Shown here: piece after piece, positions 1 to 64,000 of the stretch
Layout: each line of letters starts with the position of its first letter
Numbering within the stretch: position 1 is the stretch's first letter
IMG/VR virus record: IMGVR_UViG_3300046557_000242
Location: 1-64,000 of that record
Source of the DNA: a virus
Length of the DNA: 64,000 bases
Strand: one strand, 5' to 3'
Position numbers and translations under genes: made by a program
The notes under the pieces: model-generated
What the model saw: only the letters and a program-made list of their open reading frames with translations
What the model was told of the DNA's origin: nothing
The model's database searches: none

Positions 1-2
1 AG

Positions 3-287
3 CTGGCCTACACGATCGATCCGCCGTGCTGGATCAGCTACAGCGGCAAGGGCATCAACTTCAAATCTGCGATGGAGCATCGCCGGAAGAAGTCGCTGGC
101 CGAGGCGCAGAAGCAGATCGACCAAGTCAAAGCGCGTAGGTGCAGGGCAAAGCGTGACGCCGTTCTGCACCTCCCGCATCCCGACCTTCTCGCCGCCACC
201 GTCTCGTGTACCGGCACCGAGATCACCATCCAGTGCGACGATCACGATGTGAAAGATCGTCTCATGGATTTTCTAACTGGAAACTGA
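3..287 (+). CDS. Hypothetical protein, 5'-truncated by the window edge
   Basis: The frame is open from the first bases of the window to a TGA at 285-287, so this is the 3' part of a gene that begins outside. An internal ATG at 72 exists, but the frame upstream of it (beginning LAYTIDPPCW) stays open and looks coding. The C-terminal part is basic and helical (EHRRKKSLAEAQKQIDQVK) and ends in a short acidic segment. No family was recognised. An AGGAG follows the stop and serves the next gene. Confidence 0.6.
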   Translation: MAYTIDPPCWISYSGKGINFKSAMEHRRKKSLAEAQKQIDQVKARRCRAKRDAVLHLPHPDLLAATVSCTGTEITIQCDDHDVKDRLMDFLTGN

Positions 288-300
288 GGAGAAGCGAAGC

Positions 301-549
301 GTGAATATCAATGGAATCCCCGTCATCGGCTGGATCATCTCGGCCGCGGTAGCTGCCAGCATGGCGCTGCCGTTCTGGCTGATCTGGACCGTCTTCGGGA
401 TCGGCGAGACGTTCTTCTACTGGCTGCCGGCTGCCTATCTCAGACCCGGCTTCTGGTCGCTGATCGGCCTCTTCATCGCCGTCTCGATCATCAAGTCGGT
501 CTTCATCCCGAAGGTCGTCTCGGTAAGCCAGACGAACAACGCCAGCTGA
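301..549 (+). CDS. Small membrane protein, two predicted TM segments
   Basis: This 82-residue protein starts at GTG 301, with a GAGGAGA ribosome site just upstream that overlaps the previous stop region. It has two long hydrophobic stretches, about residues 8-33 (IGWIISAAVAASMALPFWLI) and 51-66 (FWSLIGLFIAVSIIK), and a short polar tail. It is probably an inner-membrane protein of unknown role. The next gene begins 4 bases after its stop, so the two are likely co-transcribed. No holin-specific feature is visible apart from size and topology. Confidence 0.65.
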   Translation: MNINGIPVIGWIISAAVAASMALPFWLIWTVFGIGETFFYWLPAAYLRPGFWSLIGLFIAVSIIKSVFIPKVVSVSQTNNAS

Positions 550-553
550 TCCC

Positions 554-754
554 ATGATCAAGACCATCTTGGCGCTCTTCCGCATCAGGAAACTGATGCG
601 GATTGAGGATGCGGCGAACCAGGTGATCGCAGATGTCGAAGCGTACAATCGACGCCTGAACGGCACGCCGCCGACCTACAACGACTCCAAGCCTCCGGAT
701 GGAGACGACTACAACGAGCTGCTAGACATCATCGACCAGCTCAAGCGTTCTTGA
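554..754 (+). CDS. Hypothetical small protein
   Basis: A 66-residue protein with an amphipathic N-terminal half (MIKTILALFRIRKLMRIEDA) and an acidic C-terminal helix. It follows the small membrane protein after 4 bases and probably belongs to the same transcript. Its end overlaps the end of the convergent gene at 741-1187 by 14 bases. No family was recognised. Confidence 0.55.
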   Translation: MIKTILALFRIRKLMRIEDAANQVIADVEAYNRRLNGTPPTYNDSKPPDGDDYNELLDIIDQLKRS

Positions 755-1187
755 CCGCTAGGTCGATACGACGCTTGCGTTCCGCCCTCACCTTGTCGAG
801 CATCTCGGCATGGGTGAAGTGCGGGACGCCAGTCTTGTCCGTAGCGAGGCGCAGGATTTGCTGAGCGTACTCTGGGGTCACGTCAAACCAGTCGCCAGTG
901 AGCCTGCGCTTCGCCTTGTCGAGGATCGCAGTCGCTTCGCCCAGCAGCCGGACCGCGGTGATGTCGCCCGGTGTCCACACCACATCGTGGACCTGGAGTT
1001 CCTTCCAGCAGCCCGGCTGCAGCTCGGTCAGCTTCTCCTTGAGCTTTCGAGCCCAGCTAATTCGTAGCGGCCGGCCCCCGATGGGGCCGACCGCATAGAC
1101 ACAAGCGTAACCGAGTTCCAAAAAGATGGCACGTTCCGGCTTCGAATGGAGCCAAGGGAGGCCTGAGATAATCTCGGTTTTCTGCAT
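741..1187 (-). CDS. GIY-YIG-fold (T5orf172/Mug113-like) protein
   Basis: The ~148-residue protein has the order expected for the T5orf172/Mug113 branch of the GIY-YIG superfamily. There is a CVYAVG strand near the N-terminus, a basic ISWARKLKEKLTELQPG helix where the second motif and Arg normally sit, and a C-terminal GDWFDVTPEYAQQIL resembling the usual GEWF motif. The canonical YIG tripeptide is not obvious, so the nuclease may be inactive. The start is uncertain: ATG 1187 was chosen and GTG 1199 is also possible. It is a - strand gene headed by the palindrome at 1211-1226, divergent from the gene at 1289. The family assignment is an inference from motif order. Confidence 0.55.
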   Translation of the reverse strand: MQKTEIISGLPWLHSKPERAIFLELGYACVYAVGPIGGRPLRISWARKLKEKLTELQPGCWKELQVHDVVWTPGDITAVRLLGEATAILDKAKRRLTGDWFDVTPEYAQQILRLATDKTGVPHFTHAEMLDKVRAERKRRIDLAVKNA

Positions 1188-1210
1188 GTCGGCAATCACT
1201 TAGCAGAAAA

Positions 1211-1226
1211 TTTGCATTCGTGCAAA
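1211..1226 (-). promoter_or_regulatory. Dispersed 16-bp palindrome, copy 1
   Basis: TTTGCATTCGTGCAAA, which reads TTTGCACGAATGCAAA toward the - strand gene. It sits in the divergent gap between the genes at 1187 (-) and 1289 (+). A second inverted repeat, TTGCAG-TTC-CTGCAA at 1234-1248, lies beside it. Confidence 0.75.
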
Positions 1227-1288
1227 TTTAGGCTTGCAGTTCCTGCAAACGCCCCCTATTCGAGAGACACCCCACCATGGAGGTTTTG

Positions 1289-1741
1289 ATGAGCATCGAA
1301 GACAGAGCCCTATCGGCTGCCGCCCTGAAGATCACGTCCGGTGAGCACCGCGCGCTCCTGGAGATCCGCGAGCTGTTCGCCAAGGGCACGTTCAAGCACG
1401 ACCCGGACAGCGAAGCCGATCACCCGGACGGCTTTAACATGAACTTCGCCGAGAAAGAGACCAAGTGCGGCACGAGCTGCTGCATCGGCGGATGGGTCTG
1501 GCACGCAATGAGCCGGCACCGCACAACGATCAGCCCGACTGCGGGTCACTACGTCGGCAAGGGACATGCGGACACGCTCAAGCAGCTCTACTATCCAGAT
1601 CTCGAACAGATCGACGACATGTCCTACGACGACATCACGCCGAGCGCCGCACTCGTAGCGATCGACCAATTCCTGACGACCGGCGAGGTCGACTGGTCCG
1701 TCGCCTGCGGCCTCGACCAATCGGTCGACCTCACGGCATAG
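1289..1741 (+). CDS. Hypothetical protein with a CGTSCCIGGW motif
   Basis: A 150-residue protein. GGAGG at 1279-1283 fits the ATG at 1289 better than the in-frame ATG at 1277, which overlaps that ribosome site. A Cys cluster lies near residues 60-66 (CGTSCCIGGW), followed by a helical, acidic C-terminal half ending with ALVAIDQFLTTGEV. Similar cysteine/tryptophan clusters occur in phage proteins of unknown function. It is the first gene after a divergent regulatory gap that carries the palindrome. No enzymatic motif is visible. Confidence 0.65.
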   Translation: MSIEDRALSAAALKITSGEHRALLEIRELFAKGTFKHDPDSEADHPDGFNMNFAEKETKCGTSCCIGGWVWHAMSRHRTTISPTAGHYVGKGHADTLKQLYYPDLEQIDDMSYDDITPSAALVAIDQFLTTGEVDWSVACGLDQSVDLTA

Positions 1742-1754
1742 CCATGCCTTCTCG

Positions 1755-1770
1755 CTTGCTTGAATGCAAG
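1755..1770 (+). promoter_or_regulatory. Dispersed 16-bp palindrome, copy 2
   Basis: CTTGCTTGAATGCAAG, followed by a further half-site TGCAAA at 1774-1779. It lies 89 bases upstream of the gene at 1860, with a long leader between them. Confidence 0.75.
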
Positions 1771-1780
1771 TGATGCAAAT

Positions 1781-1820
1781 ACCCCCGTTCTGATCAGCGC
1801 GCCGCCCTCACGACGGGGGT
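1781..1820 (+). promoter_or_regulatory. Leader inverted repeat upstream of the 1860 gene
   Basis: Perfect 8-bp arms ACCCCCGT (1781-1788) and ACGGGGGT (1813-1820) flank a 24-base loop in the leader between the palindrome and the AAAGGAG ribosome site. There is no U-run, so a simple terminator is unlikely. It may be a leader hairpin. Confidence 0.4.
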
Positions 1821-1859
1821 GAAGTTTCGAACCCGGCACGCAACCCCAAAGGAGCACTT

Positions 1860-2792
1860 ATGGATCCCACCGCAAACGACCCGTTCCGCTACCGCGACGT
1901 GGCCGACCAGCTGACGCAGCAGGAGCAGCCCGCTCCCGCCGTGTTCGCCCAGGCCCCGATCGCAGCCACCGAGCAGCTCAGCCAGGCTGTCGTCACCGAA
2001 ACGTCGGTGATCGAGGTTCCGGCCGCGGCTCCCGAAGCGCCGCTCGTCGGCGAGATCATCCCGCCGGCACCCGAGACGCCGCCCAGCATCCCGCTGTACC
2101 CGATCGGTCTGATCGACTTCAACCAGCCGATCGTCGTCGTCGACAGCGGCGAATACGCTGACGACCTGGAGCCCTACGACAGCGTCCAGATCGTCACGAC
2201 CCTGAAGGGCAGCTTGCACCCGATCGCGATCAGCTTCTGGAAGGACGGCGAGCAGTGTCTCGCGCAGTTCGACACGGACGGCGCATCGGTCTGCGGCGAC
2301 TTCAAGGTCGAGCAGGACCTGATCTATCCGGTCACCCGCTTCGTGGTCATCGGCCGCAAGGGTCGTAGCCTGGTCGTCGACGAGGAGCTGTACGCCTCCA
2401 AGGATGCGGCCATCGCCGAGACCGATCTCAACGACATCGCGGCGGTCCTGCCGGTCGTGATCGAGGCGCCGCAGGTCGCGGTTGAGGAGCCGGCGCCGCT
2501 CGTGCCGGCCCCGCAACTGACCGAAGCGCTCGACAGCAACGGCAGCATCGAGGCGGAAGAGCATGACGACGAAGGCCCCGCGCCCGCTGTCGTCGACGCT
2601 CCGCCGACCGAGATGTACGTCGCCAGCCGGATGCGCCGCGTCGGCGAGACGGTCCACGCCTACCGCAACGGCTTCGGCACCCGCGCCTGCACGGTCATCA
2701 AGCTGCGTCGCGACAGCCGCAAGTCGCTGCTGCTCGATCCGAAGGACGGCAACGAGCCGTACTGGGCGCTGAACAAGAACGTCCGCTACTGA
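1860..2792 (+). CDS. Hypothetical protein, Pro/Ala/Glu-rich linkers
   Basis: A 310-residue protein with a good AAAGGAG before ATG 1860. It looks modular. There is a disordered N-terminal segment rich in Ala, Pro and Glu (to about residue 80), then a compact domain of about 100 residues (IDFNQPIVVVDSGEYADD onward, including a Trp-Lys-Asp-Gly turn). A second Pro/Ala/Glu linker follows, and then a basic C-terminal domain (SRMRRVGETVHAYRNGFG... ending WALNKNVRY). No family was recognised. It is monocistronic or first in its operon, and a strong hairpin lies 17 bases after its stop. Confidence 0.65.
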   Translation: MDPTANDPFRYRDVADQLTQQEQPAPAVFAQAPIAATEQLSQAVVTETSVIEVPAAAPEAPLVGEIIPPAPETPPSIPLYPIGLIDFNQPIVVVDSGEYADDLEPYDSVQIVTTLKGSLHPIAISFWKDGEQCLAQFDTDGASVCGDFKVEQDLIYPVTRFVVIGRKGRSLVVDEELYASKDAAIAETDLNDIAAVLPVVIEAPQVAVEEPAPLVPAPQLTEALDSNGSIEAEEHDDEGPAPAVVDAPPTEMYVASRMRRVGETVHAYRNGFGTRACTVIKLRRDSRKSLLLDPKDGNEPYWALNKNVRY

Positions 2793-2808
2793 GCCTGCAA
2801 CAAAGCGG

Positions 2809-2830
2809 CCCGTCTCCTTCCGGGGACGGG
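2809..2830 (+). terminator. Hairpin, possible terminator
   Basis: CCCGTCTCC pairs with GGGGACGGG (one G-U pair) around a TTCC loop just after the 1860-2792 gene. Only a weak pyrimidine tract follows, so termination is uncertain. Confidence 0.4.
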
Positions 2831-2853
2831 TTCGCCCTCTCATGGAGAAGATC

Positions 2854-3078
2854 ATGCCGAGACGATTGGGTGACGATGCTCAGGTCAAGGATGCCTTCCG
2901 CGCCTTCGAGGCATCGCGTCTCCTGATTAATCTGATCTGCGAAGCGCCCGGCCATGTGCCCAAGGAATTTCAACCGATCGTCGAGCTGGCGCTGCAAGCG
3001 TACGGCCTGCCTCACGACTTTCCGGAACGTGTTCTCGTCAACGAACTCAACGCAGACCAGGAGCAGCACCATGACTGA
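2854..3078 (+). CDS. Hypothetical small helical protein
   Basis: A 74-residue protein. The ATG at 2854 is preferred because GGAGA at 2844 gives normal spacing; the in-frame ATG 2842 overlaps that site. The sequence is mostly helical (VKDAFRAFEASRLLINLICEA) with a charged tail. Its last bases overlap the start of the phosphoribosyltransferase-like gene, which suggests coupled translation. No family was recognised. Confidence 0.6.
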   Translation: MPRRLGDDAQVKDAFRAFEASRLLINLICEAPGHVPKEFQPIVELALQAYGLPHDFPERVLVNELNADQEQHHD

Positions 3079-3463
3079 ACCGAGATCGAAAGTCCGCATC
3101 GTCAGCGAAGCAGAGTTTGCCTCTGAGCTGCGCATTGCGCTGCAAGAGCACAACGTCGACAGCATCGGCGCAGTCACTGGCCCAGGCCGGTCCGGAGCAA
3201 TCGCCGCGGTCTACACCTCGCACATGCTGCACATCCCGTTCATCCCTTTCGGGCAGCTTTGCCCCGAAAAGTTCCGGCTTCTGATCATCGACACCGCCCG
3301 GGAAAGCGGCCGGACGCTCCGCAAGGCGGCGCGCTGGTACCGCAAGGCGAACCCGATCGTGATCGCCGTCTACGAAGAGCCGCCGCGCGTGGCCTTCTGG
3401 TACGAGGCGCCGAAGCCGCAGTTCTACCGTCACGAAATCCCGAAACTGCAGGAGGCGGCATGA
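3071..3463 (+). CDS. Phosphoribosyltransferase-like protein
   Basis: The 130-residue protein has two hallmarks of the type I PRTase fold. A loop IGAVTGPGRSGAIAAVYTS lies at about residues 36-54, where the PPi loop and flanking helix normally are. The segment LLIIDTARESGRTLRKAA near 75-92 corresponds to the PRPP-binding motif (hydrophobic strand, acidic residue, then a GRT-type turn). Only one acidic residue precedes the loop where the family usually has two, so catalysis is uncertain. It may act in nucleotide salvage or be a fold-only relative. An AGGAG precedes ATG 3071, and the gene overlaps both neighbours by a few bases. Confidence 0.6.
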   Translation: MTEPRSKVRIVSEAEFASELRIALQEHNVDSIGAVTGPGRSGAIAAVYTSHMLHIPFIPFGQLCPEKFRLLIIDTARESGRTLRKAARWYRKANPIVIAVYEEPPRVAFWYEAPKPQFYRHEIPKLQEAA

Positions 3464-3729
3464 CCGAACCAGTGTTCGATAACAACCAGTCCGCAGACGA
3501 GGGCTGGTGCATCTCCGAGTGCTTCGGCAGCGCGAATGGTCCGTGGCAGCTTCAGAAGTGCGACGAACAGGACGTCTTCAAGACCGACATCGAAGCGTGG
3601 AGGTTCGTCGTCGACTGCGCCGAAGCCGGCAGCGAATACCACAAGCAGGCACTCCAATTCCTGAAGGACCATAATCGGACAGAGCACGATTGCATCGTCG
3701 ACACCATCAAACGGAGGGCGATCGCATGA
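3460..3729 (+). CDS. Hypothetical protein
   Basis: An 89-residue acidic protein whose ATG overlaps the previous stop (ATGA), with GGAGG just upstream. Recognisable features are WCISECFGSANGPWQLQKC near the N-terminus and a helical middle (EAWRFVVDCAEAG). This pattern occurs in small phage proteins with no known role. It is translated between the PRTase-like gene and a small basic protein. Confidence 0.6.
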   Translation: MTEPVFDNNQSADEGWCISECFGSANGPWQLQKCDEQDVFKTDIEAWRFVVDCAEAGSEYHKQALQFLKDHNRTEHDCIVDTIKRRAIA

Positions 3730-3929
3730 TGATGCTGAGGCGCCGAAGGTGGCGGCACCCCTGCGATAAGGGGTCGCCGGCACAGCGCAAGCTGGGGGCT
3801 GCGTTCCGCTTCCTGATGGAAAACAGCACATGGAAGCGACATCCGAAGCCATTCGCGAAGACACAGCGCGGCCGGGCTCGCAGGAGCGAGCGCCGGTTCG
3901 TCGACGAGAACAAGCGAGCATTTGCGTGA
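3726..3929 (+). CDS. Small, very basic protein
   Basis: A 67-residue protein starting at ATG 3726 directly over the previous stop, with GGAGGG about 8 bases upstream. It is strongly basic, with many Arg and Lys from MMMLRRRRWRHPCDKG onward. It could bind nucleic acid, but no domain was recognised. Its stop overlaps the GTG start of the next gene (GTGA). Confidence 0.5.
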   Translation: MMMLRRRRWRHPCDKGSPAQRKLGAAFRFLMENSTWKRHPKPFAKTQRGRARRSERRFVDENKRAFA

Positions 3930-4468
3930 GCAGATTTTCCAACACCTGGTCCGATGCAGAAGATCAGGTCATTCGCGACAACAGACGGCTGCCGGCGAAG
4001 GAAATCGCCGAGCTGCTGCCAGGTCGTTCCGTCAGAGCAATCGCGACGCGGAGTCGCCGAATTGGCGTCTTCAAGGTGTGGGATCGCAATGAGAAGACGA
4101 TCCTGTTCGACAACTCGAACATGACAGCGAGGCAACTTCAGCGCCTACTGCCTGGCCGCTCAATCAAGAGCATCCAAACCCAACGGAGTGCGATGGGATT
4201 GAAACCCGTCTTTCGAAAGCCGGAGAAGTCGAAGCGCAAGCTCAAGCGCACTGGCAATCCGGTGATCGATGCCGTCATCGAACGGTGCGAGGAAGACAGG
4301 ATCGGGTTGAAGACGCTCGATCGAGAAATCGGTGGCCGATACTTCCAGCATTCCCCCACTGATCCGAAGGGGTTGGAGTGGATTGCTAAGGCCGTCGCCT
4401 TCTTCGGCGGCAAAGGTCTGCTGATCGACGAGAACGCCAACATCACTATCGACTGGCACGACGAATAA
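3926..4468 (+). CDS. Myb/SANT-like DNA-binding protein, two repeats
   Basis: The 180-residue protein starts at GTG 3926, overlapping the upstream stop; an in-frame ATG at 3830 is possible but lies inside the upstream gene. It has two similar helical repeats: NTWSDAEDQVIRDN...LPGRSVRAIATRSRRIG (about residues 5-50) and EKTILFDNSNMTARQL...LPGRSIKSIQTQRSAMG (about 52-93). Both have the Trp/acidic start and LPGRS turn of SANT/Myb-type helix-turn-helix units found in phage and GcrA-like regulators. The C-terminal half is unassigned. It is probably a DNA-binding regulator. Confidence 0.6.
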   Translation: MSRFSNTWSDAEDQVIRDNRRLPAKEIAELLPGRSVRAIATRSRRIGVFKVWDRNEKTILFDNSNMTARQLQRLLPGRSIKSIQTQRSAMGLKPVFRKPEKSKRKLKRTGNPVIDAVIERCEEDRIGLKTLDREIGGRYFQHSPTDPKGLEWIAKAVAFFGGKGLLIDENANITIDWHDE

Positions 4469-4480
4469 ATAGGAGCGGAA

Positions 4481-4672
4481 ATGTCAGAGATATCCGAGGA
4501 ACAAGCCGGCAAGCCTGTGCTCTGCGCCAGGCTGAACGGCAACACGCTCCGGGCGAAGTGGCCCGGCAAACGCTGGCATGGCCAATACAAGAACATCGAC
4601 GCGGTCTGCGACGCAGCTCACGAAGATGGCCTTGCAACATTCATCATCGACTACGTGGACAAGGAGGATTGA
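4481..4672 (+). CDS. Hypothetical small protein
   Basis: A 63-residue protein with AGGAGCGG before ATG 4481. It contains LRAKWPGKRWHGQYKNIDAV, a Trp/Lys-rich beta-like segment, and ends in an acidic tail. It is the last gene of the 1860-4672 cluster. No family was recognised. Confidence 0.55.
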   Translation: MSEISEEQAGKPVLCARLNGNTLRAKWPGKRWHGQYKNIDAVCDAAHEDGLATFIIDYVDKED

Positions 4673-4907
4673 ACCAGGAGAGCCGGCCAACGCGGTGAGC
4701 CGGCGACTACATCTGAACTCGAACTGAAAGCCTCACATTGCAAAGACCTCTGACTATCGGGCGGGTAGATAAGAGTACAAAAACAGGCGTCAAAAATGAT
4801 CGTTCTCAAATGCGGCGAGGCCGTCATCTGGCTTCGTCTTTTTAATTCGAGGGATAGACCTGCAGCACATTCCCCGTTTTGGGGCTGACTTTTCACTTGC
4901 TCTTTTG

Positions 4908-4923
4908 CTTGCTTGAATGCAAA
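4908..4923 (+). promoter_or_regulatory. Dispersed 16-bp palindrome, copy 3
   Basis: CTTGCTTGAATGCAAA, with an overlapping extra TTTGC half-site at 4904-4908. It is the upstream member of a pair before the 5022 gene. Confidence 0.75.
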
Positions 4924-4994
4924 CAGAGCTAGTCGCGGTTCGCGGGACCAATTCGGGTTCCAAGGACCACATCACGGATAGCCATGCCTGCCGG

Positions 4995-5010
4995 CATGCT
5001 TGAATGCAAA
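4995..5010 (+). promoter_or_regulatory. Dispersed 16-bp palindrome, copy 4
   Basis: CATGCTTGAATGCAAA, followed directly by the CGGAGC ribosome site and ATG 5022. The gap from site to start codon is 11 bases. Confidence 0.75.
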
Positions 5011-5021
5011 CGGAGCAAACG

Positions 5022-6470
5022 ATGTTCTACCTTGTCAGGTTGGACCGCGACGCCGACAGCAACCTCGTCGAGACGCCGCTGCCCGACTACGGCACCTTCG
5101 ATAAGGGCGCCGACGCAGCCAAGGCCTCGAAGGCCGCCGCTGCACAGACTGGCGCCAAGGTTCAGTGCCGGCGCATCGCTCAGGCCGGAGACTGGCGAGC
5201 CGCCATACAGAAGCGGCTCGAGTCCGGAGAATTGACCCGGCTTCCCAGCAAGTGGGACCTGGAGCCGATCGCCGATCACTTCGCCCATCTGTGGGCCAAC
5301 GATCCCAGCAAGATCGCTTACATCGAGAGCGAAGACCACGGGATCATCCAGAAGCTGACGGCGACGACGCCGGGCCGCTACATCACCGCCTATTACGAAG
5401 GCGGAGTCCAGGGCAGCACGGACATCACCGACGCCAAGCGTCGCACGCTGATCGCTGCGATCGACCCCAGCGGCGAGGTCTACTACGCCAGGACGCCGGA
5501 GGAGATCGAGTACGTCTACAAGAATGGTCCCGACTCCTGCATGGACGGAGACCACCAGTTCAAAGGTCTGCCGATGTGGCCGACCGGGCCCTATGGCGCT
5601 GGCGATCTGGCTGTCGCCTACACCAAGAACAGCCGGGGTCGTATCCAGTCGCGAGCCCTGTGCTGGCCTGAGAAGAAGGTTCACGGCCGATGCTATGGCG
5701 CCGTCGAGTCGATGCGAGCCACCTTGGCCGCGGAAGGCTTCACCGATCTGCGCGAAGGCACAGGCGGCAAGGTCAAACCGTTCATCGGCGCTCGTCTGCT
5801 CAAGGTCCCGCATGGCGACGCTTTCGTCATGCCCTACTTCGACGACATCAACGTCGCAGTTGATAGGGGCGACCACTTCGTCACGGTCGAGAACCGCCAG
5901 GACACTGATCACTACGTGACCAGCTCATCGAGCGGCCTGTCTTACATCCAGGCCCTATGCCCCAAGGCGAAGGTCGTCGTGCAGGTCCGCGAGATGCGGT
6001 ACGTGCATGGCGCTGACGAACTTTGGTCCTCGTCTGCGATCCAGCGCCTCGCCTTCACCTGTGATGGCAGCGGGAAGATCTGGCCCAAGACCGACACCGT
6101 CATCCTCGGCGATGGTCAGCGCTGGTCGCAGGAATACTTCGACGAGCACGGCGGCACCTGCTCCGTGAACGGGCAGCACTGGCCCAAGTCCGAGCTGATC
6201 GAGAAGAAGCCCGGCAAGTGGGTCCATCGCCTCAACGCTGACTACGAAGAGGTCGACCTGGAGCCGAAGGAGTCGCCGAAGAAGAAGCCGCGCAGCCGGT
6301 CGAAGAAGATCGTCGGCATCGACCCGGCTTCGGGGCCCGATCACACAGCCATCACGACCCTTCGCGGCAACACCGCGGACGGCTTCATCGTCGACGAGGT
6401 CCAGCTGCTCGATCCGAACCAGCCGACCGTGACCGACCTACTCCTCAATCGCCGCCGCCGGGCTGCCTAA
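5022..6470 (+). CDS. Large hypothetical protein with RNase H-like C-terminal strand
   Basis: A 482-residue protein. ATG 5022 was chosen because CGGAG sits 7 bases upstream; the ATG at 5004 lies inside the palindrome. The bulk is unassigned, with regular Cys, Trp and His residues (for example CWPEKKVHGRCYGAVESMR near 215). The last 60 residues begin KKIVGIDPASGPDHTAIT after a Lys-rich linker. This resembles the first strand of RNase H/RuvC-like nucleases such as phage terminase nuclease domains, but the rest of such a domain is absent. It heads the operon with the peptidase and RIIA-like genes. Confidence 0.55.
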   Translation: MFYLVRLDRDADSNLVETPLPDYGTFDKGADAAKASKAAAAQTGAKVQCRRIAQAGDWRAAIQKRLESGELTRLPSKWDLEPIADHFAHLWANDPSKIAYIESEDHGIIQKLTATTPGRYITAYYEGGVQGSTDITDAKRRTLIAAIDPSGEVYYARTPEEIEYVYKNGPDSCMDGDHQFKGLPMWPTGPYGAGDLAVAYTKNSRGRIQSRALCWPEKKVHGRCYGAVESMRATLAAEGFTDLREGTGGKVKPFIGARLLKVPHGDAFVMPYFDDINVAVDRGDHFVTVENRQDTDHYVTSSSSGLSYIQALCPKAKVVVQVREMRYVHGADELWSSSAIQRLAFTCDGSGKIWPKTDTVILGDGQRWSQEYFDEHGGTCSVNGQHWPKSELIEKKPGKWVHRLNADYEEVDLEPKESPKKKPRSRSKKIVGIDPASGPDHTAITTLRGNTADGFIVDEVQLLDPNQPTVTDLLLNRRRRAA

Positions 6471-6479
6471 GGGATACCA

Positions 6480-7466
6480 ATGTCTGACATCGAAACCATC
6501 ATCTCCATGCTCTCCCATCGGCGTCCGGCTGGTTCGGCCTCCGAGATGGCGTTCATCAAGAAGTTCATCATCCCGCTCGGCGCGAAGATGGACAAGCACG
6601 GCAACTGGCGGCTGACGATCGGTGACAAGCCGACCATGCTGTGGTCGTCGCACACCGACAGCGTTCATTGCTCCGATGGCTATCAGAAGGTGGACTACGA
6701 CGGGAAGTTCATCTCGCTGCCGGCTAACTCCAAGTCCAGCTGCCTCGGCGCTGATTGCGCTGCTGGCGTCTGGATCATGTCGGAGATGATCAAGGCCAAG
6801 GTGCCCGGCCTGTACATGTTCCACTTCGCGGAAGAGATCGGGTGCATCGGCTCTCACGCCATCGTCGACAAGGAGCCGGGTCTGCTCAAGGGCATTCAGG
6901 CTGCCGTCGCCTTCGATCGCCGCGGCACCGCGGAGGTCATCACCCATCAAGGCGTGCGGACAGCATCGGATGCGTTCGCCAGGTCGATGGCATCGCAACT
7001 GCCGGCCCGGTTCAAACCGTCCGACAAGGGCATGCTGACAGACACCAAGCACTACCGCGGCCTGGTGCCGGAATGCACCAACCTGTCGGTCGGCTACTAC
7101 AACGAGCACCGTCCGCACGAGGCGCTCGACACCCACCATCTGATCGAGCTGCGCAACCACATGGTCAACTTCGATCAGTCAAAGGTGGTGATCGAACGCG
7201 ACCCTTTAGTGCCGGATCGGAAGAAGCTGACCATGAAGGACATTGGCAAGTCTTCTTTCGGAGGCGTTCGCTACCGCCGCGAGGAGACCCTGCGTGATCT
7301 CGTCTGGCACCACGCCGACAAGGTCGCTGCGTTCCTGGAGAACAAGGGTGTCACCTTCGACCAGCTCCGCGATGCGATCTACGGCCCCCGTCAACCGGTG
7401 AAGGAGCAGCCCAGCCTCGGCAGCATCTTCGACGATGTCGACGATCTGTTCAAAGCCGCCTCCTGA
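6480..7466 (+). CDS. M20/M28/M42-type zinc peptidase-like protein
   Basis: A 328-residue protein with the full ligand set expected of a co-catalytic di-zinc aminopeptidase. SSHTD (His58, Asp60) is the first metal ligand with its partner Asp. LGADCAAG has Asp92 as the bridging ligand, HFAEE has Glu118/Glu119 as general base and ligand, AFDRRG has Asp146, and YYNEHRPHE has His210 or His213 as the last ligand. It should hydrolyse a peptide or acyl-amino acid in the cytoplasm, as no signal peptide is present. It lies between the 5022 gene and the RIIA-like gene in one operon. Such peptidases are uncommon in phages and its substrate is unknown. Confidence 0.75.
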   Translation: MSDIETIISMLSHRRPAGSASEMAFIKKFIIPLGAKMDKHGNWRLTIGDKPTMLWSSHTDSVHCSDGYQKVDYDGKFISLPANSKSSCLGADCAAGVWIMSEMIKAKVPGLYMFHFAEEIGCIGSHAIVDKEPGLLKGIQAAVAFDRRGTAEVITHQGVRTASDAFARSMASQLPARFKPSDKGMLTDTKHYRGLVPECTNLSVGYYNEHRPHEALDTHHLIELRNHMVNFDQSKVVIERDPLVPDRKKLTMKDIGKSSFGGVRYRREETLRDLVWHHADKVAAFLENKGVTFDQLRDAIYGPRQPVKEQPSLGSIFDDVDDLFKAAS

Positions 7467-7502
7467 TCTCGACAACAACACAACACTGACAAGGAACTGA
7501 CC

Positions 7503-9638
7503 ATGAAGCTTGGAATGAAGGACCACGTCGACGTCGCAACCGGCGTGCAGGACGAGATCAAGATCGCTTTCGAGGCGAACAGCGTGGCGTTCTACGCGCA
7601 GATCTCCGGCCTCGCCAAGGACAAGATCCGCTACCCGATCCGGGAGCTGTCGACCAACGCCTGGGACGCCTCCCGCGGCGACTTCGAGGTTCATCTGCCC
7701 ACCCGGCTGAACCCCATATTCCGGGTTCGCGACTACGGCGATGGCATGAGCCACGAGCAGATGGTCAACGTCTACGCTCGCCTCTATGCCTCGACCAAGC
7801 GCTCCACCAACGACCAGGTCGGCGGCTGGGGCCTGGGTTCCAAGAGCCCGTTCGCCTACCTGATCGGCGATACCGGCGCCGGCTCCTACTTCGTGACGTC
7901 CTATCATGATGGCGTGATGCGCTCCTATGTGCTGTCGCTGGCCCAGGACGGCGCGCCGGTCATGCGCCTGATGGCCGAGACCGAGACCGAGGAGCGCAAC
8001 GGCCTTGACGTGTCGTTCGCGGTCCGCCGCGAGGATATCGACGATTTCGTGGGCGGTGCTCGCGCCATCCTGTGGTCATTCCATCCTCGCCCGAAGATCT
8101 TCCCGAAGGATGCGGTCAGCTGGAAAGACCCGGTCGTCGAGTCCGAAGGCGAGAACTGGACCAAGTTCAAGTCCGGCACCGTGCCGTTCCAGGGTCCGCG
8201 GGTTCGAATGGGCTGCGTCATGTACCCCTTCGAGCTGCGCCAGATCGAGAACAGCGGCTTCCTCGACGTGAGCGATGAGGTCCTGTTCGACGCCCCGATC
8301 GGCTCGCTCAAGGTCACGCTGTCTCGCGAAGAACTGGCCTATGACGACACCACCCGAACGACGCTGAAGAACCTCGTGAAGCAATACGAGGACACCTTCA
8401 TCAGCCAGCTCCAGGCCAAGGTGGACACGGCCGAGACCCTCTTCGAAGCCGCTGATATCTTCGAGACCGAGACTGAGATGCTGGGTAGCAGCCGTCAGCA
8501 GAGCCTTCGGAACATCGTGCGCTGGAACGATCGTCTGATCCAGATGCACCTCAGCAAGGAGAACTGCAAGATGGACCAGCTCCAGGAGGGCTGGCAGCAG
8601 TTCGAGAAGTTCGAGGACTCGGTCGTTCGCACCAAGTGGGCCCATGACGCCAAGGTCGTGATCGAGCACAACCCGAGCTACTCGCTGAGCCGTTTCCACA
8701 TGGCTGAGCTGGTCGGCAAGAAGGTGCTGTGGGTGCGCTGCAAGCGGTTGTTCCGCGATCAGGTGATCGCTGCTCTCGGCAATCCCGAGGTCATCGATCT
8801 CGACGCCTACAAGGTCCCGCTCACCAAGCGTGTCAGCAAGACGATCCGCAAGCGCAAGACCTTGGTCGTCACCAACGGTGGTCGCCTCCAGCGCATCACT
8901 CAGGACGTCGACCTGGCCGAGGGTGGCCTGATGGTTGAAAGCAGCCCGGGATCGTACCGCCGCCGTCGCGGTGGCAACGACTGGTACCGACTCCACAGCA
9001 CCATGACCGGGTCGATCGACTTCAGCTCCACCGAAAGCTTCACCATGTCTGCGGTGGAGTTCGGCTTGCTTGAAGTCGGCACGGTGATCTTGGTCAAGTC
9101 GAGCGATCAGGATGTTCCGGGCGACTGGAGCATGCTGGCCGACGACATGATCGACGACATCCGTAACCGGGTGAACGTCGCCGAGTTCACGGGTCTGCAT
9201 AAGAAGTCGCTCCACAACCTGAACCACAACCTCCAGGAAATGGCGCGGATGCGGATCGATAAGGCTCCGGAGGACGTCACCGCGTTCCTCCGCGATCTGA
9301 AGACGCTCTATCGGCAGCTTGAGCGTAACTCGACCGCATCGACTGAAAGCGACAAGGCCTTCGCTGTGCTGAAGAAGCTCGGCGTCGAGATCAACAAGCC
9401 GGATGTCGCCTGCCCGATCAATGCGATCGACGTTCGCTACGCCGCCCTCTGTAACGAGTACATGCTGCTGAAGGGCATCATCGAAGCCTACGACTACTCC
9501 CACCGCGGTCAGAACAAGGCAGAGAAGCTCATCCACTATTTCGAGCTTCTCTCCCGACCCGAAGTGGCCAACGACAACGTCGAAGAGGACTTCTCAGTTG
9601 AAGCTCTCTTCGACGAGCAATTGAACGAAGCGGCCTAA
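7503..9638 (+). CDS. RIIA-like GHKL-family ATPase
   Basis: The 711-residue protein has a GHKL (Hsp90/MutL/histidine kinase) ATP-binding fold at its N-terminus. The N-box RELSTNAWDAS has Glu48 and Asn52, DYGDGM (77-82) is the G1 box, and GGWGLGSKSPF (107-117) is the G2 box. This layout and length match the RIIA family of T4 and other large phages, a membrane-associated factor involved in lysis timing and exclusion of superinfecting or prophage-carrying hosts. The C-terminal two-thirds is unassigned and helical. A RIIB-like gene follows directly, as expected for the pair. Translation begins at ATG 7503. Confidence 0.8.
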   Translation: MKLGMKDHVDVATGVQDEIKIAFEANSVAFYAQISGLAKDKIRYPIRELSTNAWDASRGDFEVHLPTRLNPIFRVRDYGDGMSHEQMVNVYARLYASTKRSTNDQVGGWGLGSKSPFAYLIGDTGAGSYFVTSYHDGVMRSYVLSLAQDGAPVMRLMAETETEERNGLDVSFAVRREDIDDFVGGARAILWSFHPRPKIFPKDAVSWKDPVVESEGENWTKFKSGTVPFQGPRVRMGCVMYPFELRQIENSGFLDVSDEVLFDAPIGSLKVTLSREELAYDDTTRTTLKNLVKQYEDTFISQLQAKVDTAETLFEAADIFETETEMLGSSRQQSLRNIVRWNDRLIQMHLSKENCKMDQLQEGWQQFEKFEDSVVRTKWAHDAKVVIEHNPSYSLSRFHMAELVGKKVLWVRCKRLFRDQVIAALGNPEVIDLDAYKVPLTKRVSKTIRKRKTLVVTNGGRLQRITQDVDLAEGGLMVESSPGSYRRRRGGNDWYRLHSTMTGSIDFSSTESFTMSAVEFGLLEVGTVILVKSSDQDVPGDWSMLADDMIDDIRNRVNVAEFTGLHKKSLHNLNHNLQEMARMRIDKAPEDVTAFLRDLKTLYRQLERNSTASTESDKAFAVLKKLGVEINKPDVACPINAIDVRYAALCNEYMLLKGIIEAYDYSHRGQNKAEKLIHYFELLSRPEVANDNVEEDFSVEALFDEQLNEAA

Positions 9639-9656
9639 GGCCAAACGGAGCGAAAC

Positions 9657-10121
9657 ATGATCCGCAGCGTGATCACCGACACGTCAATCTTCTTCATCGC
9701 CAAGGGTCGCCCATGGACCCTGGCGATGGATCACCCGGCGTTCGGCCAGGTGAAGACTCGCCTGACCGAAGGGTGCGAGGACGAAGACGAGATCGTCCGC
9801 CTCACGGACGTTCGTGTGGCGGTGAATGACGCCACCGATGGGAGGGCTGTCCTCAGCGAGGATGGCCTGTTCCTGGACGGTGAGCAGCTGCCTTCGGCTT
9901 GGCAAGACAAGGCTGCCGCCACCCCCGACGCTATGCGGGTTCTTGTCGTCAATCCCGGCGACAAGGTCCGCGTCGAGGGCGACGAGGATGCACCGGACGG
10001 CATCTACGTGGTCGGCGACTCCGACCGTGACGACACCGACAAGACGATCATGGTCGAGTCCGAGGACGGCTTCCTCGGGTTCGTCGCCAACACCTCCATC
10101 AAAGAAATCATCAAGGATTAA
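9657..10121 (+). CDS. RIIB-like N-terminal-domain protein
   Basis: A 154-residue acidic protein following the RIIA-like gene after 18 bases. Its start (ITDTSIFFIAKGRPWTLAMD, then HPAF and a DGLFLDGEQLP turn) matches the small beta domain at the N-terminus of RIIB-type proteins in phages that lack the T4 arrangement. The C-terminal 60 residues (NPGDKVRVEGDEDAPDGIYV) look like a KOW/SH3-like barrel. Position next to RIIA is the main support. A role with RIIA is inferred. Confidence 0.5.
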   Translation: MIRSVITDTSIFFIAKGRPWTLAMDHPAFGQVKTRLTEGCEDEDEIVRLTDVRVAVNDATDGRAVLSEDGLFLDGEQLPSAWQDKAAATPDAMRVLVVNPGDKVRVEGDEDAPDGIYVVGDSDRDDTDKTIMVESEDGFLGFVANTSIKEIIKD

Positions 10122-10127
10122 GCCACT

Positions 10128-12149
10128 ATGGACTTCACCCTGTTCAAGCACGCCGTTGCGAAGCAGTTCAAGAAGATGAGCGCCGGCCAGCTCTTCTGCA
10201 CCGATGTCGAGAAGGATGACCTCTGGGCCACCTATCTCGGCAGCTTCCCGGCCGGAACCAATCCAACCTTCCGTGAGCGCACCGAGCACGATTGCAGCTG
10301 CTGCCGCCAGTTCATCCGCGCGGTCGGCAACGTCGTCGCGGTCGTCGACGGCAAGCTCGTCAGCATCTGGGACGGCAAGCTCAGCGACCCCACCTACGGC
10401 GCCGTCTCCGCTGCGATGGCCGAGCTGGTCAAGTCGAAGCCGATCGCCAACGAGTTCCTGTCGGTCGAACCGAGCGCCGGTACCGACAAGAACTTCGAGG
10501 AGATGGTCAACAAGGTCCAGACCTGGGAGCACTTCCACGTCAAGATCCCCGACTCCTTCCGCTCCGCTGGTGCCCAGCTCGGCACCCGGCTGGGTGACAC
10601 CCGCTCGTCGTACGACGTGTTCAAGCGCGGCCTGACCGAGCTGACGATCGACGCCCTCGACACGGTGCTCGAACTGATCGGCCAGAACTCGCTCTACCGC
10701 GGAGCCGAGTTCAAGTTCATGATCGACGCCTTCCGCAAGGCGAAGTTCGCGTTCGATGTCCTGCCCGAGGATCAGCGCGATTCGTGGATCTGGATGGCGG
10801 TCAAGTCGAACCCCGGCTCCGTCACCCGCATCCGCAACACCGGGATCGGCACGCTGCTCATCGACCTGTCGGCCGGCATGGACCTGGAAGAGGCCGTCCG
10901 CAAGTTCGAGACGTCGATCATGGCGCCGTCGAACTACAAGCGCCCGACCGCGCTGGTCACTCCGGCTATGGTCGCCAAGGCGAAAGCCACGATCCAGGCG
11001 CTCAACCTGACCTCTGCTCTGGATCGTCGCTACGCCAGGCTGACGGACATCTCTGCCGCCAACATCCTGTTCGCCGACAACGATGCCCGCAAGGTGATCA
11101 ACGGCGACGTGTTCGACACGATCCAGACCAAGAAGGCCAGCCTCCGCAAGCTCGACAAGGTCGAGGAGATCGGCATCGAGAAGTTCCTCTCCGACGTCGT
11201 CCCCAACGCTCAGTCGATCGAGGTGATGTTCGAGAACCGGCACGTTAACAATCTGGTCAGCCTGATTGCTCCGGCCGATCCGACCGCTTCCGAGCTGTTC
11301 AAATGGGACAACAATTTCTCGTGGTCCTACAACGGCGACATGGCTGACGGCATCAAGGAGCGGGTCAAGAAGGCCGGCGGCAACGTGACCGGCGACCTGT
11401 GCTGCCGACTGGCGTGGTCGAACTACGACGACCTCGACTTCCACATGCGTGAGCCGCGCCGGGGTAGCCACATCTACTTCAGCGACAAGGTCTCGCTGGT
11501 AACCGGTGGCCGCCTCGACGTCGACATGAACTGCGGCGGCGGCACGACCCGAGAGCCGGTCGAGAACATCTTCTACGGCGATCGGCGCAAGATGATCGAG
11601 GGCGAATACCTGCTCCAGGTGCATCAGTTCGCACGACGCGAGACCACCAACGTCGGGTTCGAGGTCGAGATCGACTACCTCGGTCAAGTCTGGAGCTTCG
11701 TCTACGACAAGGCGCTCCGCGACAAGGAGACGGTGACGGTCGCCACGCTGCGGTACAGCCACGCCAAGGGGCTGGAGATCGTCAGCTCACTGCCGTCCAC
11801 CACGCGAAGCAAGAAGGTCTGGGGCCTCGCGACCCAGGACTTCCACAAGGTCAACACCCTGATGCTGTCTCCGAACTATTGGGGCGGTGCCGGCGGCGTC
11901 GGCAACAAGCACTACTTCTTCATGCTCGACGGCTGTCTGAACGACGGCCAGGCGCGCGGCTTCTTCAACGAGTTCCTCCGCGAGGACCTCACGCCGCACC
12001 GCAAGGTCATCGACATCGTCGGCTCGAAGATGAAGGCCGAGGCATCGGCCGACCAGGTCAGCGGCCTCGGGTTCTCCAGCACGCAGCGCGGAGAGCTTCT
12101 GGCCAAGGTGACCGGTAATTTCACCCGGACCGTCAAGGTCATCTTCTAA
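10128..12149 (+). CDS. Conserved phage protein, C-terminal YfaP/DUF2135-like domain
   Basis: A 673-residue protein. The N-terminus (TEHDCSCCRQFIRAVGNVV, about residues 51-70) has a conserved Cys-x-Cys-Cys cluster. Residues about 420-500 (LAWSNYDDLDFHMREPRRGS then a Gly-rich turn) resemble the YfaP/DUF2135 beta-sandwich, a possible Ca-binding or adhesion-type domain. The C-terminal ~120 residues are a further conserved block (LSPNYWGGAGGVGNKHYFFM). I recall proteins of this architecture as common conserved hypotheticals in unrelated phages, but none with a known role. It belongs to the RIIA/RIIB operon and is followed by its usual small partner. Confidence 0.65.
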   Translation: MDFTLFKHAVAKQFKKMSAGQLFCTDVEKDDLWATYLGSFPAGTNPTFRERTEHDCSCCRQFIRAVGNVVAVVDGKLVSIWDGKLSDPTYGAVSAAMAELVKSKPIANEFLSVEPSAGTDKNFEEMVNKVQTWEHFHVKIPDSFRSAGAQLGTRLGDTRSSYDVFKRGLTELTIDALDTVLELIGQNSLYRGAEFKFMIDAFRKAKFAFDVLPEDQRDSWIWMAVKSNPGSVTRIRNTGIGTLLIDLSAGMDLEEAVRKFETSIMAPSNYKRPTALVTPAMVAKAKATIQALNLTSALDRRYARLTDISAANILFADNDARKVINGDVFDTIQTKKASLRKLDKVEEIGIEKFLSDVVPNAQSIEVMFENRHVNNLVSLIAPADPTASELFKWDNNFSWSYNGDMADGIKERVKKAGGNVTGDLCCRLAWSNYDDLDFHMREPRRGSHIYFSDKVSLVTGGRLDVDMNCGGGTTREPVENIFYGDRRKMIEGEYLLQVHQFARRETTNVGFEVEIDYLGQVWSFVYDKALRDKETVTVATLRYSHAKGLEIVSSLPSTTRSKKVWGLATQDFHKVNTLMLSPNYWGGAGGVGNKHYFFMLDGCLNDGQARGFFNEFLREDLTPHRKVIDIVGSKMKAEASADQVSGLGFSSTQRGELLAKVTGNFTRTVKVIF

Positions 12150-12162
12150 GGAAAGGACTACC

Positions 12163-12567
12163 ATGGACTTGTTTGAGAAAGCATCCCGCCTGAAGCTCCG
12201 CTTTGCTTCGGTGGTCGGCCCCCTGTCGGTCGAGCAGCTGTGGGATCTTCCGATCACCACCAAGGCGAAGAACGCAGCCGATCTCGCTGGCATCGCTCGC
12301 AACCTGAACCAGCAGTTGAAGGCCAGCAGCGACGACGATCTGCCGTTCCTGTCCACCGGCAAGAAGGCGGATAGCGACACCCAGCTCGCCTTCGACATCG
12401 TCCGGCACGTCGTCGAGGCGAAGCAGGCGGAGGCCGCGAAGGCTGCCGAGACCGCGTCCAACCGCGAGAAGAAGCAGCAGATCCTGGCGCTGATCGCCGC
12501 CAAGGAGATCGAGGAGCAGGCCGGCAAGTCGCTCGAAGACCTCCGCAAGCTCGCCGCCGAGCTGTAA
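12163..12567 (+). CDS. Conserved small helical phage protein
   Basis: A 134-residue, largely helical protein with RLKLRFASVVGPLSVEQLWD at the N-terminus and a charged coiled-coil-like C-terminus (KQQILALIAAKEIEEQAGK). In many phages a protein of this type directly follows the ~650-residue YfaP-like protein, as it does here after 13 bases. Function is unknown. It is the last gene of the RIIA operon. Confidence 0.65.
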   Translation: MDLFEKASRLKLRFASVVGPLSVEQLWDLPITTKAKNAADLAGIARNLNQQLKASSDDDLPFLSTGKKADSDTQLAFDIVRHVVEAKQAEAAKAAETASNREKKQQILALIAAKEIEEQAGKSLEDLRKLAAEL

Positions 12568-12603
12568 TCGACACCTGGCCGGGTGGCTCATGCTGCCCGG
12601 CCA

Positions 12604-12619
12604 TTTGTTTGTCTGCAAA
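12604..12619 (+). promoter_or_regulatory. Dispersed 16-bp palindrome, degenerate copy 5
   Basis: TTTGTTTGTCTGCAAA, a weaker match lacking the GAAT core. Its position 12 bases before ATG 12632 is typical of the series. Confidence 0.55.
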
Positions 12620-12631
12620 TCAGGAACATCA

Positions 12632-12961
12632 ATGCCACCCGCCCCTTTCCTAACCGCGTTCGAACGAAGGTTCGGACCTGCTCTACAGACCTTCTTCGAG
12701 GGCTGTCAGCGCATCAACTACGAGCACATGCAGAAGAACTATCCCAGTCTGACCAAGCCGGTCTTCAAGCTCGAAGAACTGAAGGTCCGCTGGCGCATCC
12801 GCCGCGACGGCAGTGTTCACGCCTTCGTCGACAAGAACACTGGAGACGTCCTGATGCCGGCGAGCTGGTCCAAGCCGGCCAAGCATGCTCGGGGAAACAT
12901 CTTCGACGAGCACAACGGCCTCGCCAACATGGGCATATACGGCCCAGCCTATTTGAGGTGA
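12632..12961 (+). CDS. Conserved hypothetical phage protein
   Basis: A 109-residue protein beginning at ATG 12632, after the degenerate palindrome and an AGGAAC ribosome site. It is basic in the middle (KLEELKVRWRIRRDGSVHAF) and ends with IFDEHNGLANMGIYGPAY. The DGSVHAFVDKNTGDVL segment suggests a small beta-hairpin fold. No function can be assigned. It begins a small operon continuing to 13644. Confidence 0.6.
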   Translation: MPPAPFLTAFERRFGPALQTFFEGCQRINYEHMQKNYPSLTKPVFKLEELKVRWRIRRDGSVHAFVDKNTGDVLMPASWSKPAKHARGNIFDEHNGLANMGIYGPAYLR

Positions 12962-12964
12962 TCC

Positions 12965-13210
12965 ATGAAGACGTTCGATCTCGAAGTTTCATTCCTGATG
13001 TCCTGCGTCACAACGGGTTACACGATCCGGGCTGAGGACAAGGACGACGCGAAGCGCAAGATCGCCGAGTGCATCGACAAGGACGGCCAGTTCGACTTCA
13101 AGAAGTTCGAAGAGATCGGCGGCCGGACCGGAGGCTGGGACATCAGGAACGGCACCGACCACGGATACGAGCTGACCGACCCGGACAGCATCAAGCAGAC
13201 CTATGACTGA
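12965..13210 (+). CDS. Hypothetical small protein
   Basis: An 81-residue protein 3 bases after the previous gene. The pattern of beta strands around a KDDAKRKIAECIDKDGQFDF helix resembles small proteins of unknown function in phages. An AGAGGAGG for the next gene overlaps its stop. No family was recognised. Confidence 0.55.
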   Translation: MKTFDLEVSFLMSCVTTGYTIRAEDKDDAKRKIAECIDKDGQFDFKKFEEIGGRTGGWDIRNGTDHGYELTDPDSIKQTYD

Positions 13211-13224
13211 AGAGGAGGATGAAG

Positions 13225-13644
13225 ATGAAGAAGACGCTTACTAAGCTGCAGGAGCGCATCGTCGCTCGCGTGATCTCCGACCCTATGAACACGCTGTACC
13301 TGTCGAAAGGCTACGTCAACTCGGCGAAGAGCCTGATCGACAAGGGACTGATCGATCGTCACTGCTACGGCTCAATGATCCAGTCCCAGTACCTCACCCC
13401 CGAGATCAAGACGGTCTTCTTCGGCGAGAACGACGAGGTGTTCGCGATCCAGGACATCTACGACAATTGCTGGCTGATCTTCGAGAACCGCGAGCTGGTC
13501 GCCAAGCCGCGTTGCGAGGAGAAAGCGCACCGCATCGTCAAGGCACTGAAGGTGCTGCGCCAGCAGGAGATGCCTGGACTGGTCGCCAGCCTGGCACCGG
13601 AGCAGCAGCAGGAAGCGTTCAACAACGAGGCCGTCGACATCTAA
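13225..13644 (+). CDS. Hypothetical protein
   Basis: A 139-residue protein. ATG 13225 is 6 bases from a perfect AGGAGG; ATG 13219 is too close to it. The N-terminal half (LTKLQERIVARVISD, then LSKGYVNSAKSLIDKGLIDR) suggests a winged-helix-like fold. The C-terminus is Gln-rich (LAPEQQQEAFNNEA). It may be a small DNA-binding protein; this is a guess from helix spacing. Confidence 0.5.
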   Translation: MKKTLTKLQERIVARVISDPMNTLYLSKGYVNSAKSLIDKGLIDRHCYGSMIQSQYLTPEIKTVFFGENDEVFAIQDIYDNCWLIFENRELVAKPRCEEKAHRIVKALKVLRQQEMPGLVASLAPEQQQEAFNNEAVDI

Positions 13645-13667
13645 TTTGCATTTTCTGCAACTTTCTG

Positions 13668-13683
13668 TTTGCTTGAATGCAAG
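13668..13683 (+). promoter_or_regulatory. Dispersed 16-bp palindrome, copy 6
   Basis: TTTGCTTGAATGCAAG, 42 bases before the helicase start. A related imperfect repeat, TTTGC-N7-GCAA, lies just upstream at 13645-13660. Confidence 0.75.
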
Positions 13684-13725
13684 CGTGATGCTAACCGTCA
13701 TTCACCAACGACCGAGACGAGGACC

Positions 13726-15312
13726 ATGCAAGCTCCATCAATTTGGGTTCCATCCCCGCAGCAGGCGGCGTTCCAGCAGGAAGCCTGGAACGGCACTAGC
13801 TCTCTGGTGCTGATCGCCGTGGCCGGCGCCGGCAAAACCACCACCATCCTCAAGACGGTGGAGCGCATGCGCGGCTCCTCCATCATCCTGTCCTTCAACA
13901 AGAAGATTGCTGAGGAGATCAAAGGCAAGCTTCAGCAGGCCGGCATCGACTGGAAGAAGGCCGAGGCCGCGACCGTTCACTCGATCGGCTTCCGGAATTA
14001 CCGCAAGGCCTTCCCCAAGGTCCGCACGGTCAAGGAGAAGGTCGCCAACATCACCGAAGGTTGGATCGAGTCCAACAAGATCGGCCCTGAACTGGCGTTC
14101 CACTGCTCCGTCGTCTGCCAGCTCGTCTCGCTTGCCAAGCAGAGCGGCGTTGGGATCGATGGCTACGGCCACATCGACGACACCTCAATCTGGGAGGACA
14201 TCGTCGAGCACTTCGATCTGTTCGACAGCGAGGAACTGGCGAAGAAGGCCGACTCGCTGATCGAACTCGCGATCGAGGTTCTGAAAGAGTCCAATTCTGA
14301 GCCGGAGATCATCGACTTCGACGACATGATTTACCTGCCCCTGATCTACAGGATCAGGTTCTTCCAATACGACAACGTCTGGATCGACGAGGCACAGGAC
14401 ACCAACACGGTGCGCCGGCTGCTGGCCAAGTCGCTGATGAAGCCCCGCGCTCGTCTGTTCGCGGTCGGCGATCCCCACCAAGCCATCTACGGCTTCACGG
14501 GCGCCGACAACGACAGCATCGAGATCATCAAGCAGGACTTCAACGCCAAAGAGATGCCGCTGACGGTCACCTACCGGTGCCCCAAGTCGGTGGTCAAGAT
14601 GGCGCAGTCCTGGGTCAACCACATCCAGGCTCACGAGTCCTCCCCGGAGGGATCGGTCACGCTGGAAGGCTTCGAGCAGATGATGCTCAACCCGGCTCGG
14701 CTGGACGGCGACTCCGCCATCCTCTGCCGCAACACTCGGCCGCTGGTCACTGCGGCGTTCGCTCTGATCCGCGCCAAGATCCCCTGCAGGATCGAAGGCC
14801 GGGACATCGGCGAGCAGCTGAAGAAGCTTGCCACCCGTTGGAAGTCCATCGCCAACATCTCCGCGCTCGAAGAAAAACTCGAAGAGTGGTTGGAGAAGGA
14901 GCGGGCGAAGTGGCTGCCGAAGAAGAAGATGGCCAAGGTCCAGGAGGCCGAAGACAAGGTCGAGACGCTCAAGGTCGTGATGGATGCCTGCCGTGAGGCC
15001 AAGCTCCACAGGATCACTGACGTCGTCGCCTACATCGACAACATCTTCGCCGACAACGTGACCGGCATCCTGACGCTATCGACCATCCATCGGTCGAAGG
15101 GCCGGGAGTGGAAACGGGTCTACTGGCTCGACCGGTTCAACACCTGCCCTTCGAAGTACGCTTCGATGGACTGGGAGTTGGAGCAAGAGAAGAACCTACA
15201 GTACGTCGCAGCCACCCGGTCCATGGGCGAGCTGATCGACCTGCTGCCGCCGATGCCGAAGCAGAAGGCAGTCAACGACAACCAGAAGCAGCTGAAGGAG
15301 AAGGCAGCTTGA
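13726..15312 (+). CDS. UvrD/Rep-type superfamily 1 DNA helicase
   Basis: A 528-residue protein with the full SF1A motif series. It has a Q-motif region (PSPQQAAFQQEA), Walker A AVAGAGKTTT (near residue 32), and WIDEAQDTN (motif II, DEAQD). GDPHQAIYGFTGAD (motif III), TYRCPKSVVKMA (motif IV), LSTIHRSKGREW (motif V) and QYVAATRS (motif VI) follow. It is shorter than UvrD (~720) and should unwind DNA 3'-5' in phage replication or repair. GAGG precedes ATG 13726. It overlaps the next gene through TTGA at 15309. Its operon is headed by the palindrome at 13668. Confidence 0.9.
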   Translation: MQAPSIWVPSPQQAAFQQEAWNGTSSLVLIAVAGAGKTTTILKTVERMRGSSIILSFNKKIAEEIKGKLQQAGIDWKKAEAATVHSIGFRNYRKAFPKVRTVKEKVANITEGWIESNKIGPELAFHCSVVCQLVSLAKQSGVGIDGYGHIDDTSIWEDIVEHFDLFDSEELAKKADSLIELAIEVLKESNSEPEIIDFDDMIYLPLIYRIRFFQYDNVWIDEAQDTNTVRRLLAKSLMKPRARLFAVGDPHQAIYGFTGADNDSIEIIKQDFNAKEMPLTVTYRCPKSVVKMAQSWVNHIQAHESSPEGSVTLEGFEQMMLNPARLDGDSAILCRNTRPLVTAAFALIRAKIPCRIEGRDIGEQLKKLATRWKSIANISALEEKLEEWLEKERAKWLPKKKMAKVQEAEDKVETLKVVMDACREAKLHRITDVVAYIDNIFADNVTGILTLSTIHRSKGREWKRVYWLDRFNTCPSKYASMDWELEQEKNLQYVAATRSMGELIDLLPPMPKQKAVNDNQKQLKEKAA

Positions 15313-15680
15313 GGCTGAACTATCCGCACGGCAAGCCGCCAGAGGGTGTCGACGCTCTCTGGCGGTGCGAAGCCCAGAGCTATTCCTACGTGATCGATGC
15401 CGATCGCGAGGAGTACGGGGTCACCGATCCACGCCTCGAAATGAGGTGGTATCCCGTCGACCGCAGGACGCCGAAGGGTGCCTGGGTGTGCGGTGAGTTT
15501 CAATTACTCACCGCGTTCAAGAAGAAGTTCTCGGAGTCCGAAGAGGGCGCGATCCGAGATTTCAAGGCCCGCAAAAACAAGCAGATCAAAATCCTATCCA
15601 GGCAACTGGGCAGGGCTGAACAGGAGCTGGCGCTCACCGCGCCTAATCTCTTCGATTTGCGTGTCCCGAGAGTTGCATGA
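15309..15680 (+). CDS. Hypothetical protein, TTG start
   Basis: A 123-residue protein that probably starts at TTG 15309, overlapping the helicase stop, with AAGGAG 8 bases upstream. It begins LRLNYPHGKPPEGVDALWRC, has beta-rich N-terminal sequence, then a basic coiled-coil-like C-terminal half (RDFKARKNKQIKILSRQLGR). No family was recognised. It could be an accessory to the helicase, as inferred only from translational coupling. Confidence 0.55.
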   Translation: MRLNYPHGKPPEGVDALWRCEAQSYSYVIDADREEYGVTDPRLEMRWYPVDRRTPKGAWVCGEFQLLTAFKKKFSESEEGAIRDFKARKNKQIKILSRQLGRAEQELALTAPNLFDLRVPRVA

Positions 15681-15687
15681 ATGCAAA
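15672..15687 (+). promoter_or_regulatory. Dispersed 16-bp palindrome, copy 7
   Basis: GTTGCATGAATGCAAA, overlapping the stop of the upstream gene and followed by GGAGAG and ATG 15701. The gap from site to start is 13 bases. Confidence 0.75.
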
Positions 15688-15700
15688 CAAGGAGAGACCC

Positions 15701-16459
15701 ATGAACGGTTTCGTTCTTTATCGCGGCCCGTCCGAGGTGGACGGTGAGCCTATCGTCGTCATCGCAACCGGCCTTCTGACCGGCGGCAACAACTCCAAAA
15801 CCGGCAGCATGGTGCAGGTCTACATCCTGCGCTCCGACATGAGCCCGCTCACTGCAGTTCAAATCGGCGCTGACGTTTCCATCTGCGCCGGCTGCACCCA
15901 CCGCGGCAAGGTCGTCACCGACCCGAAGACGGGCGAGCGCAAGAACGTCGGACGCTCCTGCTACGTCACCCTGTTCCAGGGCCCGCGCGTGGTCTGGGAT
16001 GCGTTCTCCCGCGGCATCTATCCCGACATCCCGCTGGCCAAGGCGCGCAAGCTCCTGGCCCACCGCAAGGTCCGGCTGGGCGCGTACGGTGATCCGGGTG
16101 CCGTGCCCTTCCACGTCTGGGAGCAGGCGCTCGATCTCGTGACCGAGCTGTCCGGCTACACCCACCTCTGGCGCCAGCATCCGACGCTGTCGGCATTTTG
16201 CATGGCCTCCTGCGACAGCGAGCAGGATCGCGAAGATGCCAAGGCTCTCGGCTTCCGCACCTTTCGTGTCCGCGGCAAGGACGATCCGAAGCTGATCGGC
16301 GAGGGCCACTGCCCTGCCTCCAAGGAGATGGGCAAGGCGACGCAGTGCGCTCAGTGCCTGCTCTGCGGCGGCTCCAGGTCACCCGCCAAGGCGGACATCA
16401 CCATCATCGCTCACGGAGTCGGCGCGAAGAACTACGAACGCGCCAAGGAGGCAGCATGA
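15701..16459 (+). CDS. Conserved phage protein with Cys-rich clusters
   Basis: A 252-residue protein starting at ATG 15701 with GGAGAG 10 bases upstream. It carries a CAGCTHRG cluster (about residue 66) followed by RSCYVTLFQGPRVVWDAF. A C-terminal set (HCPASKEMG...CAQCLLCGG) could bind zinc or an iron-sulfur cluster. This Cys arrangement recurs in phage proteins from many hosts, but I do not know a function. It begins the operon that runs to 18722. Confidence 0.65.
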   Translation: MNGFVLYRGPSEVDGEPIVVIATGLLTGGNNSKTGSMVQVYILRSDMSPLTAVQIGADVSICAGCTHRGKVVTDPKTGERKNVGRSCYVTLFQGPRVVWDAFSRGIYPDIPLAKARKLLAHRKVRLGAYGDPGAVPFHVWEQALDLVTELSGYTHLWRQHPTLSAFCMASCDSEQDREDAKALGFRTFRVRGKDDPKLIGEGHCPASKEMGKATQCAQCLLCGGSRSPAKADITIIAHGVGAKNYERAKEAA

Positions 16460-16638
16460 GCAGCAGGGGAGGTCCTTGGGACACCGAGCTGATCGACGAC
16501 GAGTTCGACGAAGCTACCATCGCCGAGGTCATCACCACCAGCAAAGGCGAGCGCAGATCTTCACCCCGGCGATCCGGGGAGCACAGGCGATCGAACCGCT
16601 TCACTGAAGACGGTTACGGCGAACTCGACTTCGCCTGA
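16456..16638 (+). CDS. Hypothetical small protein
   Basis: A 60-residue protein overlapping the previous stop (ATGA). The N-terminal half is acidic (TELIDDEFDEATIAEVITT) and the middle basic (RRSSPRRSGEHRRSNR). It is probably disordered. No family was recognised. Confidence 0.5.
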   Translation: MSSRGGPWDTELIDDEFDEATIAEVITTSKGERRSSPRRSGEHRRSNRFTEDGYGELDFA

Positions 16639-16647
16639 GGAAGCATC

Positions 16648-23915: not shown

Positions 23916-24275
23916 ATGTCGCCCAACAATTCCCTGACCGATCAGCAGATCGAAGAGGCCTTGGTGCAGTCTGGGATGCCGATCGAGCTGATCGCATTCC
24001 TGACAGTGCTCGGAGGTCTCGGCGATGCTGCCGAGCTGTGTGACTGTCCGCCCGGCGTCTGCCTCGGTGAAGGTCCGGCTTCCGATCTCCTCGACGACGA
24101 GGAAGAGGACGACGATGACCTCGAAGTCGTGTTCGAACCGGACTTCGACTTCGAAGCGATCGACGTCCCCCAGGAAGACAAGATCGAGGCTGTCGCCCAG
24201 CTGGGCCGCATCATCGAGGGTCTGACCCTCCTGGTCGAGCGTCACTCCGCCCTCGTTGCGAGCCTGGTGACCTGA
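23916..24275 (+). CDS. Hypothetical acidic protein
   Basis: A 119-residue, very acidic protein. A helical N-terminus (LTDQQIEEALVQSG), a CDCPPGVC segment and an Asp/Glu run (LLDDEEEDDDDLEVVFEPDF) come before a C-terminal helix. The charge suggests DNA mimicry or simple disorder; neither can be decided here. It is first in its operon. Confidence 0.6.
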   Translation: MSPNNSLTDQQIEEALVQSGMPIELIAFLTVLGGLGDAAELCDCPPGVCLGEGPASDLLDDEEEDDDDLEVVFEPDFDFEAIDVPQEDKIEAVAQLGRIIEGLTLLVERHSALVASLVT

Positions 24276-24625
24276 TGAAGAGAACCGTCCTGGAAGTCGG
24301 ACCGGGCGCTCTCTCTGAGTACTACGACTGGATCAAGGATGCCGCCAGCGGCGACGTCCTGGTCTACTGGCAGGGCGACCTCCAGTACGACCGCCAGATC
24401 ACGGTACCCACGGACGATGTCCTCCGGGCCGCCGAGCGCACCCGCATCCAAGCGCTCAACTTCGTCGCTGATCGTGTCCTCAAGGACAGCAAGGGTGGAC
24501 TGCTTCACCTGACGCAGCTCCGGATCGGAACGAACCTCTTCGAATACCGCGCAACCCGCCGCCGGGCCTCCGGCGGCCAACACACGGTCTCGGAAATCCG
24601 GAATGACAACCTCGTCTCTGCATGA
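24275..24625 (+). CDS. Hypothetical protein
   Basis: A 116-residue protein starting over the previous stop (TGATG). It has LSEYYDWIKDAASGDVLVYW and FVADRVLKDSKGGLLHLTQL, and a basic C-terminus (YRATRRRASGG). The LVYWQGDL segment recalls small phage proteins of unknown function. No family was recognised. Confidence 0.55.
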   Translation: MKRTVLEVGPGALSEYYDWIKDAASGDVLVYWQGDLQYDRQITVPTDDVLRAAERTRIQALNFVADRVLKDSKGGLLHLTQLRIGTNLFEYRATRRRASGGQHTVSEIRNDNLVSA

Positions 24626-24635
24626 GGATCGCACG

Positions 24636-25190
24636 ATGACCCTCGGCTGGCTCGCCCATGGTGGCGAGCTGGCCTTGGCTCTCAAAGGCGATCAATCGCG
24701 ACACTCCGACGTCATCTGGCAGCTTCTCGTCGAGGCCGTAGAGGTCATCGACAAGACGCCAGACAGCGAACGGCGCTGGCTTACGTCCGGTCAGCGATCC
24801 GGTGGCTGGAACATGGTCGGCATGTCCCGAGCCGAGCTGGTCGAGATCGAGAAGATCAGACTGCTCTGCGCAATGAAACCCTTCGACGGGAACACGAAGT
24901 ATGCGCCGCAACGAGATGACACTGAACGAGCCCTCGGAGTCCTTGCATGGCTTCGTTGGTGCAACTCTGCGCGCCTACCGGAGCGACTTACGAAGGCAGC
25001 TATCGCGCTGGCTCGTGGCGGAGATCAAGAGATCGTTCACCAGCTCTATTGCCCGACGCGCAAACCGAACCGCCAGAACTTCCACGAGATCAGGACCCGG
25101 ACAGTCGGCTTCATCCTGACCGGCCTTAAAGCCGACCTCGGCATCGTCGCTGGGGAGGGCATCACCTTCAAAGAGGTTCATCATGACTGA
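24636..25190 (+). CDS. Hypothetical protein
   Basis: A 184-residue protein. ATG 24636 with GAGGA upstream is preferred over ATG 24603, which would overlap the previous gene. It is helical with LALALKGDQSRHSDVIWQLL and LGVLAWLRWCNSARLPERL. No motif was recognised. It overlaps the cupin-like gene by 8 bases. Confidence 0.5.
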   Translation: MTLGWLAHGGELALALKGDQSRHSDVIWQLLVEAVEVIDKTPDSERRWLTSGQRSGGWNMVGMSRAELVEIEKIRLLCAMKPFDGNTKYAPQRDDTERALGVLAWLRWCNSARLPERLTKAAIALARGGDQEIVHQLYCPTRKPNRQNFHEIRTRTVGFILTGLKADLGIVAGEGITFKEVHHD

Positions 25191-25815
25191 TCTGCCGCTG
25201 CCCAACAGAATCGATATCGACCACGTCGTCGAGCATTCCTTCAAGGACATGCACCAGAAGGGCTTCCACTATCTCTGCCTCAATCGCTCCGAGACCGAGA
25301 CGGTCAAGCTGTACTTCTTCGACGGTGACGTGAACAAGCTGCCGGAGGTCGTCGCCCCGCACGATCACCGCTACGACTTCGAGACCTATGTCGCTGCCGG
25401 CGCCGTCGAGAACGTCACGTTCCGCCGCACCGACGACGAGACCAAGGGCCAGATGTACAACTGGTTCGAGTATCGCACGCCCCTGAACGGCGGCGACGGC
25501 TTCACCTTTGCCGGTGAGGAGTGCCTTTACGAGGCGCACCGTGCCCGCTTCACCAACGGCGAGTCCTACTACCTCCAAGCCGACGATCTGCACACCATCC
25601 GCATCGCCGGCAACGAGACGGTGCTGATGCTCCTCCAGTTCGAGGATATCTACCCGATCGAGAAGCCCTCCTCGACCTTCTTCAAGGATCAGGCGCCATC
25701 GCTCGACGGCCTCTACACCAAGTTCACGGCCGACGAAGTCATCGCCCTGATCCGACGCTTCGAGGAGCGCACGGGCATCGCGTTCAAGACCTCGCTGTTC
25801 CGTGACGCAGCGTAG
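25183..25815 (+). CDS. Cupin-like protein
   Basis: A 210-residue protein with a double-stranded beta-helix pattern. APHDHRYDFETYVAAGAVEN (about residues 61-80) provides a His-x-His and downstream acidic residue typical of a metal site. YYLQADDLHTIRIAGNETVL (about 127-146) provides the later His. It may bind Fe or another metal and act as a dioxygenase or sugar/nucleotide-modifying enzyme, but no substrate motif is seen. Similar cupin-type proteins are known in other phages. The metal site is inferred. Confidence 0.6.
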   Translation: MTDLPLPNRIDIDHVVEHSFKDMHQKGFHYLCLNRSETETVKLYFFDGDVNKLPEVVAPHDHRYDFETYVAAGAVENVTFRRTDDETKGQMYNWFEYRTPLNGGDGFTFAGEECLYEAHRARFTNGESYYLQADDLHTIRIAGNETVLMLLQFEDIYPIEKPSSTFFKDQAPSLDGLYTKFTADEVIALIRRFEERTGIAFKTSLFRDAA

Positions 25816-26053
25816 CCAAGAGGGAGCTGAGGCCCACCTGAGGCTGCACGCGGCTCTTCATGTGCAGCTGTCAACGCTGGAGCGGTTCAGGTCGACGATC
25901 CTGAACGCTGCCTCACCCCACGAGATCGAGTTGGCGAGGTCCGCCTATCTCGCCGCTTCCGAAGCGGTGGCGGACCGGGCCCAGGAACAACTGTTCGTCC
26001 AGATACGGGAAGATGGAATCGACCCGTTCACGAGGAGGCCGATAAGGCGATGA
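25802..26053 (+). CDS. Hypothetical helical protein
   Basis: An 83-residue protein starting at GTG 25802 inside the end of the cupin-like gene. It is helical (LHAALHVQLSTLERFRSTIL). It ends in a basic RPIRR tail and overlaps the exonuclease start by 4 bases. No family was recognised. Confidence 0.5.
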   Translation: MTQRSQEGAEAHLRLHAALHVQLSTLERFRSTILNAASPHEIELARSAYLAASEAVADRAQEQLFVQIREDGIDPFTRRPIRR

Positions 26054-26727
26054 GGGAGATCATCTTCGACACGGAGACTACCGGACTCGATCGCAAGGTC
26101 GATCGAATCTGCGAGATCGGCTGTGTCGAGATGGTCGATCGAATAGTAACCGGACGCACCTACCACACGTACTGCAATCCACTGCATCCGGTCCACAAGG
26201 AGGCCTACAGGGTCCATGGCCTGAGCGACGTCTTCCTTCGCACGAAGCCGACGTTCAGGCGGATCCATAATCGCTTCCTCAGCTTTATCGAGGGGGCGAG
26301 ACTGGTCGCCCACAACGCATCCTTCGACCTCGGGATGATCAACGAGGAGCTGGACCGGCTCGACATCAAGCCCTTGGACAACGAGGTCGTCGACACCCTT
26401 GAAATGGCGAAGGCGGTTCATCCGCGGCGCCGGCATACGCTGGACGCGCTGTGCTCGCTCTACAACATCGACACTTCGAGGAGATCTGAGCATCACGGCG
26501 CTCTCGTCGACTCCGAGCTGCTCGCCCAGGTCTACGTTGAGCTGCAAGGCGGCCTCCAGCACGGACTGCAGCTAGACCTCCTCGCTGAGGAGAAGACAGA
26601 AGAGGCGACGCCAGCCAGGCAACGGCCCACGCCGCTGCCGAGCCGGCTCACCAACGAAGAAATCGCGGCGCACAGAGCCTTCGTCGAAACACTCGGCGAT
26701 AAGGCCATCTGGCGCGAGTACGTCTAA
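26050..26727 (+). CDS. DnaQ-like 3'-5' exonuclease (DEDDh)
   Basis: A 225-residue protein with the DEDDh exonuclease motifs: FDTETTGLD (Asp7, Glu9), AHNASFDLG (Asp93) and HHGALVDSELLA (His149, Asp154). It matches the polymerase III epsilon type. The C-terminal 50 residues are a linker plus a helical tail. It should trim 3' ends or proofread in phage replication. It is the last gene of the 23916 operon and lies just before the YqaJ-type exonuclease. Confidence 0.88.
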   Translation: MREIIFDTETTGLDRKVDRICEIGCVEMVDRIVTGRTYHTYCNPLHPVHKEAYRVHGLSDVFLRTKPTFRRIHNRFLSFIEGARLVAHNASFDLGMINEELDRLDIKPLDNEVVDTLEMAKAVHPRRRHTLDALCSLYNIDTSRRSEHHGALVDSELLAQVYVELQGGLQHGLQLDLLAEEKTEEATPARQRPTPLPSRLTNEEIAAHRAFVETLGDKAIWREYV

Positions 26728-26730
26728 CCG

Positions 26731-26746
26731 TTTGTTTGAATGCAAG
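26731..26746 (+). promoter_or_regulatory. Dispersed 16-bp palindrome, copy 11
   Basis: TTTGTTTGAATGCAAG, 10 bases before ATG 26757, followed by another GCAAA half-site at 26752-26756. Confidence 0.75.
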
Positions 26747-26756
26747 GACTTGCAAA

Positions 26757-27731
26757 ATGAGGAAGCGAACTGGCCACATCGGTATGAGCGAGGAAGCTCG
26801 TGCCGCCCGCATGAAGTCGATCGGTGGATCTGATGCCAAGATCATCATGTCCGGCGATCAGGAGGCGATCGAGCGTCTCTGGTTGGAGAAGCGCGGCGAG
26901 GTGATCCCTGAGAACCTCGACGAGGTGATCCTGATCAATCTCGGCAACCTGACCGAGCCCCTGAACGCCGACCTGTTCGAGGACGAGATGGACCTGCACG
27001 TCACCGACGAGCAGAAGAAGGTCCACTACTACGCCTGGGAGCTGGCTCACACCACGCTTGACGGCCTGGTGCGCAAGACGCCGGAGTCGGACCCGATCGC
27101 CATCGTCGAGTTCAAGTTCATGTTCCCCTTCGGCTTCAACAAGCAGGAGGCGTACGAGAAGTATTACCCGCAGGTCCAGCACAACATGATGGTGACGGAT
27201 TTGCCGAAGGGATACCTGTCGATCCTGACCGGCGCCGCTCAGCACGTCATCCTCGAAGTCGAGGCCGATCTCTTCTACCAGATCGCGCTGCTCGAAGCCG
27301 AGAAGGACTTCTGGGACTGCGTCGAGACCGGCCGCGTGCCCGGTGCGCCGAAGATCGACATCCCGATCGCCGAGCGCATCAAGATCCACGACATGAGCAC
27401 CAACAACGAGTGGTGCGATCTGGCCTTCACGCTGCTCAGCACCAAGCCGTCCGTCGAGAAGCACGAGAAGGCGAAGAAGGCGATCAAGAAGCTGTTCCCG
27501 GCTGACGCCAAGTCGGCCGCCGGCAAGGGCGTCGCCATCAACCTGTCGAAGGATGGCAAGCAGCTGATCAAGTTCGACGAGGAGGCCATCAAGGAGGCTG
27601 TCGAGGAGGCTGCCAACCGGCCGCCGGCACCCGCCGAGGAACCGGCAAAAGAAGCGGCAAAGAAGCCCAAGGCACCGCGCAAGAAACCCGCGAATAGCAA
27701 CGACAAACCCGCTGAATCTGAAGCGGCATAA
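26757..27731 (+). CDS. YqaJ-type viral recombinase (lambda Exo-like nuclease)
   Basis: A 324-residue protein. It opens with a basic segment and MKSIGGSDAKIIMSG, the Gly-Gly-Ser-Asp signature of the YqaJ family, followed by LWLEKRGEVIPENL and a conserved LGNLTEP. TTLDGLVRK plus IVEFKF give the Asp...Glu-x-Lys core of a PD-(D/E)XK nuclease, and YPQVQHNMMVTDL the usual downstream Gln/His helix. It should resect double-stranded ends 5'-3'. A Lys/Ala/Pro-rich tail ends the protein. The likely annealing partner follows at 27744. Confidence 0.85.
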   Translation: MRKRTGHIGMSEEARAARMKSIGGSDAKIIMSGDQEAIERLWLEKRGEVIPENLDEVILINLGNLTEPLNADLFEDEMDLHVTDEQKKVHYYAWELAHTTLDGLVRKTPESDPIAIVEFKFMFPFGFNKQEAYEKYYPQVQHNMMVTDLPKGYLSILTGAAQHVILEVEADLFYQIALLEAEKDFWDCVETGRVPGAPKIDIPIAERIKIHDMSTNNEWCDLAFTLLSTKPSVEKHEKAKKAIKKLFPADAKSAAGKGVAINLSKDGKQLIKFDEEAIKEAVEEAANRPPAPAEEPAKEAAKKPKAPRKKPANSNDKPAESEAA

Positions 27732-27743
27732 ACGGAGACCAAA

Positions 27744-28586
27744 ATGGCTGCTCGTAAGAACAACAACGGCGACAACCGCGCCCGGCTCGACAAGATCTAC
27801 GACGTCTTCGACAAGCACAAGGTCGACATCGACAAGGACGCGATCTGGGAGGTCCAGGGGACTCCGGTCGTCAAGCACAAGGACGTTGAGCGCCTCGGTG
27901 CGGCGATGGGTATCCGCTACGACAAACCCCAGATCATCCGCTCTGAGGCGGACGAGGCCGTGATCATCGTGTTCGGCAGCGTCGGAGACAAGATGGAGTG
28001 GTCGATCGGCGAGGCCAAGATCACCCAGCTGGTCGACACCGGCCGCAAGAACAACTGGGGCAAGGCGATCAAGGAGCCGAAGGATGGCTGCTTCGGCAAC
28101 TACATCGTCAGCGGCTCCCAGGCGGCATATCCGTACGCCATGGCCGAGAAGCGCGCCAAGGATCGCGTGATCCTCAAGCTCGCTGACCTGCACGGCGACG
28201 CCTACTCGTCCGAGGAAGCCGACGACTTCAAGACGCCGCCGCGGTCTGACGACCGTGATGACCGTCGTGATGACCGTCGTGATGATCGTCAGGACCAGGC
28301 GAGCAACGACAACCGTCGTGACGATGGCCAGAGCAATGGAGGCAACAGCAATGGTGGCAAGAGCGCGGCCGACCAGCGCATCGAGGACCTGATCGTCGCT
28401 TGCGAGACGGACATCCGGAACTGCAAGACGATCAAGGAAGTCACGGCCCTGATGAACAGCAAGGACATCAAGGACGCGATGGCCGAGATGACGAAGGACG
28501 AGGTCGCCAGCCTCCGTGGCTTCGCCACCGATCGCCTGCATGACCTGGGCTGGAAGAAGCCGGAGAAAGAGGCTGCGAATGGCTGA
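27744..28586 (+). CDS. Probable ssDNA-annealing/recombination partner protein
   Basis: A 280-residue protein directly after the exonuclease. The core has FGNYIVSGSQAAYPYAMAEK, continuing with RAKDRVILKLADLHGDAYS. This segment is shared by proteins that sit beside phage exonucleases and recalls the Rad52/Erf-type helix, but the family match is weak. The middle is a DR/NG-rich linker (about residues 170-205, Asp-Arg repeats) similar in flavour to the SSB linker. The C-terminal helical domain resembles a small alpha bundle. An annealase role is inferred from position. Confidence 0.55.
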   Translation: MAARKNNNGDNRARLDKIYDVFDKHKVDIDKDAIWEVQGTPVVKHKDVERLGAAMGIRYDKPQIIRSEADEAVIIVFGSVGDKMEWSIGEAKITQLVDTGRKNNWGKAIKEPKDGCFGNYIVSGSQAAYPYAMAEKRAKDRVILKLADLHGDAYSSEEADDFKTPPRSDDRDDRRDDRRDDRQDQASNDNRRDDGQSNGGNSNGGKSAADQRIEDLIVACETDIRNCKTIKEVTALMNSKDIKDAMAEMTKDEVASLRGFATDRLHDLGWKKPEKEAANG

Positions 28587-28740
28587 GCCGAAGATCATCT
28601 ATGACGAAGCGGTCCAGCTGGCCAAAAAGCTGCATCGCAACTGGCTGAAGGCCAACCAGAACGCCACCTTCAAGGGCGGCTGGATGACCTTCTACGAGCA
28701 GGCGGCCAGATTCCTCGGCATTTGGCATGACCCCAGCTGA
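28579..28740 (+). CDS. Hypothetical small protein
   Basis: A 53-residue protein starting at ATG 28579 inside the end of the previous gene. It is amphipathic and basic (AVQLAKKLHRNWLKANQNAT, WMTFYEQAARFLGIW). It overlaps the next gene by 14 bases. No family was recognised. Confidence 0.5.
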   Translation: MAEPKIIYDEAVQLAKKLHRNWLKANQNATFKGGWMTFYEQAARFLGIWHDPS

Positions 28741-28981
28741 GGCCTACTGCGAGATGGCGCTGTTCGCGATCAAGTTGACGAACAGCGGCAGCTCACTGCG
28801 TGCCTGGTGGACGGAAGAGACCGCCCACCGGGAGCAGTACGAATTGTCCCGTGATCAGATCGATGGGCTGGCTGATGCTTGCCGAGATCACATCCGGGAC
28901 ATGGGTGAAGTCGCCAAGGAGCGGCCTCCGGAGCCGGCCCCCAAGAGGAAGCCGAAACCGAAGAAGCGCGCGGCAATCTGA
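28727..28981 (+). CDS. Hypothetical small protein, basic tail
   Basis: An 84-residue protein with a helical body (YCEMALFAIKLTNSGSSLRAW) and a Pro/Lys/Arg-rich C-terminal tail (PEPAPKRKPKPKKRAA) typical of nucleic-acid-associated disordered tails. It is part of the recombination operon. Confidence 0.5.
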   Translation: MTPAEAYCEMALFAIKLTNSGSSLRAWWTEETAHREQYELSRDQIDGLADACRDHIRDMGEVAKERPPEPAPKRKPKPKKRAAI

Positions 28982-28987
28982 GGTCAC

Positions 28988-29500
28988 ATGAGCAAGAGCA
29001 ACAAGTCCAAAGACAAGTGGATGCTGTTCAGAAAGAAATTCCTGGACGGCATCGGAGCAGTTCTGGTTCCGCACGCCGGATACGACATCGAGCTGTTTGA
29101 ACGGTTTCCTGAGGATGTCCCGCTCCGCATTCAGCTCGCCCAACCCCGAAGCGGGCCGCGACATCGCCTCTATAGGGTGTCGCTGCGGATCATCGTGAAC
29201 AACACTGACAAGTTCACAACCGATGACGCCCTCCACAAGACGTTGCTGCTTGCCTGCAACGTGACGGAGCCCATCCTCACCACCGAGGGCGAGTTCATCT
29301 ACGTCCCCTCCTCCACGGCGTTCGATGCCATGCCGGAAGAGGAGTTCAAGATCTACTTCGACCGGGCGATGGGAATCGTCGCGTCGGTCATCATCCCCGG
29401 GCTCGATCTCGACGAGCTGCTGAAGGAGGCCCGGGCCCAGTCCAACTACAAGGACGCCGCCAACGACAACGACGAGCGTTCCAGCCAAGAGGTTGCGTAA
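28988..29500 (+). CDS. Hypothetical protein
   Basis: A 170-residue protein with an N-terminal basic helix (SNKSKDKWMLFRKKFLDG) and a beta-rich centre (HRLYRVSLRIIVNNTDKFTT). A helical C-terminus ends NDNDERSSQEVA. It overlaps the next gene by one base. No family was recognised. Confidence 0.55.
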   Translation: MSKSNKSKDKWMLFRKKFLDGIGAVLVPHAGYDIELFERFPEDVPLRIQLAQPRSGPRHRLYRVSLRIIVNNTDKFTTDDALHKTLLLACNVTEPILTTEGEFIYVPSSTAFDAMPEEEFKIYFDRAMGIVASVIIPGLDLDELLKEARAQSNYKDAANDNDERSSQEVA

Positions 29501-29946
29501 TGAAGTTGCTGACCAAGCTCTCGAACCTGTTACGAGGGGTCGGGAAGAACGAAAAGCCGCAGCAAGACCCGTGGTTCGGCCGCTATCTCGATGAAGATGG
29601 CGTCGTTGCCGACGTGCTCAAGCGCGTCAGTGGCGACCCGGTCGCTGTAAAGCACTGGCTCGACCCGTGGAGCTGGCGCTTCCCGCCGCTCGGCGACAGG
29701 CAGATGCCGTTCGCGCCGAAAGTTGAGGTGCCAGAGCACGCCGGCTGCCTGCTGTTCGCACCCATGTCGATCCGCAATTACTACGGCCTGTGGCACGCCA
29801 ACAACCCGCATACGGCGGCGGAGGATGCCGAGGTGACGGATGGCGTCATCACCGATCCTCGGCACCCGGACAACTTCTCCGGCCGCGTCATCGCCAGGGT
29901 CAAGGCGGAGCTGGCAGCGCGCTTCCCCAGGCGGGAGGCGGCGTGA
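29500..29946 (+). CDS. Hypothetical protein
   Basis: A 148-residue protein with a short N-terminal hydrophobic helix (MKLLTKLSNLLRG), then a Trp-rich body (WLDPWSWRFPPLGDRQMPFA). It ends with an amphipathic helix (RVIARVKAELAARFPRR). Membrane association is possible but unproven. Confidence 0.5.
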   Translation: MKLLTKLSNLLRGVGKNEKPQQDPWFGRYLDEDGVVADVLKRVSGDPVAVKHWLDPWSWRFPPLGDRQMPFAPKVEVPEHAGCLLFAPMSIRNYYGLWHANNPHTAAEDAEVTDGVITDPRHPDNFSGRVIARVKAELAARFPRREAA

Positions 29947-30095
29947 AGTTCTACCGCCCGATCATCTGCACGCCGGGTGGGTTCTGGGGCGGCAGCTTCT
30001 GCTGCATCGCCCCGTCCCTCAAGGAGGCATTCAAGATGCTGGAACGTCGCATCGACAACGGCAAGATCCAGTGGAGGCCCTATGCAAAACGCTGA
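29943..30095 (+). CDS. Hypothetical small protein, GTG start
   Basis: A 50-residue protein. GTG 29943 overlaps the previous stop (GTGA), with GGAGG-like sequence upstream. It contains FYRPIICTPGGFWGGSFCCI, a hydrophobic and Cys-rich patch. It overlaps the next start by 14 bases. Confidence 0.45.
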   Translation: MKFYRPIICTPGGFWGGSFCCIAPSLKEAFKMLERRIDNGKIQWRPYAKR

Positions 30096-30345
30096 CGTCA
30101 TCGCCAAGCAGTGCGTTGAGCAGATCAATTTCCACACGCTCAACAAATGGCCGATCGAGGATGCCGGCATTCTGCTCACTACGCCAAAGGGCTGGAAGGC
30201 GCCGCCGCGGTTTCCGCGTGGCCGACTGAACATCGTCAAGGACGACGGGACCAGGGTCTGGTGGTTCAAGGCCGTGAACGTCCTCGCCTACCTGATGGGT
30301 AACAACCTAACCACAATCAAGATCGAGATGAAGAGCCTGAAATGA
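30082..30345 (+). CDS. Hypothetical protein
   Basis: An 87-residue protein beginning at ATG 30082 with GGAGG 6-10 bases upstream. The KGWKAPPRFPRGRLNIVKDD segment and WWFKAVNVLAYLMG are notable. No family was recognised. Confidence 0.5.
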   Translation: MQNADVIAKQCVEQINFHTLNKWPIEDAGILLTTPKGWKAPPRFPRGRLNIVKDDGTRVWWFKAVNVLAYLMGNNLTTIKIEMKSLK

Positions 30346-30890
30346 CCATCGAGCTAAAACTGGATGCCAATGGCATCGACAAGCTGTTCGCCGGCGCCGA
30401 CGCCAAGCTGCGGTTGCAGAATGCCGTCATCGCCGAGATCTGCAAGCGCCTGTTCACCAACTGGATCGACAAGGACGTCGTCAAGCTGATCGACAATGCC
30501 TTCAGCTCAGAGTCCGGATCGCTCGCAAAGATGCTTTTCGAAAACGAGAACATGAAGGCTCAGTTCGAGAAGCTGTTCAACGACGGCATAGCCCAGATCA
30601 AGAAGGACGCCTGGTCTGGCAACGTCAGTGTCAAGCTGAAGCCTGAGGCGAAGGTCGCCCTGGACAAGGCGCTGAAGGAGCAGTGCGACGACCTTATGAA
30701 GCAGTATGCCGTAACGGGCGAGCAGATGATCCAGGCCGCAGCTCAGGCCGCGTTCGAGCGCGTCCAGGAGAAAGCTATGGCCAACATCGACGCGCAGATC
30801 AACCGCAAGGTCAGTTCGATCACCATGAACGAGATCGACCGGAAGGTCACGGCTGCGATGGACATCGTGCTGAAGGTCGCAAAGGCATGA
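30342..30890 (+). CDS. Hypothetical helical protein
   Basis: A 182-residue, mostly helical protein (AGADAKLRLQNAVIAEICKR). The C-terminal half is rich in Gln, Ala and charged residues and could form a coiled coil. It overlaps both neighbours (ATGA). Function is unknown. Confidence 0.5.
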   Translation: MTIELKLDANGIDKLFAGADAKLRLQNAVIAEICKRLFTNWIDKDVVKLIDNAFSSESGSLAKMLFENENMKAQFEKLFNDGIAQIKKDAWSGNVSVKLKPEAKVALDKALKEQCDDLMKQYAVTGEQMIQAAAQAAFERVQEKAMANIDAQINRKVSSITMNEIDRKVTAAMDIVLKVAKA

Positions 30891-31330
30891 ACCCGAAGCT
30901 TCTCCCCACCACGCCGCATGGCATGGTCGACCGCCTCGGCGAGGAAGCCGGCGAGGTCGTCGAGGTCATCGGCAGAGTCCTGCGCGCCAATGGCAAGATC
31001 GGCCGGTTCGGCTTCGAGAGCGCTCACCCGAAGGGTGGCCCGAACAATGCAGCCCTCCTCCTGTCGGAAATGGCGGACCTGCGTCACGCCATCTCCACGA
31101 TCGAGAACTCGATCACCGACCTGGCCAAGATCAGGGTCGGCAACACAGATCTGATCTGGACCACGGATCTCGTGCCGGCCAAAGAGCTGCGCGAGCTGTA
31201 CGAGGAAGAGGACGTGACCGACGAGGACTTCCTGGCGGCCAATAAGATGATCGCCGTGTGCGATGGTCAGTGGCACCGAGAAGGCCTGGACTATCGGTTC
31301 TATCTGGACCCGGAGAGGCGCGATGGCTGA
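30887..31330 (+). CDS. MazG-like nucleotide pyrophosphohydrolase
   Basis: A 147-residue protein. VDRLGEEAGEVVEVIGRVLR (about residues 14-33) carries the Glu-Glu-x-x-Glu helix. LLSEMADLRHAI (about 59-70) supplies the Glu-x-x-Asp of the all-alpha NTP-PPase fold. It should hydrolyse noncanonical or (p)ppGpp-related nucleotides to NMP plus PPi. This is a typical phage trait for protecting the dNTP pool or starvation control. A second such protein is at 36983. ATG 30887 overlaps the previous stop. Confidence 0.7.
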   Translation: MNPKLLPTTPHGMVDRLGEEAGEVVEVIGRVLRANGKIGRFGFESAHPKGGPNNAALLLSEMADLRHAISTIENSITDLAKIRVGNTDLIWTTDLVPAKELRELYEEEDVTDEDFLAANKMIAVCDGQWHREGLDYRFYLDPERRDG

Positions 31331-31505
31331 GGCAGGTCTCGACGATTGGGCGAGCTGGCGATGCGGCAAGAACCCGTTCGTCTATTGCCCGCCGGAAGGT
31401 TGCCCTAAGAGCTACGGATGCGCTCGGGAACAGGGCTGGAAGCCGGGTGAACCCACCCCTGACGGCTGTCTCGGGAGAGTGCCACTTCCCCTCCCGGAAC
31501 CCTAA
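31323..31505 (+). CDS. Hypothetical small Cys-rich protein
   Basis: A 60-residue protein with five Cys (RCGKNPFVYCPPEGCPKSYG, CAREQGW, CLGRV), possibly a zinc knuckle. It is last in the 26757 operon, ending just before the palindrome at 31521. Confidence 0.5.
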   Translation: MAEAGLDDWASWRCGKNPFVYCPPEGCPKSYGCAREQGWKPGEPTPDGCLGRVPLPLPEP

Positions 31506-31520
31506 ACATTTGCTTGACCT

Positions 31521-31536
31521 TTTGCTTGAATGCAAA
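31521..31536 (+). promoter_or_regulatory. Dispersed 16-bp palindrome, copy 12 (consensus)
   Basis: TTTGCTTGAATGCAAA, the cleanest match. A TTTGCTTGACC half-site and -35-like TTGACC lie directly upstream at 31509-31519, and a further GCAAA lies at 31545-31549. ATG 31549 is 12 bases away. Confidence 0.8.
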
Positions 31537-31548
31537 TAGGAAATGCAA

Positions 31549-32040
31549 ATGACCAGCGTCCTCGATCTTGCCCCACCTACCGGCTTCCGGAAGGCCATTC
31601 CGGTCACCGTGAAATTGGAGGTGGTGATCAGACAGCACAGCCTCTGCACCCAGTGCGGTGAGCGGCTGGGCAAGCTCGACGACACGCAATTCGACCACGT
31701 CCCCGCCATCCAGTTGCGATGCTGGGACGCTGAGGCCAAGGACGTAACTCCGCGATCAAACGATCCCGAGTTCATCTTTGCAAAGCACACAGATTGCCAC
31801 GCCAAGAAGACGTTCGGCTCCCGCGAGGAGCTGACCCGTGGCGACGTGCAAGAGATCGCCCGCACCAAGCGGATCGCCAAAGACACCGAAGAGTTCAGAC
31901 GTCGAATGCTGGCCAAGGGTGACCCGGAAGCGGAGCCCCCTGCGCCTAAGCGACGCAAAAAGGAGTGGCCCAAGCGGCCATTCCAGAAACGGGGCAAGAA
32001 AGATGCGCAATCACGTTCGAGAGGTGAAGAAGGTAGCTGA
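31549..32040 (+). CDS. HNH-type endonuclease
   Basis: A 163-residue protein starting at ATG 31549 (31543 is also in frame). LCTQCGERLGKLDDTQFDHV (about residues 31-50) has the first CxxC and the His of an HNH core. RSNDPEFIFAKHTDCHAKKT (about 69-88) supplies the Asn and the last His residues. The C-terminus is very basic (KRRKKEWPKRPFQKRGKK) and should aid DNA binding. It may act like the HNH nucleases near phage packaging genes or as a homing nuclease. The target is unknown. Confidence 0.75.
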   Translation: MTSVLDLAPPTGFRKAIPVTVKLEVVIRQHSLCTQCGERLGKLDDTQFDHVPAIQLRCWDAEAKDVTPRSNDPEFIFAKHTDCHAKKTFGSREELTRGDVQEIARTKRIAKDTEEFRRRMLAKGDPEAEPPAPKRRKKEWPKRPFQKRGKKDAQSRSRGEEGS

Positions 32041-32224
32041 GGAGCTGAAGGATGCGGGGGAGATCGAAGCCTTCACATTCGGCCGCGACAAGAAGCACCA
32101 CCTCATAGAATTTCGGGTCAGGGGAAAATGGTTGTCGGTGCCGGTCGCTGTATCGCCGCGGACTCCTTACTCGTCCAACTACGCACGACAACAGATCAGA
32201 CGTCGCATCAGAGACATGTCGTGA
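32003..32224 (+). CDS. Hypothetical small basic protein
   Basis: A 73-residue protein inside the end of the HNH gene in another frame. The VREVKKVAEELKDAGEIEAF, RVRGKWLSVPVAVSPRTPYS and RRRIRDMS segments recall a small beta-alpha nucleic-acid-binding fold, as in HicA-type toxins, but the match is weak. GGGG-type purines precede ATG 32003. Confidence 0.5.
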   Translation: MRNHVREVKKVAEELKDAGEIEAFTFGRDKKHHLIEFRVRGKWLSVPVAVSPRTPYSSNYARQQIRRRIRDMS

Positions 32225-32226
32225 CG

Positions 32227-32242
32227 CTTGCTTGAATGCAAA
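32227..32242 (+). promoter_or_regulatory. Dispersed 16-bp palindrome, copy 13
   Basis: CTTGCTTGAATGCAAA, which runs into the AAGGAGAG ribosome site of ATG 32257 (14 bases away). Confidence 0.75.
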
Positions 32243-32256
32243 AGGAGAGAGTACCA

Positions 32257-32589
32257 ATGGAAGTCAGAACCACCCAGGACGGTCTGCTGCGAGCCTTCGG
32301 CCTGTTGATGGGCCAGCAGCGCACCGTCAAGCAGAAGCGGACCTACAGCTCGATCGGCAACACGATCCACGCAGCCCGCTGCCTGCGTAAGGACGAGGCA
32401 GCCGCCGTCGACGCCATCGTCGGCAAGCTCAATGCGATCGACCCCAACGACAAGGATAACAAGGAAGCGATCGAGGCCCTCTTCAAGGAGCTGGGCAAGC
32501 ATCCGATCCGCTTCGTGCCGAGGAAGCGCGAGCAGCGCATCGATTTCTCGAAGACCTACCCCTACCGCTCCACGAAGCGAGGCGGGTGA
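32257..32589 (+). CDS. Hypothetical protein
   Basis: A 110-residue protein with AAGGAGAG before ATG 32257. It has a helical central region (DEAAAVDAIVGKLNAIDPND) and a basic C-terminus (RFVPRKREQRIDFSKTYPY). It heads the operon with the ribonucleotide reductase. No family was recognised. Confidence 0.55.
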   Translation: MEVRTTQDGLLRAFGLLMGQQRTVKQKRTYSSIGNTIHAARCLRKDEAAAVDAIVGKLNAIDPNDKDNKEAIEALFKELGKHPIRFVPRKREQRIDFSKTYPYRSTKRGG

Positions 32590-32873
32590 TGCAGGTCCGC
32601 GGCACGCTGAAGAAGGCCCAGCGCGTCTCCATCCCGGGCGGCGGTTTCTCGCTGCGCGGCACGATCTGGAGCGACATCAAGAGCCAGTATAGCGACGGCT
32701 GGTTCATCTACACCGCGAAGGTGGTGGAGGAGATCGAGCCGAACGTCTTCCGGACCGCGACCGGCAACATCTACCGCATTGAAACCTGGGCGCCGCCGTC
32801 AAAGCCGACGTCCGACTACGACCCGCTCCCGCCGGACTGGCCGTACTGCGTTTTCCTCCCGAAAGACGAGTGA
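32589..32873 (+). CDS. Hypothetical protein
   Basis: A 94-residue, beta-rich protein overlapping the previous stop. It contains LRGTIWSDIKSQYSDGWFIY and FRTATGNIYRIETWAPP. It ends 4 bases before the ribonucleotide reductase gene and may be regulatory or structural to it; that is only inferred from position. Confidence 0.5.
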   Translation: MQVRGTLKKAQRVSIPGGGFSLRGTIWSDIKSQYSDGWFIYTAKVVEEIEPNVFRTATGNIYRIETWAPPSKPTSDYDPLPPDWPYCVFLPKDE

Positions 32874-32877
32874 CTGA

Positions 32878-36353
<3,476 letters not shown>

Positions 36354-36357
<4 letters not shown>

Positions 36358-36458
36358 GGTGGCACAAGCCTGACGCCGACGTGCTGAAGTGGACGGCGGT
36401 TTTTGCCGTTTGGTGCTTCTGCGCCTACGGCATCGCCCGCTGCATTGCGGGTCACTGA
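36354..36458 (+). CDS. Very small membrane peptide
   Basis: 34 codons, overlapping the nrdJ stop (ATGA) and the next start (TGATG). The peptide has one hydrophobic stretch ([20 protein letters not shown]). It could be a single-TM peptide. Support comes from the exact chain of overlaps on both sides. Confidence 0.45.
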
Positions 36459-36754
36459 TGCACCTGTTCGTCGCCAAGAGGAACAAGCGCCTCTGGATCA
36501 TCGACAAGGAAACGGATCAGGCGGTCTACACGCCGCCTGATTTCGTCTCCCTCCCGTCGAGGATTCCCCTCCACTCTCTGGCGTTCGACCTCATGAGGCT
36601 CGGCCGCCGTGACATCAACCGTATCGCAGCATTCGAATGGGAGTTCAGTAAGCGAAATGTTCTCCGAACTCGAAATTGTGGATCGGTGCCTGTTACTGTT
36701 CAAGAAGCCCGGAAGGTGGACGCAGAAGAGCTGCGCACGGGATGGGCGTGGTAA
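36458..36754 (+). CDS. Hypothetical protein
   Basis: A 98-residue protein starting over the stop of the small membrane peptide. The N-terminal part ([20 protein letters not shown]) looks like a real beta-hairpin protein. The C-terminal third overlaps the DUF6197-like gene in another frame for about 98 bases. The overlap is longer than usual here, so its 3' end may be non-functional. Confidence 0.45.
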   Translation: MHLFVAKRNKRLWIIDKETDQAVYTPPDFVSLPSRIPLHSLAFDLMRLGRRDINRIAAFEWEFSKRNVLRTRNCGSVPVTVQEARKVDAEELRTGWAW

Positions 36755-36986
36755 GCCGGTCCCCGTATTCAGCAAAGAGGCTCGCTCCTTCGACATTGAG
36801 GGGGCGATCCGACGAGCTGCTGGTGAAGAAGATCGAGGCGCGTATGCGCGCTTCGTCCCATTAATCAAAGGTCAGCTGGGCAAGCACCCGTTCGACTGGA
36901 ACGACCAGACGGGCCGTTGTCAAAAGGATGTGGTCCGCATGTTCGAGGATCTGGCTGACGAGTTCCGTTTTAAGGAGGCATCATGA
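36657..36986 (+). CDS. DUF6197-like protein
   Basis: A 109-residue protein with start at ATG 36657. VDRCLLLFKKPGRWTQKSCA, SFDIEGAIRRAAG and KDVVRMFEDLADEF match the pattern of the DUF6197 family: a Leu-Leu helix, Gly-x-Trp, Ala-x-Asp, then a Gly-Ala helix. These are small proteins common in phages and bacteria with no proven role. It overlaps the MazG-like gene by 4 bases. Confidence 0.6.
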   Translation: MFSELEIVDRCLLLFKKPGRWTQKSCARDGRGKPVPVFSKEARSFDIEGAIRRAAGEEDRGAYARFVPLIKGQLGKHPFDWNDQTGRCQKDVVRMFEDLADEFRFKEAS

Positions 36987-37393
36987 CCGTAGCGAACGAC
37001 AACTTTACAGAGGCTGACCTGATCGAACTGGAAAGATCGGTCAACGCCCTGGTGGCTATCTGCCACAAGATGAACAAGCACTGGTGGATCGACCCGATCA
37101 CCGGAGAAGACCTTCGCCAGAAAGACCTGATCGTCCCCACCAAGCTGCTGCTGACGGTCAGCGAGATCTGCGAGGCGATGGAGGCCGACCGCAAGGATCT
37201 GATGGACGACAAGCTGCCTCACCGCAAGGGACTCGAGGTCGAGCTTGCCGACGCCCTGATCCGGATCGGTGACCTGGGTGGAGCCCTGACGCTCAATCTC
37301 GGTGCCGCCGCCCGTGAGAAGTCTGCCTTCAACTTGGTTCGACCCGACCACAAGGCGGAGAACCGGGTCAAGAAGGGTGGAAAAAAGTACTGA
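36983..37393 (+). CDS. MazG-like all-alpha NTP pyrophosphohydrolase
   Basis: A 136-residue protein. KLLLTVSEICEAMEADRKDL (about residues 54-73) has the Glu-x-x-Glu-x3-Asp/Glu metal helix. LEVELADALIRIGDLGGAL (about 84-102) has the Glu-x-x-Asp of the second helix. This is the second member of the fold in the window (the other is at 30887), and it is closer to the MazG/RS21-C6 pattern with ELADALIRI. It should clean up non-canonical dNTPs downstream of NrdJ. ATGA overlap with the gene before it. Confidence 0.75.
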   Translation: MTVANDNFTEADLIELERSVNALVAICHKMNKHWWIDPITGEDLRQKDLIVPTKLLLTVSEICEAMEADRKDLMDDKLPHRKGLEVELADALIRIGDLGGALTLNLGAAAREKSAFNLVRPDHKAENRVKKGGKKY

Positions 37394-37420
37394 GACAGCA
37401 AGTTTTCGCTTGCTTTCTCG

Positions 37421-37436
37421 TGTGCTTGAATGCAAA
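37421..37436 (+). promoter_or_regulatory. Dispersed 16-bp palindrome, copy 14
   Basis: TGTGCTTGAATGCAAA, with a CTTGC half-site 12 bases upstream (37409-37413) and GCAAA at 37444-37448. It is 23 bases before the TTG start at 37460. Confidence 0.75.
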
Positions 37437-37459
37437 TACTACTGCAAAGGAGAAGACCA

Positions 37460-37849
37460 TTGGACTTGAATGAAGCAGAGAAGAAGGCCATCGATCTGGT
37501 GCTCAGTGAGATCGGCCTGCAGAACAAGATGTGGGGTCAGGCGAACGAAAGAGCGGACATCTCTCAGGGACAGCTCTTCGCTGGCGGTTTCGCTCAGCTC
37601 GAAGCCACCTTCGATCGCCGCTTCGGCTGGGATTTTGCCTTCAAGGCCGTCCCCGACACCTATCCGAAGGACTGGAGCGGCTTCCGCAGCTATGGCGGCG
37701 ACATCCCGAACATCGTCGTCGGCGTCGCCTTCCTGGTCCAGGAGATCAAGCGCCTGCTGATGAACGGCGAAGACCCGACCCGCCTCGCCCGGACCGCAGA
37801 GCAGCCCTACAACCCGGCAACGGGTCTGCCCAACCCCATCGAGACGTAA
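37460..37849 (+). CDS. Hypothetical protein, TTG start
   Basis: A 129-residue protein. TTG 37460 has AGGAG 7 bases upstream and the reading LDLNEAEKKAIDLVLSEIGL. It contains KMWGQANERADISQGQLFAG and WSGFRSYGGDIPNIVVGVAF, patterns shared by phage proteins of unknown function. An ATG at 37430 lies inside the palindrome and was not used. Confidence 0.6.
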   Translation: MDLNEAEKKAIDLVLSEIGLQNKMWGQANERADISQGQLFAGGFAQLEATFDRRFGWDFAFKAVPDTYPKDWSGFRSYGGDIPNIVVGVAFLVQEIKRLLMNGEDPTRLARTAEQPYNPATGLPNPIET

Positions 37850-37850
37850 G

Positions 37851-37964
37851 ATGTACGGCGTCTTCCTCGCCAACCACATCCTCGACGGTCTCGGCCTCTA
37901 CCTGGTCGTCACCGTCGCCGTCAAAATCGCCCGCGGTTACCCGCTCCACCGCTGGTTCTTTTAG
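37851..37964 (+). CDS. Very small membrane peptide
   Basis: 37 codons starting one base after the previous stop, with GACGTAAG upstream. Hydrophobic stretch HILDGLGLYLVVTVAVKIAR then basic RGYPLHRW. It is probably a single-TM peptide of unknown role. Confidence 0.4.
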   Translation: MYGVFLANHILDGLGLYLVVTVAVKIARGYPLHRWFF

Positions 37965-37974
37965 TCACCTCGCG

Positions 37975-37990
37975 TTTGTTTGAATGCAAC
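37975..37990 (+). promoter_or_regulatory. Dispersed 16-bp palindrome, copy 15
   Basis: TTTGTTTGAATGCAAC, 32 bases before ATG 38023. A perfect small hairpin, GCCTGCA-AA-TGCAGGC (37991-38006), follows it directly and includes another GCAAA. Confidence 0.7.
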
Positions 37991-38006
37991 GCCTGCAAAT
38001 GCAGGC
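37991..38006 (+). promoter_or_regulatory. Leader hairpin before the solute-binding-like gene
   Basis: GCCTGCAAATGCAGGC, a perfect 7-bp-arm inverted repeat between the palindrome and the AAGGAG ribosome site. It could form in the mRNA leader. Confidence 0.4.
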
Positions 38007-38022
38007 TCCAAAGGAGAACTAC

Positions 38023-38910
38023 ATGAAGAAATTCTTCCTGATCGCGGCGCTCGCCCTCGTCGGCGCGCTCACGATGTCGGCGCCCTCCCACGCCCAGGCT
38101 GCGAAGTTCCGGCTCTGCACCGGCAACTCCGAGCTGAACTACGCCAAGGCCGGCCACTACCTGAAGCAGCGCGCTCAGAACGTGGACGTCGTCTACACGA
38201 AGGGCTCGATCGACAACCTCGACAAGATCGTGGCCGGCGAGTGCGACGGCGGCTTCGTCCAGTCCGACGCGCTGATGGTCTATTCCAGCCGCAACGCCAA
38301 GGCGATCTCGACGCTGGAGCGTGCCGGCGTGCTCTACCAGGAGCAGGTCCACATGATCTGCAACCGCAAGTACGACCTCGGTCGCATGGTGAACCTCAAG
38401 AAGGACATGACCATCGCAGTCGGCGTCGACGGCTCCGGCGGCAACACGACCTGGGCCGCCTTCGTCATGGCGGACAAGGATCGCTACGGCAAGGTCAGCA
38501 CGTCGCCGCTCTCGGGTGACCGCATGCTCTCGGCAGTCGCTGACGGTTCGCTGGTCCAGTGCGGCCTGATCGTCACGGCGCTGAATGCTCCGTTTATCAA
38601 GAACGAAGTGCAGAAGGCCGGCGACACGGTGATCCTGGTGGGCACCGACGACCGCGACATGACCAAGACGGCGAAGGACGCTCGCGGCCAGGCTGTCTAC
38701 ACCTACGGTGAGATCCCCGCGGACACCTACCCGCGCATCCAGCCGTCCGGCACGGTCTACGGCACGAAGTCGGTTGGCACGGTCCAGGTCGACGCGGTGT
38801 TCGTCGCCAACGTCGATTGGATCAACGCTCACGAGGACGACTACAACAAGATCCTCCGTGGCTTCAACGCTGCCAAGCCCGACATCCAGAAGCTCGCGAA
38901 GCCCCAGTAA
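38023..38910 (+). CDS. Secreted TAXI/periplasmic solute-binding-like protein
   Basis: A 295-residue protein with AAGGAGAA before ATG 38023. The first 26 residues are a clear signal peptide (MKKFFLIAALALVGALTMSA, ending SHAQA). The mature part looks like a two-lobed periplasmic binding protein of the TAXI/NMT1 group: FRLCTGNSELNYAKAGHYLK, then GECDGGFVQSDALMV, IAVGVDGSGGNTTWAAF and DRMLSAVADGSLVQCGLIV. No transporter genes are nearby. It has its own palindrome, leader hairpin and downstream hairpin, like a moron. The ligand and reason for phage carriage are unknown. Confidence 0.75.
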   Translation: MKKFFLIAALALVGALTMSAPSHAQAAKFRLCTGNSELNYAKAGHYLKQRAQNVDVVYTKGSIDNLDKIVAGECDGGFVQSDALMVYSSRNAKAISTLERAGVLYQEQVHMICNRKYDLGRMVNLKKDMTIAVGVDGSGGNTTWAAFVMADKDRYGKVSTSPLSGDRMLSAVADGSLVQCGLIVTALNAPFIKNEVQKAGDTVILVGTDDRDMTKTAKDARGQAVYTYGEIPADTYPRIQPSGTVYGTKSVGTVQVDAVFVANVDWINAHEDDYNKILRGFNAAKPDIQKLAKPQ

Positions 38911-38943
38911 TAGCAACGGATTGTATGGATAGAATCCATGCAA

Positions 38944-38975
38944 TGCCCCCGGCGTCTAATTTGGACGCCGGGGCA
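38944..38975 (+). terminator. Hairpin terminator after the solute-binding-like gene
   Basis: TGCCCCCGGCGTC pairs with GACGCCGGGGCA (one bulged C) around a 7-base loop. No immediate T-run follows, though TTTT occurs about 18 bases on. It probably ends the transcript of the 38023 gene. Confidence 0.6.
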
Positions 38976-39022
38976 GTTCCGGTAGACGCCTTTTGATTTG
39001 GAAATTTTTCGGAGTGCCTACG

Positions 39023-39511
39023 ATGTCAGATAAGCAGAATACAGATCAAGAGATGCTCTCGTTCATCAGCGAGGCGCGTAAGTTCCTCAAGTTCGTCCAG
39101 AACCCCGAGTGGTCAGGCTCGGCTGAGCTGACTGACGACGAGCAGCTTGACGAGATGAAGACCCATCTCGCCAAGACCCGCGAACGATCCTCTCTCCCCG
39201 ATAAGACCGTGATGCACTCGGTCCGCGACAGCGAGACCGGCCTGGTGCTGGCAATGACCGGCAACACGCCAGAGGCCGCCGAGCGCGCTCGCTTCCTGAC
39301 GGGGCTGATGCGTTCGCTACCGCGCCTGCTTGGGGCGATCGAGGACTCGTTCGTCGATGCCGCGTTCGCGAATGAGCGCATCAAGGAGCTGATCACGTCC
39401 AACAACGAGAAGCTTTTTGAAAACCGGGCTCAGCGCGACGACATCCGCCAGCTCAAGGCTCAGGTCGACCTGCTCCTGAAGGCAGTGCAGATCCCGCCGG
39501 AGGCTGTGTGA
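39023..39511 (+). CDS. Hypothetical coiled-coil-like protein
   Basis: A 162-residue protein with GGAG before ATG 39023. It is helical throughout, with heptad-like spacing at the C-terminus (RDDIRQLKAQVDLLLKAV). It starts the operon containing thyX. No palindrome copy is obvious upstream. No family was recognised. Confidence 0.55.
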   Translation: MSDKQNTDQEMLSFISEARKFLKFVQNPEWSGSAELTDDEQLDEMKTHLAKTRERSSLPDKTVMHSVRDSETGLVLAMTGNTPEAAERARFLTGLMRSLPRLLGAIEDSFVDAAFANERIKELITSNNEKLFENRAQRDDIRQLKAQVDLLLKAVQIPPEAV

Positions 39512-39512
39512 C

Positions 39513-39722
39513 ATGTCATCGGAATTGTCAAAAACCATCGTGAAATTCCTCCCGCCGGAGGACGTCGGTGAAGATCAGTCCGGCTGGTGGATTCTTCACA
39601 TGGAACCGCGAGACGACGGCGACATGGGGCCGAACGGCGAAGGGTACAGCTGGGACGCCGTTGGCCCATTCGACACTGAAGATGAAGCAAAGCGCATCCT
39701 GAAGGAGAATGCAAGCGCATGA
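39513..39722 (+). CDS. Hypothetical small acidic protein
   Basis: A 69-residue acidic protein with SGWWILHMEPRDDGDMGPNG and SWDAVGPFDTEDEAKRILKE. The GPFDTEDEA segment is common in small phage proteins with a beta-beta-alpha layout. It overlaps the thyX start by 4 bases. Confidence 0.55.
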   Translation: MSSELSKTIVKFLPPEDVGEDQSGWWILHMEPRDDGDMGPNGEGYSWDAVGPFDTEDEAKRILKENASA

Positions 39723-40696
39723 CAATCTCTGCAACGAAAATTTTGCACAGCATTTCGCCCGAGCAAATCGAACTGAAAACGGTACTTGCACGTTATCCGC
39801 GCTTCATCCATGCGGAAGAGCTGACGCACCGCGTTCTCAGCTCGACGCCCGACATGATCATCGAGATCAACGATGGCCTGATGTACGACCGCAATCTGTC
39901 ACGGAACGCTTCCAGCTCCCGTGCGATCCCCGTGCAGCGGTTGATCGACGACATCCTGCGCGACACGGCGATGCCGATCCACTGGGGCAAGAACCAGAAG
40001 GGCATGCAGGCGGACATCGAGCTGACGGACTACATCAAGAACCCCTTTGCGAATGATAATGTGCTGCTTGGATCGCTGCTGTCTCCGCAGCAGATGTGGT
40101 GCGAGGCGCGCGATCATGCCATCGCATTCGCAAACGCCTACGACCAAGCTGGCTACCACAAGCAGGTCGTCAACCGTCTGTTGGAGCCCTTCTCCCACAT
40201 CAACGTCCTGATCACGGCGACGGACTGGGACAACTTCTTCGAGCTGCGCGACCACAAGGATGCCCAGCCCGAGATCCAGGCACTTGCAGTCGCGATCAAG
40301 GAGGCGTTTGCAGACAGCGTGCCGCAGCAATTGCAGCCGGGCCAGTGGCATTTGCCTTACGTGACCGAACACGAGCAGGAGTGGCTGGAGCTGGAGACCC
40401 AGAAGAAAATCTCTGTCGCCCGCTGCGCTCGCACCTCCTACCTGACGCATGAGGGTAAGCACCCCCTGATTCAGCAGGACCTCCGCCTGTTCAACGACCT
40501 GGTAGGAGCCCGGCCGCTGCACGCATCGCCGGCTGAGCACCAGGCAACGCCTGACGTCTACATCAAGGGTCACATTGGCCCCTATGGCGAATACCGGGTC
40601 GGCCGCTGGCAGGACCAGAGCCTGCACGGCAACTTCCGCGGCTGGCAACAGAACCGCAAATCCATCGAACGACAAATCTACAAAGAGGCAGCATGA
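39719..40696 (+). CDS. thyX: FAD-dependent thymidylate synthase (ThyX-like)
   Basis: A 325-residue protein. ELTHRVLS...RNLSRNASSSRAIPV (about residues 35-73) fits the ThyX signature (His-Arg, then Asn and Ser-Arg). The C-terminal half has KKISVARCARTSYLTHEGKH and LVGARPLHASPAEHQATPDV, conserved in longer phage-type ThyX proteins. It should methylate dUMP to dTMP with flavin and methylene-tetrahydrofolate. It is longer than bacterial ThyX (~230-250) but similar to phage forms. It complements the reductase, deaminase and kinase genes in this window. Confidence 0.85.
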   Translation: MTISATKILHSISPEQIELKTVLARYPRFIHAEELTHRVLSSTPDMIIEINDGLMYDRNLSRNASSSRAIPVQRLIDDILRDTAMPIHWGKNQKGMQADIELTDYIKNPFANDNVLLGSLLSPQQMWCEARDHAIAFANAYDQAGYHKQVVNRLLEPFSHINVLITATDWDNFFELRDHKDAQPEIQALAVAIKEAFADSVPQQLQPGQWHLPYVTEHEQEWLELETQKKISVARCARTSYLTHEGKHPLIQQDLRLFNDLVGARPLHASPAEHQATPDVYIKGHIGPYGEYRVGRWQDQSLHGNFRGWQQNRKSIERQIYKEAA

Positions 40697-41016
40697 CCAA
40701 GATCGCCAACGCTTACTATTCGGCAGTTGTTGCCCACAAGGAAGTCGACGGTCTCTACCACGCGACCTACGGCATCCCGGGACACTCGCCGGAGTGGGTG
40801 CTTGGCAGGAACGGACAGCCGGAGACATTTCGAGATCACGATCAAGCGATGCTCGCCGGCTTCCGTCTGATGGTGGCTAAATTGAACCGAGCCCGACACG
40901 AGCAGGACTTCCGCGTGAAGGGACACCAACACGGCAACAAAACGACGAGGGTTTGGATCGCGCCGACAGATAGCCGCGAACCGACCGTCGATCAGGTATT
41001 CGGAAAGAAGCAATGA
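40693..41016 (+). CDS. Hypothetical protein
   Basis: A 107-residue protein, ATGA overlap with thyX. Contains KIANAYYSAVVAHKEVDGLY and LNRARHEQDFRVKGHQHGNK. No family was recognised. It may be an accessory gene of the thyX operon. Confidence 0.5.
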   Translation: MTKIANAYYSAVVAHKEVDGLYHATYGIPGHSPEWVLGRNGQPETFRDHDQAMLAGFRLMVAKLNRARHEQDFRVKGHQHGNKTTRVWIAPTDSREPTVDQVFGKKQ

Positions 41017-41195
41017 GCAAGCAGCACTTCGTCAACTACACCATCAACGGGAAGCACTACCAGGTCGGCCCTTATGCTTCTCAGCCCGAAGCCGACACGC
41101 ACTACCAAGACATCAAGAGCTACGCCGGTATCACCAACTGCTGGATTGGAAACACGCGGGACGCGAGCCGCATCCGACCCGGAGAGGCGCAATGA
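41013..41195 (+). CDS. Hypothetical small protein
   Basis: A 60-residue protein with NYTINGKHYQVGPYASQPEA and YAGITNCWIGNTRDASRIR. The strand-helix-strand pattern with a Tyr-Gln-Val-Gly-Pro-Tyr turn is common in small phage beta-alpha proteins. Overlaps both neighbours by 4 bases. Confidence 0.5.
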   Translation: MSKQHFVNYTINGKHYQVGPYASQPEADTHYQDIKSYAGITNCWIGNTRDASRIRPGEAQ

Positions 41196-41473
41196 GTCTG
41201 ACCGAGCAGTTGGAAGCCGCGAAGGCTGAGGTCGCCCGGCTCGAACGGATCGCGGCGACCGCCACCTGCCGGGAGCTGGGCTGCGACATGCAGACGTTCG
41301 GCGGCTGCTGCGCCAGCTGCGACGACAGGAAGGACACCTGCATCTGTTCGGTGCCGGTCCATAAATGCACCCGCTGCGGCGACTGTGACTATGGTGAGAA
41401 CGAGGAAGCAGAGCGGATCAGGGCCGATTGCAAGCGGATCCGTGATCCGCTCTTTGAGACAGCCGATGCCTGA
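41192..41473 (+). CDS. Cys-rich, probable zinc-ribbon protein
   Basis: A 93-residue protein. A helical start (LEAAKAEVARLERIAATATC) is followed by about 11 Cys in ELGCDMQTFGGCCASCDDRK, DTCICSVPVH and KCTRCGDCDY, which could bind two or more zinc ions. Upstream of the excisionase and overlapping it by 8 bases. Function is unknown. Confidence 0.55.
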   Translation: MSLTEQLEAAKAEVARLERIAATATCRELGCDMQTFGGCCASCDDRKDTCICSVPVHKCTRCGDCDYGENEEAERIRADCKRIRDPLFETADA

Positions 41474-41858
41474 GTACGCAAACGACAACGCGGTCCAGAC
41501 CGACATCGGCGTGATCAGAAGAGACACGCCGCTGCGGCTGGAAGTTGCCGCTCGACTCGCCTTTCCGGACGGGTCTATGAAACTGGCGAGCCTACGTCGC
41601 GAGATCGCTCGCGGTCGGCTCACCTACGAAGTGATCGCGGGCAAGCACTACACCACGCTCGCCAACATCGAGGCTATGAGAGAGTTATGTCGCGTAACAG
41701 CAAAGGCCCCCGTCTCTACAAGCGACCTTCCCGACGCGAGGGCGGCAAATTCAAACCTGCGATGTGGGTCGTCCGAGATAAGCAAAAGGTCGTCTCCACA
41801 GGAATTGCTGCGGGAGCGGATGAGACTGCGCCGCCAATCGAGGCAGAGCAGTTCCTGA
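41466..41858 (+). CDS. Excisionase-like small DNA-binding protein
   Basis: A 130-residue protein. LRLEVAARLAFPDGSMKLAS, then LRREIARGRLTYEVIAGKHY and TTLANIEAMRELC form the winged-helix excisionase pattern often found next to integrases in rhizobial prophages. The conserved region is residues ~18-72. The rest (about residue 75 onward) lies in the same DNA as the integrase start in another frame and is Arg/Ser-rich, so it may be an unstructured tail. It should direct excision against the attP core 1 kb downstream. Confidence 0.65.
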   Translation: MPEYANDNAVQTDIGVIRRDTPLRLEVAARLAFPDGSMKLASLRREIARGRLTYEVIAGKHYTTLANIEAMRELCRVTAKAPVSTSDLPDARAANSNLRCGSSEISKRSSPQELLRERMRLRRQSRQSSS

Positions 41859-42895
41859 GCAAATACCTGGCCGAGAAATTCGATCCTACTCGGCGCGCCA
41901 AGGACATCGCCAACATCCTGATCGGCGAGGTCCTCGTGATCTACGATCAGGACAAGGGCGGCGCCGACAATCCAGACAAGAACCTGTCCGGTCACATCGA
42001 GCGCCTCAATGAGTTCTGGGGCGACAAGTACCTGATCGAGGTCAACCCGAAGACCTGTCGGGACTACGTCAAGACCCGTCCTGGCATCGGCGGCGCACGG
42101 CGGGACCTCGAAGTGCTGCGCGCGGCCATCAACAATCACTCCGGCCAGAACCTGCACTTCGGCACGGTCAACGTGACGCTGCCGGCGAAGGGCGAGTCCC
42201 GCAAGGACTGGATCACGCGGCGCGAGGCTGCCGCGATCATCTGGGCTGCCTGGCGTTACCGCGAGGTCCAGACCATCCATCGCGGCGAGCGTAAGGGCGA
42301 AGAGGTCATCACCGACAAACGACCGCTTCGGCATGTCGCCCGCTTCCTGCTGATCGGCTGCTACACCGGAACCCGGGCCGGAGCCATCGCCTCAGCCTCG
42401 GTCAAGAAGGAGACGGGCAAATCGTTCGTCGACCTGGAGGCTGGCCTCTACTATCGACTCGCGATCGGCAAGCAGGCGACCAAGAAGCAGCAGCCCGTGG
42501 CACCGCTGCCGCCCCGGCTGCTGGCGCACATGCGGCGCTGGGTGGATCGCGGGATCGTCGCCGAGAACTTCGTCGAGTTCCGGGGCAAGCCGGTCAAGCG
42601 GGTCAAGAAGGGCTTCGCCAGCGCGGTGCGTCTGTCCGGGGTCAACGTCAAGGTCACGCCGCACACGCTGCGGCACACGGCAGCGACTTGGCTGATGCAG
42701 GCGGGCGTCGACGAGTGGGAGGCGGCCGGCTATCTCGGCATGTCAGTCGAGGTGCTGCGCGAGGTCTACGGCCACCATCATCCGGACTATATGAAGGGCG
42801 CCGTCGCAGGCATCACCAAGAAGACCAAGGGTTCCAAACCCAAGGAATCTGTACCCCAACCTGTACCCCAGAAGCGGTTGCAGAAATCAGCGTAG
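41687..42895 (+). CDS. int: Tyrosine site-specific integrase
   Basis: A 402-residue protein with the catalytic residues of tyrosine recombinases. Arg230 is in CYTGTRAGAI, HTLRH supplies His326, Arg329 and His330, GHHHPD gives the second His position, and Tyr368 (HHHPDYMKG) is the nucleophile. The N-terminal ~170 residues carry arm-binding and core-binding domains. The Pro/Val-rich end (SVPQPVPQK) is encoded by a CTGTACCCCA repeat. The excisionase-like gene overlaps its start by 172 bases. The attP core lies 31 bases after its stop. Confidence 0.93.
   Translation: MSRNSKGPRLYKRPSRREGGKFKPAMWVVRDKQKVVSTGIAAGADETAPPIEAEQFLSKYLAEKFDPTRRAKDIANILIGEVLVIYDQDKGGADNPDKNLSGHIERLNEFWGDKYLIEVNPKTCRDYVKTRPGIGGARRDLEVLRAAINNHSGQNLHFGTVNVTLPAKGESRKDWITRREAAAIIWAAWRYREVQTIHRGERKGEEVITDKRPLRHVARFLLIGCYTGTRAGAIASASVKKETGKSFVDLEAGLYYRLAIGKQATKKQQPVAPLPPRLLAHMRRWVDRGIVAENFVEFRGKPVKRVKKGFASAVRLSGVNVKVTPHTLRHTAATWLMQAGVDEWEAAGYLGMSVEVLREVYGHHHPDYMKGAVAGITKKTKGSKPKESVPQPVPQKRLQKSA
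42848..42871 (+). repeat. Left CTGTACCCCA repeat (candidate arm-type integrase site)
   Basis: Two tandem CTGTACCCCA units, 11 bp apart, inside the last codons of int. They match 43056-43078 on the other side of the attP core almost exactly. They are probable arm-type binding sites (inference). Confidence 0.55.
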
Positions 42896-42925
42896 GAGAT
42901 TATGATGTTGTTTCAAGGGTTTAGA

Positions 42926-42970
42926 TGGTCGGAGTGGCAGGATTCGAACCTGCGACCCCTGCGTCCCGAA
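42926..42970 (-). other. attP core: 3' half of a tRNA-Pro(CGG) gene
   Basis: On the - strand, the sequence starts in an anticodon loop (TTCGGGA, anticodon CGG). It then reads the anticodon 3' stem CGCAG, variable loop, T-arm GCAGG-TTCGAAT-CCTGC, acceptor 3' half CACTCCG, and ACCA. This is the 3' half of a host tRNA-Pro gene, which integration would restore. There is no 5' half, so it is not a tRNA gene. It lies 31 bases after the int stop, typical for attP. Confidence 0.88.
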
Positions 42971-43055
42971 CATAGGGGCAGGCCTATCCTGCATTGATTT
43001 TATTGGGGTTTTTGGCGTCTCTTGATCTGAACTTTCCCATTTTGTTCACGGTCAT

Positions 43056-43078
43056 TCTGTACCCAATCTGTACCCCAG
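43056..43078 (+). repeat. Right CTGTACCC(C)A repeat (candidate arm-type integrase site)
   Basis: CTGTACCC-AATCTGTACCCCAG repeats the left arm with one base missing. It sits 86 bases beyond the attP core. Together they flank the core as arm sites would. Confidence 0.55.
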
Positions 43079-43113
43079 CCCAATCGTCCACCATCCGTTC
43101 TATCGAGGAAATC

Positions 43114-43368
43114 ATGACCAAAATCGTGATGGCAATCGCCATGCTTGTGGCCACGTCGGCGCACGCCGCGAGCCCCTATCCTACCCCCACCCGTGACGGT
43201 CGGGAAACCCTCCGCCGGGAGGGCACCTGCCCGACTGGCTATGTCGGTCTCGGCAACAAGTGCGAGGCCCTACACCGGGACACTCCCCGGGCCTACCCAA
43301 AGATCAAGGGCGCACCCTGCCCGTCCGGCACCTTCTCCAGCGGCGACTTCTGCAAGGAGCTGCACTGA
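43114..43368 (+). CDS. Small secreted Cys-rich protein
   Basis: An 84-residue protein; ATG 43114 has GAGGAA upstream. The first 18 residues form a signal peptide (MTKIVMAIAMLVATSAHA). The mature part has two CP-x-G-...-C units (TCPTGYVGLGNKCEAL and PCPSGTFSSGDFCKEL), suggesting two disulfides. It lies directly beyond attP, so in an integrated prophage it would be at one end, where lysogenic conversion genes are often found. The role is unknown. Confidence 0.65.
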   Translation: MTKIVMAIAMLVATSAHAASPYPTPTRDGRETLRREGTCPTGYVGLGNKCEALHRDTPRAYPKIKGAPCPSGTFSSGDFCKELH

Positions 43369-43589
43369 TGGCCAAGGCCAAGCCGAGCCGGCGCGGGAAC
43401 GCCGAGCTGCACGCCCAGGCCGTCGCCCTGTCCCTACATCCCTGGAACAACTCCGTGGGCGACTGGGCGGCCTTGGAGGAGGTCGTAACGCAACTGGGTG
43501 CGGCGGCACCCAAGGCGGCGAAGGAGGCTCTCGCGAGCCGGCAGCGCTCGATGAAGAAGCTCGCAAACCCCTTCACCGCCCGAGCGTGA
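43368..43589 (+). CDS. Hypothetical small protein
   Basis: A 73-residue basic, Ala-rich protein starting over the previous stop. It is helical (DWAALEEVVTQLGAAAPKAA). No family was recognised. Confidence 0.5.
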   Translation: MAKAKPSRRGNAELHAQAVALSLHPWNNSVGDWAALEEVVTQLGAAAPKAAKEALASRQRSMKKLANPFTARA

Positions 43590-43647
43590 AGCGTTGGGGC
43601 TCGCCGTGGTCGCGGCGGGCCCCGCTCAACCGATTAAGGACGAAGCG

Positions 43648-44034
43648 ATGACCGAGACACTAGACCTGTTTGCCGACCTGCCACCCGTAAGGGAGGCCGG
43701 GCCGTCGCTCGACCTCTGCGCCCGGCAGATCGTCGTTGCGTCACTGCTCTACTACCGGCATGACCACTCGTTCATGTCGGACCACGCCTTCGACGACATG
43801 TGCCAGCGCGTTGCCGGCGCCTGGGGCGGACTCGATCCGGTCCGGAAGTTCATGCTTGGCTCCCCGGGAGAGATTCGGGCGAGCGGCTACCATGTGAAAG
43901 TCACCATGTTCGCTGAGAACGCTGCCTACGCCTGGATGCGGCAGAAGCGCCTTCAGCCGTCGCAGGTCGGTCGCATCACTGACTGGACCTTCGAGGCCAA
44001 CCACCAGATCCACTGGGCGGGGCTGACATCATGA
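43648..44034 (+). CDS. DNA ligase-like (LigA domain Ia-type) small protein
   Basis: A 128-residue protein with AAGGA before ATG 43648. Residues ~26-58 (ARQIVVASLLYYRHDHSFMS, then DHAFDDMCQRVAGAW) resemble the N-terminal Ia domain of NAD-dependent DNA ligases, which carries a Tyr-Tyr and Ser-Asp-x-x-(Tyr/Phe)-Asp signature. The catalytic KxDG is absent, so the protein is not a full ligase. Such domains occur alone in phages and could bind nicotinamide nucleotide. This is an inference from pattern only. Confidence 0.45.
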   Translation: MTETLDLFADLPPVREAGPSLDLCARQIVVASLLYYRHDHSFMSDHAFDDMCQRVAGAWGGLDPVRKFMLGSPGEIRASGYHVKVTMFAENAAYAWMRQKRLQPSQVGRITDWTFEANHQIHWAGLTS

Positions 44035-44447
44035 GGGTAGCCTTCGTCTCATGCGTCAAGACCAAGGCGCAGCAATCTGATCTGGCTGAGCACCTCTATA
44101 TCTCTCCGTGGTTCCGGATGGCGGCAGAATACGCCCGGCGCAACTCAGACCGCTGGTTCATCCTGTCGGCGCTCCACGGCATGATCGAACCCCGCCATTT
44201 CATCGCTCCGTACGATGCGACGCTTAACGGGGCCAAGGTTGACGAACGATTCGACTGGTCTCTAAACGTCATTGATCAGATGGGCGCGTGGGACCTGAAA
44301 GGAGAGCTGGCAGTGGTGCTGGCCGGCGAGAACTATCGCCGGTTTCTGATGGACGAACTCCACAGGCGCTTCCGCAAGGTGGTGGTGCCGATGAAGGGGT
44401 TGATGATGGGCCAGCAGCTAAGCTGGATGAAAGGAATGATGACGTGA
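44031..44447 (+). CDS. DUF6884/YaaA-like protein
   Basis: A 138-residue protein with a Rossmann-like pattern. VAFVSCVKTKAQQSDLAEHL opens it, and RWFILSALHGMIEPRHFIAP (about residues 41-60) is followed by YDATLNGAKVDERFDWS. ELAVVLAGENYRRFLMDEL and KVVVPMKGLMMGQQLSWMKG complete the DUF6884 layout. Similar proteins are annotated as YaaA-like or unknown. ATGA overlap before and GTGA overlap after. Confidence 0.6.
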   Translation: MRVAFVSCVKTKAQQSDLAEHLYISPWFRMAAEYARRNSDRWFILSALHGMIEPRHFIAPYDATLNGAKVDERFDWSLNVIDQMGAWDLKGELAVVLAGENYRRFLMDELHRRFRKVVVPMKGLMMGQQLSWMKGMMT

Positions 44448-44797
44448 ACGACAACGATTTGATCGGCCGGATCGCCGGTATAGCGATAACCCAGTTCAAC
44501 GGGGTGGGGTTCGCTCACGGGGTATACTTCAAGGTCACCTCAGTTGAAGGGCCTGGGCAACTGCATGTGGTCTGCACCAATCCAGGAATGAGCAAACTGA
44601 CCCGCACCATGCCGGCGGAGCAGCTTTGGAGGCAGCTCAGCCCCGAAACCGTTCAGGGACAACTCGAACCGCTCCATGACGAGAAGCTGGACTATGCGGC
44701 GAAGTGCTATCTCACGGAGCGGCAGGACGGGGAGAACGACGAACAGCTCAAGGCGAGGCTGACAGCCATCGGACTCGGTCCGAAGGGCATGAACTGA
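44444..44797 (+). CDS. Hypothetical protein, GTG start
   Basis: A 117-residue protein starting at GTG 44444 over the previous stop. A beta-barrel-like start (DLIGRIAGIAITQFNGVGFA) is followed by an Asp/Glu-rich helical part (ERQDGENDEQLKARLTAIGL). No family was recognised. Confidence 0.5.
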   Translation: MNDNDLIGRIAGIAITQFNGVGFAHGVYFKVTSVEGPGQLHVVCTNPGMSKLTRTMPAEQLWRQLSPETVQGQLEPLHDEKLDYAAKCYLTERQDGENDEQLKARLTAIGLGPKGMN

Positions 44798-44812
44798 CGG
44801 AAGAAGAAAATA

Positions 44813-45175
44813 ATGAAGAAAGTTCTACTTATCACCACACTGGCGCTGGTGCCCACTGTCGGACTTAACGCCCGCGCTCGAGTCTCAGTGGGGGACGCGA
44901 CCAGCGTCATAGCCGATGTAGCCTACGATCATTCCGTTTACTCGGATCTGATCGCGGCGACGGAGCACTGCCCGTTGGTCCTGGATATGAAGGCCTTCGA
45001 CAAGAAGATGCCGGTTGGTGTGATGGCCATGGTCAAAGCGCTCAACGTCACCGAACAGGGCGAGGCCTGGTTCTCGAAGCGCGACGATGACTTCAAGAAC
45101 AACCCAGCCAAGGAATGCGCCGAGGCCGAGAAGACCTACGGTTCCGAAGGCATGAGCCTGCTGAAGAAGAAATAG
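44813..45175 (+). CDS. Secreted small protein
   Basis: A 120-residue protein with a probable signal peptide (MKKVLLITTLALVPTVGLNA). The mature part has two Cys (EHCPLVLDM and AKECAEAEKTYG), which could form one disulfide. The pattern resembles small periplasmic proteins of Rhizobiales prophages. Weak ribosome site (AGAAGAAAA). The next gene starts immediately after its stop. Confidence 0.55.
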   Translation: MKKVLLITTLALVPTVGLNARARVSVGDATSVIADVAYDHSVYSDLIAATEHCPLVLDMKAFDKKMPVGVMAMVKALNVTEQGEAWFSKRDDDFKNNPAKECAEAEKTYGSEGMSLLKKK

Positions 45176-45829
45176 ATGCCCTCTCCTCGAGTCTACAACA
45201 TCCACCACGGCGATGCGCCGGCAGACGCGGTCTACATCGGCCGCGGCTCGCCCTACGGCAACCGGTTCGTCATCGAGGCGCACGGCGACCGGGACCAGGT
45301 CTGCAATCTGTTCGACTGCGAGCAGCTGCCGGACATGGACGTCTCGTCGCTCGTCGGTCGGAACCTGAAATGCTACTGCGCGCCGCACCGCTGCCACGGC
45401 GATTCGATCCTACTGAAGGCGAACTTCCGCGTGGTCGTGTTCGGCGGTCGCAGCTATGCCGCCAAAGGCACCCTGTATCGCGGTCTCGACGCGCTCCATG
45501 CGCGTAGGCGGATTACATGCATCGTTGAGGGGGAAGCGTCAGGAGCTGACAGGCTGGCTCGCCAATGGGCTGAGGACCGTGGTGTCGAGTTCGATCCCTA
45601 CCCGGCCGATTGGGGTAACATCGATCGGCCGGGTGCCGTCGTCAGAAGAAACAAGTATGGCAAGCTCTACGACGCGCTGGCCGGCCATATACGCAATGAA
45701 CAAATGTTACGCGAGGGTCGCCCTCAGTTCGCTGTCGCCTGTCCGGGCGGCACCGGTACTCAGGACATGACCGTCAGGTGTCTTCAGTTTGGCCTATCCC
45801 CAATGAGCCCTGAAGACATCGCAGCTTGA
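45176..45829 (+). CDS. DUF4326-SLOG (DUF2493) fusion protein
   Basis: A 217-residue protein that fuses two families. Residues ~1-82 (VYIGRGSPYGNRFVIEAHGD, then LVGRNLKCYCAPHRCHGDSI) match DUF4326. Residues ~83-205 (FRVVVFGGRSYAAKGTLYRG, CIVEGEASGADRLARQWAED and FAVACPGGTGTQDMTVRC) match the DUF2493/SLOG Rossmann-like fold, which binds nucleotides or sugars. The last ~20 residues overlap the end of the convergent gene at 45774. Function is probably nucleotide sensing or binding. Confidence 0.65.
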   Translation: MPSPRVYNIHHGDAPADAVYIGRGSPYGNRFVIEAHGDRDQVCNLFDCEQLPDMDVSSLVGRNLKCYCAPHRCHGDSILLKANFRVVVFGGRSYAAKGTLYRGLDALHARRRITCIVEGEASGADRLARQWAEDRGVEFDPYPADWGNIDRPGAVVRRNKYGKLYDALAGHIRNEQMLREGRPQFAVACPGGTGTQDMTVRCLQFGLSPMSPEDIAA

Positions 45830-46385
45830 GCAGCTCCGGGATGCCGATCGCGGCGGCAATGTTGATCGCGAAAAAGAGCCACTCGCTGAATGTTGGTATC
45901 GTTGGTACCAGGATCGGTTCCACACAGCAAAGGTTGTTCACAATAAGAGCGAGGACGCTGAGCAACAGCGCGTAGTTCCGGCCGAAGGCAATGGCTGAGG
46001 CGCAGACGCCAACGGCAAGCATCACGTCGACCCTCTTCTCGTATTTGAGAATGTCGAGAAGCAACGCGATCGGCGCGGATACGGCGACCGCAGAGATGCC
46101 GAAGGTCAGATAGCCGACCTTCAGCTTGCGTCGCTTCTGAACCGGAGCTGGCGGATCACTGCTCGACGGCACCGACTCCGGGCCGAATGTGTCGAGGTCG
46201 ATCGAATTGCTGCCCGAGAACCAGGCCGGCTCGGCACCTCGGTCCAGCGACGCCCATAGATCGTCGATCGCAGTGCGCAGGCGCTCCTGCTTCACAGATA
46301 CGAGGATGCATTCATCATCTCTGGACTGCGCAACGAACCTGTCGCCCAAGCGGGCGATCAAATAGTTCCGGTAAATGGTGGTCAT
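45774..46385 (-). CDS. Membrane protein, paralogue of the 46394 protein
   Basis: A 203-residue protein starting at ATG 46385 with GAGGGG upstream. The N-terminal ~65 residues (IYRNYLIARLGDRFVAQSRD then AIDDLWASLDRGAEPAW) align with the 46394-46702 protein. After a Ser/Pro-rich linker come four hydrophobic segments (GYLTFGISAVAVSAPIALLL, DVMLAVGVCASAIAFGR, LLLSVLALIVNNLCC and WLFFAINIAAAIG). The gene is antisense to its surroundings and has no operon mates except its paralogue. It is a moron candidate; its role could be superinfection immunity. Confidence 0.55.
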   Translation of the reverse strand: MTTIYRNYLIARLGDRFVAQSRDDECILVSVKQERLRTAIDDLWASLDRGAEPAWFSGSNSIDLDTFGPESVPSSSDPPAPVQKRRKLKVGYLTFGISAVAVSAPIALLLDILKYEKRVDVMLAVGVCASAIAFGRNYALLLSVLALIVNNLCCVEPILVPTIPTFSEWLFFAINIAAAIGIPELLKLRCLQGSLGIGQTEDT

Positions 46386-46393
46386 GATGCCCC

Positions 46394-46702
46394 TCAAGCT
46401 GCGGCGCGAGCTGGCATCCCAACCGTGGGCCCTAAAGGGAATAGGGATACCTTCGCGGTCTGGTCCACGACGAGCATCGCCTCCGAGGCGGCATCGAGAT
46501 CGACAAGGTCCTGTGCCTCATAGATCCATGAGGGCGCGGCCACTTTGCCCTCAAGAGCGTTCCAGAGGGTGTCGATCGAGCGGGTGAGGCGCAGCAGGTT
46601 CTTCGATCTGAGTTGCAGGGGTTCCTCATCCTGGGGCTGGGCGCAGAAAGCGCTCCCGTCATGGCTGATGACGTAGGAGCGGTATTCGAATGACGTCTGC
46701 AT
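46394..46702 (-). CDS. Soluble paralogue of the 45774 N-terminal domain
   Basis: A 102-residue protein. It has EYRSYVISHDGSAFCAQPQD and SIDTLWNALEGKVAAPSW, the same domain as the N-terminus of the 46385 gene product, without the membrane part. The two genes are in tandem on the - strand, 8 bases apart, and apparently arose by duplication. The ribosome site is weak. Function is unknown. Confidence 0.5.
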   Translation of the reverse strand: MQTSFEYRSYVISHDGSAFCAQPQDEEPLQLRSKNLLRLTRSIDTLWNALEGKVAAPSWIYEAQDLVDLDAASEAMLVVDQTAKVSLFPLGPTVGMPARAAA

Positions 46703-46964
46703 CTTTTCTTTTCTCGTTGTCTGCGGCCCAACAGGGGCGCCTTTCTTCTGTGTTTGCTAACGAGATTTGCACACAAATGCAAGTGGGTATCATGTTCCGT
46801 AGAATTACGGCTTGTTGATGAACGGGAGATAAAACTCCTCAAATTGTAGGCTGTTCCCGCCACAGCCGGAACTGGAACCGCCCCTCGACAACTTCTTGCA
46901 TTCCGCTTCGATTTGCTCTAATGCAAACGGAGAATGCAAATACAAAAAAAGGGGTAGATCGAAC
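46703..46964. promoter_or_regulatory. Divergent regulatory region
   Basis: 262 bases between the - strand paralogue genes and the + strand 46965 gene. It holds a variant palindrome with an 8-base spacer (TTTGC at 46766-46770, GCAAG at 46779-46783) and the copy at 46912-46927. A CTTGC half-site lies at 46895-46899. It is AT-richer than its neighbours. No gene was seen. Confidence 0.5.
46912..46927 (+). promoter_or_regulatory. Dispersed 16-bp palindrome, copy 16
   Basis: TTTGCTCTAATGCAAA, with a further GCAAA half-site at 46935-46939. It is 37 bases before GTG 46965. Confidence 0.7.
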
Positions 46965-47612
46965 GTGTTTGGAACCGGCCTCAGAGCTATTTTGAAAAGG
47001 GTTTTGCCTGTGTTTCAGGCAAAGGTCTCCGTGACCGTTCCCGCGCAGGAACTGTCAAACGCCTCAACCACAGTTGTGAGCGTGGTCGAACTGCCGCCCG
47101 CTCTGACCGAGAAGTCAAAGCGGTTCCGGCGCACGAAGGCGGAACTGGAACTCGGTCTCACGATCGAGCAGGCGATGGCGGCTCGCGCCAATCTGCCGCA
47201 GCCCGAGGTCAAGGCCGTCGAGCGGAAGGTCGTGAAAGCCTCAAAGCCTGTCGAGATTAAGGCAATGAAGCGCTTCAAGCGCACGAAGGCCGAGATCGAC
47301 GCTGGCCTCTCCATCGAGCAGGCCGCTGCCGCTCGCGGCGTGGCGCTGCCCGGTCAGCAGAAGAAGATCTACGTCGAGCGCAAGGTCGAGGTACAGCCCG
47401 TCAAGACGGACCTGATCCAGACGCTCTCCCCGCGCATCCAGGCCCGGGCCAACGTCATGACGACGATGCGCCGCCGCGGTGTTCAGGGTGCGATCACCAC
47501 CGAGATGCTGGACCTGGCCGCCGATGCGGTCGCGGCCGGCAAGGTCACCAAGTGCGAGCCGTTCGTCGGCAGCGACGGCTTCAACCACTTCACGCAGCAG
47601 GAGACCAAGTAA
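46965..47612 (+). CDS. Phage protein with two KRxKRTKAE repeats
   Basis: A 215-residue basic protein. GTG 46965 was chosen with GGGG 10 bases upstream; the frame further upstream lies in the palindrome region. It has a hydrophobic N-terminus (VFGTGLRAILKRVLPVF). Two copies follow of a ~24-residue unit: KRFRRTKAELELGLTIEQAM and KRFKRTKAEIDAGLSIEQAA, about 55 residues apart. Such RTKAE...GLS-x-E-x-A units occur in phage proteins of unknown function and may be short helical DNA- or RNA-binding units. A C-terminal helical domain follows. Confidence 0.5.
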   Translation: MFGTGLRAILKRVLPVFQAKVSVTVPAQELSNASTTVVSVVELPPALTEKSKRFRRTKAELELGLTIEQAMAARANLPQPEVKAVERKVVKASKPVEIKAMKRFKRTKAEIDAGLSIEQAAAARGVALPGQQKKIYVERKVEVQPVKTDLIQTLSPRIQARANVMTTMRRRGVQGAITTEMLDLAADAVAAGKVTKCEPFVGSDGFNHFTQQETK

Positions 47613-47878
47613 TGGCTCGGCATTTCAAGAAGTCCTGGACCCACTTCTTCCAGGCGATCAAGGCCGGCCAGAAGCTGCACGACGTGCGCGAGGATGAGGG
47701 CTTCCAGATCGGCGACATCCTGGTGCTCCAGGAATACGACAACATCAACGGTCGCTACACGGGCGAGGAGATCGAGGTGGAGGTGAGCTACATCACCAAC
47801 CGCACCGTCCCGTGCGCCTTCTCCAGCGCCGTGCTGCAGCCGGGCTACTGCATCCTGAGCCTGAAGGTGCTGGCATGA
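47612..47878 (+). CDS. DUF3850 (ASCH/PUA-like) protein
   Basis: An 88-residue protein. KSWTHFFQAIKAGQKLHDVR, GFQIGDILVLQEYDNINGRY and PGYCILSLKVL match the DUF3850 family, an ASCH/PUA-like RNA-binding fold common in phages. It starts over the previous stop (TAATG) and overlaps the dCMP deaminase start by 4 bases. Confidence 0.7.
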   Translation: MARHFKKSWTHFFQAIKAGQKLHDVREDEGFQIGDILVLQEYDNINGRYTGEEIEVEVSYITNRTVPCAFSSAVLQPGYCILSLKVLA

Positions 47879-48345
47879 CGAAACGTTCACAGCTCTGGTG
47901 GGACCAGTATTTCTTGGGTCTCGCAAAGTCGACCTCGGCCGCGTCGAAAGACCCGAGCACGAAGGTCGGCGCCGTCATCACGCGCCCAGACAGGACCGTG
48001 GCGTCGCTCGGCTACAACGGCTTCCCGCGCGGCATCGCCGACACGGACGAGCGCCTGACGACCCGCGAAATCAAGTACGACCTCGTCATCCACGGCGAGA
48101 TCAACGCGATCCTGACCGCCCGCGAGCCCCTGCACGGCTACACGCTCTACACCTGGCCGTTCCTGACCTGCAAGCGCTGCTCTCTCCACGTCATTCAGAC
48201 CGGTATCACCCGCGTGGTCGCGCCGGAGCTGCCAGAGGAACTGAAGGAGCGATGGAAGGACTCGCTCGCTGAGGCGCAGGCCGTATACGCCGAAGTCGGA
48301 GTGATCTGCGATCTGATCTGCACGACGAAGCCGGCGGAGGTCTGA
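47875..48345 (+). CDS. dCMP deaminase
   Basis: A 156-residue protein of the cytidine/dCMP deaminase family. KDPSTKVGAVITRPDRTVAS is the characteristic N-terminal strand. HGEINAI (His73, Glu75) replaces the usual HAE, and WPFLTCKRCSLHV (Cys99, Cys102) replaces PCxxC, keeping the zinc ligands. It should convert dCMP to dUMP to feed ThyX. The Pro of PCxxC is missing directly before Cys99 (LTCKRC), a minor oddity. It overlaps its neighbours in the operon. Confidence 0.85.
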   Translation: MTKRSQLWWDQYFLGLAKSTSAASKDPSTKVGAVITRPDRTVASLGYNGFPRGIADTDERLTTREIKYDLVIHGEINAILTAREPLHGYTLYTWPFLTCKRCSLHVIQTGITRVVAPELPEELKERWKDSLAEAQAVYAEVGVICDLICTTKPAEV

Positions 48346-48644
48346 TGCGGCTCGCTGAGTGGCCCCTGCCTTACGTGCGCCTGAAGTGCGGCAGCTGCGA
48401 TCGAGAGGGGCGGATGAATATCTCCGGCCTGATCGACCGCTTTGGACCGGACCGCGAGATGTTCATCGTCCGCGAGAAGCTGACAGAGCCCGGCTGCAAG
48501 CGGCCGGACAAGAAGCAGCCCTGTATGTCCACCCTGCCGGATGCCACGCTCGTGCAGGCTATCCTCGCAAAGGACGAGGCGGACGTCGTCGATCGGACCA
48601 AGCTCGTCGAAGCCCGCGAGTGGAAGGAGAAATTGAGGAAGTGA
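48345..48644 (+). CDS. Hypothetical protein, zinc-binding Cys
   Basis: A 99-residue protein (TGATG overlap) with RLKCGSCDREGRMNISGLID and four Cys in total (LKCGSC, PGCKRP and QPCMST), consistent with a zinc ribbon-like fold. The C-terminus is helical and acidic. Function is unknown. Confidence 0.55.
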   Translation: MRLAEWPLPYVRLKCGSCDREGRMNISGLIDRFGPDREMFIVREKLTEPGCKRPDKKQPCMSTLPDATLVQAILAKDEADVVDRTKLVEAREWKEKLRK

Positions 48645-48829
48645 TGAAGATCTGGAAGCGCTTGAAGCGCAAGGACATGTGCCCGGTGAAGCGAAGAGCA
48701 ATCGAGTTCCTGGAGCGAGACGACGTAGCTGCCGTGGAGATCAGCGAAGCTCGCGGCGCCGGCAATATCACCATGGTGCAGATCAGGGCTGTCAAAGGCC
48801 GGGCTTTCCGTGCCCAGTGGCTTGCTTGA
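48644..48829 (+). CDS. Hypothetical small basic protein
   Basis: A 61-residue basic protein (MKIWKRLKRKDMCPVKRRAI) overlapping the previous stop. Its stop codon lies inside the palindrome copy 17. No family was recognised. Confidence 0.5.
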   Translation: MKIWKRLKRKDMCPVKRRAIEFLERDDVAAVEISEARGAGNITMVQIRAVKGRAFRAQWLA

Positions 48830-48836
48830 ATGCAAA
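48821..48836 (+). promoter_or_regulatory. Dispersed 16-bp palindrome, copy 17
   Basis: CTTGCTTGAATGCAAA, overlapping the stop of the upstream gene and ending at the start codon of the MT-A70 gene. Here the element leaves no room for a ribosome site. Confidence 0.75.
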
Positions 48837-49465
48837 TGCTCATCAAGCCATTCCCCACCATGCCGGCCGCTGCCTTCAACCTCGCTCCGTTGAAGGAGAA
48901 CCACTACGGGCTCGCGAAAATCGATCCGCCGTGGACGTTCAAGACCTACTCCGACGCCGGAAAGGGCAAGTCGGCGGAGCAGCACTACGACTGCATGACG
49001 CTCGAAGACATCTTCGATCTGGATGTCGAGCGCCTCGCTCACCGCGACGGCATGTGGGTTTGGCTCTACGCGACTGCGCCGATGTACGACGCCGCTCGCG
49101 AGTGCTTCAGACAGTGGAACGTCACCTACGTGACCCAGGGTGTGTGGGTGAAGATGGTGAAGGACATGAGCCGGCCGACCTTCGGCACCGGCTACGTGCT
49201 CCGCAACTGCCACGAGCCCTTCCTGATCGGGAAGATCGGCAAGCCCCGGATCCACTCCCGCAACATCCGCTCGGCGATCCTTGAGACGCGCCGCGAGCAC
49301 TCCCGCAAGCCAGAGCAGGGCTACGTCGAGGCCGCAAAGATGGCTGGGCCATATCCGAAGGCCGATATCTTCGCCCGCGTGCAGCGACCTGGATGGGACG
49401 CCTGGGGCAACGAGATCACGAAGTTCGACAACGACAACATCAAAACCGCGGAGATCGCAGCATGA
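48836..49465 (+). CDS. MT-A70-type adenine methyltransferase
   Basis: A 209-residue protein with DPPWTF (catalytic DPPW, residues 30-33) and FLIGKIGKPRIHSRNIRSAI. REHSRKPEQGYVEAAKMAGP and DIFARVQRPGWDAWGNE follow. This is the MT-A70 family, members of which methylate adenine in DNA or RNA using S-adenosylmethionine. In a phage this usually protects DNA from host restriction. The start is uncertain: ATG 48836 or 48830 lies in the palindrome with no ribosome site, and 48860 is also possible, so the mRNA may be leaderless. It begins the operon that continues to 53006. Confidence 0.85.
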   Translation: MLIKPFPTMPAAAFNLAPLKENHYGLAKIDPPWTFKTYSDAGKGKSAEQHYDCMTLEDIFDLDVERLAHRDGMWVWLYATAPMYDAARECFRQWNVTYVTQGVWVKMVKDMSRPTFGTGYVLRNCHEPFLIGKIGKPRIHSRNIRSAILETRREHSRKPEQGYVEAAKMAGPYPKADIFARVQRPGWDAWGNEITKFDNDNIKTAEIAA

Positions 49466-49797
49466 CCGAGCAGACCAGCGTGACCATCAAGGAAGTGACC
49501 AAGCTGATCGCCGGTCCCATCAAATTCGTGGCCGTTCGCCCTGACGACGGCACGGAAGCGCAGCACCCACTGACGTTCAAGATGACGTTCGGTGACAAGG
49601 TGCTCGCCGAAATGGGGGAGCAGGCCGCGCGTCTGTTCGCCTCCCAGGTCCAGCAGACCCTCGCTCGCGAATACGACGACGAGTGGACCCGTCTGCCGAC
49701 CTACGCAGCCGTAGAGGCTGATCGTCGCGACGTCGCTGCACGTCGCCAATCCAACGATGCGGCGGCGCCGGCTGGCTGGCCTGACCACATCGCCTAA
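49462..49797 (+). CDS. Hypothetical protein
   Basis: A 111-residue protein (ATGA overlap with the methyltransferase). It contains KLIAGPIKFVAVRPDDGTEA and FGDKVLAEMGEQAARLFASQ. The charge pattern suggests a helical protein. It may be a partner of the methyltransferase but nothing in the sequence proves this. Confidence 0.5.
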   Translation: MTEQTSVTIKEVTKLIAGPIKFVAVRPDDGTEAQHPLTFKMTFGDKVLAEMGEQAARLFASQVQQTLAREYDDEWTRLPTYAAVEADRRDVAARRQSNDAAAPAGWPDHIA

Positions 49798-49809
49798 CAG
49801 GAGAGTATC

Positions 49810-50313
49810 TTGAGAAAACTGAACACGGCGCTCATTGGCGTCGCGATCCTCGCTTTGTCCTTTTCGGCCGCAGAGGCCCGTCCGAGGCATCATCACCATC
49901 ACCACCACGCCCGCGTGGCCAAGATCAACGTCACCGAGCCCCAGGATCTGTCGTTCTTCGGCAGCTTCCAGAGCGCCAGCAGCGACGTCGTTGGTCGCGC
50001 TCGCCAGTTCATTGGAGAGTCCGCGCACCAGGTCGGTGTGCGCTCGACCCTGTGGTGCTCCGCATTCCTGCGCAAAGTCACAGGCGCTCAGGACGTCGAT
50101 GACCGCGCCCTCTCCTGGGAGAAGCATCAGCACATTGCTCCGCAGGTCGGCGCAGTCGTGACCATGGGCCGTCGCGGTGGCGGACATGTCGGCGTCGTCT
50201 CTGGCTTCACCGCCAAGGGCGATCCGATCGTCATCAGCGGCAATCACGGTCACCGCGTGGCTGAGAGCGTCTATCCGCGTTCCCGCATCCGCGCCTGGCT
50301 GTCCCCGACGTGA
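49810..50313 (+). CDS. Secreted cysteine amidase-like (TIGR02594-type) peptidoglycan hydrolase
   Basis: A 167-residue protein starting at TTG 49810 with AGGAGAG upstream. The first ~23 residues are a signal peptide (ending FSAAEARP) and a HHHHHHH run follows. The mature domain has ASSDVVGRARQFIGESAHQV, then TLWCSAFLRKVTG with the likely catalytic Cys, and RGGGHVGVVSGFTAKGDPIV with the His. This matches the NlpC/P60-type TIGR02594 amidases found in Rhizobiales. It may cut the host wall from the periplasm, separately from the muramidase at 57786. Confidence 0.65.
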   Translation: MRKLNTALIGVAILALSFSAAEARPRHHHHHHHARVAKINVTEPQDLSFFGSFQSASSDVVGRARQFIGESAHQVGVRSTLWCSAFLRKVTGAQDVDDRALSWEKHQHIAPQVGAVVTMGRRGGGHVGVVSGFTAKGDPIVISGNHGHRVAESVYPRSRIRAWLSPT

Positions 50314-50540
50314 CGGAGTCGCGTGAAGAGCGATTGCGAATTGTGGCGCACGGCAAATGTCGTGCGTCACCTCGCCACTTCGAGAACAGGACCAAGTACG
50401 TGCCGACCGTTGGCGGCATGGTCTGCCAGCTCTCGGAGGATGAAGAGGATTGTTACCCCACGAGCAAGAAAGCCGTGGTCGCAGCAGAGGCCTTCCGCGA
50501 CGAGGCGCGGGAGAAACTTCAGGAAGAATTTGGAGGGTGA
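50310..50540 (+). CDS. Hypothetical small protein
   Basis: A 76-residue protein starting at GTG 50310 over the previous stop. Helical C-terminus (AVVAAEAFRDEAREKLQEEF). It has GKCRASPRHFENRTKYVPTV. No family was recognised. Confidence 0.5.
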   Translation: MTESREERLRIVAHGKCRASPRHFENRTKYVPTVGGMVCQLSEDEEDCYPTSKKAVVAAEAFRDEAREKLQEEFGG

Positions 50541-50541
50541 G

Positions 50542-51039
50542 ATGGCGAGTTGGGATCATGACGACTTGCGCGACAAGTCGGGCACCACATTGGCAGAGGC
50601 CAACTGCAAGGGTGACATCAGCATCGGAAGCGGATGCCGAAAGTGCCCGCGCTGCAAGGAGCAGCTGAAGAAGATGGAGGGCATCTTCTTCGAAATCGGC
50701 GAGCTACCAGCGCAACAGGATCAGTGGGACGAGAAGATCCGCGGCAAGAAGATGTCCGACGCGACGGGCCGCGTGATCTTCAAATACCAGATGCCGGTGC
50801 TGGAGCAGTTCACGATGCGGCTGCCGAAGGGCGCCGAGATCATCCGAATGCAGGACCAGGGCGGCATGTTCTGGCTGTGGGCGATGGTGCGGACCGACGT
50901 TCCCGACGAGGAACGCAAATTCTGGGCGTTCAAGTGCGGCGGCAAGATCCCCGACGATCTGAACCTCCGCTACGTCGGCTTCTGCGCCGTGTTCGTCCAG
51001 CAGGAGCTGGGCCTCTACATCTTCGAGGAGATCGCCTGA
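50542..51039 (+). CDS. DUF7352-like protein with Cys-rich N-terminus
   Basis: A 165-residue protein with GGAGG before ATG 50542. The N-terminal ~60 residues contain GCRKCPRCKEQ (zinc-binding). The C-terminal ~90 residues (IFKYQMPVLEQFTMRLPKGA, FWLWAMVRTDVPDEERKFWA and VQQELGLYIFEE) match the DUF7352 phage domain. Function is unknown. TGATG overlap with the oxygenase-like gene. Confidence 0.6.
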   Translation: MASWDHDDLRDKSGTTLAEANCKGDISIGSGCRKCPRCKEQLKKMEGIFFEIGELPAQQDQWDEKIRGKKMSDATGRVIFKYQMPVLEQFTMRLPKGAEIIRMQDQGGMFWLWAMVRTDVPDEERKFWAFKCGGKIPDDLNLRYVGFCAVFVQQELGLYIFEEIA

Positions 51040-51677
51040 TGGGACTGTACGGCACCGCACCTGTTGACCTGGGACTCATCAATCTCTCGCCGAAGGAGAT
51101 GATGTTCTGGATGTACTGCCCGATCAAGCAGCCGGGCAACTACGGCGAAAATATCCCGGCGAACCTCGAACAGTTTCAGCCGATCGTCGACGAGGTGTTC
51201 CGCGACCTGCAACGCATCAGCGGTAACGTCGGACGCTGGATGGACAGCTACGTCTACCTGACAGCCAAGACGCTGTGGGTCTCGAAGGACAACCCAGGCA
51301 ATCGCCCGGGCTGGCACTCTGACGGCTTCATGACCGAGGATCTGAACTACATCTGGTCCGATCGGAACGGGACCGAGTTCTGGCAGCCGGCTGAGCTGAT
51401 CGAGTTCACACAGGATCACCACGCCTCCCTGGCGGAGATGGAGGTCGCCTCCAGCGGCCCGATCGTGACCTATCCGGACAAGCATCTGCTGCGCTTGGAC
51501 GAGTCCGTGATCCACCGCGTGGCCGAGAACTTCACGCCGGGAATGCGGACGTTCGTTAAGGTCTCCGTCTCAGAGCACCGCTACGACCTCGAAGGCAACT
51601 CGATCAACCACGCCTTCCCGAAGTGGGACTACGTGCCTCGCGGAGTCGAGCGTAATCACACGACATCGGAGGGGTGA
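51039..51677 (+). CDS. 2OG-Fe(II) oxygenase-like protein
   Basis: A 212-residue protein with the metal triad of the 2-oxoglutarate dioxygenase fold. GWHSDGFM supplies His93-x-Asp95, ESVIHRVA supplies His159, and PGMRTFVKVSV supplies Arg170 for 2OG. The fold normally hydroxylates protein, nucleic acid base or small molecules. It could modify phage DNA or a host factor. A second DSBH-type protein (cupin-like) is at 25183. No substrate-binding region was recognised. Confidence 0.65.
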   Translation: MGLYGTAPVDLGLINLSPKEMMFWMYCPIKQPGNYGENIPANLEQFQPIVDEVFRDLQRISGNVGRWMDSYVYLTAKTLWVSKDNPGNRPGWHSDGFMTEDLNYIWSDRNGTEFWQPAELIEFTQDHHASLAEMEVASSGPIVTYPDKHLLRLDESVIHRVAENFTPGMRTFVKVSVSEHRYDLEGNSINHAFPKWDYVPRGVERNHTTSEG

Positions 51678-51949
51678 TGGGGATCCACATCAGCCTCTAC
51701 CGCAACACCTGCGACGACCATCCGGAGTGGGACTTCTGCCGCCACTCCGGCGACAACCAATTCCCGGCCGTGCTCCGGAATTGCGAGACGATCACGAAGC
51801 CGGGCGACGAGGACATGATCAGACCTGTCTTCGTGAACCAGCTACGCGCCGGCATCCGGGAGAGCAGCCTGGAGCAGCCCGATCGCTTTCTGCACCTCTG
51901 CGATCTGCTCGAACGCGACACCGACTACTGGATTTACTTCGGATTCTGA
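51677..51949 (+). CDS. Hypothetical protein
   Basis: A 90-residue protein with CDDHPEWDFCRHSGDNQFPA and ERDTDYWIYFGF. Cys residues at the N-terminus may pair or bind metal. It starts over the oxygenase stop (TGATG). No family was recognised. Confidence 0.5.
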   Translation: MGIHISLYRNTCDDHPEWDFCRHSGDNQFPAVLRNCETITKPGDEDMIRPVFVNQLRAGIRESSLEQPDRFLHLCDLLERDTDYWIYFGF

Positions 51950-51950
51950 C

Positions 51951-52325
51951 ATGCCAATTCGTTACCAGAAATTCATCAGGAGGCAGGACCTCCGCAACAA
52001 CCGGGACACGTTCTACGTCTTCGGCGACAACATGCAGCGTGTCGGCTACGGCGGGCAGGCTCGAGAAATGCGTGGCGAGCCCAACGCGATCGGGGTCGTG
52101 ACCAAGTGGGCGCCGAGCAACGACAACGTCGCCTTCTTCGATGACATGCCGGACTGCTTCGCCCAGGTCAGCTTCGATCTGGGACGTGTCCAGGGACTCC
52201 TGGACGCTGGCAAAACCATCGTGGTCCCGGAAGACGGGATCGGCACCGGCCTGGCGCAGTTGCCGCGCCGGGCTCCGAAGCTCGATGCCTTCATCAAGGC
52301 CTGGTTCAAGGAGCGTGCAGCATGA
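51951..52325 (+). CDS. DUF7831-like (macro-like) protein
   Basis: A 124-residue protein. DTFYVFGDNMQRVGYGGQAR (about residues 19-38), EMRGEPNAIGVVTKWAPS and VPEDGIGTGLAQLPRRAPKL fit the phage DUF7831 family, whose Gly-rich pattern resembles a macro or SLOG-type ligand site. It may sense ADP-ribose or similar, but this is not established. ATGA overlap with the next small gene. Confidence 0.6.
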   Translation: MPIRYQKFIRRQDLRNNRDTFYVFGDNMQRVGYGGQAREMRGEPNAIGVVTKWAPSNDNVAFFDDMPDCFAQVSFDLGRVQGLLDAGKTIVVPEDGIGTGLAQLPRRAPKLDAFIKAWFKERAA

Positions 52326-52480
52326 AGTGGCTCTGCTGGATCATCGGACACTGGAATGTCTACGGGCCGTGGAGACGCGGTCAGCGCCACTGGCTGCGGG
52401 CGAACGCCTGCTGTCGCTGCGGGGAGCTGGACCACTGGCAAGTCTCCCGCACCAACTTCAAACCGTTGGATGTGTCATGA
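52322..52480 (+). CDS. Very small Trp/Cys-rich protein
   Basis: 52 codons, overlapping the previous stop (ATGA) and the next start (ATGA). Sequence starts MKWLCWIIGHWNVYGPWRRG and has CCRCGELDHW, a possible zinc knuckle. Support is the exact overlap chain. Confidence 0.45.
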   Translation: MKWLCWIIGHWNVYGPWRRGQRHWLRANACCRCGELDHWQVSRTNFKPLDVS

Positions 52481-52728
52481 GCGGCTGGACCAGACACGAC
52501 GATCGCAACGTCATGAGGGCTGAGGAGGTCAAGCACCGTTTCGGCAGGACGATGGGACGATGCCCCTTCTGCAAATCAGATTGGGTCGGACTCTACATGG
52601 GCCCGAACCCGCACGGCACCTGCCTCGAATGCGGCGCAGATGGCCCGCTGCCGAGGCGACAACGAACCGCGGACAACTATTACGAACGACACTTCGCAGC
52701 TATCGATGGATGGAACTTAGCAGCATGA
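52477..52728 (+). CDS. Lar-like zinc-ribbon protein (restriction alleviation-type)
   Basis: An 83-residue protein. GRCPFCKSDWVGLYMG (about residues 27-42) and CLECGADGPLPRR form a CxxC...CxxC ribbon of the Lar/restriction-alleviation type, small zinc proteins found in prophages. Restriction alleviation is only proven for relatives. It fits with the MT-A70 gene as a DNA-protection function. ATGA overlaps on both sides. Confidence 0.5.
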   Translation: MSGWTRHDDRNVMRAEEVKHRFGRTMGRCPFCKSDWVGLYMGPNPHGTCLECGADGPLPRRQRTADNYYERHFAAIDGWNLAA

Positions 52729-53006
52729 GAGAGACGGTTTACGGATATCCCCTCGTCGACGTGATCACGATCCTGGACTACCTGGGTTACGAGGTGCGCC
52801 ACAAGACCGAGGCCAAGCGAAAGCTGGAGTTCGGGCGCTCTCACCCGCTGCCGCGTGGCGAGGAGGATTTCAAGAAGGAAGCCTTGGAGCGCATCCGCCA
52901 ACAAATCACCCTGGACGATCTGCGGTTCTCAACCGAGAAGCTCCGCGAGGCCGGGGACAGTTTCCTGCCGGACACGATCTCGCGGGCCACGTTGCGGATT
53001 TTCTAA
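52725..53006 (+). CDS. Hypothetical protein, last of the + strand arm
   Basis: A 93-residue protein (ATGA overlap). It contains DVITILDYLGYEVRHKTEAK and LRFSTEKLREAGDSFLPDT. It ends 4 bases into the convergent - strand gene. No family was recognised. Confidence 0.5.
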   Translation: MRETVYGYPLVDVITILDYLGYEVRHKTEAKRKLEFGRSHPLPRGEEDFKKEALERIRQQITLDDLRFSTEKLREAGDSFLPDTISRATLRIF

Positions 53007-53182
53007 AGGGTCTTGACCAGCTCTCGCACGTCGACCTGGGGCCGGTTGCTTCTGACCGGCCCTGTGGGCTTCAGCTCTCCGGTCGCGCGCTGGACGAAGA
53101 TCTTGCCGATCTCGGCCCAGATTTGCTCCGGGGTGATCACCTCAGCGTCACCCCGTGTCAGCTTCATGTTAATGAGGCGCAT
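53003..53182 (-). CDS. Small protein at the convergence point
   Basis: 59 codons on the - strand. ATG 53182 has GGAGAGGAA directly upstream; the internal ATG 53167 forms an ATGA overlap with the previous gene and is the alternative start. Contains VITPEQIWAEIGKIFVQRAT. Its end overlaps the + strand gene by 4 bases. It is the last gene of the - strand arm. Confidence 0.5.
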   Translation of the reverse strand: MRLINMKLTRGDAEVITPEQIWAEIGKIFVQRATGELKPTGPVRSNRPQVDVRELVKTL

Positions 53183-53457
53183 TTCCTCTCCAGTTCCTTA
53201 TCCAATGCGTGGATCTGACGCCACATGTCCTCGATCCTCTTGAGGAGGATCTCCTTGGTGAGCTGCTCCGGCGGCTTCTCCGGCGTCGGGTCCGGCAGCG
53301 CGTATGCGCAGTCGGCGCAGATGACCGCCCGCTTGTCCCCGATGAACGTCTTGTCCTCCAGGTCCTTGCAGCCGGCGCCGTGACAGTGGTTCAGATAGCT
53401 CCCCGGCGCCCAGCCGAAGCGCTGGGGCCGCCTGTCTTCCTTCCAGGCCAGTGACAT
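53164..53457 (-). CDS. Zinc-ribbon-like small protein
   Basis: A 97-residue protein starting over the kinase stop (TGATG). HCHGAGCKDLEDKTFIGDKR, then AVICADCAYALP, suggest a His/Cys zinc site. The C-terminal part is a helix (LKRIEDMWRQIHALDKELER). Function unknown. Confidence 0.5.
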   Translation of the reverse strand: MSLAWKEDRRPQRFGWAPGSYLNHCHGAGCKDLEDKTFIGDKRAVICADCAYALPDPTPEKPPEQLTKEILLKRIEDMWRQIHALDKELERKCASLT

Positions 53458-54137
53458 CAGCGTGCGAACCCGGTCGCCAGCGCCAGCCCTGCGGCTGCTG
53501 CAATGGCCTTCCGCGAGTTGGCGAAGCTGGTCAGCTGCGTCCTCTTGAAATGCTCGGCCATGGCCTTGTCCAGATCGGCGTAGAGCGTCTCCAGATCGCC
53601 GTCGTTGTGGATGACGAAGTCCGGCTTGATCAGGTCGATGCGCTCACTCGGATGCACTCCCCACATGATGCCGAACTTGTCGAACAGGAACTCGCCGAGC
53701 TTGTTCTTGAACTTCGCCGGGCGGGTGCCGGGGCGCTTGATCATGATGACCACGCCGCCGAGACCGCGGATCGCCGCTGACTCGTTCGGGAAGCGGACGG
53801 AGTCGTTCATTACGGACTCTCCATCTTTCACGCCGGCAGCCCAGGTGTTGGACCACAGGTCCTCGCCGATCAGCTGGCGTCCCCACTCGGTGCCCAGCGT
53901 GATCTGCGCGTAGCGCGAGGTGACGCCGAGGCACGGCACGACGGTCTCCTTGAGATCGCCCTCCAGGTAGCGGGTGATCTCGGCCGACTCCATGCCGTTG
54001 GCCTGCATCAGCACCGCGAGCATGGCCCGCAGCGGCTCGGCGATGTGCTTGCGGCGCACGCCGTACTTCTTCTCCAGGTACAGAGCCGCCGTCGTCTTGC
54101 CCGACTGCGCGAAACCCGAGAGACCGATAACCGTCAT
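53457..54137 (-). CDS. Deoxynucleoside monophosphate kinase-like protein
   Basis: A 226-residue P-loop kinase. VIGLSGFAQSGKTTAALYLE holds the Walker A (GFAQSGKT). KHIAEPLRAMLAVLMQANGM, GTEWGRQLIGEDLWSNTWAA and IRGLGGVVIMIKRPG match phage dNMP kinases such as T4 gene 1 relatives. PDFVIHNDGDLETLYADLDK is a typical C-terminal segment. It should phosphorylate dNMPs for the phage pool. GGAAGGAA precedes ATG 54137. It is the second gene behind the palindrome at 54152. Confidence 0.78.
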   Translation of the reverse strand: MTVIGLSGFAQSGKTTAALYLEKKYGVRRKHIAEPLRAMLAVLMQANGMESAEITRYLEGDLKETVVPCLGVTSRYAQITLGTEWGRQLIGEDLWSNTWAAGVKDGESVMNDSVRFPNESAAIRGLGGVVIMIKRPGTRPAKFKNKLGEFLFDKFGIMWGVHPSERIDLIKPDFVIHNDGDLETLYADLDKAMAEHFKRTQLTSFANSRKAIAAAAGLALATGFAR

Positions 54138-54151
54138 TTGCAATTCCTTCC

Positions 54152-54167
54152 TTTGCATTCAAACAAG
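54152..54167 (-). promoter_or_regulatory. Dispersed 16-bp palindrome, copy 18
   Basis: On the - strand CTTGTTTGAATGCAAA, 14 bases before ATG 54137. Confidence 0.75.
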
Positions 54168-54170
54168 CGT

Positions 54171-54635
54171 TCAGGCAGCGAGCAGCTGCCGCGTCAGATC
54201 GATGGCGTCCCACAGCGTGGTGACGCGGTAGCCGATGATGTGGTTGACCATCGCGTGCTCGTGCGGATTCGAGCCGTCATCTTCCATGGCCACCACGATC
54301 GGGATGCCCTGAGAATCGGCCCAGGCCAGCTCAAGCACGGTGCCGATCGAGACCTTCGTGGCGCCCAGCAGGTTGACCAGCAGCACGTCGCAGCGCATCG
54401 CGTCCCAGCGGTCCCGGACCGTGAGGCCCTTTGGCGTTGACATCGGCGACTTCAGCCGCTCGGTCTCCTTTGCGGCGTCGGTGAACACACCGATCGCCTT
54501 CATGTGCTCCTGCTCGCGCAGGGGGGAGAGCCCCTTGATCCCGAACTGCGAGAGTTCCGCTTTCGCGTACTCCCGCCAGTCGGTGGCGCCTTCGAAGTTC
54601 AGACCTGAGATCGGGCCGGCGAGATAGACGAGCAT
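54171..54635 (-). CDS. Nucleoside 2-deoxyribosyltransferase-like protein
   Basis: A 154-residue protein with TAAGGAGGC before ATG 54635. LVYLAGPISGLNFEGATDWR is the start of the nucleoside 2-deoxyribosyltransferase/N-glycosidase fold. RDRWDAMRCDVLLVNLLGAT and VSIGTVLELAWADSQGIPIV (with the conserved Gly-x-x-x-Glu) are the other hallmarks. It could shuttle deoxyribose between bases or hydrolyse a nucleotide. It completes the nucleotide-metabolism set. Confidence 0.75.
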   Translation of the reverse strand: MLVYLAGPISGLNFEGATDWREYAKAELSQFGIKGLSPLREQEHMKAIGVFTDAAKETERLKSPMSTPKGLTVRDRWDAMRCDVLLVNLLGATKVSIGTVLELAWADSQGIPIVVAMEDDGSNPHEHAMVNHIIGYRVTTLWDAIDLTRQLLAA

Positions 54636-54648
54636 TGAAGCCTCCTTA

Positions 54649-54664
54649 TTTGCATTCATGCAAG
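54649..54664 (-). promoter_or_regulatory. Dispersed 16-bp palindrome, copy 19
   Basis: On the - strand CTTGCATGAATGCAAG-type core, read here as CTTGCATGAATGCAAA; 13 bases before ATG 54635. It overlaps the region just before the 54668 stop. Confidence 0.75.
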
Positions 54665-54667
54665 CGA

Positions 54668-56629
54668 TCAGGCAGCCAAAGACCGTGCGGGCACCCGCAC
54701 GACCCGGCGTCCCGGACGCCACTTGCCCTTCTGCATCGTGAGCAGCGAGCGCTTCCCGTCCGGATACTGAATGGTCACGGTGACCGCCCAGCCCGACAGG
54801 CCCTTGTTGTAGCCGTGGCGCAGGTTCATGACGCCGGAGACGTACACGCCCTCCATGATCTCGGGGCTGTGTTTGTCACCGATCGACATCTTGCGGCCGG
54901 CCTTGGCGAAGCCGTTCACGGTGCCACGAGCGCCGTTCGCGCCGCGGAAGCCGTGGTTGCCGACCTCGATGCCGTCGATCAGGTAGCTGTATCCATCGAC
55001 GCACCACTCCACCAAGCCACCCAGCTCGGGCCGCTTGAGGCGCACGGCGTGCTCCAGCAACGAGAACCGCGGCAGCGGCATGTCGTTGTCCAGCGCGTAG
55101 GAACGCTGCTCGACGTAGTTGAGGTAGGCATCCTCCAGCTTGAGTCCGTAGCGGACGTTCGTGCCGTCCATACGGTACCTGCCCTCGCGAGCGTACTTCT
55201 CCAGCGCCAGATCGTGGTTGCCCTCGGCTATGATCGCCTTGCGGTTCTCACGAGCCAGCAGCGACAGGAAGTCACCCACGCCCTCGACCTCGTTCTCCAC
55301 GCTGTCACGGCCACGAATGGCCATCTCGTAGCTGTGGGCGTTGTCGTGGATGTGGTGGTGGTTCCTCGCCTCGTTGTCGAAGATGTCGTGCAGGATGATG
55401 TTCTCGGGATCGAGAACGTCCACCAAGCTGTTGCGGAGCTGCGCCTTTCCGCCACGCATGTCCCATCCGAAGATGGCCATGCAGTTGGTCTGGTCGATCT
55501 TGCGGACGTGGATGTCCGGCATGGTGACAGCCTTGACGCGATGGCCGACCGTGACCTCGGCGTTCGCCACGTAGGCGTCGAGGTCGTAGAACGAGCCGTC
55601 GTCGTCGTTCGCCGTGATCTGCCGGCAGAAGATGTCGCCATCCTCGTCGAACTGAACCACGGTGGCGCCGATGATCTGGTGGAAGATCGACTTCACGCCC
55701 GCCTTGCGGGGGATGATCTTCGGTCGCGTGCAGGCGCCCGACGTCATGACCTGGTGGGCCTGGATCGTCGGATCGGTGGACGGGACGGACTTCAGCTGGC
55801 GCTTGGCGTGCGGAAACACGGCCCAGCGGCCCCGGCTGTACGTCACCAGGTCGGAGATCGGCTGCGACGCGGTCGGCAGCGTGTTCATCTCGCCGCAGAA
55901 CACGAAGTTGTCGCCGATCTTCATCTGGCCAAAGCACAGGTGCTCAGCCAGCTCGGGGGCGTACTCGCGCGCCTGCGGGTCGTTCTCGGACCACCACTGC
56001 GTCTCGTAGGTCCAGGGGCCGACGATGATCTCGGCGTCGATGTAGGCTGCATAGGCCTGCAGATTGACCCAGAACTCCTCATGGAGGAGAGCGTCATTCT
56101 GCGCGCCCGTGAAGATGAAGTTCCGGTTGCGGGAGTCCTTGATGGCGTCGACCTTCAGGGTGTCGACCATCCAGGTCCGCGGCCGGCCTTCCTTCTCCAC
56201 GTAGCGACGGTGCTTCTGCGACCAGGTACGCAGCATCGGCGTGTCGACGATGACGGCATCCGGGTTGATGACGGGGTATTTCGATCGGGTGATGAGTTCG
56301 GTAACCTCGGCCGAGAGCGTCTTCGCCCGGATCAGCGGGTCGACTTCTTCGGCGGACAGTTCTTCGCCACCTGAGGTGACGGTAGCCTTGGGCTCAGGCG
56401 GAACGTACAGCGACCAGTCGATCGCGAAGTTCTCTTTGCGCTTGCGCTTCAGCGCCTCTTCAGCGCGAACCCAGTTCGGATAGTTCAGTCCTTCGACGCG
56501 CTCCGCGGTTTTGGTCGCGGAGGCAATGCCTCCACGCGAGCCCTGCGGGTGATAGCCCTGCTTCAGCAGATCTTCGATGACCTGCTTTCTGCGAGCGCGT
56601 TCTTCGGTAGCGAGCGGTTGAAAAGTCAT
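54668..56629 (-). CDS. Large metallophosphoesterase-like phage protein
   Basis: A 653-residue protein; ATG 56629 was chosen (AGGGC upstream). The N-terminal ~60 residues (EERARRKQVIEDLLKQGYHP) look like a small HTH-type helix set. From about residue 370 a calcineurin-like phosphoesterase pattern appears: ILHDIFDNEARNHHHIHDN, then IIAEGNHDLALEKYAREG and EVGNHGFRGANGARGTVNG. These supply the GNH(D) and GNHG motifs. It resembles large phage phosphoesterases such as T5 A1-type proteins. It may degrade nucleic acid or act on a nucleotide. The middle is unassigned. Confidence 0.65.
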   Translation of the reverse strand: MTFQPLATEERARRKQVIEDLLKQGYHPQGSRGGIASATKTAERVEGLNYPNWVRAEEALKRKRKENFAIDWSLYVPPEPKATVTSGGEELSAEEVDPLIRAKTLSAEVTELITRSKYPVINPDAVIVDTPMLRTWSQKHRRYVEKEGRPRTWMVDTLKVDAIKDSRNRNFIFTGAQNDALLHEEFWVNLQAYAAYIDAEIIVGPWTYETQWWSENDPQAREYAPELAEHLCFGQMKIGDNFVFCGEMNTLPTASQPISDLVTYSRGRWAVFPHAKRQLKSVPSTDPTIQAHQVMTSGACTRPKIIPRKAGVKSIFHQIIGATVVQFDEDGDIFCRQITANDDDGSFYDLDAYVANAEVTVGHRVKAVTMPDIHVRKIDQTNCMAIFGWDMRGGKAQLRNSLVDVLDPENIILHDIFDNEARNHHHIHDNAHSYEMAIRGRDSVENEVEGVGDFLSLLARENRKAIIAEGNHDLALEKYAREGRYRMDGTNVRYGLKLEDAYLNYVEQRSYALDNDMPLPRFSLLEHAVRLKRPELGGLVEWCVDGYSYLIDGIEVGNHGFRGANGARGTVNGFAKAGRKMSIGDKHSPEIMEGVYVSGVMNLRHGYNKGLSGWAVTVTIQYPDGKRSLLTMQKGKWRPGRRVVRVPARSLAA

Positions 56630-56677
56630 TTTGCCCTGTGGTTGGTTGGGAACCCGGAACCACGAGGGAGTGCCTAC

Positions 56678-56699
56678 CCCCGAGATTTCGGCCTCGGGG
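56678..56699 (-). terminator. Hairpin in the leader of the metallophosphoesterase gene
   Basis: CCCCGAG pairs with CTCGGGG around an 8-base loop. It lies downstream of the palindrome at 56711 in transcription direction, so it is either a leader hairpin or an end signal for the lysis operon. No U-run. Confidence 0.4.
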
Positions 56700-56710
56700 A
56701 TAGCACAGAA

Positions 56711-56726
56711 TTTGCATTCGTGCAAA
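56711..56726 (-). promoter_or_regulatory. Dispersed 16-bp palindrome, copy 20
   Basis: On the - strand TTTGCACGAATGCAAA (+ strand TTTGCATTCGTGCAAA), identical to copies 1 and 8. It heads the 56629 gene, 81 bases away. No copy occurs further right in the window. Confidence 0.75.
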
Positions 56727-56749
56727 TTTACGGATGCAAACGGTAGCGG

Positions 56750-57094
56750 TCAAGCCTTATTTTGAGACAGCTTGATCATGTCCACCATTCGGTTGACGAT
56801 GAGGTCTGGCATCTTCATGACCTGCTCGGACAAGCCGTCGATCCGCTCCGTCAGTCGGGCCTCGATCGAGCGCACGGTATCCCAGGAGGCGTACTCCTCG
56901 GCAACCTTGAGCTTGAAGTCGTTGAGGGCCTTCTCGGCCTCTTCTGCTTTCTTGGCTGCGGCAGTCCCGGAAGCCTTGGCGTCAGCAACACCAGCGGTGA
57001 TCTTGCCTTCGACCCGGTACCAGACGCCGGAGAAAATTCCGAAGAGGACTCCGAACGGCCCGATGTAGGGCAGCATGTCGGAAAATTCGGACAT
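56750..57094 (-). CDS. One-TM protein, holin candidate
   Basis: A 114-residue protein starting over the previous stop (TAATG). Residues ~8-26 (LPYIGPFGVLFGIFSGVWYR) form the only TM segment. The rest is a charged coiled coil (TAAAKKAEEAEKALNDFKLK) and a helical end. It lies directly after Rz1 in the lysis cassette, so it is a holin or antiholin candidate, but no defined holin family was recognised. Confidence 0.5.
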   Translation of the reverse strand: MSEFSDMLPYIGPFGVLFGIFSGVWYRVEGKITAGVADAKASGTAAAKKAEEAEKALNDFKLKVAEEYASWDTVRSIEARLTERIDGLSEQVMKMPDLIVNRMVDMIKLSQNKA

Positions 57095-57390
57095 TAGAGG
57101 TAGCCTTCCGTTTCTGCTCGATCGAGCAGGGCCATACAGGCCTTGGTGTCTTCGATGTTGGTGTTCGCGTTGATCAGAGCCTGCCGGTACCGGGCCAACA
57201 CAGCGCGGGAGTCCATGCCGGCCTTGATGGGCGGCAGTTCGACCGTCTGTGCGACCTTGAGGCACGGCGTGACGTCCATCCGGGCTTCGAGCGGGACTCG
57301 ATTACCGGATGTTTGACAGGCTGCGAGCATCAGCGGGAGACAGCACATGACTGCCACCCTTCGCAGGCCGGTGAGCCAGCTTCGCTTCAT
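57094..57390 (-). CDS. Rz1-like outer-membrane spanin lipoprotein
   Basis: A 98-residue protein. The N-terminus has a lipoprotein signal with the lipobox LAAC (MCCLPLMLAACQTSG). The mature part is not very Pro-rich, unlike many Rz1 proteins, but its gene overlaps the Rz-like gene by 89 bases in another frame, the standard Rz/Rz1 arrangement. It should reach the outer membrane and join the inner-membrane spanin to fuse membranes at lysis. Confidence 0.65.
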   Translation of the reverse strand: MKRSWLTGLRRVAVMCCLPLMLAACQTSGNRVPLEARMDVTPCLKVAQTVELPPIKAGMDSRAVLARYRQALINANTNIEDTKACMALLDRAETEGYL

Positions 57391-57793
57391 AGTCCTTGAC
57401 CTTTTTTTCGAGTTTGGCTTTCGCCTCTTCGGACTCAGCGAGCTGGCTTTTCAGCTCGTCTGCGCGCTGATCGGCTGCGCTGTCGTCCGGACACTGCGGG
57501 TGACGGGTCTCTTTCGGACCATTGCACTGCCAATAGGGGATCTCGGGCTGCGGGGCCGGTTTGGCCGCCCTCTCGTCAGCTTGAGCGAGATCTTCTTTGA
57601 GCTGCCGGACCTGAGCCTTCAGGTCGGCTTTGCCAGCGGCACCCAGGTGATGGGCGTAGCCGGCGACAACGGCGAGGACGAGCAGGGCCGCGATGGCCTT
57701 GCCCTTCCAGCCGGTGAACAGTCCCTGGGCTCTCGCCCAATAGAACGTGACCGCAGCCCGGAAGGCGGCGGCTTTCTCCAATGCGTTATCCAA
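57302..57793 (-). CDS. Rz-like inner-membrane spanin
   Basis: A 163-residue protein. One TM (WKGKAIAALLVLAVVAGYAH, about residues 29-48) is followed by a long charged periplasmic coiled coil (LKAQVRQLKEDLAQADERAA, then ELKSQLAESEEAKAKLEKKV). It overlaps the end of the endolysin gene by 8 bases. Overlap with the Rz1-like lipoprotein gene supports the spanin call. Confidence 0.65.
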   Translation of the reverse strand: MDNALEKAAAFRAAVTFYWARAQGLFTGWKGKAIAALLVLAVVAGYAHHLGAAGKADLKAQVRQLKEDLAQADERAAKPAPQPEIPYWQCNGPKETRHPQCPDDSAADQRADELKSQLAESEEAKAKLEKKVKDYEAKLAHRPAKGGSHVLSPADARSLSNIR

Positions 57794-58958
57794 GATGGAC
57801 TCCAGTCTGATGGTCTTGCAGGCGATGCTTGATGACGTCGCCGTAGAGCTTCCAGGTGACGAACCCGACCGCGATCACACCGACCCACCAGTAGGGAGCC
57901 AGCGCGCTCGCGAGATTGTGGACGCTGTCCATGATCCCCTGGAACTGCTGGACCTTGTCGACCATGCCCTGCGCCTTATCGAGCATGCCGCTCTGCTGAG
58001 CGCCGCCGAGAGCGCCAGCACCGACCATGATCTTCGACATCAGCGAACCCTTGTCGGCCGTGGCGACCGTCTGCGAGCCCGCGGAGCGCAGGTCGTCAAC
58101 GGTTGCGGAGGCTCGCTCGGGAGCGATCTCGCGCTTGTCCTCGGTCTTGTCGAGGATGGCCGTGGTCTCGTCGTTCGGGTGGCCGGTGATCTTCAGGCCC
58201 TCGCGCCGCTGGAATGCGGAGCAGGCGCCCGTGGTCAGGTCACCCCACTCGCCGTCGACCTTGCCGATGCTGAACCCCAGCTCCTTCAGCTTGGTCTGAT
58301 AGACCAGCGTGATGGTCTTACCGGGCTTGGGATAGAACTCGCCGCTCGCGATCTGACCGAGCCGGCGCTCCCAGCGCTCGTCCGCAGTCTTCATGCGGGT
58401 GTCGTAGTTGTTCTGCTTGTAGCCGGCGCCGTTGTAGCCGCGGGCGAACGAAGCGAAGTTCTTGGCCACCAGGAACTTGTCCAGGTGGTTCACGGAAATC
58501 TCGCGGACCAGCGCATCGACCTGCTCGGCGATGCCCTTCGACAACTCCTCGACCATCGCGGTCGCGTTGGGATAGTGCAGACTCTCGGCATTGAAGCCCA
58601 TGGTCTGACCGAGACCCCAAGACGCCGCACGGTTGGCGACCTCCTCGTCGATCGCGCGAGCCTTGGCGATGACATTGAGCCGGCCGGCCGACGTGCCCTG
58701 ATCCTTGTACTGGGTGTTGCGGCTCCACTTCGGGATCGCCAGACCCGCCATGATGGCGGCCTTCAGCTTGCTCGGCTGATGCTTCGTGAGTTCCGAATAG
58801 AACTTGTGACGCTCGAACAGCAGCGAGGGCGTGTGGTTGTCCTGTTCGAACGGCTTGCCGGACGTCTCGCATTCCACGACCGCAAGCAGGGCAGACGCGG
58901 GCCAACCCTTGGCCTTCGCCGCCTGCACGATGGCGTCGATGATCTCTTGACTGAACAT
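57786..58958 (-). CDS. N-acetylmuramidase endolysin with C-terminal TM
   Basis: A 390-residue protein with three parts. Residues ~1-190 match the DUF3380 N-acetylmuramidase domain: LLAVVECETSGKPFEQDNHT with a catalytic Glu, and WGLGQTMGFNAESL. Residues ~205-265 (LKELGFSIGKVDGEWGDLTT, ACSAFQRREGL) are a peptidoglycan-binding domain. Residues ~352-372 (LAPYWWVGVIAVGFVTWKLY) are a TM segment. It should cut the glycan strand. The C-terminal TM is unusual for an endolysin and may hold it at the inner membrane until lysis. Confidence 0.82.
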   Translation of the reverse strand: MFSQEIIDAIVQAAKAKGWPASALLAVVECETSGKPFEQDNHTPSLLFERHKFYSELTKHQPSKLKAAIMAGLAIPKWSRNTQYKDQGTSAGRLNVIAKARAIDEEVANRAASWGLGQTMGFNAESLHYPNATAMVEELSKGIAEQVDALVREISVNHLDKFLVAKNFASFARGYNGAGYKQNNYDTRMKTADERWERRLGQIASGEFYPKPGKTITLVYQTKLKELGFSIGKVDGEWGDLTTGACSAFQRREGLKITGHPNDETTAILDKTEDKREIAPERASATVDDLRSAGSQTVATADKGSLMSKIMVGAGALGGAQQSGMLDKAQGMVDKVQQFQGIMDSVHNLASALAPYWWVGVIAVGFVTWKLYGDVIKHRLQDHQTGVHLG

Positions 58959-58973
58959 GTGATACTCGTTGGT

Positions 58974-60149
58974 TTACTGGGTGAAGCCGCCCTGATTGAT
59001 GGCGTCGATGTCGCTCTGCGACAGATCCCAGCGATTGACGTCGGGGTGGAGACGCAGATATTCGCCGAGCGTTTCGCCCGGGCCTGGCGTCATGAACTCC
59101 TTGGATGCTTCCTCGTAATTCGAGCCGTCACCCGGCGCCTTGCATTCCATCTGGGACTTGATGCCGGTGCTCTTGACGTAGGTGTGGGTGACTTTGTCGA
59201 TGACGTATGAGCCGTTGATTCCGTCCCGCATGCCGGTTACGAGCAGCGTCTGCTGATCCCTGATCCAAGGATCTCCCTTGGCGAGGTCAAACGTTGCCTG
59301 AACCTCGGCACGCTTGAAGTTCTCCGCCTGAGACGAAGCCGCAGCCTTTGCCTCAGCCTCGGAGTTGAAGAGCTGGCCGATGTTGAACGCGCCGCCGAAC
59401 TTCTTCGCCAGACCGACGCCGCCATCTCCGCTGGTGATAGCCGAGCCCACCCATTTGCGGACCATCTCGTCCTTGTCGAAGTACGACGCCTTGACCTCGC
59501 CGTAGCCCGGCTTGCTGGTGTATCGGACGTTCCAGGTGCCGAAGTGCTCCGGGTGCAGCACGAGCGTCGGCAGCACCGTTCCGCTTGCGGTAGCGGCACC
59601 GTCACGCTTGACGAACATCAGCTTGCCGTCGACGACCTTGGCCACAGCGCCAGTGAGACGCTCCAGCTCGTGGATCATGTGAAGGTTGCTGGTGATCTGG
59701 TTCTTGAAGGGGATCTGGATGTCCGAAAGACCGCCGGAGATTGCCGTTCCGAGACCGGTCTGACCTGCCATGTGGCCGAGGATCTGACCAACGGTGAAGT
59801 TGGCGAACTCCCGGATCGCTGGAGCTTTCTGAATGTCGCTCGATCCGGTGGACTTGCCGACCATCTTGATGTTCCTCGGCGGTCCAAGGAACGAGACGTC
59901 ATCGATCTCGAAGGTGCCCATGTAGGCGAGGCCGACCTCTTCGTAGCCGAGCCAGATCTGAAGATCTTCTCCGACCAGCGGCCGGGATACCCTCCAGTCG
60001 CGATCGTCGACGAGGATCGTGCATTGGTCGTCGTTGCCGTTGCCGGACTGGAGATCGACCCTGATCTGGAGAGTCCGGTCGTTGAGCCGGCCCGTGATGT
60101 CCTCCGCGCCTTTGTAGACCTGGAAGATCGGGGTGTAGCCGGTGGTCAC
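58974..60149 (-). CDS. P2 gpD-like baseplate hub/late control protein
   Basis: A 391-residue protein starting at GTG 60149 with AGGAGG 5 bases away. TPIFQVYKGAEDITGRLNDR, LQIWLGYEEVGLAYMGTFEI and AQVTFDLA-type strands fit the GpD/late-control D superfamily, the hub protein of contractile tails. KNQITSNLHMIHELERLTGA and VRYTSKPGYGEVKASYFDKD are typical. The C-terminus ends with ETLGEYLRLHPDVNRWDL, possibly a LysM-like end. It follows tail genes U and X in the P2 order. Confidence 0.8.
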   Translation of the reverse strand: MTTGYTPIFQVYKGAEDITGRLNDRTLQIRVDLQSGNGNDDQCTILVDDRDWRVSRPLVGEDLQIWLGYEEVGLAYMGTFEIDDVSFLGPPRNIKMVGKSTGSSDIQKAPAIREFANFTVGQILGHMAGQTGLGTAISGGLSDIQIPFKNQITSNLHMIHELERLTGAVAKVVDGKLMFVKRDGAATASGTVLPTLVLHPEHFGTWNVRYTSKPGYGEVKASYFDKDEMVRKWVGSAITSGDGGVGLAKKFGGAFNIGQLFNSEAEAKAAASSQAENFKRAEVQATFDLAKGDPWIRDQQTLLVTGMRDGINGSYVIDKVTHTYVKSTGIKSQMECKAPGDGSNYEEASKEFMTPGPGETLGEYLRLHPDVNRWDLSQSDIDAINQGGFTQ

Positions 60150-60160
60150 GCATGCCTCCT

Positions 60161-60190
60161 AAAAACAAAAGGCCGCCCCGAAGGACGGCC
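60161..60190 (-). terminator. UUCG-loop terminator between tail genes X and D
   Basis: On the - strand GGCCGTCC-TTCG-GGGCGGCC (8-bp stem, one U-G pair, UUCG tetraloop), then TTTTGTTTTT. It is a strong intrinsic terminator placed inside the tail gene series, just upstream of the gpD ribosome site. Confidence 0.8.
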
Positions 60191-60192
60191 AG

Positions 60193-60208
60193 ATACGCGA
60201 TCGCGTAT
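60193..60208. promoter_or_regulatory. Perfect 16-bp palindrome
   Basis: ATACGCGATCGCGTAT is fully self-complementary. It sits between gpX and the terminator. Confidence 0.55.
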
Positions 60209-60219
60209 AATTTCGGTTT

Positions 60220-60235
60220 ATACGCAAGTGCGTAT
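60220..60235. promoter_or_regulatory. Second palindrome of the same family
   Basis: ATACGCA-AG-TGCGTAT, arms perfect. It shares ATACGC/GCGTAT with the palindrome at 60193. Between them lies an AT-rich segment with TATAAT (+) and TATAAA (-), a possible promoter with two operators. Confidence 0.55.
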
Positions 60236-60238
60236 GAA

Positions 60239-60460
60239 CTACTTCCAGAGGAAGATCTGGGGAATGACCGGAGGTCTCGTGAGCTTCTTCGGCGGCTCCG
60301 GGAGATTGATCGAGAGACCCATGGGCAGCACGATGCCGCGAAGCTCGATGCCGTCGTTCTGCTCGATCACCCACTCGACGATGTCGTTGTCCGACGAGCC
60401 GTAGCGGGCGTAGCAGATTCGGTCGAGTCGATCGTAGAGCTTGGTGATGTACGTCGACAT
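60239..60460 (-). CDS. P2 gpX-like tail protein
   Basis: A 73-residue protein. YDRLDRICYARYGSSDNDIV then GIVLPMGLSINLPEPPKK matches the tail protein X family (LysM-like), which caps or connects the tail hub in P2-like phages. It overlaps the gpU gene by one base. Its role is structural in the baseplate/tail. Confidence 0.8.
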   Translation of the reverse strand: MSTYITKLYDRLDRICYARYGSSDNDIVEWVIEQNDGIELRGIVLPMGLSINLPEPPKKLTRPPVIPQIFLWK

Positions 60461-60966
60461 TAGCTGGTCACCACTTCACTGAGGAGGTCTGTGGCCGACG
60501 CGAGGTCGTCGCCGTAGCGCGTCAGCTCCAGGGAGAAGTCGATCTTGTGAGCGATACCGATCGGACCGATCTTCTGCTCGGTGGTCCGCACTCGTCGGAT
60601 GACGTAATTGCCGATCACTTCTGAGCCATATCCATCGGGATTAGCCAGCGGGTAGAACCTGACCATGAGCATCGGCTTACCGGCTCGGCCGGCGGCGCGC
60701 ATGCGCTCGATCGTGGAAAGGCCACCGAAGTGGTAGGGGAACATGCGGCCTTCGATGACCACGTTGTCTTCGCCCGGACCGGTGAACTGCATCGCAGGAT
60801 CGCGCGAAAGGCGATCGGCCGATGTCCAGGTGTATTGCGCGTCGCGTTGAATCGTTTCGAAGTTTGGGGTGTCGATGCCCTTCTGCGGCACGTAGAAGAG
60901 GATCAGTCCGGTCTCGTCGCTCGCGTTGGGGTCCTGCGAACCAAGACCGAGTAGAACGTCTGCCAT
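60460..60966 (-). CDS. P2 gpU-like tail protein
   Basis: A 168-residue protein. FETIQRDAQYTWTSADRLSR, ERMRAAGRAGKPMLMVRFYP and HKIDFSLELTRYGDD fit the GpU family, which interacts with the tube end in P2-type tails. It lies between the tape measure and gpX as in P2 (T-U-X-D order). Confidence 0.8.
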   Translation of the reverse strand: MADVLLGLGSQDPNASDETGLILFYVPQKGIDTPNFETIQRDAQYTWTSADRLSRDPAMQFTGPGEDNVVIEGRMFPYHFGGLSTIERMRAAGRAGKPMLMVRFYPLANPDGYGSEVIGNYVIRRVRTTEQKIGPIGIAHKIDFSLELTRYGDDLASATDLLSEVVTS

Positions 60967-61040
60967 CTATGTCCTCGAAAATGTTGGAGTAGGAACCCCG
61001 GCCCCGCAGGGCCGAGGTAGTAGTTGTTGCCCCACAGGGC

Positions 61041-64000
61041 TTAGGTGTATTCCGACGCGGTATCGTGAGTTCGCCACTGCATCGACTCGTCGATCCGGCG
61101 CTGCACGAGCGTTGCCAGTGCTTCCGGATCGTGCGAGCTGCCGTTGATGTGGATCGCCACATTGCCAGAGTTCGACCGGATGTCGCCCGCCCCTGCTCCC
61201 GGCCTTGCAGCCGTGGGAGAAGGCACGTTCTTGATCATGTCGGTCGGAGACGGCACGTTGGTGATCGGGCTGTCCGGCGTGCCGGCGATGCCCTGATCCA
61301 GGAACTGACGGAAGCGGATCGCCTTGTTACGACCGCCCGGGCCGACCCAGTCGGTGAACTCGTTGCCATCCTGCTTGCCAGTCCTCGGGTCTCGGAGATG
61401 AAGCCCAGGAATGCCGGTCCGCCTCGATCCGTTGGGATCGGTCGGAAGGCCCTGATCGGTGTAGCCACCGATGACATGACTTCCTGCGAGAGCGCCGTTG
61501 GTCAACGAGTCGTACTGCCCGAAAAGCTTCGGGTTGCGCTGCAGCTTCGCGATTGCCGGCTCAAGTTCGCCTCGACGAATTGGCCCGTAAAAGCTGTTCC
61601 TGCGACCCCTCTTATCGTGGCTCTGCGTGCCATCAGCGTTGTAGCCGAGCATCTGACGGAGGGTTTTGCCCTCCATATCGGCACGGTTCATGAGGCTCTC
61701 GATCGTACCGCCCCGACTTGCTCCTTCGGTCATTTGCATGGCCGCAAGGTGCATTCTAAGGGTCGGATCGTTCTTGATTTCCTCAGCAAACCTCGCTCGA
61801 CGAGCGGCAAGGAAGGAGTTGCCACTGAGGCCCTTGCCCACGCTCATGTCAGCGATGCCGCCCGGAGCAGCTCCGATGGACGGCACCTTGTTGCCGCCCG
61901 TGAGAGCGCCAACACCGCCGTGACGAAGGATGCTGCCGCTACGGCCGACCCCGAAACTCGGGAGAGCCTCGCCCGGCGTGCTCTTGAGCAAGCTGGGGAC
62001 GCCGCCGATGAGACCGCCACTGAACCCGCCGCCACCGCCTCCAGAGGAGGACAGGCCGCGGCCGGAGCCGCCGCCGAGCGCCGCGTACTGCAGCCCGCCG
62101 CTTCCGTTACGGAAAGCAGCAAGCTCGACCTTGCCGGTGAACTTGTTCAGGTTCTCGGCCAGATCGCTGGTTCGCCCTCGACTCGAGAAGTCGGTCGCAC
62201 CGATTGAGCTGGTCTTCTTGTAGTTCGGGTCCTGAGCCTTCTTCTGCTCTTCAAGGTACTTCTTGATCCACTGCTCGTTCTCGCCGGCATAGCCGTTGCC
62301 GAACTGGTACCAGGGCTGGTACTTCTTGCGCGCCGCGTCGATGGTCCCTTGCCCGTATTTCGAGCGCAGTTCCTTCCACTTGGCGGCGCCGTTGTTCAGC
62401 TCGTCGTCTTCCTGGTTGGTCGTCATGCCGCCGACAGCGGCAACAGAACCCGGACCGCCGGCATACTTCGCGATGAACTGCAGGACCGGACTGGCCTTGA
62501 GCACCGTGAGAATGGCCGCAAGTCCCTCAAAGAAGTGGATGACGGTCACCATCGTCTCGGCAAGCGCGCCGATCGACTTGAGGGCAACAGCCAGCTCTAC
62601 GAGGTGGCCGGTGAACCTCCCCATCGCTTCCGGATCTGTGCCAGAGAATGCCGCAGCAGCGGAGTGGAACATAGTCGAGAACACGTTCCACAGCTTCACC
62701 ATTTCGGACACGAAGCCCTTGGTGAACAACCTGACCTTTTCGGCCCAGCCCTTTCCATCGAGATCATTCGCGTCGCCGAACGTGGACTTGAGCATCTCGG
62801 TCCAGTTATCGAAACCGAGACCCTGCACAATGCCGTCCGTGAACCCCTCGACGATCGTGGAGATCTTGGACGTGTCGAATTTTCCGAGGTATCCTACGAA
62901 GAAGTCCTGGATTTCCCCGAAAGCCTTCTCCAGACCGGCACCGGTCGCTTCCCAGACAAGTGTCATCGCTGCAACCAGCGACTTCCATCGACCAGCGAGC
63001 GACTTCAGCTTTTTGTCGTTGATCTCGTCGAGCTTGAGGGCATTCTTGGGATCGCGAATGTCCGCCAGGACCTTGGAGAGGTTGGTGTACTCCTTGACGA
63101 AGACAGCCAGCTCATCGCGCCACTCGCGCATACCCAGCAGGTTGAGCGCTTTCTGCGCGTCCTGCGGGTTCATTCGATCGATCTTTCCGAAGATCGCCAT
63201 CATCGTGTCAGCGGGATTGGCCAATATCTTCCGGGACATGTCGCCCCGGCCGCCCATTCCGAGCATATTTCCCAGCGCGCCGAGATCGTTTGCTCGCTTG
63301 CCCTTCGCGTTCTTAGCGCCGGCCAGTTCATTGTACATGAACTGGATTGCACCACCGGCCTTGCCAGACTGCAGACCGGCCGACACGCCGATCGACGTGA
63401 AGGCGGAAAGGTCTTCGGCCTTGAAGTTCTTGTTGACCAGGACGCCGGCAGCCTTGCGGTTGGCCGCAATGATTTCGTTCGAGTCGGCAGCCGTGTCGAT
63501 GTTGGCGATTGCGACTGCGTTGAGGACGCTTTTCAGCTTGGCTGGATCAAGCTTCGACATGTCCTGCGTAAGGGTCGCCACTCGGGTCGCAAACTTGGTC
63601 GTCTCGCGCAGGTCGATGTCGAGGCCGGCTCCGGCCTTCATGATCGTATCGGTGACGCCCTGTGCCAGCTCCTTTGGAACACCTGCCTTGATTACCTCGG
63701 TGTAGGCATCAATCATCTTGTCCGGAGACAGACCGTACTTGATAGCAGCGGCGTTGCCGTAGGACTGCCGCATCTTGCGGACTTCGTCCTGGCTCATCTC
63801 GCCGAACATCCGCAGGTTGGTCTCTGCGGTGTCTGCCTTCATACGGGTCCTGAAGGCACTAACAGCTCCGTAACCCGTTGCACCGGCCGTAGCGGCTGCA
63901 TAGGGTGCAGCTCGGTTGCCGATACGTGACATGGAGCGAACGCTGTCCATGGCATCGCGACGCATACGGGCAAGATTGGTGAAGTGGCGACGCTGCCTCA
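61041..64000 (-). CDS. Tail tape-measure protein with lysozyme-like C-terminus, 5'-truncated
   Basis: The frame is open past the right window edge; the ATG at 63965 may not be the true start, since RRHFTNLA is read in frame upstream. At least 985 residues are visible. The N-terminal half is helical (RMFGEMSQDEVRKMRQSYGN; tape-measure Phage_min_tail-type). There are hydrophobic segments near the middle (LIVIHFFEGLAAILT-like). The C-terminal ~250 residues (NSFLAARRARFAEEIKNDPT, then ESLMNRADMEGKTL and YGPIRRGELEPAIAKL) match a cell-wall-degrading domain common in rhizobial tape measures. It sets tail length and may open peptidoglycan. Confidence 0.85.
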   Translation of the reverse strand, partial: RQRRHFTNLARMRRDAMDSVRSMSRIGNRAAPYAAATAGATGYGAVSAFRTRMKADTAETNLRMFGEMSQDEVRKMRQSYGNAAAIKYGLSPDKMIDAYTEVIKAGVPKELAQGVTDTIMKAGAGLDIDLRETTKFATRVATLTQDMSKLDPAKLKSVLNAVAIANIDTAADSNEIIAANRKAAGVLVNKNFKAEDLSAFTSIGVSAGLQSGKAGGAIQFMYNELAGAKNAKGKRANDLGALGNMLGMGGRGDMSRKILANPADTMMAIFGKIDRMNPQDAQKALNLLGMREWRDELAVFVKEYTNLSKVLADIRDPKNALKLDEINDKKLKSLAGRWKSLVAAMTLVWEATGAGLEKAFGEIQDFFVGYLGKFDTSKISTIVEGFTDGIVQGLGFDNWTEMLKSTFGDANDLDGKGWAEKVRLFTKGFVSEMVKLWNVFSTMFHSAAAAFSGTDPEAMGRFTGHLVELAVALKSIGALAETMVTVIHFFEGLAAILTVLKASPVLQFIAKYAGGPGSVAAVGGMTTNQEDDELNNGAAKWKELRSKYGQGTIDAARKKYQPWYQFGNGYAGENEQWIKKYLEEQKKAQDPNYKKTSSIGATDFSSRGRTSDLAENLNKFTGKVELAAFRNGSGGLQYAALGGGSGRGLSSSGGGGGGFSGGLIGGVPSLLKSTPGEALPSFGVGRSGSILRHGGVGALTGGNKVPSIGAAPGGIADMSVGKGLSGNSFLAARRARFAEEIKNDPTLRMHLAAMQMTEGASRGGTIESLMNRADMEGKTLRQMLGYNADGTQSHDKRGRRNSFYGPIRRGELEPAIAKLQRNPKLFGQYDSLTNGALAGSHVIGGYTDQGLPTDPNGSRRTGIPGLHLRDPRTGKQDGNEFTDWVGPGGRNKAIRFRQFLDQGIAGTPDSPITNVPSPTDMIKNVPSPTAARPGAGAGDIRSNSGNVAIHINGSSHDPEALATLVQRRIDESMQWRTHDTASEYT

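What the first reader, a model, noticed from the sequence alone, without database searches (positions are those of the whole stretch)
1211..56726. About twenty oriented copies of a 16-bp palindrome head the non-structural transcription units
YTTGCTTGAATGCAAA-type sites occur at 1211, 1755, 4908, 4995, 12604, 13668, 15672, 20417, 23031, 23890, 26731, 31521, 32227, 37421, 37975, 46912, 48821, 54152, 54649 and 56711. Most lie 10-40 bases before a start codon with the ribosome site in between. The GAATGCAAA half points to the gene it heads on both strands, so the element has direction despite being a palindrome. At least seven copies have another GCAAA half-site 9-17 bases downstream (e.g. 1774, 23059, 26752, 31545, 37444, 37995, 46935). 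None lies upstream of the tail/lysis genes in the window. It could be an operator network of the repressor (like stoperators), or a phage-specific promoter or activator site.
Basis: partly seen in the sequence, partly recalled or inferred. Interest (0 to 1): 0.88.

Follow-up and report, generated by a model that had tools for sequence, protein, structure and literature searches.

The report
Prophage repressor's genome-wide operator network
A temperate phage related to those of Bradyrhizobium soil bacteria carries about twenty copies of one short DNA sign, each placed before a gene and facing it, which are most likely the landing sites of the phage's own repressor and keep the virus silent while it sleeps in its host.

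Summary
All 20 coordinates carry the 16-mer; 19 of 20 are intergenic (coding 85%; p = 3e-15) and 20 of 20 point at the adjacent gene. A matrix built only from these sites finds 33 in phage BDU-MI-1, 24-34 in four further long records, and 38 in Methylobacterium plasmid pVL1_2, which carries phage structural genes. The first 50 kb of plasmid pLM21S1, which has no detectable homologue of the regulator, has none. In an 8.8-Mb Bradyrhizobium lysogen, all but one match lie in the prophage, so a host factor is unlikely.

Best explanation: operators and stoperator-like roadblocks of the phage's Cro/C1-type repressor (18746-19447, minus strand). Its recognition helix (PST-x-LR) is kept down to 35% identity, as is the half-site; the nearby Cro-like protein's helix is not, and one record with 34 sites lacks that protein. 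Weak operators precede the repressor gene. Start-codon-adjacent sites carry an upstream TG(YC) box; sites further away mostly do not, and some have a host-type -10 at +22.

Binding and repression are untested. The kind is known (L5, P1, SPbeta); this lineage was not found described. 'Non-structural only' fails: relatives have a site before the capsid gene.

The parts
1211..1226 (-). site TTTGCACGAATGCAAA, far from the start; GCTA (possible -10) 22 bases from site start; followed by a leader with an inverted repeat
1755..1770 (+). site CTTGCTTGAATGCAAG with extra GCAAA half-site downstream
4908..4923 (+). site, first of a pair before gene 5022-6470; upstream TTGC box
4995..5010 (+). site, start-adjacent class, TGCC box upstream
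12604..12619 (+). weakest listed site (16.0 bits); sites with similar flanks in G003 (89107) and G007 (30830), matched by eye
13668..13683 (+). site before helicase gene; GCTAA at the -10 position
15672..15687 (+). site, start-adjacent class
20417..20432 (-). site between the divergent genes 19747-20358(-) and replication-initiation gene 20483-21265(+), conserved in BDU-MI-1
23031..23046 (+). site 7 bases after the primase/helicase stop codon, before the SSB gene
23890..23905 (+). site, start-adjacent class
26731..26746 (+). site 3 bases after the stop of the DnaQ-like gene
31521..31536 (+). site, start-adjacent class, extra half-site over the start region
32227..32242 (+). site, start-adjacent class, TGTC box; GGAG starts one base after the site
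37421..37436 (+). site, start-adjacent class
37975..37990 (+). site before the NMT1-like gene
46912..46927 (+). site TTTGCTCTAATGCAAA (the window form nearest the published P1 C1 operator)
48821..48836 (+). site overlapping the end of a short upstream reading frame
54152..54167 (-). site in a 33-base gap between co-directional genes
54649..54664 (-). site in a 32-base gap between co-directional genes
56711..56726 (-). site before the DNA-transfer-protein gene; GCTATC at the -10 position, then a leader inverted repeat
18746..19447 (-). repressor candidate: 233 aa, N-terminal Cro/C1-type HTH, C-terminal domain resembling LexA/CI in a weak fold comparison
19609..19624 (-). weak operator copy TTTGCGTGGATGCTAA (9.8 bits; letters on + strand) upstream of the repressor gene, conserved in BDU-MI-1 and most relatives
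19645..19660 (-). second weak copy TTCTCGGGATTGCAAA (letters on + strand; below 6 bits in the window, chosen by alignment), conserved in BDU-MI-1 as 15898 (13.9 bits)
18070..18339 (+). Cro-like 89-aa HTH_3 protein near the repressor gene in most relatives; second candidate binder
41687..42895 (+). tyrosine integrase; in prophage G007 its relative (55%) lies beside a tRNA-Met att copy

Best explanation
The 16-bp sites are binding sites of the phage's own Cro/C1-type repressor (18746-19447, minus strand), used as a genome-wide silencing network during lysogeny. A repressor dimer is inferred to sit on TTTGCWTGAATGCAAA, one recognition helix per TTGC/GCAA half; a third half-site on the gene side, or a TG(YC) box 10 bases upstream, may give extra contacts or polarity. 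Sites far from the start codon act as ordinary operators over promoters (in some the left half TTGCAC stands where a host -35 would be, with GCTA as -10). Sites wedged before a Shine-Dalgarno, often a few bases after the previous stop codon, act as oriented roadblocks (stoperator-like) to read-through transcription. Weak copies before the repressor gene give autoregulation. Shown here: the sites, their placement, polarity, phage specificity, co-occurrence with the repressor, and the two site classes. Inferred: binding, dimer, repression, roadblock, autoregulation.
For: Placement and polarity: W 19 of 20 intergenic, 20 of 20 pointing; BDU-MI-1 31 of 33 intergenic, 31 of 33 pointing. Phage specificity: in the 8.8-Mb lysogen G019, 26 of 27 listed matches (up to 2 mismatches; two palindromic places listed on both strands) lie on the prophage contig C262, inside the 122-kb element; one is on C96. 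Co-occurrence: 20 loci examined (19 of the 22 IMG/VR loci plus L034) all have sites; 12 of 12 records have 14-49 matches at up to 3 mismatches (both strands counted) against 0-1 reversed-control matches; 27 of 27 primase loci, 22 of which hold the repressor gene within the DNA kept, have at least one site of 14 bits or more (several lie in the same contigs). pLM21S1 has no homologue of the repressor at E 1e-3 and no site of 12 bits or more in its first 50 kb. Helix test: in L084, L085, L087, L088 and pVL1_2 (35-55% identity) the repressor keeps [AS]PST-x-LR and the sites keep TTGC...GC(C)AA, while the Cro-like helix, where held, diverges (TTQAIGKYE to TIPAIAAYE, TTSSVRWYL, TKQTVTHYK, HENAVRLLE). 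Record G003 has 34 sites and the repressor but no Cro-like homologue at E 1e-3. Weak operators at about -168 and -204 from the repressor start: both in 8 of 14 loci, one in 3. Temperate life: 122-kb prophage between two copies of a tRNA-Met stretch, beside an integrase, in a Bradyrhizobium contig; circular plasmid pVL1_2 with phage genes. Site classes: TG at -10 in 12 of 14 start-adjacent ortholog groups against 7 of 23 others, p = 0.002.
Against: No binding data. Co-inheritance of sites and repressor is expected within one phage lineage whichever protein binds; the repressor helix is so conserved that no change of motif can be tied to a change of helix. A Cro-like HTH protein is also near in 43 of the 51 loci or records with the repressor (5 of the 8 without are cut off close by; the other 3 are one record, G003). 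Record G013 (repressor 52% identical, 21.7 kb) has no strict match and only one site of 14 bits, with TTGA in place of TTGC (L083). The repressor model is modest (pLDDT 67; all PDB fold hits E > 0.01). In 2 of 14 loci (L021, L022) no weak operator was found before the repressor gene, and in L033 only doubtful ones. In pVL1_2 10 of 38 sites of 14 bits or more are mostly coding by my gene calls, the TG box (18%) and the downstream half-site (11%) are rare, and in 14 of 28 oriented sites the right half is GCCAA. The upstream TG(YC) box has no established explanation.
Confidence: 0.78

Rival explanations
1. Phage-specific promoter or activator site: the extended element TG(YC)-N6-YTTGCWTGAATGCAAA recruits host RNA polymerase with a phage factor and drives early/middle genes.
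For: Fixed position upstream of genes, strict polarity, scarcity among late genes; TG(YC) at a single fixed offset (-10) in 45 of 142 sites against 1.2 per position background; GCTA at exactly +22 in 11 of 142.
Against: In 34 of 142 sites GGAG begins 0-3 bases after the site, so no start point downstream of the site would include it, and the TG(YC) stretch is often too G+C-rich for a -10 (by eye). No Sigma70_r2 match in 9 records. Sigma70_r4_2: matches in 1 of 9 records (G018, three, all under the cut-off; best E 4.7e-6). The single-subunit RNA polymerase search was uninformative because its control rang nowhere.
Confidence: 0.13
2. The sites are read mainly by the small Cro-like HTH_3 protein (18070-18339), alone or competing with the repressor on the same sites.
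For: Close to the repressor gene in 43 of 51 loci or records, as in lambda-type switches.
Against: Its recognition helix diverges in L085, L087, L088 and pVL1_2 while the half-site stays, and record G003 with 34 sites has no detectable copy. Shared use with the repressor is not excluded.
Confidence: 0.05
3. Binding sites of a host regulator, for instance a CRP/FNR-type factor such as FixK2, whose box TTG(A/C)-N6-(T/G)CAA (recalled) formally fits TTGC-N6-GCAA.
For: Formal fit of the palindrome; known hosts are Bradyrhizobium.
Against: In an 8.8-Mb Bradyrhizobium genome 26 of 27 matches are in the prophage. Start-adjacent sites leave no room for an activated promoter downstream.
Confidence: 0.02
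4. An RNA-level element: a hairpin in the leader controlling translation.
For: Inverted repeat directly before the Shine-Dalgarno at many sites.
Against: The six outer pairs all form in only 18% of 142 sites; pair 5/10 is T-T in 82 of 142 and pair 0/15 is C-A in 39 of 142, so pairing is not kept.
Confidence: 0.02

Closest known systems
Mycobacteriophage L5 (cluster A) repressor and its operators/stoperators
   Same: More than twenty dispersed sites, in promoters and short intergenic spaces, orientation following transcription (passages of PMC9283540).
   Different: L5 sites are 13-bp, asymmetric and bound by a monomer with HTH plus 'Stoperator' domain (same passages); here the core is a 16-bp palindrome and the regulator has one C1-type HTH and a LexA/CI-like C-terminal domain (weak fold evidence).
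Phage P1 C1 repressor and its operators
   Same: 22 operators dispersed on the genome of a phage whose lysogen is a plasmid (passage and abstract start of PMC8546580); P1 consensus ATTGCTCTAATAAATTT shares up to 12 of 17 letters with single sites here and 9 of 17 with my consensus, random stretches 3.6 with sd 1.7.
   Different: No detectable similarity between the repressors; P1's operator is asymmetric, this one palindromic.
SPbeta MrpR (YopR) and the SPBRE element
   Same: One prophage master repressor bound to a repeated intergenic element, first found in silico and later confirmed by ChAP-seq (passages of PMC10516654).
   Different: MrpR has a tyrosine-recombinase fold and a 15-bp motif (same passages).
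phiC31 repressor and conserved inverted repeats (recalled; the 12 papers listed of 791 held none on it)
   Same: Dispersed palindromic operators before early genes, as recalled.
   Different: Not compared by sequence here.

Membership tests
Dispersed-operator network of a temperate phage repressor (general kind) | Many near-identical sites restricted to the phage genome, upstream of genes | tested here: met
Dispersed-operator network of a temperate phage repressor (general kind) | Phage encodes a DNA-binding repressor linked to the sites | tested here: met
   HTH protein present with the sites and with weak sites at its own gene; linkage only by co-occurrence
Dispersed-operator network of a temperate phage repressor (general kind) | Temperate life cycle | tested here: met
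   integrated prophage in B. hipponense; circular plasmid pVL1_2; inferred for the window phage from its integrase
Dispersed-operator network of a temperate phage repressor (general kind) | Repressor binds the sites and silences transcription | not testable with these tools
   needs EMSA, ChIP-seq or RNA-seq
L5-type stoperators | Orientation follows direction of transcription | tested here: met
   20 of 20 and 31 of 33
L5-type stoperators | Asymmetric site bound by a monomer | tested here: not met
   core is palindromic TTTGC-N6-GCAAA; only the centre and flanks are asymmetric; monomer or dimer binding itself not testable
L5-type stoperators | Repressor homologous to the L5 repressor | not tested
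   protein search of the phage collection at E <= 1e-3 found only BDU-MI-1; no direct comparison made
P1 C1 operator system | C1-homologous repressor | tested here: not met
   BLASTP E 6.8; hhalign probability 0.2%
Lambda CI/LexA-type repressors | N-terminal Cro/C1 HTH | tested here: met
   HTH_26 at 4.5e-6 in the BDU-MI-1 orthologue, over its cut-off; 3.7e-4 in the window protein, just under it
Lambda CI/LexA-type repressors | C-terminal S24-type domain | tested here: inconclusive
   fold hits to LexA and lambda CI C-domain but all E > 0.01; no Pfam S24 hit at E 0.01

The most novel reading that the evidence does not exclude
A palindromic, dimer-bound operator made one-way by an accessory box: start-adjacent sites carry an upstream TG(YC) box at a fixed 10-base offset and work as polar stoperators that stop elongating RNA polymerase from one side only, while promoter sites of the same network lack the box and work as classical operators. 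This would be a second, independently evolved stoperator system in an unrelated phage lineage, with polarity added to a palindrome by its flank instead of by a monomeric two-domain repressor as in L5.
Probability: 0.33. Interest if true: 0.78.

Novelty: new variant of a known kind. Interest (0 to 1): 0.6.

Why it matters
It gives a testable immunity system for a group of roughly 100-130-kb temperate phages and phage-plasmids of nitrogen-fixing Bradyrhizobium and of Methylobacterium on which I found no regulatory study: one protein, one motif, dozens of predicted targets. Oriented roadblock sites are known in detail mainly from cluster A mycobacteriophages (recalled beyond the passages seen); a palindromic system with the same polarity would allow a direct test of what makes a bound repressor stop polymerase in one direction only.

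Tried and rejected
One search used a wrongly typed 17-letter pattern (2 matches) and says nothing. Sigma-54 reading: the TG(-10)...TTGC spacing equals that of -24/-12 promoters (recalled), but the second G of -24 is almost absent (G 8% at -8; 0% in the start-adjacent class). FixK2/host factor: rejected. RNA hairpin: rejected. Phage RNA polymerase: uninformative (control silent). Relation to P1 C1: rejected at protein level. Alignment A7 paired the Cro-like protein with unrelated small proteins; one search gave the right ones. Gene calls for G002, G003, G005 and G007 from my simple caller are poor (coding fraction 0.37-0.70), so gene-placement statistics use only the window and BDU-MI-1. TG box against downstream half-site: no significant exclusion (p = 0.09). 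GCTA against TG: p = 0.025 by site, 0.11 by ortholog group. The sigma-70 consensus scan of 18000-21000 found 0 promoters. PDB sequence search gave only chance-level hits.

Dropped rows: the flank statistics use sites of 17 bits or more with a clear orientation and 130 bases of flank: 142 bradyrhizobial sites (W 19 of 20, BDU 28 of 33, G002 22 of 26, G003 29 of 34, G005 21 of 24, G007 23 of 24, denominators at 14 bits or more) and 28 of 38 in pVL1_2. G003 carries a 10.3-kb end repeat (99.9%), so at least two of its sites count twice by site but not by ortholog group. One search printed 19 of the 22 loci plus L034.
Full report
What it is in. The window is 64,000 of 65,592 bases of an IMG/VR record. 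Its nearest named relative found is Bradyrhizobium phage BDU-MI-1 (KY940711.1, 121,342 bp), which has a tail sheath gene; window bases 30,001-54,000 align over 42% at 77% identity (annotation). The window encodes a replication initiator, primase/helicase, SSB, DnaQ-like exonuclease and deoxynucleotide kinase, a ThyX-like protein and a tyrosine integrase, and a class II ribonucleotide reductase by synteny with BDU-MI-1.

The observation. All 20 listed positions carry the element. A symmetric matrix from them separates the 20 (16.0 bits or more) from everything else in the window (9.8 bits or less), and order-2 Markov sequences hold 0.25 hits of 14 bits or more per window. The reversed control pattern finds nothing. 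19 of 20 are intergenic where 85% of 16-mers would be mostly coding (p = 3.3e-15), and 20 of 20 point at the adjacent gene, on both strands; in BDU-MI-1, with the matrix untouched, 31 of 33 are intergenic and 31 of 33 point.

Consensus. Over 142 oriented sites in six bradyrhizobial phages the core is YTTGCWTGAATGCAAA; the right half GAATGCAAA is the stricter one. Beyond the core there are two additions at fixed offsets. TG at -10/-9, often TG(C/T)C: TGYC at exactly -10 in 45 of 142 sites, background 1.2 per position; corrected for orthology, 9.7 of 37 ortholog groups against a background of 0.34 with a maximum of 3.05. GCTA at exactly +22 in 11 of 142. There are also half-sites (GCWAA, GCWAG or GCTA) at looser distances, within 3-18 bases after the site, in 44% of sites against 3% in a control stretch. 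Within ortholog groups of four or more sites the core keeps a mean major-base frequency of 0.94, flanks 0.59-0.65, the TG box 0.72.

Two classes. Sites with a Shine-Dalgarno and start codon within 25 bases have TG at -10 in 12 of 14 ortholog groups; the others in 7 of 23 (p = 0.002). The GCTA sites mostly lack the TG (11 of 15; p = 0.025 by site but 0.11 by group); in 56711, counted by hand, the left half TTGCAC stands 17 bases from the hexamer TATCCC, a plausible host promoter (the Caulobacter -10 form GCTANAWC is recalled). At one structural-region site (BDU 76925 and similar sites in relatives) TTGACA lies 17 bases before TTATAC, directly followed by the palindrome (by eye).

Who binds. The record G000 has two HTH_3 matches: the repressor candidate at 18746-19447 (233 aa; below the HTH_3 cut-off, better as HTH_26) and an 89-aa Cro-like protein at 18070-18339 (over the cut-off). 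The repressor is 73% identical to its BDU-MI-1 counterpart. 22 IMG/VR loci encode relatives at 60-84% identity. Relatives at 42-55% were reached through the primase, and one at 35% lies on Methylobacterium indicum plasmid pVL1_2 (128,167 bp, circular, with capsid, terminase, tail and ParA genes). In all repressors whose helix I printed (20 loci, 14 sequences, 6, overlapping sets) the recognition helix reads [AS]PST-x-LR, and the sites keep TTGC...GC(C)AA: pVL1_2 has TTTGCATGAATGCCAA-like sites and L087/G016 has mostly TTGCARGNATGCAAA. The exception is G013/L083 (52%), with no strict match and a single 14-bit site. The Cro-like protein's helix is not kept in the same distant relatives, and record G003, with 34 sites, has the repressor but no Cro-like homologue at E 1e-3. 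This favours the repressor as the reader of the sites, without proving it. Weak copies lie at about -168 and -204 from the repressor start in most of the 14 loci scanned: both positions in 8 (L012, L016, L017, L018, L024, L027, L029, L031), one in L023, L032 and L020, doubtful in L033, none in L021 and L022. The window and BDU-MI-1 alignment shows the same two conserved blocks.

Not a host network. In G019, the genome holding the B. hipponense locus L034 (8.8 Mb), 26 of 27 matches with up to two mismatches are on contig C262, within the prophage; one is on C96. The contig shows integration: 48-52 bp of a tRNA-Met gene are repeated about 122 kb apart, one copy beside the integrase. So the lineage is temperate: integrated here, and a circular plasmid in the distant relative pVL1_2. 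G003 has a 10.3-kb repeat at its ends (99.9% identical), as expected of a circular molecule.

Not only non-structural genes. In BDU-MI-1, G002, G003, G005 and G007 a site lies 36-64 bases before the capsid gene. Most other structural genes of BDU-MI-1 lack sites.

How it most likely works. During lysogeny the repressor occupies the sites. At promoter-type sites it covers the -35 region; at start-adjacent sites, several of which lie a few bases after the previous stop codon in co-directional gene pairs, it would stop polymerase that reads through. After induction all these units open together. The strict polarity is what L5 stoperators show, where inverted sites lose function (PMC9283540, passages seen). 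For a palindromic core the polarity must come from the asymmetric centre (TTGAAT) and from the TG box or third half-site; how is unknown and is the most interesting open point.

Alternatives. A phage promoter or activator cannot be excluded, but fits poorly with GGAG starting 0-3 bases after the site in 34 of 142 sites and with the absence of a sigma-70 match over cut-off in 9 records. RNA hairpin and host-factor readings fail.

Novelty. Literature searches for BDU-MI-1 (1 paper), phage-plasmids with Bradyrhizobium and a repressor (1 paper), phage-plasmid immunity (12 listed of 45) and temperate Bradyrhizobium phages (8 listed of 1,030) showed, in titles and abstract starts, no description of this network; a text search in one paper on virulent Bradyrhizobium phages found no mention of BDU-MI-1. 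Only openly licensed papers are in that library. The kind of system is known; this one is an independent lineage with a distinctive site.

Noticed in passing
L033:4607-4834 (minus); G007:18313-19408 (minus): This prophage, alone among the sequences compared, encodes a second protein with a 49%-identical copy of the repressor's HTH domain joined to a different C-terminal part; it could compete for the same sites.
   Followed up: partly
G019 contig C262, about 2737-2788 and 124751-124802: 48-52-bp repeat of a tRNA-Met gene bounding a ~122-kb prophage, with the integrase next to one copy: probable attL/attR. The IMG/VR prophage record (118,885 bp) does not match this element's ends.
   Followed up: yes
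window 56711 and 1211 (minus strand); BDU-MI-1 52340: Promoter-type sites are followed directly by strong inverted repeats in the leader (e.g. TGCTACCCCC...GGGGGTAGCA in BDU-MI-1), possibly a protected or regulated 5' leader; seen by eye only.
   Followed up: no
window 37984-38910; pVL1_2 54636-55619: An NMT1-like/TAXI solute-binding protein gene, normally a transporter part, is found in these phages (BDU-MI-1 to pVL1_2 29%) and in the window is headed by one of the sites.
   Followed up: no
window 54152 and 54649 (minus), counterparts in relatives: The genes upstream of these sites appear to end in ...AA-stop in several phages just before the site (read by eye), so part of the TG(C)C box there overlaps a conserved C-terminal coding end.
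   Followed up: partly
Sinorhizobium plasmid pLM21S1 (L092:6449-7090): A rhizobial plasmid sharing the DNA-transfer protein encodes an annotated sigma factor and other HTH proteins and has none of these sites in its first 50 kb.
   Followed up: partly
window 46912; BDU 42199; G003 4400: TTTGCTCTAATGCAAA shares TTGCTCTAAT with the P1 C1 operator consensus although the repressors show no similarity; chance or convergence.
   Followed up: partly

Follow-up and report, generated by a model that had tools for sequence, protein, structure and literature searches.

A putative tRNA-Pro(CGG) attachment site of an uncultivated phage and its counterpart at the ends of small integrase-less islands in Bradyrhizobium

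Rhizobium phage 16-3 is reported, in a 2002 J. Bacteriol. paper, to integrate into the tRNA-Pro(CGG) gene of several genera. The prophage phi3LM21 of Sinorhizobium sp. LM21 resides in tRNA-Pro(CGG), where a 57-nt repeat restores the gene (PMC5537653). In Bradyrhizobium, ICEs and symICEs use a tRNA-Pro site, and the isoacceptor is not named in the available parts of the two reports (PMC9239051, PMC9174649).

The DNA that was analyzed here, referred to as the window, comprises bases 1-64000 of a 65,592-base virus record from IMG/VR. It contains a gene for a tyrosine-recombinase integrase of 402 aa (int, 41687..42895, plus strand), which matches PHROG 1 integrase (2.9e-25) and PF00589 (6.5e-10); the score of the catalytic domain, 39.5 bits, lies above the curated cut-off of 27.1. 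The start of int is overlapped by a candidate excisionase gene (41466..41858, plus strand), the open reading frame of which opens at 41385, while the homologous part begins near the ATG at 41466. In addition, a repressor-like regulator is encoded at 18746..19540 on the minus strand (PHROG 1373 transcriptional regulator, 2.2e-05), which is consistent with a temperate phage.

The closest CHARACTERISED system is that of Rhizobium (Sinorhizobium) phage 16-3 (DQ500118), which provided the best match to the window Int among annotated phages. The two integrases are homologous (39% over 392 aa, 2e-75), the annotated Xis of 16-3 matches the candidate excisionase of the window at 61% over 75 aa, and xis overlaps int in both phages; the window gene would thus be expected to act as an excisionase. 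Both phages also have the attP directly downstream of int, with the 3' half of tRNA-Pro(CGG) as the core, and the two cores differ at 8 of 45 positions. The integrase of phi3LM21 is 33.9% identical to the window Int and uses the same tRNA-Pro(CGG), whereas the host genus differs. Because of the likeness to 16-3 and phi3LM21, the window attP belongs to an already known kind.

Read from the sequence, a complete attP extends from 42849 to 43077 and adjoins the integrase gene. Its core is a copy of the 3' half of tRNA-Pro(CGG) on the minus strand (42926-42971), which begins 30 bases after the int stop codon and is identical at 46 of 46 positions to the tRNA-Pro(CGG) gene of Bradyrhizobium. The original prediction had placed such a copy after int, as was found, but with a length of 45 bases instead of 46 nt. 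The core starts one base ahead of the anticodon loop, ends with the ACCA, and reads GTTCGGGAC...CCGACCA in the sense of the tRNA. ARAGORN detected no complete tRNA in the 64 kb of the window, and thus the copy is a fragment. The identity between the core and the host gene stops one base past the anticodon loop (42964-42970), and the exact crossover is predicted to lie within this loop.

The core is situated between two tandem pairs of the motif CTGTACCCC, all on the plus strand. The P pair consists of two CTGTACCCCA copies at 42849..42858, starting 77 bp left of the core, and, 12 bp further on, at 42861..42870. The P' pair consists of a copy with one mismatch (CTGTACCCAA) at 43057..43066, +86 from the first 45 bp of the core, and, after 11 bp, a CTGTACCCCA copy at 43068..43077. 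Paired repeats around the core had been predicted and are indeed present, albeit with one imperfect copy on the right and with different spacings on the two sides. When up to one mismatch was allowed, CTGTACCCCA had 8 matches in the 64 kb, compared with 1.40 expected, and none of 100 shuffles reached 8; four of the eight fall within the 230-bp attP. The attP of 16-3 (260 bp), which is annotated as functional and was used for the comparison of the arm layouts, has a P pair at the same spacing of 12, starting 82 bp to the left of the core, and, about 85 bp to its right, a P' pair with a spacing of 10, compared with 11 in the window. The arm motif is ATCATTGCC-like in 16-3 versus CTGTACCCC in the window, and the P pair, which lies inside int in the window, begins at the stop codon of int in 16-3.

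As foreseen, the left pair is embedded in the C-terminal codons of int and encodes ...ESVPQPVPQ... in the reading frame. This raises the question of whether the repeats might not be integrase sites at all, the left pair being a chance result of the Int peptide VPQPVPQ and the right pair being unrelated. Integrase C-termini can be repetitive, and the encoded peptide is a near-repeat; however, the right pair lies outside the int coding sequence and yet shares the motif and is in phase. Furthermore, arm pairs with clade-specific motifs recur at both ends of relatives, they persist in islands without int (both described below), and the layout of phage 16-3 is the same, all of which makes a chance origin very improbable. 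Because position and phase are conserved, the repeats are retained without int, and the layout matches the 16-3 attP, the P and P' repeats are probably bound by Int.

The host site was surveyed in 265 Bradyrhizobium genomes, one per species. The 45-mer of the core was present with at most one mismatch in 256 of them, and the 3' half of the host tRNA was identical to the core, whereas a difference between the two had been named in the original prediction as evidence against it. The tRNA end together with one native flank was matched within 3 mismatches in 77 of the 265 genomes. Ten of the rows listed lack the 5' side of the tRNA and are att copies, leaving 67 genomes (hand count) with an unoccupied tRNA-Pro(CGG) site of that flank type. 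Relatives of the window Int were found at E <= 1e-20 in 132 of the 265 genomes, the best full-length one being 60% identical, and none of the 265 genomes contained an integrated Int of the window type with its own arms.

ARAGORN was used to identify the tRNA at the 3' end of int in the 30 best Bradyrhizobium loci. An intact tRNA-Pro(CGG) gene, the proposed host target, was found in 23 cases, tRNA-Met(CAT) in three, and no tRNA in four. Reading of the latter four revealed a tRNA-Pro with masked bases (L017), a tRNA-Pro core within a tandem array (L015), a tRNA-Met 3'-half copy (L043), and nothing recognizable (L035). A wider tally comprised 91 loci, i.e. the 30 best, 60 more among the matches listed, and L004, with shorter fragments and lower matches left aside. 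It yielded 25 Pro, 23 Met, one Val (294 nt away), and 42 loci without an ARAGORN prediction, among which two Pro (again L015 and L017) and 14 inverted tRNA-Met 3'-half copies were recognized by reading. In a tree of 93 rows the tRNA labels were strongly clustered. The window Int, on a long branch (0.67), belongs to a clade of 28 rows with a support of 95/92, together with 26 Pro rows and L035, and the relatives that target tRNA-Met(CAT) fall outside this clade.

The integrated relatives are bounded by direct repeats of the core. At their distal junctions a second core copy is followed by a tandem pair that matches the motif on the int side, e.g. CGGTGGT or GGGGTT. The junctions lie at the predicted site; a position elsewhere would have spoken against it. 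A comparison of junctions had also been proposed, and its outcome supports the prediction, if not for every relative: those of the Pro clade agree with it, and others use tRNA-Met(CAT). Large islands of Bradyrhizobium encode integrases homologous to that of the window and share its att layout at tRNA-Pro(CGG), with other arm motifs; those listed with two core copies on one contig measure 43-242 kb (by subtraction). They have the genus and the use of a tRNA-Pro site in common with the published ICEs and symICEs. In the genome G034, three tRNA-Pro cores follow one another on contig C2 (2188261, 2195333, and 2412707), about 7 kb and 217 kb apart, which is tandem accretion at a tRNA-Pro hotspot.

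The best-scoring spacing of the arm pairs was 11 for the P' side in 29 of 29 att structures, and 12, alone or tied, for the P side in 27 of 29. The two exceptions were G265, with a best spacing of 17, and the viral attP L045, which lacks a spacing of 12 on the P side; in L036, the P pair is located after the int stop. The P unit differed from its own P' region by 0-2 mismatches of 9 in 28 of the 29 structures. Against the P' regions of other elements the mean was 2.06 mismatches, a value that is lowered because motifs are shared among elements; the P unit of the window had 3-4 mismatches to P' regions of other motif types. Shuffle values above 0.05 were obtained for the P pair in seven structures and for the P' pair in none of the 29. 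As the regions and the word length were picked after inspection and single bases were shuffled, these values are supportive and do not represent formal tests.

Together, these findings make it very probable that 42849-43077 is the attP of a temperate Bradyrhizobium phage with a xis-int-attP module of the 16-3 type. The observations that underlie this reading are the identity of the core, the junctions of the relatives, the arm pairs at two ends, the phylogeny, and the homology of int, xis, and attP. The nitrogen-fixing genus Bradyrhizobium is the likely host, as judged from the tRNA and the relatives. Int would bind to the two pairs of arm sites, P in the last int codons with a 12-bp period and P' with an 11-bp period, and, bridging arm and core sites, would exchange strands between attP and the host tRNA-Pro(CGG) at the anticodon loop. 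The tRNA beside int would be made whole again by the 3' half that the phage brings, and the 3' half displaced from the host gene would end up beside P' as the distal core. One might suppose instead that the attP is a dead relic on a defective or chimeric contig, with a core left over from an older host, as the completeness of the 65.6-kb virus record is not stated and no near-identical relative was found in IMG/VR. However, int is open over 402 aa, the Xis-like gene is intact, the core still fits present-day host genes without a mismatch, and the four arm repeats are in register with integrated relatives; we give the relic hardly any credence.

Several features of the relatives were observed in addition. 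In 18 of the 25 tRNA-Pro integrants that ARAGORN confirmed (L016, L018-L025, L027-L031, L033, L034, L037, and L058), int is not terminated ahead of the tRNA; its ORF continues antisense through the core and ends inside the tRNA. In G056, the single case that was checked, integration would turn the Int C-terminus ...RPERK into ...RPERSALPG. In 14 relatives (L043, L047, L049-L057, L060, L062, and L064), the att core has the reverse orientation with respect to int, which is situated at the distal junction beside a tRNA-Met(CAT) 3'-half copy in the opposite orientation.

The search for viral relatives in IMG/VR was based on sequence patterns. The pattern scan with the window Int retrieved no close phage relative, and the scan with the P' pattern had no match. 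The arm pattern matched 102 stretches, 80 of which were loaded and scanned; these contained no relative of the window Int with the exception of one partial match of 29%. Two matches, L150 and L156, were discarded as repeat-rich stretches that match the pattern trivially. Two attP-like sites were seen in viral records: one at 6780-7010 of L045 (IMGVR_UViG_3300046501_000316), where pairs of the GGTACTC type flank a tRNA-Pro(CGG) core identical to that of the window, and one at about 2796-3002 of L211 (IMGVR_UViG_3300021408_000140), in which CTGTACCCC pairs, the arm motif of the window, surround an apparent piece of a different tRNA, tRNA-Phe(GAA). Phage BDU-MI-1 was considered as a close relative on account of a DNA match of 72% over 39% of a 6-kb query and was rejected, because its integrase reads differently and a different tRNA piece lies upstream of its integrase. 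It is thus uninformative about the window attP, except for a likely shared host genus. Its tRNA piece (L003, 10440-10750; Pro, perhaps TGG, by eye) is flanked by GGGTGCC repeats on both sides.

The att structure of the window type was found at islands in four of the 265 Bradyrhizobium genomes (G025, G028, G177, and G181) and in one provirus contig of IMG/VR. The pattern CTGTACNCN{3,4}CTGTACCC occurred at nine sites in five of the 265 genomes. Eight sites form the paired ends of the islands, with one island in each of the four genomes, and the ninth, on contig C124 of G205, is unpaired. The same arm pattern read backwards was present at about 25 sites (hand count) in the 265 genomes, and at the level of the order the arm pattern was found in 2 of 397 genomes, at three single sites. 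The islands are 4429 (G025), 4323 (G028), 3933 (G177), and 4654 bp (G181) long, core to core inclusive, and occupy the same tRNA-Pro(CGG) as is predicted for the phage. The positions of P and P' are within 2 bp of those of the window: relative to the core, P' starts at +86/+97 in the window as well as in three of the islands and at +87/+98 in G025, and P starts at -77/-65 in the window and at -78/-66 or -79/-67 in the islands. The core and the P' side of the window could be aligned to three islands over 154-157 bp (79-81%) and to G181 in pieces, and the P side over 61-62 bp including the core (95-97%). In G025, G177, and G181, the P end has the complete tRNA, and the island of G028 lies within a tandem array. 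The fifth island starts at the edge of the provirus contig, which contains the core and the P' pair, while the P end is outside the contig; its place in this contig reflects a chromosomal context and not packaging.

Beyond the ends and the arm pairs, no other DNA shared between the window and the islands was found below an E value of 0.04. The four islands contain neither int nor xis; the best E values were 0.62 for Int and 0.32 for Xis, and the weak Int matches in G177 and G181 simply re-read the P pair. The islands thus retain just the DNA that the window Int would need, in phase, and no other phage part.

The cargo of the four islands differs. The island of G028 encodes a reverse transcriptase fused to a trypsin-like peptidase (PADLOC RT-Protease_XI, type XI, 5.5e-159), that of G177 an AbiV protein (PF18728, 2e-33), and that of G025 the Lamassu proteins LmuA (1.3e-42) and LmuB (8e-123). 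A protein of 302 aa common to G028, G177, and G181 matches PDC-S42 (6e-16 to 9e-17), a family name that is a candidate-defence label only. This protein was found in 6 of the 265 genomes, namely in the three islands (94-100%) and in three remote copies (32-60%); no tRNA-Pro was seen near the latter in a tRNA scan of the three loci, in two of which the ORFs were read. The fifth island has a cargo similar to that of G181. In addition, three islands share a protein of 268-277 aa (L138 9294-10100, L252 3804-4637, and L275 963-1769), which had no match in Pfam or PADLOC in the two copies tested.

That the islands carry the docking site of the phage but no integration enzyme suggests that they use the phage enzyme. 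On balance, the window phage may well be a helper of these integrase-less defence islands of 3.9-4.7 kb, which would be mobilized in trans by an Int and Xis of the window type. The islands would excise and integrate via the enzymes of an incoming or resident phage of this type and would consist of a faithful copy of the arms of the phage attL and attR that encloses a cargo open to exchange (RT-protease type XI, AbiV, Lamassu, PDC-S42-like). As no integrated window-type Int is present in the 265 genomes, a helper would have to be either a phage that arrives from outside or a lysogen that the sample does not include.

The main competing explanation is that the islands are stranded remains of decayed prophages or ICEs, and that their common ends reflect descent and not present movement driven by phages. 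Such CIMEs, which keep attL and attR and have lost the genes for integration and transfer, are an established outcome (PMC5704250). Two of the four islands, G028 and G025, are located in tandem arrays at the hotspot, and the outer (left) core of the G025 island is damaged, as would fit decay. The lack of any Int or Xis similarity below E = 0.3 fits decay less well, and the P pairs persist although they lie outside any int gene. Comparison of the ends with the chromosomal flanks did not yield a uniform result: the ends of G181 and G025 are less alike than their flanks (83.8% versus 87.7%), as expected from descent, whereas those of G177 and G181 are more alike (88.4% versus 79.7%), which counts against a purely vertical history. 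Moreover, the ends of all four islands are homologous around differing cargo, and thus the integrase-less form looks inherited as a form. We regard stranding as possible, if somewhat doubtful.

Small core-to-core intervals were also surveyed among the matches listed and read by ORFs and repeats. An interval of 1.43 kb in G038 is flanked on either side by CGGGGGG arm pairs, with no int seen in it; the presence of arms of another integrase type suggests that the strategy is not unique to the window helper. In G007, an interval of 2.1 kb has an arm pair on one side only, and in G033 an interval of 7.3 kb has repeats at either side, and by eye none of its ORFs is an int.

Reviews name CIMEs, CALINs, and MITEs as hitchers without an integrase or transposase. 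The islands resemble CIMEs in having attL and attR but neither an integrase nor transfer genes, in their location at a tRNA, and in their partly tandem arrangement; they differ in being a family with common ends, exchanged defence cargo, and att sites that match a phage attP. They resemble phage satellites (PICI, PLE, P4-like, PICMI) in their small size, anti-phage genes, and apparent phage dependence. However, unlike PICIs, P4, and PLEs, they have no integrase of their own and no recognizable packaging or capsid gene, and their dependence would be on the integrase itself, unlike that of PICI, PLE, P4-like, and PICMI elements. Integrase-less satellites described in the available part of one report are plasmid-borne or carry another recombinase (PMC13230959). 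Defence islands that depend on a phage integrase, or trans-mobilized satellites or tycheposons of such a sort, were not found in a literature search that mostly lay outside subscription journals and preprints.

In summary, the likely host, Bradyrhizobium, and the insertion site of an uncultivated phage were obtained from sequence alone. The common layout, i.e. a tRNA 3' half with a pair at 12-bp spacing on the int side and a pair of the same motif at 11-bp spacing on the other side, provides a rule for finding attP sites. How small defence islands move at hotspots of E. coli is stated to be unclear (PMC10121019). The att anatomy of the islands described here, which lack mobility genes, points to one specific helper enzyme, and the question of island movement thereby becomes a simple experiment. 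If the helper reading is true, immunity to phages would be spread by means of an enzyme that a phage provides.
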